Below are positions 1 through 39,305 of a DNA stretch of 39,305 nt, one piece after another (positions within the stretch are counted from its first letter, which is position 1; each line of letters starts with the position of its first letter). The position numbers and the translations under genes are program-made. Source of the stretch: a virus. Where the stretch lies: positions 1-39,305 of IMG/VR virus record IMGVR_UViG_3300008261_002369; one strand, written 5' to 3'. The notes below the pieces were generated by a model. The model was not told where the DNA came from, did not search any database, and saw only the letters and a program-made list of their open reading frames with translations.

Positions 1-605
1 GCAACTTCTTGATGCTCCAATTGGGTACCATTAGCACTACGCAATTCAATAAAGTGAATCCAACTACGCAATGTGCCATTCATATATAGTCGACTTTCTG
101 TAAGCCCTTCTGGTAATACAGCACGGGCTTGTTCTTTTGCTATGCCTTTATCGATAGCTTGGGCATATGCGTTTTTAGATTGTTCGATGATCCATTTTTG
201 TTTAGCTTCCCACCATGCTTGTAACTCTGTATCATCTGTTGAGATGCTGTTCTGTCTGTTTTTTGTATCTTGGAGTCTAGCTTCTCGCAATACAAACGAC
301 AGGTCTTTAGTAGGGTCAGCATATCGCTGACTGAACTCTTGGAAACTAAAACTTCTGTGTCGCAAGATTTGTCGAGCAATGTCTCTGGTTGTGGTAATTT
401 CGATACAGGCGGAGACCATTTCGAGTGGGCTCCAGTGTTGGTGCTTGACCAAGTATCGGATAAGTTTTTCTGATGTCTCGGTGTTAAGTTGGTTGCTAGG
501 ATTGCTGACACGGGCGCAATACGCAATGAGTTCCTGTGCATCTCCGATACCAAGATCTGCAAATTCCTGTGTGGGTTGACTGTAGCTGAGTAATCGAACA
601 TCCAT
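1..605 (-). CDS. thyX: FAD-dependent thymidylate synthase (ThyX), C-terminus outside window
   Basis: ThyX makes dTMP from dUMP using methylenetetrahydrofolate, NAD(P)H and FAD, and supplies thymidine for phage DNA replication. The frame starts with ATG at 605 (MDVRLLSYSQ) and stays open to base 1, giving about 201 residues of a protein usually near 220-250. The signature RHRSFSFQEFSQRY matches the family motif RHRxxSxNExSxRY, with Gln in place of Asn. A second conserved block follows (LPEGL, then NGTLRSWIHFIELR), which normally binds flavin and substrate. AAGGAAAT lies just upstream as a Shine-Dalgarno. It is the last visible gene of a minus-strand group. The missing part is the short C-terminal tail. 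The assignment is firm. Confidence 0.95.
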   Translation of the reverse strand, partial: MDVRLLSYSQPTQEFADLGIGDAQELIAYCARVSNPSNQLNTETSEKLIRYLVKHQHWSPLEMVSACIEITTTRDIARQILRHRSFSFQEFSQRYADPTKDLSFVLREARLQDTKNRQNSISTDDTELQAWWEAKQKWIIEQSKNAYAQAIDKGIAKEQARAVLPEGLTESRLYMNGTLRSWIHFIELRSANGTQLEHQEV

Positions 606-615
606 TTAAATTTCC

Positions 616-1155
616 TTAGGTAACAATATCAAAATTAATAGCGCAGCGAGGACCATCTTTTGGAACTCCACCACCGTGGTACAGTGTACCATCGAACATT
701 AAAATGCGACCACGCTTGGGTGAAACACGTTTTACAATGTTGTTGTCTTGGTCAAAGATCACTGTGTCACCATCTGCGTCATTGACATAGTATAACACAA
801 CAGTATGTGGAAAGGGCAAGTCCACATGTGGCGAATAGTGTTCCAAATCTGTGGTATAGGGCATTAAAACAAATATCCTTGCTACAATTATTTCTTTCAT
901 GACACGCCCAATGTGTCCACATGCCAGCTGGGGTATCAGCCCAAAGTTAGGCAAGTGCTCTGAAAGCGTATTTGATGATTTTAACACATGAACAAAACTC
1001 ATAGGAGCATACTGTTCTTCTGCTGATAATTCGTATTTGACCTTTAAAGAAACTATCGGGTGCATTTGTTTATCGCCCGACTTTCCCAAAATACTTAATT
1101 CAAAAAAATCTTGTAGATGTTTTGGAATTAAATCATCAAGTACTTCAATGTTCAC
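616..1155 (-). CDS. 2OG-Fe(II) oxygenase, prolyl-4-hydroxylase-like, GTG start
   Basis: This 179-residue protein carries the non-haem iron triad of 2OG dioxygenases: H110-V-D112, distal H160 and the 2OG-binding R170, on the pattern SPHVD, YVNDADGD, FDGTLYHGG, RCAINFD. Such proteins are common in T4-like marine phages. Substrates are unknown; hydroxylation of a protein side chain is the usual guess. The start is GTG at 1155 because the GTGA there overlaps the stop of the upstream gene, and the next Met (residue 31) would remove conserved sequence. It is close to the protein at 29797-30390 (shared xYxNDADGDTxI), so the two are paralogues. Confidence 0.88.
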   Translation of the reverse strand: MNIEVLDDLIPKHLQDFFELSILGKSGDKQMHPIVSLKVKYELSAEEQYAPMSFVHVLKSSNTLSEHLPNFGLIPQLACGHIGRVMKEIIVARIFVLMPYTTDLEHYSPHVDLPFPHTVVLYYVNDADGDTVIFDQDNNIVKRVSPKRGRILMFDGTLYHGGGVPKDGPRCAINFDIVT

Positions 1156-1664
1156 TGCTCTTCTTCCGGTTCATCAAAACAAAGACTTTCCATTGTTTTA
1201 TAATGTTCGTAGGCTTTTTTAAGTGCTTCAAATTTTTCTAACTTAGCAGGATCAGGTACTAGAATAGCAAGTCGCTGTTCCATTTTCTTCATGAACTTTT
1301 TCAGACTCTGTCCATCAACAGTAATATCAGTACCAGCTGCCATTTCAATACCAGTGTTGCTAATATGAACAGTGTTCGGAGTGTTATTAAATGTATAACC
1401 GCTAGTCCCGGTAGTCCATTGGCTATTGTTGCTAATGTTGTTGATAGTGGTAATGCCACCAACAGTTGCACCTGGGCTGTAATATGTAGAACTGGACGGC
1501 ATTGAAATAGTATTAGTACCAGTACTCAAAGTATTAGTACTAAAGCGGCTTAGGTCAATTCCGTAGGTACTTGGGCTAAGAGTAATGGTATCAGTGCCAC
1601 CCCAATCGATGGTATCAGTGGCACTGTCTTCACCAAGATCTACTGTAGAATCTTGATCGCTCAT
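1152..1664 (-). CDS. Putative virion-associated protein with Ser/Thr-rich N-terminus
   Basis: The protein has 170 residues from ATG 1664 (MSDQDSTVDL). The first ~110 residues are low-complexity and rich in Ser, Thr, Gly and Asn, in a beta-repeat style seen in phage structural proteins. The last ~60 residues (ITVDGQSLKKFMKKMEQRL onward) are charged and helical and end in an acidic tail. That C-terminal pattern recurs in T4-like marine phage proteins of unknown function. The ATG at 1664 lies 4 nt after the stop of the upstream histone-like gene. A longer reading that begins at 1784 would run through that gene and is not favoured. Its position before thyX gives no functional clue. Confidence 0.7.
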   Translation of the reverse strand: MSDQDSTVDLGEDSATDTIDWGGTDTITLSPSTYGIDLSRFSTNTLSTGTNTISMPSSSTYYSPGATVGGITTINNISNNSQWTTGTSGYTFNNTPNTVHISNTGIEMAAGTDITVDGQSLKKFMKKMEQRLAILVPDPAKLEKFEALKKAYEHYKTMESLCFDEPEEEQ

Positions 1665-1668
1665 TTTA

Positions 1669-1857
1669 TTAAGCCTTGGCTTCTTTACGGGCGTTCTTTT
1701 CTGTCGTGATTTCATTGCGGCGAGCTTTAACACCCTTGGCAACTTCTTGTAGAGCTTTACGAGCGCGAGTACCTGCTGCGCCATTACCTGCTGTAAACTT
1801 TGCGTCCTCTGCCAAGAATGCTTCGAAGTCTGCTTTTAATTGATCAACTGTTGACAT
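1669..1857 (-). CDS. Histone H1-like DNA-binding protein (Hc1 family)
   Basis: A 62-residue basic, helical protein. The stretch NGAAGTRARKALQEVAKGVK fits the Hc1 (chlamydial/Bacteroidetes histone H1-like) pattern GNxAAGTRxRKxxQxL, followed by a Lys/Arg/Glu helix ending KNARKEAKA. The family binds DNA and compacts chromosomes; here it could package phage DNA or coat host DNA (inference). It begins with ATG 1857 after AAGGAAAA and leads the short operon that includes the virion-like protein and the 2OG oxygenase. The protein is a little shorter than the cellular Hc1 domain and lacks the Lys/Ala/Pro-rich tail. Confidence 0.75.
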   Translation of the reverse strand: MSTVDQLKADFEAFLAEDAKFTAGNGAAGTRARKALQEVAKGVKARRNEITTEKNARKEAKA

Positions 1858-1902
1858 AATATTTTTTCCTTATAGTTATGTTCTACTACTTATAATAGTA
1901 AT

Positions 1903-2014
1903 TGGTGTGGTCGGTAGGATTCGAACCTACAAAGGCGATGTCTAAGACGTTGCCTCTCACCCTAACATCGTTTCCCAACGAGCTGGAGGTCTGCCATATT
2001 CCACTCACGACCAC
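1903..2014 (-). tRNA. Aberrant long tRNA, Leu-like D-arm, anticodon not assignable
   Basis: Acceptor strands GTGGTCG and CGACCAC pair fully, the discriminator is A and CCA is encoded. The T-arm is canonical (GTAGG TTCGAAT CCTAC). The D-loop GGAATATGGCAGAC resembles tRNA-Leu. The gene is 109 nt before CCA, about 20 nt longer than a normal type II tRNA, and no 5-bp stem with a 7-nt loop and U33 can be placed. Instead the middle contains TCGTT/AACGA and CGATGT/ACATCG stems. It could be a tRNA-Leu with an insertion, or a decaying gene. Confidence 0.6.
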
Positions 2015-2020
2015 ACTATT

Positions 2021-2049
2021 ATTATATAACCTTGTTTAACATAATGCAA
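2021..2049 (-). promoter_or_regulatory. Possible sigma-70 promoter for the 1903-2014 tRNA
   Basis: On the minus strand a perfect -10 TATAAT (2026-2021) lies 6 nt before the tRNA 5' end. The hexamer 17 bp upstream, TTGCAT (2049-2044), is a poor -35 (3 of 6). Weak support. Confidence 0.35.
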
Positions 2050-2060
2050 GCGGTTATCGG

Positions 2061-2067
2061 TTAAATA
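2061..2067 (+). promoter_or_regulatory. T4-late-like promoter motif TTAAATA
   Basis: TTAAATA lies 10 nt before the ATG at 2078, at the head of the plus-strand radical SAM operon. T4 late promoters read TATAAATA at about -10. There is no Shine-Dalgarno between motif and ATG. Confidence 0.5.
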
Positions 2068-2077
2068 TTAGCACTTT

Positions 2078-3055
2078 ATGACAACTAATTTTCAAAATAT
2101 TCCGTTTAACAATATTGTACGATTTGGACAACGCACAATGTTAAGCCAACCGTTGTTTTCTACTAGCTGGATTTTGGGAAGATTTTGCAATTATAAATGT
2201 AGCTACTGTTGGCCCTATGCCCGCAGTGACAAAGTAGATCACCAATCGTTAGATGTATACAAACGAACAGTAGATGAAATCAAACGACAGGCTCGTGAAA
2301 ATGGATTCAATCAATTTCATTGGAGCTTCTCGGGCGGTGAGCCCACTGCTTATAAACAGTTAAATGATCTTGTTAAACATTTGGACGAAACCGAAAGCCC
2401 TTACCAAAGTATCCATATGACTACCAATTTGAGTCCCGGTAGCAAATGGTGGAACACTTGGTGTGCCAACACTGCGCTGTTACAACGTAGAAGTATTACA
2501 GCCAGCTTTCACGATGAGTTTGCCAAGGAACAAGAGTTTGGCGACAAGTGTTTACAGTTACAATACGAACTAGTACACGTTACAATCAATCAAGTAATGG
2601 TACCTGAAAAGTTTTATGAACTGTATGAACGCATGGAACGTTTCCATAAGCGTGGAATCAACGTAACGCTAAAGCCACAGAGTAATCCAACTGCATCGGG
2701 CATCGTTGATGGCTATACCGAAGACATGATACACAAGATGCAAACAGGATTTCCACAACGTGCTAATGGTGAAGACACTTACCAAATTGCCCTATATGAA
2801 GCAGACGGCACTGAACATTTATTCGATCAAGCAGAACGATTCAATGCCTACGGTTTTAACAAATTTAAAGACTGGGATTGCAATAGCGGATATCAAAGTG
2901 TTATAATAAGAGGTGAGGAAGTTAAAAGATCATATAGTTGTCATGATGAACCGTTAGGCTCTTTAGAAAAATTTGAGTTATTTAAAACTCCTCAACGCTG
3001 CATTACTCCTAACTGTGTGAGTTCAGCAGATAGCAAGATACCAAAATGCAAATAG
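2078..3055 (+). CDS. Radical SAM protein with SPASM-like C-terminal cysteines
   Basis: 325 residues. The 4Fe-4S-binding CxxxCxxC is C37-C41-C44 (FCNYKCSYC), and the SAM-binding GGEP follows at 86-89 (SFSGGEPT). Near the end the cysteines WDC, SYSCH, RCITPNC and KC resemble an auxiliary cluster (SPASM/twitch) like those in enzymes that modify peptides. The same C-terminal layout recurs in the proteins at 8709 and 9694. It is the first gene of a plus-strand operon and overlaps the next gene by 10 bp. The ATG follows a late-promoter-like motif without a ribosome binding site. Substrate unknown; fold and cofactor are clear. Confidence 0.9.
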   Translation: MTTNFQNIPFNNIVRFGQRTMLSQPLFSTSWILGRFCNYKCSYCWPYARSDKVDHQSLDVYKRTVDEIKRQARENGFNQFHWSFSGGEPTAYKQLNDLVKHLDETESPYQSIHMTTNLSPGSKWWNTWCANTALLQRRSITASFHDEFAKEQEFGDKCLQLQYELVHVTINQVMVPEKFYELYERMERFHKRGINVTLKPQSNPTASGIVDGYTEDMIHKMQTGFPQRANGEDTYQIALYEADGTEHLFDQAERFNAYGFNKFKDWDCNSGYQSVIIRGEEVKRSYSCHDEPLGSLEKFELFKTPQRCITPNCVSSADSKIPKCK

Positions 3056-3639
3056 ATACAGAACACCTACATTATTGGATGCAGGCCATCCGCCAAAGTC
3101 CTGATCCTATGAGGACCATGGATGCCTTTTGGCAGGGACAACTTAAAAGCAAAGAATGGTTAATTACTAACCTTCGTAAAAATGTAAACAAAGTTGTCAG
3201 CATTGACATTCATGGAGGGTGGGTTGGAGTATTAGCAAGTATGTTATTCCAAAGCGACATCTGCGTAACTACTATTCGTAGCATTGACATCGATCCATTG
3301 TGCGAACCTATTGCTACCATGATGAATAAAAAAGAAGAGATGGCTGGGATGTTTCGTGCTATCACTTCCGATATGTGCGAAATACGTAGCGATGCTGATG
3401 TTGTTATCAATACCAGCTGTGAACATATTACCCAGGACCAATATGACTTGTGGTTAAGTGGAATGCCGCATAATAGTTTGCTTGTTTTACAAAGTAACAA
3501 TTATAATATTCCAGAGCATGTTCGAACCGCAAAAGACCTAACTGAGTTTACACAACAATGTCAGTTAGAAAATGTTCTATGGACAGGCGAATTAGAATTG
3601 CCCTTGTACAAAAGATTTATGGTAATTGGACATCAATGA
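3046..3639 (+). CDS. Class I SAM-dependent methyltransferase-like protein
   Basis: 197 residues with a Rossmann-like pattern. A glycine-containing motif I sits at about 49-62 (VSIDIHGGWVGVLASML), and an acidic strand end IRSIDIDP at about 78-85 would bind the SAM ribose. A later TSDMCEI and VVINTSCEH could be the motif IV region. It overlaps both neighbours (10 bp upstream, 4 bp ATGA downstream), so it is translationally coupled to two radical SAM genes. It may methylate the same substrate or remodel an intermediate (inference). The methyltransferase call rests on pattern only; an inactive Rossmann protein is possible. Confidence 0.65.
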   Translation: MQIDTEHLHYWMQAIRQSPDPMRTMDAFWQGQLKSKEWLITNLRKNVNKVVSIDIHGGWVGVLASMLFQSDICVTTIRSIDIDPLCEPIATMMNKKEEMAGMFRAITSDMCEIRSDADVVINTSCEHITQDQYDLWLSGMPHNSLLVLQSNNYNIPEHVRTAKDLTEFTQQCQLENVLWTGELELPLYKRFMVIGHQ

Positions 3640-5171
3640 ACCACGCATTATTCTTTTCGTTAACAGGCAAGCGTTGGGAACGAGCCCTCTGGCCACACCG
3701 TGTGGCAACGTTTTTACGTATGAATGATTGGGACGCTGAAGTCGTTGACTTTACTGCTTTTTGGCGATTAGAAGAATTACAGGAACTAGTACGTTCACGT
3801 ACAACAGACAACACAGTTATGTTCTGTTTTGGCACAGCATTTTTAAATCCGTGGAGTCCTTACTTAAATGAATTCATTACGTGGCTTAAACTATCATACC
3901 CCACTATACCTGTTGTAGTCGGCGGCAATAATGCACTAGTTACTCCAGCTGATGGAGTTGACTACTGGGTAGATAGCTATGGTGAGAATGCTATCTTGTC
4001 GTTATGCAAGCATCTTACTGGTACATTAGGCGCACCGTTACTAACTGATCCTGCGTTTTTTGGTACAAAGAAAGTCATTAGGGGGTTATATCATTACCCA
4101 AGTACACCATTAGACAGCTATCTAGTAGACTACGAAGCTCGTGATTTTATGAGCCCGTATGATTGTCCGCAAATTGAAACAGCACGTGGTTGTATGTTTA
4201 GTTGCAGCTATTGTAATTTTCCATTACTTGGACAATCCAAAGACGTTAGTGTTAGCAAAGAAGAATTTAAACGTCAAATGCAAACGGGTTACGAGAAGTG
4301 GGGCATTAAAAATTGGCGAGTAATGGACGAAACGTTTAACGATCGCCCCGAGAAATTGCAAAAATATGCAGAGGCAGTCGACGAACTAGGATATGATCCG
4401 TGGATATGTGGATTTGCTCGCGGGGACTTAGTTGTTAAACACAAAGAGCACTGGGACACCTATATTAAATTAGGCTTCCTTGGCCACAGTATGGGTATTG
4501 AAACTTTTAATCATGAGGCCGGTAAACTTGTGCGCAAGGGAATGGATCCTGACAAGTTACAACAGGGCCTATTAGAGTTTCAGACATACACTGATACACA
4601 TGCACCTAAACGTTATAGAGCAAACATACAAATGATTTGCGGTATACCGGGCGAAACTACCGAGTCCTGGAACACTAGTTTAGCATGGTTGAATACTCAT
4701 TGGACTAGACAAAGCGCCAGCGCACACATATTAGAGATAGGCGACTATGATGAAACACTTACTAATCAAAGTCGATTTACCAAAGAGCTTGTAAGCAATG
4801 GTCTTGTTAAGTTAGAGGCAAGACAGAATCCAGGGTACGATGTTTTTAAAGATGCAAACAAAGATGTAGTCTTTCAATCAACAACTCCCAGGGGCGGTGG
4901 CGTAGGCAGTACCAGGAATGACATTGTTATTTGGCAACATAACACAATGGATTGGTACCAAGCTGAAACTCTAGTAAAAGATTTTTATTCAAACAACGGA
5001 TTTAAAGGCCTACGGGGGTGTAATCCTTTTCTGACTGATCGACTGTTTATCTATAATGAAACAAATCAATACGAAGATGTATATGATAAGAGAGTATCGG
5101 AAGTAGATACTGCTGATCAAAAATACAAAGACCACGTTCAAAATTATATTAATAAGAAACTAAATGTTTAA
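3636..5171 (+). CDS. B12-binding-type radical SAM protein
   Basis: 511 residues from the ATG at 3636, whose ATGA overlaps the upstream stop. The N-terminal ~150 residues look like the cobalamin-binding Rossmann domain of class B radical SAM enzymes (VVVGGNNALV, then DYWVDSYGENAI in the position of the usual GEGE). The radical SAM core begins with C186-C190-C193 (RGCMFSCSYC). Later ICGIPGETTESW fits the MiaB/Elp3-like core. No DxHxxG cobalamin motif is obvious, so true B12 binding is uncertain. Family members methylate unactivated carbons, make C-S bonds or rearrange rings. A longer start at 3558 would run inside the upstream gene. Confidence 0.85.
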   Translation: MNHALFFSLTGKRWERALWPHRVATFLRMNDWDAEVVDFTAFWRLEELQELVRSRTTDNTVMFCFGTAFLNPWSPYLNEFITWLKLSYPTIPVVVGGNNALVTPADGVDYWVDSYGENAILSLCKHLTGTLGAPLLTDPAFFGTKKVIRGLYHYPSTPLDSYLVDYEARDFMSPYDCPQIETARGCMFSCSYCNFPLLGQSKDVSVSKEEFKRQMQTGYEKWGIKNWRVMDETFNDRPEKLQKYAEAVDELGYDPWICGFARGDLVVKHKEHWDTYIKLGFLGHSMGIETFNHEAGKLVRKGMDPDKLQQGLLEFQTYTDTHAPKRYRANIQMICGIPGETTESWNTSLAWLNTHWTRQSASAHILEIGDYDETLTNQSRFTKELVSNGLVKLEARQNPGYDVFKDANKDVVFQSTTPRGGGVGSTRNDIVIWQHNTMDWYQAETLVKDFYSNNGFKGLRGCNPFLTDRLFIYNETNQYEDVYDKRVSEVDTADQKYKDHVQNYINKKLNV

Positions 5172-6252
5172 GTTCGATCAATTAGAAATTGTGCAGGTTG
5201 AGATCACTAATAGGTGTCAAGCATCCTGTCCAATGTGTCCTAGAAACATCCATGGCGGGATAGAAAATCCTCTTTTGCCTTTGAATGATTGGAGTCTTGA
5301 TGACTTTATTACAATTTTTTCAATGGATGTGTTAGAACAAATTAATCAACTCAGCTTCTGTGGAGACTTTGGCGATCCTATTCTAAATAATAATCTAATC
5401 AAAATGTGTGAGTATGTAAAAGAGCATGCTCCTAATATTGAAGTTCTAATACATACCAACGGCAGCGCAAGATCTGCCTCGTGGTGGAAACTGTTAGCAC
5501 AGTCGTTGCCGCCAAATCACAGAGTAATTTTTGCGTTAGACGGGCTAGAAGGTACTCACCACATTTATCGTATCGGCACGTCGTTCAAAAAAATTATCGA
5601 TAATGCCTGTGCCTTTATTCAAGCAGGCGGAATTGCCGAATGGGTCTTTATTAAATTCAAACATAACGAACATCAGGTTAGCGAAGCAGAAAAAGTATCG
5701 GCCAAAATTGGTTTCAAACGTTTTACAGTAAAGAATAGTAAACGATTCAGTAGACCGTTCCCTGTAGTAGATGCTGATGGTAAACTTTTATATAACATAG
5801 AGCAAACTACAGATAGCGTAGTTAAGTTTGTTAGCAAGAATGATGTTGCTGGGCATCAAGAGTGGCCGAGAGCTGACGAGATACATTGTCAATCACAAAA
5901 TGACAAAGAGCTGTACATCGATGCTCACTACCTATTGAGTCCGTGTTGTATGATTGGCGCATTCATGTATACCAGTTATGATTCTAAATTATTGAAACAG
6001 TATAATTTATATGAAGAAGATTCCATTGTAGAAGAAGGCGCAAAAGTTCAAGAACAGGTATTATCGTTTCCAAAATTTAATGTGTTAACTACAGGGTTAA
6101 AAAACATTGTCGATACTGATCAATGGCAAACTATGTGGCAGAAAAAATGGGATGAAAGATCCAGTTCTACTTGTATAATAATGTGCGGACCATACAGTCC
6201 TTACATAAGTATCAATGAGCAAAAAATTAAAATTGTAGAAACTAATGTTTAA
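5164..6252 (+). CDS. Radical SAM/SPASM-like protein, tandem paralogue 1
   Basis: 362 residues. The cluster cysteines are C18-C22-C25 (NRCQASCPMC), very close to the N-terminus. Where most members have GGEP this one has FCGDFGDPILN. A C-terminal region with IHCQSQ, YIDAHYLLSPCC and IIMCGPY supplies cysteines for an auxiliary cluster. Its start overlaps the upstream stop by 8 bp (ATGTTTAA). It is clearly duplicated in the next gene: shared features include QASCPMC, FALDGLE, THHxYRxGT and FKHNEHQV. The pair must act late in the same pathway or on related substrates (inference). Fold certain, reaction unknown. Confidence 0.9.
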   Translation: MFKFDQLEIVQVEITNRCQASCPMCPRNIHGGIENPLLPLNDWSLDDFITIFSMDVLEQINQLSFCGDFGDPILNNNLIKMCEYVKEHAPNIEVLIHTNGSARSASWWKLLAQSLPPNHRVIFALDGLEGTHHIYRIGTSFKKIIDNACAFIQAGGIAEWVFIKFKHNEHQVSEAEKVSAKIGFKRFTVKNSKRFSRPFPVVDADGKLLYNIEQTTDSVVKFVSKNDVAGHQEWPRADEIHCQSQNDKELYIDAHYLLSPCCMIGAFMYTSYDSKLLKQYNLYEEDSIVEEGAKVQEQVLSFPKFNVLTTGLKNIVDTDQWQTMWQKKWDERSSSTCIIMCGPYSPYISINEQKIKIVETNV

Positions 6253-7306
6253 ATTTAACGAAATAAAACAAGTACATTTGGAAATATCCAATAACTGCCA
6301 AGCAAGTTGTCCTATGTGCAGTAGAAATATTGATAGCGGTAAAGAAAACCCGTTGATTAAAATCAACGAATGGACCTTTGAAGATTTTAAAACCATCATG
6401 TATCCAGAGTTTTTGAAACAATTGCACAGTTTCTATTTCTGCGGGACGTTCGGCGATCCGATGCTTAACAATGATTTAATCAAGATGTGCGCATATGCAA
6501 AGATCACTGCTCCTACAGTACACGTAGCAGTACATACAAATGGTGGTGCCCGTACAACCGACTGGTGGCAAAAGCTAGCTCAGGCATTACCGTCGGACCA
6601 CATTGTTGTCTTTGCATTAGATGGACTAGAAGATACACATCACCTGTATCGAGTAGGTACTAAATTTGAAACGGTTCTAAAAAATGCACAGGCATTTATA
6701 GCTGCTGGCGGAAATGCAGAATGGTGTTTTATACGATTCAAACATAATGAACATCAAGTTGAAGATGCAAGACGCATGGCAGATGAATTAGGGTTTGCAA
6801 GATTCACCTTAAAAAACAGCAGTAGATTTATCATAGAACCGAGACAGGCTGTTGTAGATCGAGCTGGTAATTTAACACATTATGTTGAGCCAGCATCTGA
6901 TACTCCTTTAAAATTTATTGATAGAAAAGTTATTCAGGCTTACAAGGAAATTCTTGCTGATTCGACTATTCATTGTAAAGCACAACATGAAAACGAAGTG
7001 TACATCGATGCATACAAAGATTTTTATCCTTGTTGCTGGATGGCAAATATACCTTATACAGTTATCAGCGATGACGAAGCTGCCGGTGTACGTAACGAAA
7101 TGAAACGTCAACATGACGATATGAGTTCAAGATTGGGTACTGTTAATCTAATAGAGCGTCCGTTACAAGATATAATTGATTCAGAAGCATTTCAAACTAT
7201 GTGGGACGACTACTGGTATAAGGAAAAAATGATTGTCTGTGCTAGAAGCTGTGGGGTAGGTCCTACAAACACCTTTGCTAAATTTAAGGATCAGGAAGTT
7301 AAATGA
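6245..7306 (+). CDS. Radical SAM/SPASM-like protein, tandem paralogue 2
   Basis: 353 residues and colinear with its upstream neighbour. The cluster cysteines are C18-C22-C25 (NNCQASCPMC), and FCGTFGDPMLN again replaces GGEP. C-terminal IHCKAQ, YIDAYKDFYPCCW and CARSCG form the likely auxiliary cluster site. The start overlaps the upstream stop by 8 bp in the same ATGTTTAA context as that gene, so the duplication copied the junction too. It overlaps the next gene by 4 bp (ATGA). The copies have diverged widely while motifs are kept, so both are probably functional. Confidence 0.9.
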   Translation: MFKFNEIKQVHLEISNNCQASCPMCSRNIDSGKENPLIKINEWTFEDFKTIMYPEFLKQLHSFYFCGTFGDPMLNNDLIKMCAYAKITAPTVHVAVHTNGGARTTDWWQKLAQALPSDHIVVFALDGLEDTHHLYRVGTKFETVLKNAQAFIAAGGNAEWCFIRFKHNEHQVEDARRMADELGFARFTLKNSSRFIIEPRQAVVDRAGNLTHYVEPASDTPLKFIDRKVIQAYKEILADSTIHCKAQHENEVYIDAYKDFYPCCWMANIPYTVISDDEAAGVRNEMKRQHDDMSSRLGTVNLIERPLQDIIDSEAFQTMWDDYWYKEKMIVCARSCGVGPTNTFAKFKDQEVK

Positions 7307-8712
7307 AAGTATTTTGGCTACAGCCCGAAGATACTCGTATTGGTGCAGGCCAGAGATTAATTGAGAAACTCACTGGAAGTTATAGCTTCTGTGCCCTTCC
7401 TTGGATTCATATGGCTACTCGCCCTAATGGAGATGCTAGATTGTGTTGTGTTACTAACGCTAGCGGAGCTCATACTGGCGATCATACTGTAGGATTGGTT
7501 AAAAAAGAAAACGGAGAGCCTGCAAACTTTGGCAAGGATACTCCTCTAAGCGCATTCAACAATGAATATATGCGTGATGTACGTAAGACAATGCTAGAAG
7601 GTAAGATACCAGCTAGTTGTAGTAAATGTTTTGAAGAAGAAAGCAACGGTATTGTGAGCAAACGTCTATGGGAAATGTATGAATGGAATCGCGATGGGTT
7701 AGATGTTGCTCAACTAATTGCCGATACCACAGAAGATGGAGTAGTTCCTCCTGTTATTCGTTACTTAGATCTAAGGCTTGGGCATACCTGCAATTTAAAA
7801 TGTGTTATGTGTAGTCCGCACGATAGCAGTCGTTGGATACAGGATCATGCTAAAGTAGTTAACATGACTTCTAGTCCTATTGTGTTAAAACAAATCGATT
7901 GGAAAGCAGCAGAATTTAATAATACTTGGTACGAGAAGCCAGAATTTTGGAACGATGTATTTGATCAAATTCCTAATATAACACAGTTATACTTTGCTGG
8001 CGGTGAGCCTTTAATGATTAAAGAGCATCGTAGATTCTTAGATGAAATTATTAAACGTGGATATGCCAAACAAATTAGTCTACGCTATAATTCAAACGGC
8101 ATTTTTGTCAACCAAGAAATAATTGATATCTGGGCACAGTTCAAACAGGTGCGGTTTGCATTTAGCATCGATGCAGTACACTTACGTAACGGCTATATTA
8201 GATTTCCGACCGATTGGCAAGACATCTTAGCTAGTTTACGTCTAATGGACAATGCTCCTGATAATGTACATTGTGCTGTTGCTTGTGCGGTACAGGTGTT
8301 AAACGTCAAACATATTGTCGATTTTGCTAAATGGAAGTTAGAACAGAACTTTAAAAAAATTAATAAGTTTAAATTAGATGATTATGAAACAGGGGGCGGT
8401 ATCATAAATCTACACCTGTTATATATTCCTACTTTCTTGAGTGCTAGGATACTACCGCAAAAAGACAAAGACGAAATACGGCAACAGTTTGTTGAATTTA
8501 AACAATGGTTATGGGACAATTACACTCAAGACGACAACTTCTGGCATCATAATCCCTATGGCTGGAAACGATGGGAAGGCATTTTAAAATTTATTGATGC
8601 AGAAGACCATAGTCATATGTTGCCAGACTTCAAAGAGTACATTAAAAACTTAGATGAAATTCGACATCTGGATGCTAAAAAAATATTTCCAGAACTGGCA
8701 CACATATTATGA
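7303..8712 (+). CDS. Twitch/SPASM-first radical SAM protein
   Basis: 469 residues. An N-terminal cysteine domain comes before the core: C30 (YSFCALPW), C48-C49 (RLCCV) and C106/C109 (SCSKCFEE). This is the arrangement of twitch-domain radical SAM proteins of marine T4-like phages. The core cluster is C163-C167-C170 (TCNLKCVMC), followed by SSRW and FAGGEPLM. Function in phages is unknown. The protein at 10580 on the other strand has the same architecture. ATGA overlaps join it to genes on both sides, so it is part of one translation-coupled unit. Confidence 0.9.
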   Translation: MKVFWLQPEDTRIGAGQRLIEKLTGSYSFCALPWIHMATRPNGDARLCCVTNASGAHTGDHTVGLVKKENGEPANFGKDTPLSAFNNEYMRDVRKTMLEGKIPASCSKCFEEESNGIVSKRLWEMYEWNRDGLDVAQLIADTTEDGVVPPVIRYLDLRLGHTCNLKCVMCSPHDSSRWIQDHAKVVNMTSSPIVLKQIDWKAAEFNNTWYEKPEFWNDVFDQIPNITQLYFAGGEPLMIKEHRRFLDEIIKRGYAKQISLRYNSNGIFVNQEIIDIWAQFKQVRFAFSIDAVHLRNGYIRFPTDWQDILASLRLMDNAPDNVHCAVACAVQVLNVKHIVDFAKWKLEQNFKKINKFKLDDYETGGGIINLHLLYIPTFLSARILPQKDKDEIRQQFVEFKQWLWDNYTQDDNFWHHNPYGWKRWEGILKFIDAEDHSHMLPDFKEYIKNLDEIRHLDAKKIFPELAHIL

Positions 8713-9710
8713 AAAAAATTCCTATAAAAATTATATCAACACAAGAACCAGATGTCCTTCACGTAAGGTTCATACCCACTGACATCTGTAATTTCAACTG
8801 TTCTTATTGTTTCCCTGGTTCTGGAAATGTAAACAAATTTAGATACCCAAAGAATATTGACACAGTTATCAAGAATTTCCGTATATTGTTCGATGCATAC
8901 ACTAACAATCTTAACAAAACAAAATTTAACTTGATGCTTACTGGCGGCGGCGAACCAACTATATGGCCGCATATTGAAAAGTTTTGTAAAGAAATAAAAG
9001 AACAACACGATGTTCGCATTACTGTTATTACCAACGGATCTCGTACACTAAATTGGTGGAATGAAAATTCAGCATACTTTGATGCAGTAACTTTAAGCGG
9101 ACATAATGAGTTTACTGATATCGATCACTATGTTGCGGTCGCTGATAAGTTACACAGCAACGGAGTTAAAGTAAACGGACTTATGTTAATGGATGCACAA
9201 AATTGGGATAAGTGTATTTCATATGTTGAAAAGATGAAACAAAGTGAATATCCTTGGTATATTCAAACTAAGGAAGTTGTTGATTCGCCTGGACGGGGAA
9301 TGGATGTCTACAACGAAGAACAGCTGGCCTATGTTAATGCTAGTCTCAAGCGTGTTCCTGATTCTGATTGGATTATTAGAAACTTTGGAGACATTAGAAC
9401 ACACGAAAGTATTGTGATGTTTGATGATGAGTCAGCATATCCTGCTAGAGCACATTCGATTATAGTTAATCGATGGAACAAATTTAAAGGCTGGAAGTGT
9501 AATGTTGCGTTAGAAACACTATTGATAAACCCAGACGGATCAGCAACAGGTTCGTGTCAGGAGTCAGTATTTGGGGATAATGTGCCTAATGTATTTTCAG
9601 AAACATTTGAACAAGACTTTGCCCCAATAATTGATTTTAAGTCAATCATATGTCCACGCGAAACATGCTCATGCCAACCAGAGACACATGTTACTAAATC
9701 TTTAATTTAG
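8709..9710 (+). CDS. Radical SAM protein with SPASM-like C-terminal cysteines
   Basis: 333 residues. Core cysteines are C27-C31-C34 (DICNFNCSYC), with LTGGGEPT as the SAM-binding loop and VITNGS next. The C-terminal cysteines (WKCNVALE, GSCQES, IICPRETCSC) match the layout in the proteins at 2078 and 9694, so these three form a subfamily. It is the last gene of the plus-strand radical SAM operon. Its end overlaps the convergent gene at 9694 by 17 bp, with no terminator between them. Confidence 0.9.
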   Translation: MKKIPIKIISTQEPDVLHVRFIPTDICNFNCSYCFPGSGNVNKFRYPKNIDTVIKNFRILFDAYTNNLNKTKFNLMLTGGGEPTIWPHIEKFCKEIKEQHDVRITVITNGSRTLNWWNENSAYFDAVTLSGHNEFTDIDHYVAVADKLHSNGVKVNGLMLMDAQNWDKCISYVEKMKQSEYPWYIQTKEVVDSPGRGMDVYNEEQLAYVNASLKRVPDSDWIIRNFGDIRTHESIVMFDDESAYPARAHSIIVNRWNKFKGWKCNVALETLLINPDGSATGSCQESVFGDNVPNVFSETFEQDFAPIIDFKSIICPRETCSCQPETHVTKSLI

Positions 9711-10587
9711 ATAATGGTATATCTGCAGCACAGGTGCAGTAATCTCTAGTACATATAATTGGGGAGGTAGGAATAGTAAAGGTACCTTGATATATGTTGC
9801 CTAAACTACCGCCTACTCTACAAGTAGCACGATGCACTTCGCCGTCCCAGTTAATCATCAAACTTTCCAAGCCTGCATTGCATTGCCAACCTTTGAATTG
9901 ATTTAAGTGTTGTTTAATCACATCATTGGCATGGATAATTTTTTCTTCATCAATACGACAGTTTGGTTTAACGGTAGCGTCATGGTCCAAGATCCATTGT
10001 AGATCTTTACCATCATATTTCAAATCGTCAAATACATTATGATCACCTTCGGTCCAACGAATTCTGCGAACAGCATATTTGACTCCAATTTCATCAAACT
10101 TTTTAACAACAACTTTAACATTGTGCATGTAGTCATGATGAGCCATTACATTAACAAAGAAATCTCTTTCTGTACTATCATAATATTTTAAAATAGTATC
10201 AAATATTCTAGCCCATTCGTGTTCAAAATGTAAACTAAACACAAGATGATTAAAAAACATTTCGTGTTGAAGATACCAACGATAACCCCTAGTGCCGTTG
10301 GTTGTTAAATTGACCCAAAAAATACCCTTGCGTTTAAAATAGTCTAATAAATCTTCTATGTCAGGGTGTACACACGGCTCGCCACCAGTTAGGCTTATTC
10401 TTAGAGGTTTGCCGAGCTTGCATAATTTGTCCACAGTTGCTTCTAACAAATTAATATCGGTATGCGGACTAAAGTTATCATGGATACTTGATGGACAATA
10501 TGTACAGTCGTAGTTGCAACGTTTGCCAAGATTCCATTCAATTTTAATTTGATCTTGATGAGGCCACGAACTTGTAATTTTATACAT
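9694..10587 (-). CDS. Radical SAM protein with SPASM-like C-terminal cysteines
   Basis: 297 residues. Core cysteines are C24-C28-C31 (KRCNYDCTYC), with LTGGEPCVH at about 65-73 and NLTTNGT following. C-terminal WQCNAGLES, ATCRVGG and IICTRDYCTC mirror the plus-strand relative at 8709. It ends the minus-strand operon that starts at 13414 and overlaps the upstream gene by 8 bp. The two relatives face each other and overlap by 17 bp at their 3' ends, which suggests an inverted duplication followed by divergence (inference). Confidence 0.9.
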   Translation of the reverse strand: MYKITSSWPHQDQIKIEWNLGKRCNYDCTYCPSSIHDNFSPHTDINLLEATVDKLCKLGKPLRISLTGGEPCVHPDIEDLLDYFKRKGIFWVNLTTNGTRGYRWYLQHEMFFNHLVFSLHFEHEWARIFDTILKYYDSTERDFFVNVMAHHDYMHNVKVVVKKFDEIGVKYAVRRIRWTEGDHNVFDDLKYDGKDLQWILDHDATVKPNCRIDEEKIIHANDVIKQHLNQFKGWQCNAGLESLMINWDGEVHRATCRVGGSLGNIYQGTFTIPTSPIICTRDYCTCAADIPLSKLKI

Positions 10588-11848
10588 ATGGTTTGAATTC
10601 CGGAGTTACATCTGTAAAACTTTGACTGCGGGTGACATCTAGTTTACGATTAAATTCGATACAATCTTTCCATAAGTGATTTTCATCCTTAGCACGGAGG
10701 AAATTTTGAACTCCTTCAATTTGTCCAATAGTAATTCCTACAAGCATTGGATGTTCTTTAATCATTTTATATTCTAATATTTTACTTTTCATTACTTCTA
10801 ATTTATGATATGCAATATTCTTTAAAGGCGCCGGTAATGTTTGAATGGATAATACATTAGGGTATTTTACCATGTTTGTATAAAATACAATACCTAAATC
10901 ATTTAAAAAATATTCTATCATTTTATCTAATACCAATACATTGCTTACTTGCACTGCAACAGCACCGACTATACGACTAATATTAGGGATAGTTTGTATT
11001 TGTTTTATATTATTAATTAATTCTTCCCACGAAGCATTTCCTCTAACATATTCATAACTAGAACTAATTCCGTCTATGCTTACATTTACAGCCACTGATT
11101 TGAACTTGGGCCAGTATTCCCAAACTGTTCTATTACCTTTACCTAAGGTAGTTAGATTAGTAGCATACTTAATTTCAATTTGGTGTCCATACGGAGCAAG
11201 CATGTCTAAGATTCGATAATGCTGTGGATCCATTAGCGGCTCGCCACCTGCAAACTCCACACGTCTAAAGTGAGGCAGGTTCTTTTCTAAACTCGCCCAC
11301 CAATTAGGGTTATCTTCGAACTTATCAAGTAACGGTTTATTTTCTAAATTATGTTCTTCTACTAGATTAAAAATAACCTGTCCAGAACCTTTATAAAAAT
11401 CTTTAATTTCACTCCAATCATTCCAACTGGTGCTATCGCCTGGATGACACATACGACACTTTAAATTGCAAAGATTATTTAATTTTAATTCCATTGTTGG
11501 AATTTCAAAAGGCATAGTAAAATCACTATGCATTGCCGCAGTTGCGTTTGGATATAATTTAATACGTGCTTCTGGTATTTCGCCTTTGATATGTCGCAAT
11601 CTTAAACTTTCAACCCCTTGGTCTTCTAAACTAAAACATGGTTCACACTCAGGAGGACGGACACCGCCGAGTACCTGTTTGCGAATACGTTTCATGTTAT
11701 CGCCGTTCCATATTTCTTCTAGTGATTGTTCTTGTATCCAGCCAATAGGATGGCTACGGCAGCATACTTGTATAGCACCGTCTTCTCTAGTAGCTAGTCC
11801 TGTAAAAGGGTGCATACAAAATGTTGGAGGATTAATGTTGCTGTTCAA
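10580..11848 (-). CDS. Twitch/SPASM-first radical SAM protein, start uncertain
   Basis: About 422 residues from a TTG at 11848. An N-terminal cysteine domain (C11 in TFCMHPF, C29-C30 in QVCCRSH, C68/C71 in PECEPC) precedes the core C127-C131-C134 (LCNLKCRMC). HPGDSTSW and FAGGEPLM follow. The architecture equals that of the protein at 7303. No ATG fits: the first in-frame ATG lies after the conserved N-terminal cysteine. The alternatives are TTG at 11848, which overlaps the upstream stop by 17 bp, or TTG at 11899. Either way the start is non-ATG and relies on coupling to the PP-loop gene. Confidence 0.85.
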   Translation of the reverse strand: MNSNINPPTFCMHPFTGLATREDGAIQVCCRSHPIGWIQEQSLEEIWNGDNMKRIRKQVLGGVRPPECEPCFSLEDQGVESLRLRHIKGEIPEARIKLYPNATAAMHSDFTMPFEIPTMELKLNNLCNLKCRMCHPGDSTSWNDWSEIKDFYKGSGQVIFNLVEEHNLENKPLLDKFEDNPNWWASLEKNLPHFRRVEFAGGEPLMDPQHYRILDMLAPYGHQIEIKYATNLTTLGKGNRTVWEYWPKFKSVAVNVSIDGISSSYEYVRGNASWEELINNIKQIQTIPNISRIVGAVAVQVSNVLVLDKMIEYFLNDLGIVFYTNMVKYPNVLSIQTLPAPLKNIAYHKLEVMKSKILEYKMIKEHPMLVGITIGQIEGVQNFLRAKDENHLWKDCIEFNRKLDVTRSQSFTDVTPEFKPYV

Positions 11849-12569
11849 TTGCCCACGCCCTTTCTTTACACCAAAAACATTCGTTACATAACGGAACAAA
11901 TTGTCCAGGTGTATATGTTTTATAATTTATTCCGTTAAACTCGCCTTCGCAGCTACGGGTAATATTAAATAGATCTTCAATGTCTAATCGTTTGTATTGA
12001 TTAACTATCCAAGACTTTTCTACAAATCTAAACGGGTGAATTGCGTATTTCCCCATATGGATCATTATTGTTAAATGTTGATTACTTTCGTTGGGGTCAA
12101 TGTCTCTTTCCGACATCCCTTTAAAATTTACATCTTTAGGATTGCGTGTAACAGCATTATAGTACGCATCAACATCTTCACGATGACAAGTAAATTCAGC
12201 AAATGATCGTTGTTCTATATTATCACCACTAACATTTTTTCCGTATTCGTCTGTCAATGACGGACCTATGTTTCCGTACTCTAATTCGGGTGCTATAAAA
12301 TTAATATGTCTCTGGAATGTTATATTAGGAAATCGATGTGTAAGCCAGTTATAAACAGACACGCTGTCCCATTGTTGCCATGGTCTTGTTTTCCACATAC
12401 GTACATGGCTAATGACATGAACTTTGAAATTCTTTTGATAGCTAGGAACTAGGTTGCAAAGAAGATAAGCTAACATAGCACTATCAGCGCCACCGCTTAC
12501 ACTAATGGCAATATTATTCCATGTAGTTTCGAATGGTATATTAACTCCGTCTACATTATGTAACTTCAT
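11832..12569 (-). CDS. PP-loop ATPase, QueC-like
   Basis: 245 residues. The PP-loop SGGADS is at 25-30 (ISVSGGADSAML), the ATP-binding motif of enzymes that adenylate a carbonyl or carboxylate (QueC, TilS, asparagine synthetase types). The C-terminal cysteines (RSCEGEF, then LCNECFWCKER) match the C...CxxCxxCxxR zinc site of QueC, which makes preQ0 for queuosine and for 7-deazaguanine DNA in some phages. The middle is unlike textbook QueC and no queD, queE or folE gene is visible here, so a different amidation or thiolation reaction is equally possible. ATGA couples it to the aminotransferase-like gene upstream. Confidence 0.75.
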   Translation of the reverse strand: MKLHNVDGVNIPFETTWNNIAISVSGGADSAMLAYLLCNLVPSYQKNFKVHVISHVRMWKTRPWQQWDSVSVYNWLTHRFPNITFQRHINFIAPELEYGNIGPSLTDEYGKNVSGDNIEQRSFAEFTCHREDVDAYYNAVTRNPKDVNFKGMSERDIDPNESNQHLTIMIHMGKYAIHPFRFVEKSWIVNQYKRLDIEDLFNITRSCEGEFNGINYKTYTPGQFVPLCNECFWCKERAWAIEQQH

Positions 12570-13414
12570 TGTTCTAAATACCTTATCAATGGGCTTACCC
12601 CTACTGGATGTCCGTCCTTTATTGCTAGGTGTATACTTCGTGTTGGAAGTAAATTGAAATCTCTACAGACTTTATAATAATGTTCACCATACGTTAACCA
12701 AAGATAATCCGGTGGCAAATTGCGTATAAAATGTAAGCCAATCATTGCCAATGCACGATTGTTCATATGGAAGTCATTCATTATTGTAACACTATCTAGA
12801 GTTGATTGCCGAGTCCAACGTAAACCTATTCTGTTCCATCCTAACCCTAGACCCTTGGAAAGACTAATACCAACACTAGATATAGCAGGATGCCCATAAT
12901 CAAATATGATATTACGACAACAGGTGGTCCAAGCACCGTCAATGTGGACCTTAATCTTTTTAACCAAACATTCATTTAATATTTCCTCCATGTCTTGATG
13001 TGGCGCACCGATGCTAGGAAACGGCATCGCTAGGATTAATGGAACATCTGGTATCAGCGAGCCCACATCTTTTACATACGCTAATCCCAATCTTTCGTGA
13101 TATTTGTAATCGTTACGTAATACTTGTACAGGCCCTTGCATGTATAAGTTATCAATAAATTGTGTACATCCGTTTATAATATCTTTGCGTAAAAATGAAT
13201 CAAGCCCTATAAAATTATTAAACGGAGACCTCAGTAGCCATTGCTCAACTTCAAATTTAAAATTGTCATAGACGCTGTCCGTAATATCCTTGTCAATTTT
13301 TCCACTTAATACATCTTGCTGAAGTTGTTCAATTTTAAAATCAGTGAGAGGCTGCGGCCTCTCAATCTCAAGCCATTGTGCATCGTAAGTCGGTGCAATG
13401 GTTATTCTACTCAT
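12566..13414 (-). CDS. PLP-dependent aminotransferase-like protein (class I/II fold), short
   Basis: 282 residues. The segment HIDGAW (D159) and then ISLSKGLGL with K187 and GWNRIGLRW (R195) match the PLP-binding Asp, the Schiff-base Lys and the phosphate-binding Arg of fold-type I aminotransferases. Upstream NGCTQFIDNL recalls the N-terminal part of the domain. At 282 residues it is about 100 shorter than usual and has little of the C-terminal small domain, so it may be reduced or repurposed. It heads the minus-strand operon, coupled by ATGA to the PP-loop gene. GTAAATA lies 4 nt before the ATG, with no Shine-Dalgarno. Confidence 0.7.
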   Translation of the reverse strand: MSRITIAPTYDAQWLEIERPQPLTDFKIEQLQQDVLSGKIDKDITDSVYDNFKFEVEQWLLRSPFNNFIGLDSFLRKDIINGCTQFIDNLYMQGPVQVLRNDYKYHERLGLAYVKDVGSLIPDVPLILAMPFPSIGAPHQDMEEILNECLVKKIKVHIDGAWTTCCRNIIFDYGHPAISSVGISLSKGLGLGWNRIGLRWTRQSTLDSVTIMNDFHMNNRALAMIGLHFIRNLPPDYLWLTYGEHYYKVCRDFNLLPTRSIHLAIKDGHPVGVSPLIRYLEQ

Positions 13415-13418
13415 GTTT

Positions 13419-13425
13419 TATTTAC
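13419..13425 (-). promoter_or_regulatory. T4-late-like promoter motif GTAAATA
   Basis: On the minus strand GTAAATA ends 4 nt before the ATG at 13414, without a ribosome binding site. It sits back to back with the plus-strand motif at 13441-13448 inside a 38-bp divergent spacer. Confidence 0.45.
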
Positions 13426-13440
13426 ACCATTAAAGTATCA

Positions 13441-13448
13441 CATAAATA
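13441..13448 (+). promoter_or_regulatory. T4-late-like promoter motif CATAAATA
   Basis: CATAAATA differs from the T4 late consensus TATAAATA by one base and ends 4 nt before the ATG at 13453. No Shine-Dalgarno is present. Confidence 0.55.
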
Positions 13449-13452
13449 TTTC

Positions 13453-14124
13453 ATGCTAACTAAGTTACATTATACAGTCTCTACAAATCTGATACAAGAC
13501 GCACTACAGTCCGTTCCGCCTACTGATTTCCGGTTGACTATTAATGAACCAACGGGTAGATTCTTTTATGATCCCTGGGAAACCAAATTAGAGTATAAAG
13601 ATACAGCTTGGGAAAAGATTTTAAACACACTTCCTGTAGATTTTGGAGAAGCTAGGATTATCGGCTTAAAGGCAGGGGAATGTTATCAGTGTCATTCCGA
13701 CATTGACGATCGTTACCATTTAAATCTTTCTGGTAGCGAAAGTTTTATAATTAACATTGATAGCCAAGAAATGTTTGAAACTACCCAAGATGGATTTTGG
13801 TATGAAATGGATGCTAGTCCAAGGCACAGTGCAGCAAACTTTGGCCAGATAGTTCGAGTACAATTGGTTGTAAGAAAACTATTGACCCCTAACATTTTGA
13901 ACAACCCAATCGATGTTAAAATTACGCCATCGAGGTTAGATCAAAATAATGCTAGATTCTTTTTTGATCAAACTATTAGTGTGTGGTTGAATTATGCCAA
14001 TAAAAATAATTTGATAACTGCATTTAACCACACACCGACTTGTGTTTCTTTCACTATAGAAAAGATAGCAATAGATGATTTGAAAAATATTTTATATCCT
14101 GAATTCGAGTTACACATATTATGA
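13453..14124 (+). CDS. Aspartyl/asparaginyl beta-hydroxylase-like 2OG oxygenase
   Basis: 223 residues from ATG 13453. The iron ligands are probably H81-S-D83 (CYQCHSDIDD) and H125 (DASPRHSAANFG), with R135 for 2OG. The order HxD, acidic ligand strand, then PRHSxxN is that of the AspH family (PF05118), which hydroxylates Asp/Asn, Pro or His in proteins. The last ~80 residues are an extra helical segment of unknown role. It overlaps the kinase-like gene by 4 bp (ATGA). A reading from 13378 would cross the divergent promoter region and is rejected. Confidence 0.8.
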   Translation: MLTKLHYTVSTNLIQDALQSVPPTDFRLTINEPTGRFFYDPWETKLEYKDTAWEKILNTLPVDFGEARIIGLKAGECYQCHSDIDDRYHLNLSGSESFIINIDSQEMFETTQDGFWYEMDASPRHSAANFGQIVRVQLVVRKLLTPNILNNPIDVKITPSRLDQNNARFFFDQTISVWLNYANKNNLITAFNHTPTCVSFTIEKIAIDDLKNILYPEFELHIL

Positions 14125-14804
14125 TAGATACAACCAATTGGAAATATTACTACAAGCAAGATCCTGTAGATAAGATCCGATGTGCCACAAATTTATTGTA
14201 CACTCCGTTGATTAATCCGGAGGGCAATATAATGTGCATGTTGTGGGATGAAACTAGTGAATACCAAAAAGAAAATACACGGCTTACAAAAGAATTAGTA
14301 GATTTCTTTTTTGAAAGAGAAGTTAAGTATCTTGAAATATTTCAAGGGTACAGTTGGGCACCTTCCATTATTGAAATTGATAAAGAAAACAAAAAGATTT
14401 TTATCGAATGGAATGTTGAAACTTGCAATGATATTGTATATACTGATAGCCGTGACATTGACAAAGAGTGCTCGGATTGGCAACCACAATTATTCAATAT
14501 TTTAAAAGACGTTGTCTCTGCCGGGTATTACAAAATGGCGTTATATCCCCATTGCTTTTATCTAGATAAAAATAATAAATTAAAAACCTTTGATTTTTAT
14601 TCTTGTATTTCTCATGAAGAGAGATATCTTGAAAAAGCTAAAATAGAAGGTATGTTAGGCCAAGGATCAAGAACTCGATTTGATGAAGTTACTTCTGATG
14701 GGTTAATAGATTTTGAAATGTTTTTTAAAAGAACACTTTCAACACATGTGAAATGGCCAGGTGATCCGTTTCCAAAATTTTATAAAAGGTTATTCAATGA
14801 ATAG
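14121..14804 (+). CDS. Kinase-fold-like protein, paralogue 1
   Basis: 227 residues. Not a family I can name. It resembles a small protein/aminoglycoside-kinase fold: an FFEREVKYLEIF helix at about 63-74, an IIEIDKENKKIFIEW hairpin like a hinge strand, and HCFYLDKNNKLKTFDFYSC at about 147-165 in the position of HGDxHxxNxLxxxxGxxxxIDF. The catalytic HxD is not intact (PHCF), so it could be a pseudokinase or a different fold. Its paralogue lies at 18787. Both sit in plus-strand units beside 2OG or radical SAM genes. Coupled by ATGA upstream and by an 8-bp overlap downstream. Confidence 0.5.
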   Translation: MIDTTNWKYYYKQDPVDKIRCATNLLYTPLINPEGNIMCMLWDETSEYQKENTRLTKELVDFFFEREVKYLEIFQGYSWAPSIIEIDKENKKIFIEWNVETCNDIVYTDSRDIDKECSDWQPQLFNILKDVVSAGYYKMALYPHCFYLDKNNKLKTFDFYSCISHEERYLEKAKIEGMLGQGSRTRFDEVTSDGLIDFEMFFKRTLSTHVKWPGDPFPKFYKRLFNE

Positions 14805-15345
14805 TGTTACATCGTTAGGCACGTCAGGAGGAGAGTATAACTGGAGTCAACTGATTGCCGTTATATCATCCCAACAAGGAAAAACAATTACTACAGATCC
14901 AGAAATATGGAATTTAGAAACTCCGGGATACAAAGAAATATATGAAAGATGGCAAGCTGCTAATTTCAATATGGACAGTATCAAATGGACTAATTTTTAT
15001 CCTAAAGAACATTTTGATGAAATGTTTGCAACAAAGTTTGCTAAAGACATGGGCGGTAGATTAGTACGTGCCTGGATAAGTCGAATAGACCCGGGCTATA
15101 TGGCTCCGTGGCATTGGGATGTTGACGAAGAGGAAGCTGCTTATCTTGAAAAAGGAACTTTAACAAGATATAGTTGTTTTATGGAAGGTGCTAATCACGG
15201 CCATATTCTTATTGTAGGTAATGATTATCTGTACAATCAAGATTTTGGACAGTTGATAAAGTGGAACAATTACAAAGAATGGCACAGCGGAATCAATGCC
15301 GGACTACGTCCACAGTATATTTTTCATATAATTGTTCATAGTTAA
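14797..15345 (+). CDS. 2OG-Fe(II) oxygenase-like protein
   Basis: 182 residues from ATG 14797, 8 bp inside the upstream gene. Ligand candidates are H106-W-D108 (APWHWDVD), H163 (EWHSGIN) and R171. GHILIV and LIKWNNYKEWHSG form the jelly-roll strands. It is homologous to the convergent gene at 15342: GHI.V, a strand ending in W, H.g.N.G and an Arg align in order. The two share the TTAA at 15342-15345 as both stop codons. Substrate unknown. Confidence 0.75.
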   Translation: MNSVTSLGTSGGEYNWSQLIAVISSQQGKTITTDPEIWNLETPGYKEIYERWQAANFNMDSIKWTNFYPKEHFDEMFATKFAKDMGGRLVRAWISRIDPGYMAPWHWDVDEEEAAYLEKGTLTRYSCFMEGANHGHILIVGNDYLYNQDFGQLIKWNNYKEWHSGINAGLRPQYIFHIIVHS

Positions 15346-15866
15346 TCGTACATAGTTATTTGTAGAGTGTATCTTGTGTTGTATCCTATATTTGCCGGCC
15401 CGTGTACGGTCATAGGATCACTCCACTCAAATACATCACCGGCTTTATAATTTGCAGCAACTTTGTCATCGTAGACAAATATGTGTCCGGGTTCCCAATC
15501 TTGTAAAAACATAGTGTATCGTACCGGATTACTGACTTCAGTCAGTTGAGGGTCGATGTGCATAGCTTGGAACTCGCCAGGATATAACATTACAAACCAC
15601 CAATTAACGTCGGTTCGTGTTTCAGGCAACTCAGGTAGAGTAAATTTAAAATTTTGCATTTCTTTAGATTTTGGATTCATCTGATGAAAGAAAAAATTAT
15701 TATTTGAATAACCAGGTCGAGCCATTTCTTTAAATTTTTCTAATGTTGTATTCCCACTCCACCGATCAGGTTGCCATACAGGAGTACAATCGCCTTTGCA
15801 TGAAATAAGGTGTTCCATAATCTTTTGGTCTTCAATCCAAGATTTGTAGTTTCCAATAAATTTCAT
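15342..15866 (-). CDS. 2OG-Fe(II) oxygenase-like protein, convergent paralogue
   Basis: 174 residues. Ligand candidates are H103-I-D105 (QAMHIDPQ), H155 (MTVHGPAN) and R165, with GHIFVYDDKV and FEWSD between. This is the same jelly-roll pattern as in the convergent gene at 14797. It follows the larger oxygenase at 15866 with a 1-bp overlap (TAATG) and ends the minus-strand unit that starts at 18730 with two radical SAM genes, so it may finish a pathway begun by them (inference). Confidence 0.8.
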   Translation of the reverse strand: MKFIGNYKSWIEDQKIMEHLISCKGDCTPVWQPDRWSGNTTLEKFKEMARPGYSNNNFFFHQMNPKSKEMQNFKFTLPELPETRTDVNWWFVMLYPGEFQAMHIDPQLTEVSNPVRYTMFLQDWEPGHIFVYDDKVAANYKAGDVFEWSDPMTVHGPANIGYNTRYTLQITMYD

Positions 15867-16666
15867 TAATAGTTCTCTAAATGATCAACGCCTAACTGTT
15901 TACGGAATGCTTGTGTAAATTTGCCGTCAATGCGTAACCCGTAGCTCTGTTCCATAATCTGTTCACCACCGTGCCAGTCAACATCATTCCACCATGCAGC
16001 ACGGCAGTTCAAGTAAGTTTTATTTTTAGTCTCTGGATCCCACAGGTACATTGCCTTCTTAGTGTTAGGACGTATATGTATAAATTCATTACGATGCGGG
16101 ACAACAACATTAACCCCATTCCGAGCATCTAAGTCTCTGTGTTCAAACGGGATGCCGTCTGCTTCGCAATGAAAGAATATAACACGCCCAATATCTTCAA
16201 ACACTGTACCTACAAGGCTTTCGACCCACTTAACTACATTAGGGAAATATTGTGCTTCGGGTGTTAGTTTGCGAGGTGCTGTTCTATCGTCCCACGAACC
16301 TTCTTCCCACAAGTAATAATAGATGTAAGGATCATAAGCACCCATGGCCATTTTTAAGAAACGAGTGAATACGTTACGTTCTTGAAAGTTTTTAAAATTC
16401 TTAGGCATTAGTGCCATACCTGCTTGTTTAAGAGGCCCGTCTGGCAATGCTTTAAATTCTTCCATTGCTTGGTATATAGGTTTCCAGTGCAGCTTATAGC
16501 TCATATCATCAAAGGTAAACCCCGGTGCCATCCATGTACCTTCTTTAGCATGATGTCTTGCTACAGCAAATCCTGTTAGGATTTCTGGCTGCATTTTTTC
16601 AAATGCTTCCATATCCACATATTGTTCCATGTTGTAATATGTTTTATTGTTTATTCCGTGTATCAT
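15866..16666 (-). CDS. Larger 2OG-Fe(II) oxygenase-like protein
   Basis: 266 residues if it starts at ATG 16666. Ligand candidates are H176-R-D178 (FEHRDLD), H232 (DWHGGEQ) and R245, separated by FIHIRP and MYLWDP strands. A ~150-residue helical N-terminal domain precedes the jelly roll. Three ATGs are possible: 16699, 16666 (preceded by CAGAGAAA, overlapping the upstream gene by 23 bp) and 16630 (just after the upstream stop, no ribosome binding site). I prefer 16666. It lies directly downstream of two radical SAM genes. Confidence 0.75.
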   Translation of the reverse strand: MIHGINNKTYYNMEQYVDMEAFEKMQPEILTGFAVARHHAKEGTWMAPGFTFDDMSYKLHWKPIYQAMEEFKALPDGPLKQAGMALMPKNFKNFQERNVFTRFLKMAMGAYDPYIYYYLWEEGSWDDRTAPRKLTPEAQYFPNVVKWVESLVGTVFEDIGRVIFFHCEADGIPFEHRDLDARNGVNVVVPHRNEFIHIRPNTKKAMYLWDPETKNKTYLNCRAAWWNDVDWHGGEQIMEQSYGLRIDGKFTQAFRKQLGVDHLENY

Positions 16667-17675
16667 ATTTTCTCTGATATTTTTCAGGTACAGTATCATA
16701 TAAAGGTAAATTTTTATTTACTGCACCATCTCTAAGTATAACTTGGTGAACAAGTGGGGACACTGGTTTTCCCGGCAGCATATCAGCCCAAGACTCAGTT
16801 TGCTCTTCTTCAAGGTCAATAGTACGTACATCTGGCCATTGAATAATTTTAACTAAAATGCCATTAATTCGCAAAGGATAATGTACTCTAATCCCATATT
16901 CTGGATCATACTCATGTTGCCATCCTTTCTTGTCACACACTGCAATTACCATTTCTATCAGTTCCGATAGAAATACTTTTTCCTCGCCAGGGTGACGGCC
17001 AATGTCTGTACCAACCCGAATTCGATACTGACTACAAATTCTATTACCGAACTCTTGTATTTCTTCTAAGCAGTATTCAAGCTGAGAAATAGTTTCAAGA
17101 GTGTAACTAACATTCTTAATTTTCATTCCTAGCTTTAAACAATTTTCAATACCTTCAATTTGTTTCTTTCTAACAGTTGCACCTTGATAGTCGGGGTGAT
17201 TTAATCCAACCGTCCACAACACTTTCGGCATGTCTGCAAATTGTTCAGCATATTCGTAATCGGACAAATATACCCCATTGGTTAAAATCATAATTGCACG
17301 AGTCTTGCCGGGTAATGATTGAATAGCCCTGCATAGTTCAGGAAGATCTTTTCGAGTCGTTGGCTCTGCGCCCATTAACGCAACAGCATACCCGTCATCA
17401 TCCCAAGATTTTATTATATTAAGAATATCGTCTATTGACGGATCCTTACTCATATTGTCGGGGATTTGATAACAATGTGGGCAATTTAAATTGCATCTAT
17501 TAGTGAATGTATAGTTAATATAAAAATCAGCGTTAGGCTCTACAAGATATTCTGACTCTCCGTGCCATACGCATTTTTTACTCAACCAAATAGCACCGTC
17601 TCGTTCAAATCGAACTGCTGGCACATGTCTATAACAATGCTCACAAATTGATGTAGTGTCTGCTAATTTTTTCAT
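16644..17675 (-). CDS. Radical SAM protein with rubredoxin-like N-terminus, paralogue 2
   Basis: 343 residues. The N-terminal zinc/rubredoxin-like site is C11/C14 (ICEHCYRHVPA) and C35 with H38 (KKCVWHG). The core cluster is C61-C65-C68 (NRCNLNCPHC), then LMGAEPTTRKDL. The CxxC...CxxHG N-terminus followed by NRCNLxCPxC is the layout of the archaeal MJ0619/Tes-type radical SAM enzymes, which work on lipid chains or methylate. Similarity is by pattern only. It is a tandem duplicate of the upstream gene and overlaps it by 4 bp (ATGA). The C-terminal LPLYDTVPEKYQR is shared. Confidence 0.88.
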   Translation of the reverse strand: MKKLADTTSICEHCYRHVPAVRFERDGAIWLSKKCVWHGESEYLVEPNADFYINYTFTNRCNLNCPHCYQIPDNMSKDPSIDDILNIIKSWDDDGYAVALMGAEPTTRKDLPELCRAIQSLPGKTRAIMILTNGVYLSDYEYAEQFADMPKVLWTVGLNHPDYQGATVRKKQIEGIENCLKLGMKIKNVSYTLETISQLEYCLEEIQEFGNRICSQYRIRVGTDIGRHPGEEKVFLSELIEMVIAVCDKKGWQHEYDPEYGIRVHYPLRINGILVKIIQWPDVRTIDLEEEQTESWADMLPGKPVSPLVHQVILRDGAVNKNLPLYDTVPEKYQRKYDTRNKQ

Positions 17676-18730
17676 ATGTCCTGTCTTTGATACTTTTCCG
17701 GTATAGTATCAAATAACGGTAATCCTTTGTTTATTGCCTGATCTCTTAATATCACTTGATGCAATAAAGTTGACATTGGCTTTCCTGGCACAATGTTAGC
17801 CCAAGATTCACTTTGTACTTCTTCAAGGTCAATAGTTTTGACATCGCACCATTTAATAAATTTATGCTCTGCACCGTTAATATCTACAGCGTAGTGTGTT
17901 CTGTTACCACCAACAATATCCGGAAAATATGTCCAATTTTTTTCTGTACATATTTTTTCAGCTTCGCATACTAATTCCGAAAGATACAGTTCGCTATCTT
18001 CAGTCTCCTCCGGAACTCGACCAATATTAACTCCTACTTGTATTCTTGCATTATGACAAACGCCTCTTCGATGAAATGTTTGCACTTCCTCGAGAACATC
18101 AGTTAATTGAGTTAAATTGCCTAATGTGTAAGTTAATGTTTTAACTTCGAGCCCTAATTTAATGCAGTTCTCTAAACCTTCTAACTGCTTAACTCTAATA
18201 TTGCCGCCGTTGTAATCTGGATGATTTAATCCAAACGTCCATTTAAGTCTAGGGATACCTTCGAATCTTTTTACATAATCCCATTTAGCAAGATACACCC
18301 CGTTAGTGACTATTATAACAGTTCTAGGTTTGCCGGGCAATGCCTGTATGGCTAACACTAAATCTGCAAGATCTTTTCTTACTGTAGGTTCTGCCCCAAC
18401 AAGACTAACAGGCAAACCGTCATCGGGCCAAGATTGTACCTGCATTAACAAATAATCAATGTCTGGGTCTTTGCTAGTGTTATCTGGAATTTGATAACAA
18501 TGTGGACAATCTAAATTGCACCTATTAGTAATATCTAACCAATATGAGCTAGGAGTTCGGCGAGTATATTTTTGACTTTTATAAAATTCTGTGTTAATAT
18601 CTAATATTGCTTCTTGATATCCGTGTTTGGCGCACGTCTTACCTAACCACATTGCTCCTTCGCGCTCAAACCGTTCTGCAGGAATATGTCGATAACAGGT
18701 TTCACAAAGTGATACAGTTTGGGTAGTCAT
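17672..18730 (-). CDS. Radical SAM protein with rubredoxin-like N-terminus, paralogue 1
   Basis: 352 residues. It has the same order as its downstream twin: CETCYRHIPAERFEREGAMW, KTCAKHG, core cysteines in NRCNLDCPHC and GAEPTVRKDL. It differs mainly by a ~9-residue insertion before the core (KYTRRTPSS). It is the first gene of a minus-strand unit that continues with the twin and two 2OG oxygenases. AGGA at 18739-18736 is a proper Shine-Dalgarno, and a late-promoter-like CATAAATA lies 29 nt before the ATG. Reaction unknown; MJ0619/Tes-like chemistry is one possibility. Confidence 0.88.
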   Translation of the reverse strand: MTTQTVSLCETCYRHIPAERFEREGAMWLGKTCAKHGYQEAILDINTEFYKSQKYTRRTPSSYWLDITNRCNLDCPHCYQIPDNTSKDPDIDYLLMQVQSWPDDGLPVSLVGAEPTVRKDLADLVLAIQALPGKPRTVIIVTNGVYLAKWDYVKRFEGIPRLKWTFGLNHPDYNGGNIRVKQLEGLENCIKLGLEVKTLTYTLGNLTQLTDVLEEVQTFHRRGVCHNARIQVGVNIGRVPEETEDSELYLSELVCEAEKICTEKNWTYFPDIVGGNRTHYAVDINGAEHKFIKWCDVKTIDLEEVQSESWANIVPGKPMSTLLHQVILRDQAINKGLPLFDTIPEKYQRQDI

Positions 18731-18759
18731 TAAAATCCTAAATTATATTTGTCTCACGA

Positions 18760-18767
18760 TATTTATG
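18760..18767 (-). promoter_or_regulatory. T4-late-like promoter motif CATAAATA
   Basis: The motif ends 29 nt before the ATG at 18730 and gives a leader that contains a Shine-Dalgarno (AGGA). It overlaps no gene and faces the plus-strand motif at 18774-18780. Confidence 0.55.
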
Positions 18768-18773
18768 GATAAA

Positions 18774-18780
18774 TTAAATA
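18774..18780 (+). promoter_or_regulatory. T4-late-like promoter motif TTAAATA
   Basis: TTAAATA ends 6 nt before the ATG at 18787, with no Shine-Dalgarno in between. Confidence 0.5.
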
Positions 18781-18786
18781 CAACCT

Positions 18787-19473
18787 ATGAAATACGAATA
18801 CTACTACAATCAAGTGCCTGGACAAGAGCCCTGGCGAAATAATTTAATTTACACTAGTTTAATATCTGAAGATAAAAAAACTTTTGTACAATGGTACCAT
18901 AACGACAGTGACTATCACAAAGGACAGAACCAAGTAGTTGATCCGGATCTAATGGAAGCTAAATGGAATAGAGAAGTAGAATATCTGAAATATGTTAAAA
19001 CTGCATTTACACATTTAATTCCTGTTATTTTAGATATCGATTATACAGAACGAAAAATCTATTTAGAAGTAGACGGAGTTGATTTTTGGCAGCAAAGTTT
19101 AAATCAACAATGTTCTTTTGATGTAGTGTTGCCCGATTGGCAGGATCAAATGTTAAGATCTTTCCAGGCGCATCGTATGTTAGGATTATACAAGTATAGT
19201 ATGCATCCTAGTAGTTATTTTTTAGTTGAAGGGCAGTTAAAAACTATAAATTATTTCTTTTGTTATCACGAAGATGAAGGTCCAATTAGCATTAAAGATC
19301 ATCTAAGTCACATTCATTCTAACAGACAAGAAGAAATGAAAAAATACACTGACAGTTTAGGAATCGGTTGGGACACTCCGCAGCCACTAGATACTCTTCA
19401 ACAATTATGTTGGGACAGTTTTAGCAATATGTACCCTGCAGACTTTATTGAGAAAATAAAATGTTTAAAGTAG
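18787..19473 (+). CDS. Kinase-fold-like protein, paralogue 2
   Basis: 228 residues and colinear with the protein at 14121. Shared points are an N-terminal YYYxQ, NLIYTxLI, WNREVEYLKYV, ILDIDYTERKIYLEV, LPDWQDQML and HPSSYFLVEGQLKTINYFFC near residue 140-160. As in its paralogue, the last motif recalls a kinase catalytic loop plus DFG region but without the catalytic Asp pair, so activity is doubtful. It heads a three-gene plus-strand unit and overlaps the next gene by 13 bp. Function unknown. Confidence 0.5.
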   Translation: MKYEYYYNQVPGQEPWRNNLIYTSLISEDKKTFVQWYHNDSDYHKGQNQVVDPDLMEAKWNREVEYLKYVKTAFTHLIPVILDIDYTERKIYLEVDGVDFWQQSLNQQCSFDVVLPDWQDQMLRSFQAHRMLGLYKYSMHPSSYFLVEGQLKTINYFFCYHEDEGPISIKDHLSHIHSNRQEEMKKYTDSLGIGWDTPQPLDTLQQLCWDSFSNMYPADFIEKIKCLK

Positions 19474-20012
19474 TTCCGTGGTCGGCAGAATTAGATTTGA
19501 CAGAATTTTATACTACTGCTGAATCGAAAGGATTTACTAACAATGCTAGTCAACGGATGTTAGTAGACAGCTTATCAAAAGAAAAAGCCTGGGCCGTTTG
19601 GATTCTTTATTATTATGATAAAGCAATAGGCAGTGTAGCTGCACACAGCTTTCCTGAGATGGGAGAAGATGCCTTTCGAATAGCTGCACGTACATGTGTA
19701 TTCTCAGATCATATTCCTATTCCTAGTATACGCACACGTAATCAAATAGTCACACATCAGCATGTTACTAGTCAGTTTTTAATTCCGGCATGTATTGAGT
19801 GGACTCCCCCGTGGGCCGATCTATATATTACCAGTAACGAGAGTAGCGTAGGCACCCAGCGTCTAGTGCATAACATTTTTGGTCCTGTTATGGAAGCTAG
19901 TGGGCAGATGAAACGTATTAAAGAAATTGAGTATCGAGGAACCCAACAAACAGTATGGCAATTATTTCCAAACAAATTTTTAGAGGAATTGGAGAAATAT
20001 CCTAGATGGTAA
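19461..20012 (+). CDS. Protein of unknown function, possibly GNAT-like
   Basis: 183 residues, not recognised. The pattern WAVWILYYYDKAIGSVAAHS looks like the central beta strands of a GNAT acetyltransferase, and a later ADLYITSNESS precedes a helical HNIFGPVMEASG segment where GNATs bind CoA. The typical R/QxxGxG/A loop is absent. No signal peptide or membrane segment. It overlaps its neighbours by 13 bp and 7 bp, so it is a core member of the unit. Treat the GNAT idea as weak. Confidence 0.4.
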   Translation: MFKVVPWSAELDLTEFYTTAESKGFTNNASQRMLVDSLSKEKAWAVWILYYYDKAIGSVAAHSFPEMGEDAFRIAARTCVFSDHIPIPSIRTRNQIVTHQHVTSQFLIPACIEWTPPWADLYITSNESSVGTQRLVHNIFGPVMEASGQMKRIKEIEYRGTQQTVWQLFPNKFLEELEKYPRW

Positions 20013-21451
20013 CAAAATTTAAAACTGACAAAGAAAAATCTATCCTATGTTGTATAGTTGACAATTTAGATTCTTGCCATAGTATTTGGGCAAAAGATGT
20101 TAACATTAATTTAACTGATTATATGGTGCATAGGTTTGCTGTAAAACAATTTGATGTGTATGTGGGGGAAAATGAAAACGAATTATTATATCATGCAGCC
20201 ACTGATGGTTATACTCACGCAGTAATTATAGCCGGCGGCACAAGTTTAGGACTGTCTGATAGATTGTTCCCAGCCATAGAACAAAAGTGTACAGAAGAAT
20301 TTTTTATTGCAGGACATATATTAGATAGAAGCACTCATTCTTATTTTAAAAATGCCTGCTTTGAATTACATCATCAATTTTATATTATAAATTTAGAAGA
20401 GTATGCGTTATTAGGATTTCCAGCAGTGGGCAATGAGTCTATTGAATCGTATAGTCAATTAGAACCGTTGCGAAGTGTAGAGTACCAATATGACGATCAC
20501 GAAATTCCGGTGTGGATTAAGACTGGTACTGAAATTAAAACCTATGACACTAAACTACACGGCTGGAATATTTTAAAAATTGCTTTTGAAAATAACAAGA
20601 CACTAATTGATCTTGGAGAAAGTATTCGAGACAGTAAAAAATACATATACTACGAACATGATCATGTGTTTACAAGAATGTATTCAGAAATTAAACAACA
20701 CCAGTTTTTTTGCGACAATTTTTTTGCCGGCTGGAATTCTGATCCTCTTAGAGAATCTATTGAGTTTGATGGTCCTGTAGAACAGTATGCAACAGTTGGT
20801 ATTGGATTTAATTGGATTCGTAATTTGCAATTAATTGGATTTACCAAAGACACTAAAGTTATCTTTACAGACATTAATTATAATTGTTTAATGTTTATGA
20901 AAGAAATGGTAACTAACTGGGACGGTAAAAATTACGCTGAGTTTTATAAACAGAATATGCCTATAGTACCAAACGGCCCAATTACTATTTCAGAATCTTA
21001 TTTTACTCAAATTGATGAGCAGTGGAAAATGTTTCTTTCAGTATTCAATGATTGGGACACAGTATGGTCACAAGTTAAAAAATTAAGTTATGAATATATC
21101 TCAATTGATTATACTGCTGCACATAATTTTAATTGGTTAGAGCCTAATAAAAAGACTTTGTTGAATCTTAGTGATCTTTTTAATCACGGTCCGTATATTG
21201 CTAACTTGCCATTAAAATATAGAATTGCTTGCGAAAATAAAATATTAGGAAAATTAATTGAGCTCGATCCTAATATAATATTAATGTTGACATCTAGGGC
21301 AGCAGATGGATATGAATTAGAAAGAACCGTTCAGCACAGCTACGGTCCAGTTACTAGTTTTGAAATGACTGATATTTCGAAACTTAAAAAATTACCGTGG
21401 CACCAAAATGACTGGTTTAATAAAGGGTGCAAACCACTCGGTGTTGATTAA
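20006..21451 (+). CDS. Two-domain protein, C-terminal methyltransferase-like
   Basis: 481 residues, not recognised as a named family. The N-terminal ~150 residues contain an alpha/beta pattern with HAVIIAGGTSLG and are followed by a linker. The C-terminal half has VGIGFNWIRNLQLIGF, then VIFTDINYNCLMFMKEMV, as expected for motif I and motif II of a SAM methyltransferase fold, though motif I lacks the usual GxGxG. It is the last gene of the plus-strand unit and shares its stop (TTAA at 21448-21451) with the convergent TauD-like gene. Confidence 0.5.
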   Translation: MVTKFKTDKEKSILCCIVDNLDSCHSIWAKDVNINLTDYMVHRFAVKQFDVYVGENENELLYHAATDGYTHAVIIAGGTSLGLSDRLFPAIEQKCTEEFFIAGHILDRSTHSYFKNACFELHHQFYIINLEEYALLGFPAVGNESIESYSQLEPLRSVEYQYDDHEIPVWIKTGTEIKTYDTKLHGWNILKIAFENNKTLIDLGESIRDSKKYIYYEHDHVFTRMYSEIKQHQFFCDNFFAGWNSDPLRESIEFDGPVEQYATVGIGFNWIRNLQLIGFTKDTKVIFTDINYNCLMFMKEMVTNWDGKNYAEFYKQNMPIVPNGPITISESYFTQIDEQWKMFLSVFNDWDTVWSQVKKLSYEYISIDYTAAHNFNWLEPNKKTLLNLSDLFNHGPYIANLPLKYRIACENKILGKLIELDPNIILMLTSRAADGYELERTVQHSYGPVTSFEMTDISKLKKLPWHQNDWFNKGCKPLGVD

Positions 21452-22284
21452 GAATAGTCTTGGTCTGGAAAGTTAAAAACAATTCGATGTAGCAATCGAT
21501 CAACCATTCCTGGGAATTGCCATCTTTTATGTATTCCCAGCCATTGTTCAGAAATAATTAGATCCCCATCTTTCCAATCGTGATGATACAGATATTTTTC
21601 CTGCACAGTATGTTCTGATAAAAACGTCATAAGTTTTTCTGATTCATCTTTGTCGACACCTAGTAAACTGTGTATTTGTAGGAACGGAAAAAACAATCCA
21701 GTATTACCGGCAATATTTGTATGAACAATGTTAGGAGTAAATTCTTCTACACCTGGTTCGTTATCGTCGTTATCACGCCAATGCTTCATTCGAGCTTTTA
21801 GCGGAAGCAGTTTATTTTTTGTATCTTGATCTAAATCATTATACGATAAAATGTTATTATTCCACGTAGTCCTAGATCCAACAGTTCCCTTGATTCCGTA
21901 TAGCCAAACTATTGATCTTCTTTCGTGTCGAGTAGCGTCATTGCAGTGCCATTTTAATTCATCATCGTCTCCTGCAAATCCCGGATTACCGTGTTCGTCG
22001 ACATCTCCAGTAACTCGTATAACATATCCTTCACTATCGGGCACTATGCAATTTCTATACCCTGCTTCGGCTTCTCGATTATCAGGATCAAACGAATAAG
22101 GATCCTTAAACATCTTGATAACTCTAACTTCTTCTTCAGTAGTTAAGAATTGATCACGAATTACTACACAAGTATTTTTTGCAATTAATTTTGCTAGATA
22201 ATTAATATCTTCTTGAGTAATAGTTTTAAGATCAATCTCGTCAACAATTACTGTCCATCCATTTTCGTGTATATGATATTTCAT
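21448..22284 (-). CDS. TauD/TfdA-like dioxygenase with HxN in place of HxD
   Basis: 278 residues. The N-terminal segment CVVIRDQFLTTEEEVRVIKMF, the strand YVIRVTG, WHCND at 112-116 and GDLIISEQWLGIHKRW (distal H252) with later R263/R267 fit the TauD/TfdA family. The iron-binding HxD is H113-C-N115, so the carboxylate ligand is replaced by Asn; D116 is next to it. The same change occurs in the paralogue at 23803 but not in the one at 22937. Family members hydroxylate, desaturate or halogenate small molecules. Substrate unknown. Confidence 0.8.
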   Translation of the reverse strand: MKYHIHENGWTVIVDEIDLKTITQEDINYLAKLIAKNTCVVIRDQFLTTEEEVRVIKMFKDPYSFDPDNREAEAGYRNCIVPDSEGYVIRVTGDVDEHGNPGFAGDDDELKWHCNDATRHERRSIVWLYGIKGTVGSRTTWNNNILSYNDLDQDTKNKLLPLKARMKHWRDNDDNEPGVEEFTPNIVHTNIAGNTGLFFPFLQIHSLLGVDKDESEKLMTFLSEHTVQEKYLYHHDWKDGDLIISEQWLGIHKRWQFPGMVDRLLHRIVFNFPDQDYS

Positions 22285-22292
22285 GTTAGTCC

Positions 22293-22940
22293 TTATGCGT
22301 ACATATCAAGAGGTACATATGTTCCTGTAACTCCAGCAAGCGTAGCTGCCATATTCATAGTTAATTTCCATTCGTCTGTAGAATCGTGTTTAGCAATTAT
22401 TAAATGAAATCTATCTTCGTCACTTTCGTTTACCACACTATGCTGATAGCTTAGATTCATAGCATACATACTTCCTGGGGCCATAATTAACTCTTGGCCG
22501 TTGTTCCATAGCCATTTACAACCTAGCGGATTATTAAGAGCTACATTGACATTTTCTACAAATTTCATCTTACCATCGGAGTGCATACCAATCCATCCGC
22601 CTGGTTCCAATAGCATTAATCTTACTCTACCATATTTTTTACATGGAAAACTATTTAATAAAAAATTCATAATAGTAGGACATTCTTTTGCAGCATCTGT
22701 CCACACGAAATCTTTTGCAGCATCTGCACCAGAAGCGTATCCGTACTCGTCCCAATTTTCAGTTTTAGATTCATGTAATCCGTATAGTGACAATGAAGAC
22801 CACCCTCTGTGACTAGACTCATCGTATCGATGAGGAATAAATCTATGACGCAGTGCTTGAGCTTCAGCAAGCATTAGTTTGTGATCAAACGGAATATCTA
22901 ATTTTAGATACCTTGCATCTGATTCAAAATAATCTCTCAT
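22293..22940 (-). CDS. Aspartyl/asparaginyl beta-hydroxylase-like 2OG oxygenase
   Basis: 215 residues. Ligand candidates are H120-S-D122 (WIGMHSDGK), H167 (SYQHSVVN) and R177, with VNVALNNP and the APGSMYAMNLSYQHS strand between. This is the AspH-type pattern of protein beta-hydroxylases. It lies between two TauD-like genes in a four-gene minus-strand oxygenase operon, is coupled by ATGA to the upstream gene and is followed 8 bp later by the next start. Confidence 0.82.
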   Translation of the reverse strand: MRDYFESDARYLKLDIPFDHKLMLAEAQALRHRFIPHRYDESSHRGWSSLSLYGLHESKTENWDEYGYASGADAAKDFVWTDAAKECPTIMNFLLNSFPCKKYGRVRLMLLEPGGWIGMHSDGKMKFVENVNVALNNPLGCKWLWNNGQELIMAPGSMYAMNLSYQHSVVNESDEDRFHLIIAKHDSTDEWKLTMNMAATLAGVTGTYVPLDMYA

Positions 22941-23800
22941 TGATATTCCTGATCCGGATAATTAAAAACCGATCTCTGCAATGATCGTTGTTTAATATGA
23001 TTGCAATGATGCCGTTTATGTAGACCAAATCTTTGATCTGTAAAAACAACATCGCCGTCATCCCATGTGTGATGATAACAGTATTTTTCTTGTGTAATAT
23101 GATCAGAAACTTTTTTAATTAGAGCTTTACTATCTGCTTCTGACATTCCTTCAAACCCGTGCAATTGGTTAAATGGGAAATATAAACCTTTTTGCCCGGA
23201 TAGATTAGATTGAACAACCTTAATGCCGGATTGATTTAATCCTGAACTTGGAGGCCTCGGTAGTCCGTACTCGTCAACAAACTGAAGATCTTTATTAAAA
23301 TCTATTCCAGTTAACAATATAGCAGATAGCCCATCTAGTGAATTTTTAGTATCTTGATCTAACTCTGAATAAGCCAATAAATTGTTGCACCAGCTAGTAG
23401 TTGAATTGTTCGTTCCATAATTTGCAATTATCATAAGCAGCATACATTCAAGATTAGGCCAATGCGGATCACTATGCCATATTACTTCGGCAACGCTTTC
23501 GGCAATACCAGGTACACCATGTTCGTCCTCGACTCCGCCAACTCTAAGAAACAGTCCATCGGTGTTTGGTACAACTATGCTTTGACTATCTGGATGAAAC
23601 TCTGGATCTAGAAATACAGGATCTTTAAACATTTTAGTAATGCGTAACTGTTCTTCTAAAGATAAGTTTTGTTTTTTAGCAACCACTAGAGTATTAGTGT
23701 TTAACAACAACGCTATTTGATTGATGTCTTCTTGTGTGGCTGTTTTTAAATCAAAATCTATTAAAACAGTCCAACCGTTTTTGTCTAGTGTGTACTTCAT
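22937..23800 (-). CDS. TauD/TfdA-like dioxygenase with canonical HxD
   Basis: 287 residues and colinear with the proteins at 21448 and 23803. The iron site is H109-S-D111 (VIWHSDPHW) and H261 (FGLHKRHH), so here the full two-His-one-carboxylate triad is present. The C-terminus ends FNYPDQEYQ as in its paralogues. It is coupled by ATGA to the AspH-like gene. It may be the catalytically standard member of the trio, and the other two may have changed chemistry. Confidence 0.85.
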   Translation of the reverse strand: MKYTLDKNGWTVLIDFDLKTATQEDINQIALLLNTNTLVVAKKQNLSLEEQLRITKMFKDPVFLDPEFHPDSQSIVVPNTDGLFLRVGGVEDEHGVPGIAESVAEVIWHSDPHWPNLECMLLMIIANYGTNNSTTSWCNNLLAYSELDQDTKNSLDGLSAILLTGIDFNKDLQFVDEYGLPRPPSSGLNQSGIKVVQSNLSGQKGLYFPFNQLHGFEGMSEADSKALIKKVSDHITQEKYCYHHTWDDGDVVFTDQRFGLHKRHHCNHIKQRSLQRSVFNYPDQEYQ

Positions 23801-23802
23801 TG

Positions 23803-24660
23803 TTATTGATAATTTTGATCAGGAAAATCCATTACGGCCCTGTGTACTAACCTATTTTTAATCCCTTCAAATCGCCACCGTTTGTGTATTCCTAGCCACT
23901 GCTCGCTAAGAACAAGATCGCCATCTTCCCAATCATGGTGATAACAATATTTTTCTTGGGTTGTGAATTCAGTTAGGGGTTTAATAATTTTTTGACTTTC
24001 TTCTACAGACCAGTCTTTAAATCTGTCAATTTGTAAAAACGGAAAATACAAACCCTTGATACCTGCAATATTTGTATGAACAATATTAGGAGTAAAATCT
24101 TCTACAGCTTCGCCACCGCCTTCCTCGGCATCTAGTCTAGCACAGTGATTCATTCCTTTTTTAGCAATAATTTTTACATCAGCTAATAAATCCTTCATAC
24201 TTTGATCAAGGTCACGGTACGTCATAATATTATTATTCCAACTGGTACGAGACCCGGCTGTTCCTTTTACGCCATAGAGCCAAACGACTGGTCTACGATC
24301 TGCACGATAAGGGTGATTACAATGCCATGTCATCTCGTCAACATATCCGGCAATGCCTTCCATTCCGTGATCGTTTAATGCTCCTGACACACGACAGATG
24401 ACTCCTGTTGGATCTTGCGTTAAATCTGCAGCACTATGAATAAAATCAAAATCAGTTGGTTTATAAAGAGGCTCTGGATTCTTAAACATGTTTATAACTC
24501 TTAATTCTTCAGTTACAGTTAAGAATTGTTTTTTAACAACCACACATGTGTTAGTAGATAACAATTTAGATATTTGGTTAATTTCATCTTGACTGATTGT
24601 TTTGAGATCCACGTCGTCTAAAATAATAGTCCAACCGTTTTCGTGCAGATGATAATTCAT
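23803..24660 (-). CDS. TauD/TfdA-like dioxygenase with HxN in place of HxD
   Basis: 285 residues. The site is H113-C-N115 (MTWHCNHPY) with H259 (LGIHKRW), again with Asn in the carboxylate position, and unlike the 21448 paralogue the next residue is His. It is closest to the 21448 protein (shared HENGWT, WLYGxKGTxGSRTxWNNN, NIVHTNIAG). It is the first gene of the oxygenase operon, with AAGGATA before the ATG. A possible late or sigma-70 -10 (TATAATA) lies about 20 nt upstream. Two bases separate it from the next gene. Confidence 0.8.
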   Translation of the reverse strand: MNYHLHENGWTIILDDVDLKTISQDEINQISKLLSTNTCVVVKKQFLTVTEELRVINMFKNPEPLYKPTDFDFIHSAADLTQDPTGVICRVSGALNDHGMEGIAGYVDEMTWHCNHPYRADRRPVVWLYGVKGTAGSRTSWNNNIMTYRDLDQSMKDLLADVKIIAKKGMNHCARLDAEEGGGEAVEDFTPNIVHTNIAGIKGLYFPFLQIDRFKDWSVEESQKIIKPLTEFTTQEKYCYHHDWEDGDLVLSEQWLGIHKRWRFEGIKNRLVHRAVMDFPDQNYQ

Positions 24661-24705
24661 ATAGTATCCTTTTATCTATTATATATCACTAGTAATGGAC
24701 CACCA

Positions 24706-24712
24706 CTAAATA
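24706..24712 (+). promoter_or_regulatory. T4-late-like promoter motif CTAAATA
   Basis: CTAAATA ends 4 nt before the ATG at 24717. No Shine-Dalgarno. Confidence 0.5.
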
Positions 24713-24716
24713 ATTC

Positions 24717-25325
24717 ATGGATTATAAAAACATAATAGCCGCTGGATTAAATTTGGACATCGATTACAAAAAAATGTCTCAGGAGTTATTAGCGGCCATG
24801 CACTCGGATAAATGTGTACCATTTTCATATCCTGCAGAACGAGGGTCTAAAGAAGAGGTTACTGCGTATTCATTATTTTTACGCAATAGCACAGCCCCTA
24901 TTGAGTATAGTTATAGGGGTGCCAAGTCCGGAACTATTGATTCATATGAATGGTGCAACTTGGAAATACCGTATACACAGTCTATACTTGAATCGTTACC
25001 TTTTCAAAAGTTAACTGCTGTGCGTGTTGTATACTTTCCAGATGTTCCGTGTGTCGAACACACAGATTGGGATAATAGTGACGATCATCTGCATACTTTA
25101 GGGTTGAGTATTATTCCCTCTACGGCTAACACATGGTGTGAAGTTTGGAGTGAAAAATTAAACGAGTACGTATCTATCCCTGGTAATGCTATGTTATTAA
25201 ACGATTCTATAAAACACAGAGTCCCTAAAGGTCTAGGGACTCGAATTACTATGCGTGTATTTGGGGAAGTTGATTACAAATGGTTCGAGGATAAAATCAT
25301 CCCCGAGCATTGTTACTATCGTTAA
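24717..25325 (+). CDS. 2OG-Fe(II) oxygenase, AspH-like
   Basis: 202 residues. Ligand candidates are H115-T-D117 (CVEHTDWDN), H167 (SIKHRVPKG) and R176, on strands AVRVVYFPD, TLGLSIIPS and TRITMRVFG. It is a single-gene plus-strand unit between two minus-strand operons, with a late-promoter-like motif directly before its ATG. It shares its stop (TTAA at 25322-25325) with the convergent tail-fibre-like gene. Function is inferred from the jelly-roll pattern only. Confidence 0.8.
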   Translation: MDYKNIIAAGLNLDIDYKKMSQELLAAMHSDKCVPFSYPAERGSKEEVTAYSLFLRNSTAPIEYSYRGAKSGTIDSYEWCNLEIPYTQSILESLPFQKLTAVRVVYFPDVPCVEHTDWDNSDDHLHTLGLSIIPSTANTWCEVWSEKLNEYVSIPGNAMLLNDSIKHRVPKGLGTRITMRVFGEVDYKWFEDKIIPEHCYYR

Positions 25326-26989
25326 CCTAGTACTACCCAACCAGCTGAACCACCACCTCTATAGCCTTTAAACTCATTAGTAGTTGAATCGTATACAATC
25401 CATCCTGCGACTGGGCTTGTCGGTAAACTTCCAGTAGCATAACTTGTTGCTTTGAAAATTGGAGCAGATAAAACTCCTTTGCTGTCGTAGGTTAGTATAT
25501 TGACACCACCGGCATTATTTCCAGTAACAATAGATAATTTAGATCCTGGGTTATCGTCGCTTAGGGTCGCAGTAGATTCCCATTCTGCAAAGAATGTTGC
25601 GGCAGATTTAAAAGCATTAACAGCATAGCCCTGTATATTAAAACCGCCAAGTTTGTCACTCGCCGCAGTTGTTGTTGGAACAGCAACAGTTCCTTTGGAT
25701 GCTTTAATACCATAGAAAGGCATGCCACCAGAGGAGCCTGTGGTTAATGTTTTAATCTCAAAAGGTTCAGAATTACTGCTAGTCAACGTTGACGTAGCGG
25801 TACCAATATTAATAGTACTATTAGTGAATGTATAATCACCTAAACTAACTTGGGTAGCTGTGCTAATAGCCACGCCACCAATTGTAGATCCGGCTGGAAT
25901 ATTAACAAGGCCGCCAGCGGAAGAAATTGTTCCGTTACCAGGTAACGTCAATATACCATTGTTTCCAAACGACCATGTTCTAGTAGTAGAACTACCGAAT
26001 GTATATATGTCGACACCTGTTAATTTTGCTGAAACACCAATTGTCGAGTCGTAAGTGGTAATGCCAATATTCTTTGTAGGAGCAGCTTTTATGTATGATA
26101 TAGCACCAGAAGTAGAAGATGTGATTTCTACACCGTCGGCTAGTGTTAAATTGCCATTAGATTCTAATGAAATATCATTTAAACCGTTAATTAAAGTATT
26201 AATTGATATATTGGCACTACCGTTAAAGTTTACACTATTGATTGTTCTGGTATTTTGTAACGTAGTTGCAGTACTGGCATTACCGAATGTATTACCACTT
26301 AGATCACCAACGAATCCACCGGCTGCTGTTATAGTTCTTGTTCGAGCATTTAACATCAACGTACTGTCATCACCTACAATATTAATATTGTAATTCATGC
26401 CTGCAATGACGCCGTCGCCGGTACTAGTGCCTGTACCGATTACTACACCGTTTACAGTTGACCCGGCAGGTAAATTAACTGCTGAACCCGAAGCTGTAAT
26501 TGTTGCTCCGCCAAGTTTGATGCTAGACCCGCTTAGATACAAATCTCTAAATTTGTAAGATGAACTACCTAAGTCATACGTTTCAGTAGCATTAGGAATA
26601 ATATGACCTTGAACAGTTCCGCTTAGATTAATTTTTCCAGCAAGTGCATCAACTAAAATTGTAGAATCTTCGCCAACTAATGTACCTTTGAATGCGTCTG
26701 CTCTAATAGTTCCTGCGTAGTTTGAAATTTCTATATCTACGGCTGCACTAACTAGTTTTGTTGTGCTGTTATAACTAAATGTAATGCCAGTGTGAGAGCC
26801 GCCAGTAAACATGGCAGCAGTAAAATCTTTAATATCTTGTTGGGGAAGATTAGCAATGGCCACACCGCCCGCGGTTACTCCATTACCTATGTACAAGGCC
26901 CCGGTATCTGTAATATAGACAAGTTCACCGGAAGCATAGGTTTTGCTTGCTCTTTGACTCGCGAGTCCTCTTCGTAATTGTAAAGGCAT
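25322..26989 (-). CDS. Phage tail-fibre-like structural protein
   Basis: 555 residues. The N-terminus MPLQLRRGLASQR followed by GELVYITDTGALYIGNG is typical of marine phage fibre and neck-fibre proteins. The rest is Gly/Ser/Thr/Asn-rich beta-repeat sequence with recurrent motifs such as LPAGSTVNGVVIG, IPAGSTIGGVAI and YDLGSSSYKFRDLYL. The C-terminus SPVAGWIVYDSTTNEFKGY is a common phage tail-fibre ending. It probably binds the host surface or decorates the virion. It has GGAGTG as ribosome binding site and CATAAATA 30 nt upstream, as expected for a late gene. Confidence 0.85.
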   Translation of the reverse strand: MPLQLRRGLASQRASKTYASGELVYITDTGALYIGNGVTAGGVAIANLPQQDIKDFTAAMFTGGSHTGITFSYNSTTKLVSAAVDIEISNYAGTIRADAFKGTLVGEDSTILVDALAGKINLSGTVQGHIIPNATETYDLGSSSYKFRDLYLSGSSIKLGGATITASGSAVNLPAGSTVNGVVIGTGTSTGDGVIAGMNYNINIVGDDSTLMLNARTRTITAAGGFVGDLSGNTFGNASTATTLQNTRTINSVNFNGSANISINTLINGLNDISLESNGNLTLADGVEITSSTSGAISYIKAAPTKNIGITTYDSTIGVSAKLTGVDIYTFGSSTTRTWSFGNNGILTLPGNGTISSAGGLVNIPAGSTIGGVAISTATQVSLGDYTFTNSTINIGTATSTLTSSNSEPFEIKTLTTGSSGGMPFYGIKASKGTVAVPTTTAASDKLGGFNIQGYAVNAFKSAATFFAEWESTATLSDDNPGSKLSIVTGNNAGGVNILTYDSKGVLSAPIFKATSYATGSLPTSPVAGWIVYDSTTNEFKGYRGGGSAGWVVLG

Positions 26990-27019
26990 TCTAGCACTCC
27001 TGATTTTTCAATTATGTTG

Positions 27020-27027
27020 TATTTATG
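27020..27027 (-). promoter_or_regulatory. T4-late-like promoter motif CATAAATA for the tail-fibre gene
   Basis: The motif ends 30 nt before the ATG at 26989, with a Shine-Dalgarno in the leader. A structural gene behind it agrees with a late-promoter role. Confidence 0.6.
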
Positions 27028-27054
27028 CCGGTGCTCAACATATAAACCTAGAAA

Positions 27055-27090
27055 AAACAGTCAAAAAGATAGGGCTCTAAGAGCCCTATC
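27055..27090 (-). terminator. Intrinsic terminator after the metallophosphatase gene
   Basis: A perfect 10-bp stem (GATAGGGCTC / GAGCCCTATC, 3-nt loop, 27068-27090) is followed on the minus strand by TTTTTGACTGTTTTTT. It stands 5 bp after the stop of the gene at 27096. Confidence 0.9.
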
Positions 27091-27095
27091 TTGTA

Positions 27096-27701
27096 CTACA
27101 TTGTAGGTCCATTACCGTTCTTAAAGCCTACTACACCACCTTCTGCTTCGATGCGTTTGATAACATCTTCAAACAAAATAGGTGCAAAGTCTGGGATTTG
27201 TTCCACACATACGCAATGATACCTAACATCGATTTCGTCACTGTATAATGTAGCACCTGTTTTAGCATCAACACCACGAGCTTTCAACACACGATTTGTG
27301 TGTAAGTGTCCGTGGATGTTAACACCGAAACGACCTAAACTTGCTTCGTGCAAGGGAATATGACTTAAAATCATTCCATTCATAACATGGTAAGCACGTA
27401 ATTCTCGGAAGTATTCGCGGTACTCGTCGTCTCGAAAAATGTCATGGTTACCTCGGATCAACACTTTGTCTCCGTTTAAACGAGCTAAAGTTTTTAAACT
27501 TTTACGATTGATAACAACATCACCCAAGTGGTAGACTTTGTCGTTGGGTCGAACGCGATCGTTCCAAGCGGCAATCATGGCTTCGTCCATTTCGTCTGGA
27601 TCAGTCCACGGGCGAATTTTTGTTACTCCGTCTGCTTCGGTAAAGCGGCAAACACCCGAGTGACCAAAGTGTGTATCGCTTACTAAAAATACTGCTGGCA
27701 T
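27096..27701 (-). CDS. Calcineurin-like metallophosphatase
   Basis: 201 residues from ATG 27701, which has AGGGGG upstream; the frame is open further upstream but that part overlaps the preceding gene. Metal-binding motifs are in order: SDTHFGH (D9, H11), HLGDVV, IRGNHD, LSHIPLH and IHGHLHTN. Enzymes of this type hydrolyse phosphoesters of nucleotides or small molecules; T4-like phages often carry one. It is the last gene of the early-type unit that starts at the promoter at 28306 and ends at a strong terminator. Confidence 0.92.
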   Translation of the reverse strand: MPAVFLVSDTHFGHSGVCRFTEADGVTKIRPWTDPDEMDEAMIAAWNDRVRPNDKVYHLGDVVINRKSLKTLARLNGDKVLIRGNHDIFRDDEYREYFRELRAYHVMNGMILSHIPLHEASLGRFGVNIHGHLHTNRVLKARGVDAKTGATLYSDEIDVRYHCVCVEQIPDFAPILFEDVIKRIEAEGGVVGFKNGNGPTM

Positions 27702-27717
27702 AATGCCCCCTATTCTT

Positions 27718-27918
27718 TTAAATTCTTCGTTTTTTCCAAGTATAATCAACACCGTCTGGGCATTTGCCGTCAACAATGCTGTCTGCCCCAAACTTGCCTA
27801 CAAGTTCCATTCCATTAACTTGAATAGTAACAAATTCTCCAGTTACTTTAGCCCATGCCATTGCCAGGGCTAATGTTTCAAATTCTTGTGTTTTTGTTTT
27901 GCTTTTTACTTCTATCAT
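27718..27918 (-). CDS. Small protein of unknown function
   Basis: 66 residues from ATG 27918 (MIEVKSKTKTQ). It has an alternating beta-type pattern (FVTIQVNGMELVGKFG) and a basic C-terminus (YTWKKRRI). No family recognised. A longer reading from a TTG at 27957 would start inside the terminator hairpin and is less likely. The ATG has no Shine-Dalgarno and lies 6 nt after a sigma-70-type -10, so the transcript may be leaderless. It lies 16 bp upstream of the metallophosphatase start. Confidence 0.65.
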   Translation of the reverse strand: MIEVKSKTKTQEFETLALAMAWAKVTGEFVTIQVNGMELVGKFGADSIVDGKCPDGVDYTWKKRRI

Positions 27919-27924
27919 TTGTCT

Positions 27925-27953
27925 ATTGTAACACCAAAAAGAAACCCCGTCAA
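27925..27953 (-). promoter_or_regulatory. Sigma-70-type promoter inside a terminator hairpin
   Basis: On the minus strand TTGACG (27953-27948), 17 bp, TACAAT (27930-27925). Each hexamer has one mismatch. The -35 lies in the loop and 3' stem of the terminator at 27935-27969. The expected start site coincides with the ATG at 27918. Confidence 0.5.
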
Positions 27954-27969
27954 CCAAAATTAACGGGGT
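27935..27969 (-). terminator. Intrinsic terminator after the DksA/TraR-like gene
   Basis: A 7-bp stem (ACCCCGT / ACGGGGT) with a 12-nt loop is followed on the minus strand by TTTCTTTTT. It lies 21 bp after the stop at 27990. Confidence 0.75.
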
Positions 27970-27989
27970 GTTGTTTAGATGCCACAGGC

Positions 27990-28241
27990 TTACCCGTAAT
28001 TTTTCTTAAGTCTATCTAATAAATTTTGGCAATCAATACAGGTCTTGCAACCACGTAGTGCCTGTTGTCTTGCTAAAGGAATCTCTTCACCGCATTCGTC
28101 ACAGTGACTTTGACTGGGGCCTGTTGGAATAGCAGCCCGAACTCGTGCTACCGCATCTGCGTTAGCAGTCACTGACAGCAATTGAGCCATGTCGGCTTCT
28201 TCTAAATTGTCACCTTGAATGCTTTCGTATTCTTTAATCAT
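27990..28241 (-). CDS. DksA/TraR-family zinc-finger protein
   Basis: 83 residues from ATG 28241, preceded by GAAGGAAG. The C4 zinc finger is CDECGEEIPLARQQAL then GCKTCIDCQ (CxxC-x17-CxxC, from C47), which is the DksA/TraR signature. The N-terminal half is helical and short, as in plasmid and phage TraR. Such proteins bind the secondary channel of bacterial RNA polymerase and can mimic DksA plus ppGpp. A perfect sigma-70 promoter lies ~37 nt upstream and a terminator follows, so it is an early-type single transcript. A TTG at 28256 is an unlikely alternative start. Confidence 0.88.
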   Translation of the reverse strand: MIKEYESIQGDNLEEADMAQLLSVTANADAVARVRAAIPTGPSQSHCDECGEEIPLARQQALRGCKTCIDCQNLLDRLKKNYG

Positions 28242-28277
28242 ACATTCTTCCTTCAACTTTATGTTTTTACATTAAAT

Positions 28278-28306
28278 ATTATAGCATCATTTTGCGTGTG
28301 TGTCAA
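28278..28306 (-). promoter_or_regulatory. Perfect sigma-70 promoter
   Basis: On the minus strand TTGACA (28306-28301), 17-bp spacer, TATAAT (28283-28278): full consensus. It drives the DksA/TraR-like gene with a leader of about 30 nt. Confidence 0.9.
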
Positions 28307-28339
28307 GTGGGGATATCGGTATATTATTTACTAATAAAT

Positions 28340-28415
<76 letters not shown>

Positions 28416-28422
28416 ATAATAC

Positions 28423-28497
28423 TGGTCCGGCGACCAGGAATCGAACCTGGATTAATAGCTTAGAAGGCTACTGTTCTATCCGTTGAACTATCGCCAG
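28423..28497 (-). tRNA. tRNA-Arg (TCT)
   Basis: Acceptor CTGGCGA/TCGCCGG, anticodon loop CTTCTAA, T-arm CCAGG TTCGATT CCTGG, encoded CCA. It reads AGA, a codon typical of AT-rich phage genes. Confidence 0.95.
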
Positions 28498-28501
28498 AGA
28501 A

Positions 28502-29080
28502 TTATTGATATTCTATATCCGCCGCAATAATAAATCTATAATCGGCACTCTGAACTATGCCTGGCCTATGCCATTGATCACTAGGATAAATTAACCAAGT
28601 GTAATCACTAGGACGTACAAAAAACTTTTCGTCACCGTCTGGTCCGTTAGGAGCCATTTCAGTACCGCAAGTATCTCGATTCTTAACATCTTGCGGAATA
28701 TGCAAATACATAATACCACTCATCATTTTACTATCTGGATTTTTTGGGTGCCAATGATTGTGCCAATATGTATCTCGATTTTCTACTGTATCTAAATTGG
28801 TCATAAATGACCAAGCCATCATTTCAGATACTCGAACCTCGCGGCCCAAATACATGAATACACTGAATAAGAAACTCATTCGATACTTTAACCAAACAGC
28901 TTCGGGTCTGCTGAAGATATTTTCTTGTGTCTGGTATGGTGGACTATTTTTAAAATAGTTGCCAGCGGCAATTATCTGTTTAACAATATCTATTGCTGTT
29001 TGATTGTCTTGCTCTGTAATCGTGGAACTAAAATCAAACTTGCGAAAAACATCGTTAGAATCGATAACAGTATCAGGCAT
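28502..29080 (-). CDS. 2OG-Fe(II) oxygenase (PF13759-like)
   Basis: 192 residues from ATG 29080, which overlaps the upstream stop by 8 bp. The motif H107-N-H109-W-H111, then SGIMYLHIP, and WHRPG (H171) with R182 and FIIAAD match the 2OG-FeII_Oxy_5 pattern HxHxH...SGxxYL...H...R, common in T4-like marine phages. Substrate unknown. It is coupled to a relative (29073) and followed by tRNA-Arg and tRNA-Gly after its stop, so mRNA and tRNAs share a transcript. Confidence 0.85.
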   Translation of the reverse strand: MPDTVIDSNDVFRKFDFSSTITEQDNQTAIDIVKQIIAAGNYFKNSPPYQTQENIFSRPEAVWLKYRMSFLFSVFMYLGREVRVSEMMAWSFMTNLDTVENRDTYWHNHWHPKNPDSKMMSGIMYLHIPQDVKNRDTCGTEMAPNGPDGDEKFFVRPSDYTWLIYPSDQWHRPGIVQSADYRFIIAADIEYQ

Positions 29081-29690
29081 AGTCAATATTTCCCGATACA
29101 GCAATACGATATCCATCTGAACTGTAAAACGGATTGACTGAATGGGTCATTGGGCCGGGAAATACTACAATTTTATTTTCAAAGGTAGAATCTACTGGAA
29201 TAACCCAAGGACGAATACGTCCTAGCGCATCTGTATAATGGAAATTAAATGAAGGTATAGTGTTAATATATTTGTCTTGAGTTGAACAGTATTCTTGTTC
29301 TTCCGCAATAGTGTATGGCACTTGTACCCAAAGAGCGAAACTGAACAAGCCTTGATGAGTGTGTCCGGTAAAGAATTCATGCTTAATTTGAAAGTTAACC
29401 CATGCTGTAGAAATAGCATACTGGTGCTCACCTTTCAACCCAAAATCAAAAACCTTTTGATATTCTGTTACTAGCGGAACTACTGCATCGAAGATTGCAG
29501 GCAGCGATTTTGTCAGTGTGTATTCTTTTTTGATATTGCCAGCATGACTGTGATGTATTTGTTCAGCAGTGTCAAAGTTGGCCTGTATGTCTGCAATTTC
29601 TGCTTTGATAGTACTTACTTCTTCTTCGGACAGCGTAGCGCCTACAAATCCCAAATTAGGAAAGTTGCCATAATAATGTTCAGTGCTCAT
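29073..29690 (-). CDS. 2OG-Fe(II) oxygenase (PF13759-like)
   Basis: 205 residues. H110-T-H112 (FTGHTHQG), FALWVQVPY, GPMTHSVNPF (H183) and R195 with IAVSGNIDY fit the same phage oxygenase family as the neighbour at 28502. Here the acidic ligand position is Gln or His rather than Asp, as is typical of the HxH variant. Start ATG 29690; tRNA-Gly (TCC) ends 13 nt upstream. Function unknown. Confidence 0.8.
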   Translation of the reverse strand: MSTEHYYGNFPNLGFVGATLSEEEVSTIKAEIADIQANFDTAEQIHHSHAGNIKKEYTLTKSLPAIFDAVVPLVTEYQKVFDFGLKGEHQYAISTAWVNFQIKHEFFTGHTHQGLFSFALWVQVPYTIAEEQEYCSTQDKYINTIPSFNFHYTDALGRIRPWVIPVDSTFENKIVVFPGPMTHSVNPFYSSDGYRIAVSGNIDYA

Positions 29691-29703
29691 TGTGTCCTTT
29701 GTA

Positions 29704-29777
29704 TGGAGCGGAGTGAGAGAATCGAACTCTCGACCGAAGATTGGAAATCTGCTGTTTTACCATTAAACTAACCCCGC
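29704..29777 (-). tRNA. tRNA-Gly (TCC)
   Basis: Acceptor GCGGGGT/ACTCCGC, anticodon loop TTTCCAA, T-arm GAGAG TTCGATT CTCTC, discriminator T, encoded CCA. Confidence 0.95.
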
Positions 29778-29796
29778 ATTGTTCTTTTATTTAATC

Positions 29797-30390
29797 TTAC
29801 TTCTGTTTGTAGTTGATATTCATGACTACACGACGATCTGATTCTGTCGGAGTAGTACCACTATGATAATGTAATCCATTGAAAATAACTAATCTATTTG
29901 CCTTTGGTGTAATCTCTGCTTTAACTGTTAATTTGTGTTTGATAGACTTGCATAGTTGCACTGAACCAATACCCAATCCCGGCTTGAATTTTTCATTGTA
30001 TATAATAGTATCACCGTCGGCATCATTTATGTATAACAAAACTGTTTGATGAGTATTATCAAAATCAACATGTGGTTGTGTGATATATGACTTATCTGCA
30101 GTTGTATTACAAATTATTCTTACCCTGCCTATTTCAACACAGGGTTCATTATTGTTAGCTAATACTTTAGATAATTCAGACTCGATTAGTGAATACAGTT
30201 CGGGAGTAAATTTTTGTTCTAATCCCGAGTCAGCAACAGTGTGTACCCACCCAATTAAAAAACTATTTTCATTAGAACCGTCATCTTCATTGACTCTGCG
30301 GCCGTAATGCCAATCAAATCCAAATCCAAGAATTTCTTCTTGTATTTTTTTGAATATACTTTCTGAAAATGCGTTATCAATTATTATCAT
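29797..30390 (-). CDS. 2OG-Fe(II) oxygenase, prolyl-4-hydroxylase-like
   Basis: 197 residues. Ligands are H107-V-D109 (TQPHVDFD) and H174 or H176 (GLHYHSGTTP), with 2OG-binding Arg at 186/187 (SDRRVVMNIN). YINDADGDTIIY is shared with the protein at 616. The ATG lies only 5 nt after the CCA end of tRNA-Pro and has no Shine-Dalgarno, so 3' processing of the tRNA would leave an almost leaderless mRNA. Confidence 0.88.
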   Translation of the reverse strand: MIIIDNAFSESIFKKIQEEILGFGFDWHYGRRVNEDDGSNENSFLIGWVHTVADSGLEQKFTPELYSLIESELSKVLANNNEPCVEIGRVRIICNTTADKSYITQPHVDFDNTHQTVLLYINDADGDTIIYNEKFKPGLGIGSVQLCKSIKHKLTVKAEITPKANRLVIFNGLHYHSGTTPTESDRRVVMNINYKQK

Positions 30391-30395
30391 GTTAT

Positions 30396-30472
30396 TGGTC
30401 GGAGTACAAGGATTCGAACCTTGGACCCCCTGGTCCCAAACCAGGTGCGCTACCAGACTGCGCTACACTCCG
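30396..30472 (-). tRNA. tRNA-Pro (TGG)
   Basis: Acceptor CGGAGTG/TACTCCG, anticodon stem CCTGG/CCAGG around TTTGGGA, T-arm CAAGG TTCGAAT CCTTG, encoded CCA. Confidence 0.96.
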
Positions 30473-30478
30473 AATTTT

Positions 30479-31228
30479 TTACTTAAATCCAAACGGACAT
30501 TTAGATTCTTCTTTTTGATTATGCAATGCTCTATGCTGTCCGGCCCACATGCTTTTGCGTGTGTATGCGTTAGACATTTTTGCATATTCTGTATCGTCGA
30601 TTAGATGACATTTTACATCTACTTCTTTTTCAGATAACGGAATTAAATGTACTAGAGGATCACCTGCATTAAAAGTAACAGTAGATCCTTTTTTAATGAA
30701 AACATTTAGATGCGTATTATATTGTGCTTTAAAATCAAGTACAGCTGATAGTGCATGATACGTTTGGTGACGATCAGTATTATTATAGGTACATTGATTC
30801 CATGTAAAATTAACACCGGTCTTTTCTTTAATTAACCAAGGGCTAGAAATCTTTACATGTTGAAACCCTTTGTACAGGCTATCCCAATACATAAACGGAG
30901 GATGAGGATTAGCATCTAAGTCATTCATAGGATCGTGCTTGTAAAACAATCCATCAGTCATCATTTCAATTTTGAAGTCACTCCAACAAGGCATTATAAA
31001 CCCAGTAGTAAACAAGTTAACAATACCAACGCATCGCTTTGCTGTTGGCACAGGAATGGTTTCTTTACTTTTTGGGTCCTGAAGTGACTTTACATCAACT
31101 AACGGTGGCAGTTGTCGCCATTCTTTAGGAGCATATTTGTGTGCATGATCAATTTTGAATAGATCATATATTGCCGGATTGTTAATAAAACAATCAACTG
31201 TTATTTTTTTACGTTTGATAAAAAACAT
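30479..31228 (-). CDS. Phage protein of unknown function
   Basis: 249 residues, family not named. It is hydrophilic, with no signal or membrane segment. Features: a conserved-looking APKEWRQLPPL, a Trp/aromatic-rich centre (MPCWSDFKIEM, FTWNQCTYNN), a beta-type region (HLNVFIKKGSTVTFNAGDPL) that could be a cupin-like barrel, and a basic C-terminus ending KCPFGFK. GAGGACAT is a good ribosome binding site 13 nt after tRNA-fMet, and tRNA-Pro begins 6 nt after the stop, so the gene is bracketed by tRNAs. Confidence 0.7.
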   Translation of the reverse strand: MFFIKRKKITVDCFINNPAIYDLFKIDHAHKYAPKEWRQLPPLVDVKSLQDPKSKETIPVPTAKRCVGIVNLFTTGFIMPCWSDFKIEMMTDGLFYKHDPMNDLDANPHPPFMYWDSLYKGFQHVKISSPWLIKEKTGVNFTWNQCTYNNTDRHQTYHALSAVLDFKAQYNTHLNVFIKKGSTVTFNAGDPLVHLIPLSEKEVDVKCHLIDDTEYAKMSNAYTRKSMWAGQHRALHNQKEESKCPFGFK

Positions 31229-31241
31229 TATGTCCTCGAAT

Positions 31242-31317
31242 TGGTTGCGGGAGCCGGATTCGAACCGACGACCTTCAGCTTATGAGACTGACGAAATGCC
31301 AACTTTTCCATCCCGCG
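31242..31317 (-). tRNA. Initiator-type tRNA-Met (CAT)
   Basis: Anticodon loop CTCATAA. C1 faces A72 (unpaired) and the D-stem has A11-U24, both initiator marks. The T-arm GTCGG TTCGAAT CCGGC is canonical and CCA is encoded. The usual three G-C pairs at 29-31/39-41 are replaced by A-U, G-C and U-G. Confidence 0.9.
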
Positions 31318-31656
31318 ATAACTTTATAGAGGCTCTCTGTGGCGCTTGAATCCTTGACGGCCCTACTCTTCGTGGCACCTCTTGCGTCGACCGGTATCAT
31401 AGCAAGTTCAGTGTAGTTCCATTGTAGCCGCTCAAAGAGCTTTTATAAAGTGTCTAGCTACTCACACCACATGAGCCCTAGACTGAGCTGTTACTCTGTC
31501 CATAACGTTTATTCTTATGGGAAGGTGTTAGACCTCACCTACGGTTTTTTCCTAGGCCCCTAAGGAGGGCTGTGTGGTAAGTCCGTATGTACCAAGTTGT
31601 CGTTAAGGAACTCAACCATCACCTAACTCTTTAACGCTGAGTTAACGCGGGGTTTA
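31318..31656 (-). ncRNA. Non-coding, structured stretch (candidate phage RNA)
   Basis: No open reading frame of note in 339 bp between the fMet tRNA and the gene at 31657. It is rich in hairpins: GTCTAG/CTAGAC enclosing CTCA/TGAG (31452-31483), GCTC-AAA-GAGC (31430-31440), AGGTG/CACCT and CCTA/TAGG pairs around 31524-31556. T4 has stable RNAs C and D beside its tRNA genes, so a stable phage RNA is possible. No tRNA, tmRNA or RNase P signature was found. Strand is assumed from neighbours. Confidence 0.35.
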
Positions 31657-32229
31657 TTACAGCAGGCCTTCGACCTTTAGCAATTCGTTTACATCGTCAC
31701 TGAGGGGAATCTCAGTTTTAATGTTGAGCTCAAGAATCTCATCATTGATTTTCTGTTTTTGCTTCTTGAGATTTTGAACCTCTGCTTTTGCCATTTTGAT
31801 CTGTTCTTGGCTTACAACACTAGTAGATACCGTATCATCACGACCATACAAACTTGCACGACTTTCGTCCTTGCGATTACGAATCTTATCCAACTTACCT
31901 ACTAATACTTGTTCTTCCATCATTGGAGAAAGAGCAGTAATGTCTTCAAGTTGATTGATACGCTTGTCCACGAAGGCAGCAGTTGCTAATTTTAAATCAA
32001 TTCCTGAACTAGCATTGGCTGTGCCAACAAGTCCACGAATGTTGTATAACGCCAACAACAGTTTTTGACGACGTGCATCGTTTTCAAACAGCATGGTGTT
32101 TGCAGTCTGCAATGTAATTGCAGGATCTTGAAATTCATTGATTTCAATATTGGTGGTGATCTTAATGTTGCGAATAGCTTCATTGATCAAGTTCTGCAAG
32201 ACGTTTGCCTTGCGTAACGAAATATTCAT
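31657..32229 (-). CDS. Coiled-coil phage protein of unknown function
   Basis: 190 residues. Helical and charged: the start MNISLRKANVLQNLINEAI, a central KLDKIRN with SLYGRDDTVSTS, and a C-terminal coiled coil (QIKMAKAEVQNLKKQKQKI then NDEILELN). The layout is that of a conserved family in T4-like environmental phages whose role is not known to me. It starts 1 bp after the omega-like gene with AGGAGATAAA as ribosome binding site, so the two are one operon. Confidence 0.75.
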   Translation of the reverse strand: MNISLRKANVLQNLINEAIRNIKITTNIEINEFQDPAITLQTANTMLFENDARRQKLLLALYNIRGLVGTANASSGIDLKLATAAFVDKRINQLEDITALSPMMEEQVLVGKLDKIRNRKDESRASLYGRDDTVSTSVVSQEQIKMAKAEVQNLKKQKQKINDEILELNIKTEIPLSDDVNELLKVEGLL

Positions 32230-32230
32230 T

Positions 32231-32440
32231 TTATCTCCTAATAGATTTTAAATAGTCCAATTGAGTATACTTGCCTTGTTCGATTTCTCTCAATGCAGTA
32301 ACTACTGGACCGTTGTCGGATACAACCATTGGAGTTGCTCCGCGACGCAATTCTCTTGCTCGCTGGCTAGCTGCCAACACTAGGTCGTAACGGTTTCCGC
32401 CGATTGCTTCAACTGCTCTTTGTGATGTAATTCTAGCCAT
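32231..32440 (-). CDS. RNA polymerase omega subunit-like protein
   Basis: 69 residues. [34 protein letters not shown] and [13 protein letters not shown] match bacterial RpoZ (MARVTVxDAxxKIxNRFDLVLxAAxRARQL ... ALREIxxG) over nearly its whole length. Omega binds the beta' subunit and helps RNA polymerase assembly. It is shorter than most bacterial omegas (~80-90) and lacks the acidic C-terminal tail. A consensus sigma-70 promoter and a ~340-nt leader precede it, so it is probably an early gene that could replace or modify host omega. Confidence 0.85.
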
Positions 32441-32783
32441 GATATCCTTTAAGTTAAAAATAACGGGTCAACGAAAGGTCAAGTAATAGACCGGACAATA
32501 TGCAACGGAAGGGTTGTAATCTTCCTTTGACAATGTGCAATATACAATACACAGAGGTCCATATATTTCCGATTAACAAATGACATGACAATGTGCAATA
32601 TACAATACACAGAGGTCCATATATTTCCGATTAACAAATGACATTCTATTAGGGTCGGATCACATAAACACGTTCCATTGTTCAGATGGTTGTAAGTTTG
32701 GAGTAAGCATGAAGCTCACACCTTTGTGTCTATTCTCATCTACCCTTCGCTTTACCGGTTGTATATTGCTACACAACAAAACT
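32441..32783 (-). promoter_or_regulatory. Long leader of the omega-like gene
   Basis: About 340 nt between the sigma-70 promoter and the ATG. No ORF of note. It contains two perfect 58-bp tandem copies, a short ACAC-AAAG-GTGT hairpin near 32720-32730 and a terminal Shine-Dalgarno (AAAGGATA). No known riboswitch was recognised. Confidence 0.5.
32528..32643. repeat. Two perfect 58-bp tandem direct repeats
   Basis: Copy 1 is 32528-32585 and copy 2 is 32586-32643. They are identical, begin TGACAATGTGCAATATAC and end AACAAATGACA. No further copy is seen. Confidence 0.97.
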
Positions 32784-32812
32784 ATTATAACACTTTTTAG
32801 AGTGTTTGTCAA
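32784..32812 (-). promoter_or_regulatory. Perfect sigma-70 promoter for the omega-like gene
   Basis: On the minus strand TTGACA (32812-32807), 17-bp spacer, TATAAT (32789-32784). The -35 overlaps the stop codon of the upstream 2OG oxygenase. Confidence 0.9.
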
Positions 32813-33426
32813 TCTTTTCTTGGAATTAATTTAACATCCCATGCCAAAATAGTTCTGTGTCCTTGTCCTTGCCACGGATATACGGTATGTGGAAGATGAC
32901 TTGGAAATACTACCATTTTCATAGGCTGCGGAGTAAATCTCCACGCATCAGTAAAAATAAAATTTAAAGGGTTTCTAATGACCGGCAATCTAAATTCAAT
33001 GTTTGCATCACTGCTGTTTGAATTTAAATCTAAGTCTGGAACATCAATATACATATTTCCACTAATGTGTGCTTCGTGACTATGTAATGCTTGATACTGA
33101 CCACTTTCTTGTCTAATAGTCCATGCACTAATTAATACAGGCTCATAATCACTGAGATCATTTCGTACTAATGTTTTCAATATAGTATCAATATAAACTC
33201 GGCATCTTGATTCAACAAACGTTTTTAGATCAGTAGTATCTAACCCAAATTCGTTTGGCAATAGCTGTATCTGTTGTCCGCCACGAACACTGATATTAGA
33301 ATTACCAGCATCATTAAATTGAGACTGATGATGTGCATAATCTACTTGACTTTTAAAGTTAGTATATAGTTCAGCAGGCACATCATCTACTGCAACTACT
33401 GTTGGATTAAAAAATGCAAATTTCAT
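32809..33426 (-). CDS. 2OG-Fe(II) oxygenase (PF13759-like)
   Basis: 205 residues. LHSHEAHISGNMYIDVP with H115, H117 and H120, then VFPSHLPHTVYP and HRTILAWDV, is the HxHxxHxSGxxY...H...R pattern of the phage 2OG-FeII_Oxy_5 family. It lies 15 nt after tRNA-Asn and is preceded by AAGGTAATC. It is the third member of this family in the window, with 28502 and 29073. Confidence 0.88.
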   Translation of the reverse strand: MKFAFFNPTVVAVDDVPAELYTNFKSQVDYAHHQSQFNDAGNSNISVRGGQQIQLLPNEFGLDTTDLKTFVESRCRVYIDTILKTLVRNDLSDYEPVLISAWTIRQESGQYQALHSHEAHISGNMYIDVPDLDLNSNSSDANIEFRLPVIRNPLNFIFTDAWRFTPQPMKMVVFPSHLPHTVYPWQGQGHRTILAWDVKLIPRKD

Positions 33427-33441
33427 CGATTACCTTTGTTT

Positions 33442-33517
33442 TGGCTCCCCTACGTGGGCTCGAACCACGGACATTTTGATTAACAGTCAAACGCTCTACC
33501 GGCTGAGCTATAGGAGA
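33442..33517 (-). tRNA. tRNA-Asn (GTT)
   Basis: Acceptor TCTCCTA/TAGGGGA, anticodon stem TTTGA/TCAAA around CTGTTAA, discriminator G, encoded CCA. Confidence 0.96.
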
Positions 33518-33523
33518 ATATTT

Positions 33524-33599
33524 TGGTGCCCCTTGTCCGACTCGAACAGACCACCTACTGATTACAAATCAGTTGCTCTACCAGATGAGCTAAAGGGGC
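33524..33599 (-). tRNA. tRNA-Thr (TGT)
   Basis: Acceptor GCCCCTT/AAGGGGC, anticodon stem ACTGA/TCAGT around TTTGTAA, encoded CCA. Confidence 0.96.
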
Positions 33600-33606
33600 A
33601 ACGTTG

Positions 33607-33792
33607 TTACTTAGTTCTTGCTTCTAAAGTTCTAATGCGACTTTGAATTTTTGCTTTGTCTTTTGGCTTGCTAGATTTCTCTAACATGCTGGTTAACTGT
33701 GTTAAATTCAATGGACCCAAACGTGTCTTACCGTTTCGGGTTAGCATCGGACTTGCTGTTTTAATATTTTTACCACCGGCACCTTTTGCCAT
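33607..33792 (-). CDS. Small basic phage protein of unknown function
   Basis: 61 residues, about a quarter Lys/Arg, starting MAKGAGGKNIKTASPMLTRN and ending in a helical KAKIQSRIRTLEARTK. GAGGATACTAGC precedes the ATG as ribosome binding site. It is held between tRNA-Ala (23 nt upstream) and tRNA-Thr (7 nt downstream). Composition suggests nucleic-acid binding, but no family is recognised. Confidence 0.75.
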   Translation of the reverse strand: MAKGAGGKNIKTASPMLTRNGKTRLGPLNLTQLTSMLEKSSKPKDKAKIQSRIRTLEARTK

Positions 33793-33814
33793 GCTAGTAT
33801 CCTCGTTAAATTAT

Positions 33815-33890
33815 TGGTGGAGGTGACAGGACTTGAACCCGCTACCTTGACCTTGCAAAGGTCCTGCTCTACCAGATGAGCTACACCCCC
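33815..33890 (-). tRNA. tRNA-Ala (TGC)
   Basis: Acceptor GGGGGTG/CACCTCC, anticodon stem GGACC/GGTCA around TTTGCAA, encoded CCA. Confidence 0.95.
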
Positions 33891-33896
33891 AATACA

Positions 33897-34187
33897 TTAC
33901 TCTGCTCTACCACTAGTGCAACTATTATTCCACAACTCTGATGCTTGTTTTTGATACTGTGCTAAATCCCATGCATCTCGTGCTGCCTTAAGTTGTTCTT
34001 CATTGAGTCCGTGCCAACCGATACATTTACCTGTTGGGCTACGACCGCAACCACACTTGCCAAATTCTGTTACATCTTCTTTTACACGTATTTGCATTTT
34101 GTCTTTCTTCCCAAAAATAAGTTCAAAACTGTTGTCAAATTCTTCTTGGCTGACGCTAAACGGTCTTGCTTTAGATCCCTTGCCCAT
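33897..34187 (-). CDS. Small protein with CDGSH-like cysteine/histidine motif
   Basis: 96 residues from ATG 34187, 1 nt after the upstream stop and 8 nt after AGGAAG. The N-terminus MGKGSKARPFSVSQEEFDN with FGKKDK is a common phage small-protein pattern. The centre KCGCGRSPTGKCIGWH resembles the CDGSH iron-sulphur motif (CxC-x2-S-x-C-x-G-x-H), although the spacing to the third cysteine is one short. It could bind a 2Fe-2S cluster or zinc. A longer reading upstream is excluded by overlap with the neighbouring gene. Confidence 0.7.
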   Translation of the reverse strand: MGKGSKARPFSVSQEEFDNSFELIFGKKDKMQIRVKEDVTEFGKCGCGRSPTGKCIGWHGLNEEQLKAARDAWDLAQYQKQASELWNNSCTSGRAE

Positions 34188-34188
34188 G

Positions 34189-34401
34189 TCAGCTTCCTGA
34201 AGACACGGTCCCAGATGCATGGGTGGTAAAATTACCATTTCCTGGTTTGCGTGGTTCACGTTTTGGTTGTACGGCTGCATTCAATTCTGCATCAATCATG
34301 GCACGTTTCCACTCGCCTCGTTTATGCGGATCTAGTACTTTACTCAATGCTAGACTTGCTTTAGTCAAAGAACTCATTCTATAATTTGGACCTGGTTTCA
34401 T
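34189..34401 (-). CDS. Small phage protein of unknown function
   Basis: 70 residues. MKPGPNYRMSSLTKASLALS with DPHKRGEWKRAMIDAEL is helical and basic; the last 20 residues (Gly/Ser/Thr-rich) look disordered. AGAGAGAAAAA precedes the ATG. It forms a two-gene unit with 33897-34187 and lies after tRNA-Ser (GCT). No family recognised. Confidence 0.7.
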   Translation of the reverse strand: MKPGPNYRMSSLTKASLALSKVLDPHKRGEWKRAMIDAELNAAVQPKREPRKPGNGNFTTHASGTVSSGS

Positions 34402-34424
34402 ATGTTTTTCTCTCTTTTAAAAAT

Positions 34425-34512
34425 TGGCGGAGCATGTAGGAATCGAACCTACTCACCCATTGCTGAATGACAGATTAGCAATCTGTTGCCTTAACCGGTC
34501 GGCCAATGCTCC
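34425..34512 (-). tRNA. tRNA-Ser (GCT)
   Basis: Type II tRNA: acceptor GGAGCAT/ATGCTCC, anticodon stem ACAGA/TCTGT around TTGCTAA, long variable arm, discriminator G, encoded CCA. Confidence 0.96.
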
Positions 34513-34520
34513 GTAATACT

Positions 34521-34596
34521 TGGTGGGTCGTGACAGTCTCGAACTGCAGACATTCTGCGTGTAAGGAAGACGCTCTAACAACTGAGCTAACGACCC
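34521..34596 (-). tRNA. tRNA-Val (TAC)
   Basis: Acceptor GGGTCGT/ACGACCC, anticodon loop CTTACAC on a stem with one mismatch (TCTTC/GCAGA), T-loop TTCGAGA, encoded CCA. Confidence 0.93.
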
Positions 34597-34606
34597 TTCT
34601 TTTATA

Positions 34607-34689
34607 TGGTGCCCCAACCGAGACTCGAACTCGGACGCTCGCGCACTGGCTTCTAAGACCAGCGTGTCTACCAATTCCACCATCGGGGC
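34607..34689 (-). tRNA. tRNA-Leu (TAG)
   Basis: Acceptor GCCCCGA/TTGGGGC, Leu-type D-loop GGAATTGGTAGAC, anticodon stem CTGGT/GCCAG around CTTAGAA, variable arm, encoded CCA. Confidence 0.95.
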
Positions 34690-34724
34690 AAAATAACAAC
34701 TTAAATTTTTAATGAACAAAGTAT

Positions 34725-34753
34725 ATTATATACGATTCGTTACAGTCTGTCAA
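34725..34753 (-). promoter_or_regulatory. Perfect sigma-70 promoter for the tRNA-Leu/Val/Ser group
   Basis: On the minus strand TTGACA (34753-34748), 17-bp spacer, TATAAT (34730-34725). It lies 1 nt after the halogenase stop and ~36 nt before tRNA-Leu. Confidence 0.9.
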
Positions 34754-34754
34754 C

Positions 34755-36350
34755 TTACTGTTTGTAAATATTTTTTAATAGATACTCAAAATGAGTTGGC
34801 ATTGCAGATATCTTTCTTTCCATCTTAACTTTGTGTAGTGCTAATGATTTTTTATATACTTCTAATGCTGTTAACACTTCCGGATGTAGTTTACTAGTAA
34901 ATTTCATGTGTCTAGGACTTATTGGAGTATAGCCCATGCCAGCAGCAATATAAATCAATCCTGCTAAATCCATACCAAATTCTTTTTTATTAATCTGTTT
35001 GGCAAACTCAACGTATCCGTCGCTCAGTGTAGTCCACTCGCCACTGGATAAAATCTTAGAATATGTTGTTTGCTGTGTTGCATATCGCCAGTATTCTGTA
35101 TCCGTTCTTGACGACAATGCATAATGCATACTAACAAAATCTTTAAACGATAAAATTTCATTTAAGAATGTTGAATTATACACGTCAATATCAAATTGAT
35201 TTACATTACCGTCTTTTAAATGCAGTGTATCAATTAACTTCATGATTGAGTTATGTGTAATTAATAAACCTGTTGATTCTAAAGGCTCGATAAAACCGTT
35301 AGACAGACCAATGGCCACTACATTCTTTTCCCAAGAACGTTCGTGAACACCATGGCGAATTTTGATATGTTTAAAGACTGCGGCATCAGCACGAGCACTA
35401 TCTGGACAAATCATGCGATTGGATTTTAAATGCTGTCTAAACTGTTCTTCTGCTTGTGCCTGTGTTGCAAACTTACTAGAATACACATAGCCGGTTCCTA
35501 TACGATTCCATACAGGTATATTCCAGACCCAGCCATTTTCTATAGCAGTACAGTTAGTAACACTTTCCATTTCTCGTTCTTTGTCGATGTATGGAAGATG
35601 TGTAGCAATGGCGCTGTCATTTAATAATGTATCACCAAACGATTTAAATGCTACTCCTAGCGTTTCTTCTAAAAGATAGGATTTAAACCCTGTACAGTCG
35701 ATAAACAAATCTGAGGAGACATTACTGTCGTTGTCTAAAGTAATGCTGTCAATTCCGTTGTTGCTAACTTGCACATTTTTTACTTCTGCTAAAATATGTG
35801 TTACGCCTCTGGGTTTACAATAGTGATCTCGCAGATAAAGTCCAAATAACGTTGCATCAAAATGATACGCAGTATCATATGTAAAATTAAAATTTGATAA
35901 TTCGTTACGACTGTTGTTGGTAAACTTATTAGCATTGGTCATCAATACATTATCGTGATAATATTCTGCAAATGTATTAGATGCTAACTCTGGGGCTTGG
36001 GTCTTTGCCAAGAACCATTCCATAATACCAAATTTTTTATTATCAACCTTAGGACTGCCAAAAGGATAATGAAAACTTTGAGGTTCTTGTAATCTTTCTT
36101 TAAAGTCTGTAAACTTAATAGATGTCTTGTACGTTGCATTGCAATGCGGCATCCATTCTTCGTCTTTTAAATCTAGCGCATCAAGAAACACATTAAACCC
36201 AGCCAGTGTGCTTTCTCCAACTCCAATGATATTAATGTTTGGTGATTCAATTAAAGTTATTTCAATGTTGGGTACTTGTGCAATTAATCCGGCAGCAGTC
36301 ATCCAACCGGCACTCCCGCCACCTACAATTGTTATACTTTTAATTTTCAT
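34755..36350 (-). CDS. Flavin-dependent tryptophan halogenase-like protein
   Basis: 531 residues, full length for the family (PF04820). FAD site VGGGSAGWMTA at 9-19, K75 in NATYKTSIKF (equivalent to PrnA K79), the halogenase motif W274-V-W-N-I-P279 and E355 in FIEPLESTG (equivalent to PrnA E346) are all present. Such enzymes chlorinate, brominate or iodinate aromatic rings with FADH2 from a reductase; cyanophages are known to carry functional relatives with broad substrates. The ATG has no clear Shine-Dalgarno and lies 22 nt after tRNA-Leu (CAA). No flavin reductase gene is seen nearby. Confidence 0.93.
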   Translation of the reverse strand: MKIKSITIVGGGSAGWMTAAGLIAQVPNIEITLIESPNINIIGVGESTLAGFNVFLDALDLKDEEWMPHCNATYKTSIKFTDFKERLQEPQSFHYPFGSPKVDNKKFGIMEWFLAKTQAPELASNTFAEYYHDNVLMTNANKFTNNSRNELSNFNFTYDTAYHFDATLFGLYLRDHYCKPRGVTHILAEVKNVQVSNNGIDSITLDNDSNVSSDLFIDCTGFKSYLLEETLGVAFKSFGDTLLNDSAIATHLPYIDKEREMESVTNCTAIENGWVWNIPVWNRIGTGYVYSSKFATQAQAEEQFRQHLKSNRMICPDSARADAAVFKHIKIRHGVHERSWEKNVVAIGLSNGFIEPLESTGLLITHNSIMKLIDTLHLKDGNVNQFDIDVYNSTFLNEILSFKDFVSMHYALSSRTDTEYWRYATQQTTYSKILSSGEWTTLSDGYVEFAKQINKKEFGMDLAGLIYIAAGMGYTPISPRHMKFTSKLHPEVLTALEVYKKSLALHKVKMERKISAMPTHFEYLLKNIYKQ

Positions 36351-36372
36351 ATTACTATGTATCGCCGATGTG

Positions 36373-36453
36373 TGGTACCCCAGGCGGGATTTGAACCCGC
36401 ATTAAAATTTCTCCTTTTGAGAGAGACGACTTTGCCAATTTGTCTACTGGGGC
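36373..36453 (-). tRNA. tRNA-Leu (CAA), short variable loop
   Basis: Acceptor GCCCCAG/CTGGGGT (G-U end), D-stem GAC/GTC, anticodon stem TCTCT/GGAGA around CTCAAAA, T-arm GCGGG TTCAAAT CCCGC, encoded CCA. The variable region AATTTTAAT is only 9 nt, unusual for Leu. Confidence 0.88.
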
Positions 36454-36459
36454 ATTGAT

Positions 36460-36535
36460 TGGTGCAACCTCCAGGGATCGAACCTGGTTCAATGGCTCTT
36501 CAGACCACCGCTATGACCACATCAGCTAAAGTTGC
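36460..36535 (-). tRNA. tRNA-Phe (GAA)
   Basis: Acceptor GCAACTT/AGGTTGC, anticodon stem GTGGT/GCCAT around CTGAAGA, T-loop TTCGATC, encoded CCA. Confidence 0.94.
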
Positions 36536-36537
36536 AT

Positions 36538-36629
36538 TGGTACCAGCGGAGGGAATCGAACCCTCTCAAGAACGCTAATCTGGCGCTAAAAGGTTTATAA
36601 AACCTCTCTGACTACCAAGTCTCACTGGC
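36538..36629 (-). tRNA. Type II-sized tRNA, anticodon TAT by position
   Basis: Acceptor GCCAGTG/CGCTGGT, D-arm GAC/GTC, T-arm GAGGG TTCGATT CCCTC and encoded CCA are good. The first 17-nt arm (GAGGT TTTATAA ACCTT) gives anticodon UAU (Ile, AUA). A second arm, AGCGC CAGATTA GCGTT, occupies the variable region, as in Leu/Ser/Tyr tRNAs. Identity is uncertain. Confidence 0.75.
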
Positions 36630-36669
36630 AAAAAAACTCTACAGCATCGACTATGTCAAACGAGTAGAG
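36630..36669 (-). terminator. Terminator-like hairpin between two tRNAs
   Basis: On the minus strand CTCTAC/GTAGAG (6-bp stem, 21-nt loop) is followed by seven T. It lies between tRNA-His and the type II-sized tRNA. It may attenuate the array or serve processing. Confidence 0.55.
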
Positions 36670-36676
36670 CCATGTT

Positions 36677-36753
36677 TGGGGTAACGTATGGGATTCGAAC
36701 CCATTCTAACGGAATCACAATCCGTGGTGCTGACCGTTAACACTAACGTCACC
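36677..36753 (-). tRNA. tRNA-His (GTG)
   Basis: Anticodon stem ACGGA/TCCGT around TTGTGAT, G(-1) opposite C73 (the His identity pair), acceptor GTGACGT/ACGTTAC, encoded CCA. Confidence 0.95.
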
Positions 36754-36758
36754 GTTGT

Positions 36759-36833
36759 TGGCCGGTCCGGAGAGATTCGAACTCCCGACAGCTGGTTTCG
36801 AAGACCAGAACTCTTCCACTGAGCTACGGACCG
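36759..36833 (-). tRNA. tRNA-Arg (TCG)
   Basis: Acceptor CGGTCCG/CGGACCG, anticodon stem CTGGT/ACCAG around CTTCGAA, discriminator G, encoded CCA. Confidence 0.95.
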
Positions 36834-36834
36834 T

Positions 36835-36842
36835 AATAAATA
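36835..36842 (+). promoter_or_regulatory. T4-late-like promoter motif AATAAATA
   Basis: Ends 5 nt before the ATG at 36848 with no Shine-Dalgarno. Confidence 0.5.
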
Positions 36843-36847
36843 ACCCT

Positions 36848-37798
36848 ATGTATATTCGAATTAAATTTATTTCTAAAAAATCTATATATATCAAATTATT
36901 TGATAATTCTGCAACTAGAAAATGGTTTGAAAAATTTTCTAGTTGCAGATTTGATAGGGCATCTATGGTTAATAATATACATAATCAACCGGACATAATC
37001 AATATAGACGAGTTGCCATATACATTAAGTAACATAAATTCTAGTTGGGACAATATTAAATTAACATTACAAAAATTGAAAGATATTGGATTCAATACAG
37101 ACTTGTTTGATTTACCTGAATACTTTAATTTTGATCAAAAATTATTGAATCAATTGCACAGATTTTTTACATATAATGTATTGTGGTACCATGATGCAGA
37201 TAATATCAATAATCCATTTGATCCAAATTTTAAAATCAAATGTACAAGTTACCAAGATTGGCATGACTTATTGAATCAAATTAACGAATCAGTTCATAAT
37301 TTAGAACAATATACACAGGTTGTTAATCGTAATATCTTAAAAGGATATCCGTTGACATTTTTACAAGTTATAATGAATTCTACACCAACTGATAATTCGT
37401 GGATTGATTTTAATTTAGAAGAACAACAAGAAAATTACAAATATCAAATATACAAAAAGAAATTTAAAAAACCGTTAGTTCTCCTTGATAGTTCTATACT
37501 TGGTAAATCATATTTACAATCTTTTCTTGACAACGATGATCCTGCATGTGTAGATTGCACAGGGCGGATTGGCTCGCATGGCAATTTTCATATAGATGTT
37601 GATAATAACCTAAGTGATGTATATACTTCTGAGGATTTTAAAGAATGGGTATCTCATCACAATATAATTAAACCACCTTTAGAATTTCCAATAGGCATAG
37701 TTATTAAACCGCACCGAGCGTTTTTAAAATCTATTGTTAAATCAAAAGTTGAAGATGTAATATTTTTACAAAAGTTACCTGGCTTATTTCAAAGATAG
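36848..37798 (+). CDS. Protein of unknown function
   Basis: 316 residues from ATG 36848; the open frame upstream is antisense to tRNA-Arg and is not protein. Not recognised. It is AT-rich and rich in Asn, Asp, Lys and Ile, with no signal or membrane segment. It has a WYHDADNINNPFDPN segment near the middle and DPACVDCTGRIGSHGNFHID, whose H/D residues could bind metal, followed by HHNIIKPPLEFPIGIVI. It is the only plus-strand gene within the tRNA region, with its own late-type motif. Confidence 0.75.
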   Translation: MYIRIKFISKKSIYIKLFDNSATRKWFEKFSSCRFDRASMVNNIHNQPDIINIDELPYTLSNINSSWDNIKLTLQKLKDIGFNTDLFDLPEYFNFDQKLLNQLHRFFTYNVLWYHDADNINNPFDPNFKIKCTSYQDWHDLLNQINESVHNLEQYTQVVNRNILKGYPLTFLQVIMNSTPTDNSWIDFNLEEQQENYKYQIYKKKFKKPLVLLDSSILGKSYLQSFLDNDDPACVDCTGRIGSHGNFHIDVDNNLSDVYTSEDFKEWVSHHNIIKPPLEFPIGIVIKPHRAFLKSIVKSKVEDVIFLQKLPGLFQR

Positions 37799-37823
37799 GG
37801 ATGATATCTATTTCTGTAATTTT

Positions 37824-37896
37824 TGGTACCGCAAAGAAGTCGAACTCCCAACAGTTGGGGTCCAAGATCAGAACTATTCCATTGAGCTACGGACCG
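37824..37896 (-). pseudogene. Decayed copy of tRNA-Arg (TCG)
   Basis: The 5' half (CGGTCCGTAGCTCAATGG) and the GGGAGTTCGA T-arm match the tRNA-Arg at 36759-36833. The acceptor 3' strand (TTGCGGT) no longer pairs with CGGTCCG, the anticodon stem (CTGAT/CCCAA) has several mismatches, and the anticodon has drifted to TGG. CCA remains. Probably non-functional. Confidence 0.7.
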
Positions 37897-38427
37897 TTAT
37901 TTTTCATTTAATCTACGATTACGTCTTGCAGCCGCAAGTGTAAAAACTTTTTCGTTGTCGTTGGACCAATCTTCGGGAACCGCCACACCATTAATAGTGT
38001 GGGGTTCTTGCTCATCGTATAACCAACCCAAGGCTCTCATCATGCGATGTTTGACTAACAGGTTGGGACTGCGGAATGCCTCGGTATCTCTAAAGCCTAG
38101 CATAACACCAATTTCGCACACTGCTCCGCTGCGACAAACGCCAGCATGACAATGCACAACAACATCCATGCGATTCTCTAATGCGTGTTGCAACAATCGA
38201 ACCAGCTCGTTGGCCTGCTCTTGGCTGCAACGAAATGCTTCGTCGATAGTAAAGTCGTTGGCTTCAATGTCTAAAAATTCAAACTGATGAACTTCTTTAA
38301 ACTTGTGCTTGGGTTTAGGGAACTCCATTTCGGGATCCACAATTTGAATCAGCATTGAGTTTTCACCCACTGCCACGTGATGTCCTTTTGGGATATCACC
38401 AAGTGCTACATTTTGTATCCACGGCAT
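37897..38427 (-). CDS. Dual-specificity protein phosphatase
   Basis: 176 residues from ATG 38427 with GGAG 9 nt upstream. The active-site P-loop is H92-C93-HAGVC-R99-SG (HCx5RSG), and the general-acid Asp is probably D53 or D58 in FLDIEANDF. Such enzymes remove phosphate from Tyr/Ser/Thr or from RNA and lipids. It follows tRNA-Gln by 15 nt and is read as part of the tRNA transcript. A longer start at 38484 would run through that tRNA. Confidence 0.9.
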   Translation of the reverse strand: MPWIQNVALGDIPKGHHVAVGENSMLIQIVDPEMEFPKPKHKFKEVHQFEFLDIEANDFTIDEAFRCSQEQANELVRLLQHALENRMDVVVHCHAGVCRSGAVCEIGVMLGFRDTEAFRSPNLLVKHRMMRALGWLYDEQEPHTINGVAVPEDWSNDNEKVFTLAAARRNRRLNEK

Positions 38428-38442
38428 ATATTTCTCCTTTTT

Positions 38443-38516
38443 TGGCAGGGGATAGAAGAATCGAACTTCTAATAACGGAATCAAAATCCGCGGTTATACC
38501 ATTTAACTAATCCCCA
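38443..38516 (-). tRNA. tRNA-Gln (TTG)
   Basis: Anticodon stem GCGGA/TCCGT around TTTTGAT, discriminator G73 as in Gln, T-arm AGAAG TTCGATT CTTCT, encoded CCA. The first pair is U1-U72, a weak end as is usual in tRNA-Gln. Confidence 0.93.
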
Positions 38517-38522
38517 ACAATT

Positions 38523-38598
38523 TGGTGGTAATGGCTGGACTCGAACCAGCGATAGACTGCGTATGAAGCAGTTGCATTAGCCACTATGCTACATTACC
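38523..38598 (-). tRNA. tRNA-Met (CAT), elongator or Ile2
   Basis: Acceptor GGTAATG/CATTACC, anticodon stem ACTGC/GCAGT around TTCATAC, encoded CCA. A lysidine-modified Ile (AUA) tRNA cannot be excluded. Confidence 0.93.
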
Positions 38599-38689
38599 AT
38601 ATAAAAACACACTTAACACTTTTCTCAACGGTGGTGTGCTGTCCTTACTACTCTCGACTATGTGAGAGATAAATGTGTTTTTATATGGT
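38596..38689. repeat. 16-bp perfect inverted repeat between two tRNAs
   Basis: ACCATATAAAAACACA (38596-38611) and TGTGTTTTTATATGGT (38674-38689) are exact reverse complements 62 bp apart. The arms reach into tRNA-Met and the CCA end of tRNA-Lys. An inner CTCTC/GAGAG hairpin lies at about 38651-38668. Confidence 0.9.
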
Positions 38690-38759
38690 AGGGGCACAGA
38701 GAATCGAACTCTGATTAATAGGTTAAAAGCCTACTACTTTACCGTTAAGTTATACCCCC
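38686..38759 (-). tRNA. tRNA-Lys (TTT)
   Basis: Acceptor GGGGGTA/TGCCCCT, anticodon stem GTAGG/CCTAT around CTTTTAA, T-arm CAGAG TTCGATT CTCTG, encoded CCA. Confidence 0.93.
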
Positions 38760-38810
38760 GACATCTTATCACTCTTGTCACTTGTCATGACAGATCTCCT
38801 TTTAAAAAAT

Positions 38811-38885
38811 TGGTAGCCTATCTTGGGAACGATCCAAGGACCCCCGCCTTATCAAGACGGTGCTCTACCACTGAGCTAATAGGCT
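38811..38885 (-). tRNA. tRNA-Ile (GAT)
   Basis: Acceptor AGCCTAT/ATAGGCT, anticodon stem CCGTC/GGCGG around TTGATAA, encoded CCA. The T-loop ATCGTTC departs from the TTCGANN consensus. Confidence 0.9.
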
Positions 38886-39096
38886 GTATTGAATTTGTAA
38901 GTAGTTGCGCCCCTCTCATCGCAACCATTTTCCCTTGATACAAAGCCGGCAGGGTCAGGATACGTTACTTGGGATACCGGTCCAGTTTAGTCGCCTCAAT
39001 GGACCTAGTGGGTGTCGAACCCATCACCTTCTACTGTTTCAGTCCTTCGAAGAAACCTAGACAGCGTGACTTTCTCTTGCTAACACTTACAAAACT
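38886..39096. other. Gene-free stretch with a tRNA-like T-arm remnant
   Basis: About 210 bp with no ORF of note. On the minus strand ATGGG TTCGACA CCCAC then TAGGTCCA (39029-39001 or so) looks like a T-arm and acceptor 3' strand, but no matching 5' acceptor GGACCTA or D-arm is found nearby. A GTTTC/GAAAC hairpin lies at about 39032-39054. Nothing else was recognised. Confidence 0.35.
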
Positions 39097-39186
39097 TGGC
39101 GGAAGCGGTGAGATTCGAACTCACGGTGCCTTTCGACACGACAGTTTTCAAGACTGTTGCAATAAACCGGACTCTGCCACGCTTCC
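39097..39186 (-). tRNA. tRNA-Ser (TGA)
   Basis: Type II: acceptor GGAAGCG/CGCTTCC, anticodon stem ACAGT/ACTGT around CTTGAAA, variable arm GTGTCGAAAGGCAC, discriminator G, encoded CCA. Confidence 0.96.
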
Positions 39187-39192
39187 ATTACT

Positions 39193-39266
39193 TGGCTTAC
39201 CCCCAGGGACTCGAACCCCGACGAACAGTTTTGGAGACTGTGATGCTGCCATTACATTAGGGATAC
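39193..39266 (-). tRNA. tRNA-Trp (CCA)
   Basis: Anticodon stem ACAGT/ACTGT around CTCCAAA, discriminator G, T-arm CGGGG TTCGAGT CCCTG, encoded CCA. The acceptor has a G1-A72 mismatch. Confidence 0.9.
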
Positions 39267-39268
39267 AT

Positions 39269-39305
39269 TGGAGTGTCGGGTGAGATTTGAACTCACGGTT
39301 TTACG
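39269..39305 (-). tRNA. Partial tRNA, 3' half only
   Basis: T-arm GTGAG TTCAAAT CTCAC, acceptor CCGACAC, discriminator T, encoded CCA, cut by the window end. T73 fits Gly or Cys; the window already has two Gly tRNAs. Confidence 0.85.

Follow-up and report, generated by a model that had tools for sequence, protein, structure and literature searches.

A conserved block of ten radical SAM genes and partner genes beside a tail-type gene in a large uncultivated virus of bacteria: a possible late-expressed decoration island

Phage genomes rich in radical SAM (rSAM) genes have already been published, as passages of two reports make clear. A T4-like marine viral genome, TARA_ERS488813_N000010, carries 12 genes of the rSAM superfamily (PMC5332604); the passage lists them under Fe-S metabolism and gives no cluster, order or function, and our comparison with it is one of description. 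Aeromonas jumbo phage 332-Vera has eight rSAM genes within its structural cluster, together with tail fibre genes (PMC12390700); as a phiKZ-like member of the Chimallinviridae it is not a T4-type phage, and its likeness to the present locus is again by description. In the T4-like pelagimyophages, rSAM cassettes lie in the hypervariable region of tail fibre and glycosyltransferase genes, while the freshwater SAR11 phages are given as lacking rSAM genes (PMC7029224). The pelagimyophage cassettes come from a two-genome comparison, and the passages of that paper do not describe a conserved 20-gene block (PMC7029224). The Ralstonia jumbo phages RP12/RP31 and FLC6 also have rSAM genes, few of them named in the relevant passages (PMC5468394, PMC8066314); in FLC6, 2OG-oxygenase genes have gene numbers close to that of the rSAM gene, a likeness that likewise rests on description.

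The virus considered here is a large uncultivated virus of bacteria, in which a conserved block of about 20 genes adjoins a tail-type gene. In the window, by which we mean the whole analysed stretch of 39,305 nucleotides, ten rSAM and 11 other genes occupy positions 2078-21451. The dense packing noticed in the original prediction is confirmed: when the likelier starts are used, neighbouring genes overlap by 1-68 bases and are separated by two gaps only, candidate divergent promoter regions of 38 bases (13415..13452, between the genes AT and 13453) and 56 bases (18731..18786, between r10 and k18787). The short precursor peptide gene that an rSAM RiPP cluster would be expected to have beside its maturase was not found in 2078-21451. 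Because just 94 bases of the block are non-coding, a separate precursor gene cannot fit in it; a precursor may overlap a gene or be located elsewhere.

That the block encodes ten rSAM proteins is well supported. PF04055 matches all ten ORFs, nine of them above the curated cut-off (the 5164 ORF, r3, scores 25.7 bits vs 29.5), and CxxxCxxC occurs exactly once in each protein; when residues are shuffled, on average 0.07 of the ten proteins contain one. The fold is supported by profile matches to solved structures for eight proteins, and by PF04055 and NCBIfam for r3 and r4. The matches to Tes, MoaA and TokK speak against the possibility, raised with the original prediction, that the cores lack a SAM-binding fold. 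The positions first reported as cores are gene starts or ends; the true cores begin elsewhere, at the lower coordinate given below with each gene. Genes r1-r6 lie on the plus strand and r7-r10 on the minus strand. Viperin was considered and rejected, the best score being 52.2 bits (r6) against an NCBIfam cut-off of 180 (NF038283), as was PADLOC pVip (best 49.7 bits among nine of the ten rSAMs, r3 left out).

The four architectures first proposed are roughly right, except that r3 and r4 form a fifth, related pair. SPASM-like tails are found in r1 (2078..3055, core 2186-2209, PF04055 50.9 bits), r6 (8709..9710, core 8787-8810), which is of the subfamily of r1 and r7, and r7 (9694..10587, core 10495-10518). 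The four C-terminal Cys residues of these SPASM/twitch-like tails (C268, C288, C308 and C313 in r1) are invariant in 18 sequences, and by profile the three match MoaA (E 4e-14). The r2 protein (3636..5171, core 4191-4214; the ORF opens at 3558, relatives begin at 3636) is closest to B12-type rSAMs, with PhpK/TokK-like methyltransferases nearest but below the family cut-off. It has an N-terminal extension, putatively a cobalamin-binding domain, and a profile similarity to TokK (E 6e-4); identity with the PhpK P-methyltransferase (TIGR04479) was rejected, the 3558 ORF scoring 56.9 bits against a cut-off of 600. The r3 and r4 pair (5164..6252, core 5215-5238; 6245..7306, core 6296-6319) is related to PHROG 21308. 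Twitch-first enzymes are r5 (7303..8712, core 7789-7812) and r8 (10580..11899, core 11447-11470), which score 384.6 and 328.6 bits with NF033640 (N_Twi_rSAM; cut-off 170, best listed score in the other eight 44.1 bits) and whose profile matches Tes (E 1e-6); r8 also has SPASM (PF13186) above cut-off, and its TTG start is uncertain. Finally, r9 (16644..17675, core 17472-17495), which lacks the 12 residues immediately preceding the core, and its paralogue r10 (17672..18730, core 18497-18520) have an N-terminal HMPTM zinc ribbon (PF23545, 50.4 and 50.2 bits vs 27), a feature in common with the tetraether lipid synthase Tes and HMPTM-type rSAM enzymes. Their nearest solved structure is Tes (7TOL, E 4e-27), and their scores of 72.6 and 68.3 bits against a curated cut-off of 450 (NF045702) reject them as Tes proper.

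Three partner enzymes had been named in the original prediction, and of these the PP-loop protein (11832..12569, minus strand) is the one borne out. Its SGGADS-type motif and four QueC-like C-terminal Cys residues (C207, C228, C231, C234) are conserved in 16 sequences, a combination reminiscent of QueC (PP-loop SGGxDS and a four-Cys zinc site at the C-terminus), to which the protein may be related; ATP_bind_3 scores 17.6 bits, below the cut-off of 27, and the QueC-like PHROG match has E 9e-4. The aminotransferase assignment is weak: AT (12566..13414, minus strand) is a putative PLP fold-type I enzyme with HxDGAW and SLSKG invariant in 15 sequences, and it matches L-allo-threonine aldolase at E 0.5. 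As to the methyltransferase, MT (3046..3639, plus strand) reads as a putative Rossmann methyltransferase-like protein and has no match in Pfam, PDB or PHROG.

The centre of the block holds four 2OG-oxygenase-like genes. An AspH-like protein is encoded at 13453..14124 on the plus strand (PF05118, E 7e-4, 19.9 bits, below the cut-off of 22.6; the ORF opens at 13378 and has an ATG at 13453), and a cupin-like one at 14797..15345, also plus (Cupin_2 13.7 bits, below cut-off; the ORF opens at 14761). In the latter, as in the protein of 15342..15866 (minus strand; no match in Pfam or PHROG), an HxD...H motif can be made out by eye. The fourth, p15866 (15866..16666, minus strand; the ORF opens at 16699), has EHRD...DWHGG...R and no match in Pfam, PHROG or PDB.

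Two further proteins, k14121 (14121..14804) and k18787 (18787..19473), both on the plus strand, are kinase-like, with a best kinase match of E 0.0013 for their joint profile; for k18787 an AF2 model (pLDDT 90.7; IRAK4 Z 13.5) predicts a kinase fold with degenerate catalytic residues. The HRD Asp is missing, its position being Y, M or L in 27 of 27 kinase-like sequences; at the DFG Asp position, the k14121 group keeps D and the k18787 group has N. An active protein kinase, taken to need both Asp residues, was therefore rejected. The block closes with g19461 (19461..20012, plus strand), a conserved protein that lacks a Pfam match and is present in 49/57 p15866 and 40/43 k18787 neighbourhoods, and h20006 (20006..21451, plus strand), which is predicted to resemble a fusion of a GT-A glycosyltransferase and a class I methyltransferase. 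The AF2 model of h20006 (pLDDT 81.6) has the PBCV-1 capsid GT (Z 11.0), LH3 (Z 10.6) and EgtD (Z 9.5) among its nearest folds, matches that share just 2-14% identity with it.

Downstream lies an oxygenase block on the minus strand (21448..24660) with TauD (21448, 22937, 23803) and AspH (22293) above the Pfam cut-offs. Beyond it, about 4 kb from the rSAM block, is a tail-type gene (25322..26989, minus strand) with the major tropism determinant N-terminal domain Mtd_N (PF18454, 35.3 bits vs 26.3). At the left end of the window an ORF reads as a ThyX-like gene; tRNA genes number 22.

Relatives are numerous in IMG/VR: 468 stretches were confirmed with k18787 and 349 with p15866, and for each of the two the 80 best were examined. 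All 42 related contigs searched have 4-15 rSAM matches; at least two rSAMs accompany k18787, a non-rSAM seed, in 41 of 43 neighbourhoods; and the 57 neighbourhoods of p15866 contain k18787 in 56, k14121 in 55, c14761 in 50 and r9 in 46. In seven large contigs, selected by hand, rSAM clustering is far above chance, and 19 of the 21 families tested show purifying selection on coding. The distance matrices of block families are correlated (Mantel r 0.14-0.90; p <= 0.014 in 19 of 20 pairs), most closely for r2-r9 (r 0.90) and r9-k14121 (r 0.82), and more loosely against p15866 (r 0.14-0.52). Order is variable, and block genes have been duplicated, gained and lost between relatives. By these comparisons, the block is co-inherited as a shuffled mosaic, and the scattered inheritance that would tell against a common pathway is not what we observe. 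For two block families no cellular relative was confirmed in the scans made.

A gp23-like capsid was found in five relatives (the source G036, three of 35 records and one of five), with no match in the other 32 and 4 records, including contigs of 158, 169 and 191 kb. With contigs of 200.8 and 269.7 kb among the relatives, and taking a jumbo T4-type phage to have a T4-type major capsid and a genome above 200 kb, the capsids of these five relatives point, tentatively, to such a lineage for the block of the 39-kb window.

Of 173 unit-leading genes, 93 have a late-promoter-like motif, TAAATA, in the 60 bases before them; so do 38 of 625 internal genes, and 2.4% of random 60-mers contain it. In the first 160 kb of a 186-kb relative it precedes 31 of 115 genes, among them fibre-like, baseplate-like and portal-like ones (names by eye); the capsid gene lacks the exact motif. 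By family it is frequent before r1 (8/9), r10 (14/19), AspH (29/39) and AT (18/26), and sparse before k18787 (4/25) and unit-leading k14121 (0/6). About half of the unit starts bear this motif, late-promoter-like in sequence, which they share with structural genes. Together with conserved content, rSAM clustering and purifying selection, this supports the view that the genes form a pathway and are not separate auxiliary genes.

The product may be a compound or a modified macromolecule, and context favours a macromolecule of the virion or of a surface. Our preferred explanation, offered tentatively and at somewhat below even chances, is a modification island, expressed late by a lineage of jumbo T4-type phages, that decorates virion proteins, most likely the tail fibres or receptor-binding proteins encoded nearby. 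In such an island, 2OG oxygenases would hydroxylate side chains, rSAM enzymes would form C-C, C-S or epimerised centres, and r2 would methylate unreactive carbons; h20006 could attach a sugar and then methylate it, the PP-loop and PLP enzymes could supply or amidate a building block, and the kinase-like pair might serve to bring in substrate or as a scaffold for the enzymes, and not to phosphorylate. The Mtd_N gene nearby, the motif before structural genes, packing too tight for a separate precursor gene, the presence of the PBCV-1 capsid glycosyltransferase and the collagen lysyl hydroxylase LH3 among the nearest folds of the GT-like domain, and parallels in Phosso/Atu_ph07, Vibrio phage K566 and 332-Vera speak for decoration. 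Against it, the analysis found no substrate, and the CHxxCHxxC tail of an isolate protein described below is absent from the window and its related loci; TAAATA support is uneven, and late timing is compatible with any late function. Neighbourhood does not equal function, as other cargo, too, gathers in the hypervariable tail region that such phages have (from passages of PMC7029224). We consider doubtful a bolder version, in which about ten rSAM and at least four 2OG enzymes, with pseudokinase scaffolds, make up a phage-specific machine for protein or glycan tailoring that has so far no counterpart in cells, and a chemically new, rapidly diversifying mark on tail proteins serves as a host-range or anti-recognition code.

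Optional members in relatives, namely a halogenase, an AMP-ligase and an amidinotransferase-like protein (the last named by reading; no Pfam match), suit a small-molecule pathway equally well, and with the PLP-like, PP-loop, B12-type rSAM and oxygenase proteins they resemble a tailoring suite. A diffusible, natural-product-like small molecule or modified peptide aimed at host or competitors is nonetheless a minority possibility, as no assembly enzyme common to members was found (the AMP-ligase family U9 occurs in 4/57 p15866 neighbourhoods) and the precursor problem applies here too. The same enzymes might instead act on the surface of the infected host, where making or remodelling a glycan or a component of the lipopolysaccharide would change the receptor and keep competing phages out; such surface change has been proposed for the glycosyltransferases of pelagimyophage tail regions (in a passage of PMC7029224), h20006 would fit it, and UDP-glucose dehydrogenase, glycosyltransferase-like and SGNH-like genes lie beside some relatives. 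We give this about the same, minority weight: while the SGNH-like U0 (by reading; no Pfam match above cut-off) is in 42 loci, the glycosyltransferase-like U12 (6 loci; such genes score below cut-off) is rare, as is U26, the UDP-glucose dehydrogenase (3 loci, above cut-off), and with late promoters a surface change would have little time to take effect.

Modification of nucleic acid, either hypermodification of phage DNA or modification of tRNA, would account for the QueC-like protein, the ThyX-like gene and the tRNA genes, but it appears improbable given that QueE and tRNA-modifying rSAM models all score below cut-off and structural genes share the promoter motif. Least probable, and already disfavoured, is a cargo hot spot in which unrelated genes accumulate with no common pathway; variable order, gain, loss and duplication and the moderate correlations with p15866 would agree with it, but the recurrent core of the 57 neighbourhoods and the tight r2-r9 and r9-k14121 correlations do not.

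If decoration is correct, some 20 kb would be given to radical and oxidative chemistry on the phage's own particles or the infected cell, which would add a new level to the recognition between phage and host and yield new enzymes. Whatever the mechanism, these are widespread conserved gene families, and for two of them the scans made confirmed no relative in cells.

Since named isolates carry analogous cassettes, the question can be tested. In Vibrio phage K566, four twitch-first rSAMs stand among glycosyltransferase-like genes, with a tail-like protein nearby (glycosyltransferase and tail names by reading). The isolated rhizobial jumbo phages Sinorhizobium phage Phosso and Agrobacterium phage Atu_ph07 have a different rSAM cassette, located near a giant structural gene and only weakly similar to the window families; for the three Phosso rSAMs scanned, the nearest models were those of PapB, DynA and geopeptide maturases, with scores that all stayed under the cut-off. 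A protein of this cassette ends in CH(T/S)SCHASCH(S/N)SRSRR; its CHxxCHxxC tail is absent from all 9,410 ORFs of at least 60 aa (a redundant set drawn from 239 related loci and the window itself). The capsid of Phosso is a related one (66.6%).

The enzyme island at positions 2078–21451 of the window, a virus record of 39,305 bases, is real and conserved. It packs 21 genes with 94 non-coding bases in total, all of which fall into two divergent spacers, one of 38 and one of 56 bases. The Radical_SAM profile PF04055 matches ten of its ORFs at 2078–18730, nine above cut-off, and each has exactly one CxxxCxxC motif, which bears out the claim of ten radical SAM (rSAM) proteins in the original prediction. 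A chance origin of the motifs is rejected, as shuffling of residues gives CxxxCxxC in a mean of 0.07 of ten proteins. The positions first taken for the cores are, however, gene ends; the cores lie inside the genes.

The four architectures initially proposed are roughly right (twitch-first, zinc ribbon, B12-type and a subfamily with C-terminal cysteines), but a fifth pair, r3 and r4 (5164, 6245), has to be added. The rSAM proteins r5 and r8 (7303, 10580) are twitch-first, matching N_Twi_rSAM above cut-off; r9 and r10 (16644, 17672) exceed the cut-off for the HMPTM zinc ribbon, and of the solved structures tetraether synthase 7TOL is nearest to them (E 4e-27). For r2 (3636), putatively B12-type, the nearest family is PhpK, at a score under its cut-off, and the most similar solved structure is TokK (E 6e-4). 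The proteins r1, r6 and r7 (2078, 8709, 9694) belong to a single subfamily in which four C-terminal Cys are invariant. Family-profile scores (NCBIfam, and PADLOC for the nine rSAMs other than r3) reject a viperin-type defence role. The window copy of r9 (16644–17675) lacks 12 residues directly before its CxxxCxxC core compared with other aligned members, and is 343 aa long versus 355 aa in a near-identical contig, an in-frame difference with possible consequences for the window's r9.

Among the rSAM genes are a PP-loop protein in which four Cys are conserved, a putative PLP enzyme (12566) and four 2OG-oxygenase-like proteins with HxD...H motifs, none of which reaches the Pfam cut-off. The methyltransferase-like protein (3046) has no match in Pfam, PDB or PHROG searches, and PDB profile searches with p15866, a 2OG-oxygenase-like protein, likewise gave none. 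Further island members are the kinase-like k14121 and k18787, the conserved family g19461 and h20006. Downstream of the island lie three TauD dioxygenases, one AspH hydroxylase, a tail-type protein that carries a major tropism determinant domain and a tryptophan halogenase-type gene (34755). All 22 tRNA genes, at 28340–39266, lie on the minus strand, interspersed with short ORFs, some oxygenase-like by eye. An Rfam scan of 1–28000 found nothing above the gathering threshold; the minus strand at 1855–1975 resembles a tRNA that has a long variable arm and acceptor ends that match, with no ARAGORN call and no convincing Rfam match.

The predicted structure of k18787 (mean pLDDT 90.7) matches protein kinase folds (IRAK4, Z 13.5, rmsd 3.2, 192 aligned). 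An active kinase pair is rejected, because the catalytic Asp is substituted in both paralogues, in an alignment that counts one k14121 row among 20 k18787 rows. In the h20006 model (pLDDT 81.6) the N-terminal domain resembles GT-A folds (STIV A197, Z 11.3; PBCV-1 capsid glycosyltransferase, Z 11.0; LH3, Z 10.6) and the C-terminal domain resembles class I methyltransferases (EgtD, Z 9.5; NNMT, Z 9.0). As sequence identities to these matches are 2–14%, the modelled similarities are to be read as folds, not functions.

Confirmed IMG/VR stretches number 468 for k18787, 349 for p15866, 93 for r9/r10 and 67 (65 loci) for r2. PF04055 matches 4–15 times per contig in all 42 searched, chiefly the longer of about 68 related contigs, and 6–13 and 10–14 times in all members of two further sets (14 and 5 contigs). 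Neighbourhoods were counted at loci with 8 kb on both sides (57 and 43, respectively, of the best-scoring 80 of 349 p15866 and 80 of 468 k18787 stretches), several contigs being recurrent or near-duplicate and the window's near-twin being included. At least three rSAM-family genes, counting the ten window families only, surround p15866 in 50/57 cases; at least two surround k18787 in 41/43, with p15866 present in 43/43. Two neighbourhoods in each set have fewer than two. Seven hand-chosen contigs of 110–270 kb hold 7–13 rSAM matches inside 30 kb, a density equalled by random placement in 0 to 27 of 20,000 trials. Both lines of evidence reject scattered auxiliary genes.

Median pN/pS is 0.14–0.34 in 19 of 21 families, rejecting a pseudogene reading, with pS near saturation, no usable comparison for r6 and the cupin/2OG-like c14761, and only 1–3 comparisons each for the AspH-like family, k14121, h20006 and r4. 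Distance matrices correlate between families (r 0.14–0.90, 20 pairs), non-significantly in one pair, p15866 with r5 (p 0.128). The island is accordingly inherited as a set in which individual members are swapped; r2, for one, occupies two alternative positions among relatives. The genes are co-inherited, but not as a fixed block.

In 84,980 cellular genomes, none of 23 pattern stretches for r9/r10 and none of 24 for the PLP-like enzyme was confirmed, with two short degenerate patterns each, which distant relatives may escape. Among 50,697 phage records searched with r2, r5, r8 and r10, r2 has no close relative, r5 three weak ones, r10 four weak ones and r8 two.

A 186-kb relative has a gp23-like capsid gene that shares 64–68% identity with its counterparts in Vibrio phage 2.275.O, Sinorhizobium phage Phosso and PA5oct-type Pseudomonas phages. 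Such a capsid also occurs in 3/35 other contigs and 1/5 more (the 269.7-kb contig). The other 36 have no match; they are mostly fragments but include contigs of 158, 169 and 191 kb, so the capsid evidence is limited to five relatives. Several source samples may be freshwater. A further group of rSAM genes lies in the 186-kb relative about 120 kb from its island (L094:1056–3077, L093:17740–19999). It comprises a 673-aa B12-type-looking protein, which gives one PF04055 match above cut-off, and two twitch-first-looking proteins, adjoining, by eye, glycosyltransferase-like and fibre-like genes.

TAAATA is the core of T4-type late promoters. Among distinct upstream sequences from the window and loci L009–L091, it lies within 60 bases of 93/173 unit-leading versus 38/625 internal genes (random 60-mers, 2.4%), starting 10–14 nt before the start codon in 67/95 occurrences. 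It precedes r1 in 8/9, r10 in 14/19, the AspH-like gene in 29/39, the PLP-like gene in 18/26 and internal p15866 in 14/42 sequences, but is scarce before k18787 (4/25) and absent before unit-leading k14121 (0/6). In the 186-kb relative it precedes 31/115 genes of the initial 160 kb, including fibre-like, baseplate-like and portal-like ones (named by eye); the exact motif is absent before the capsid gene. Its placement at unit starts and before virion-type genes indicates that the island is probably transcribed late, together with virion genes. A Shine-Dalgarno-like site is absent from 73/76 unit-leading sequences with TAAATA within 25 nt, which, with the 10–14-nt spacing, suggests leaderless or nearly leaderless late transcripts (window 13415–13452, 18731–18786, and relatives).

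As to what the island does, decoration of virion or tail proteins is the leading reading, held tentatively. Behind it rank synthesis of a diffusible product, which we consider rather unlikely, and, next in order, modification of the host surface, which we consider unlikely. Decoration of virion or tail proteins has a possible counterpart in cultured phages. An rSAM cassette common to Phosso and Atu_ph07 lies near a giant structural gene; in it, a protein with the C-terminus CH(T/S)SCHASCH(S/N)SRSRR adjoins the rSAM genes (Phosso L251:18415–19335, Atu_ph07 L252:13119–14009, both minus strand) and is a candidate for an rSAM-modified virion protein. No CHxx or HxS repeat substrates were found in loci related to the window. 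At E 0.001 or better, PF04055 matches number 4 each in Phosso and Atu_ph07, 6 in K566, 1 each in HTVC008M and T4, and 0 in 2.275.O, Paride and P-SSM2. In K566, four twitch-first rSAMs are interleaved with glycosyltransferase-like genes. A literature search excluding most subscription journals and preprints returned no paper on this conserved island or on what it does. In published accounts, rSAM is named only among auxiliary genes, as abundant or as doubtful (PMC7150976, PMC9301287), or listed as a single phage gene (PMC6143709), and rSAM or oxygenase genes are given for Ralstonia jumbo phages (PMC5468394, PMC8066314). Others describe a T4-like genome with 12 rSAM genes (PMC5332604), rSAM cassettes in pelagimyophage tail regions (PMC7029224) and eight rSAM genes within the structural cluster of 332-Vera (PMC12390700).
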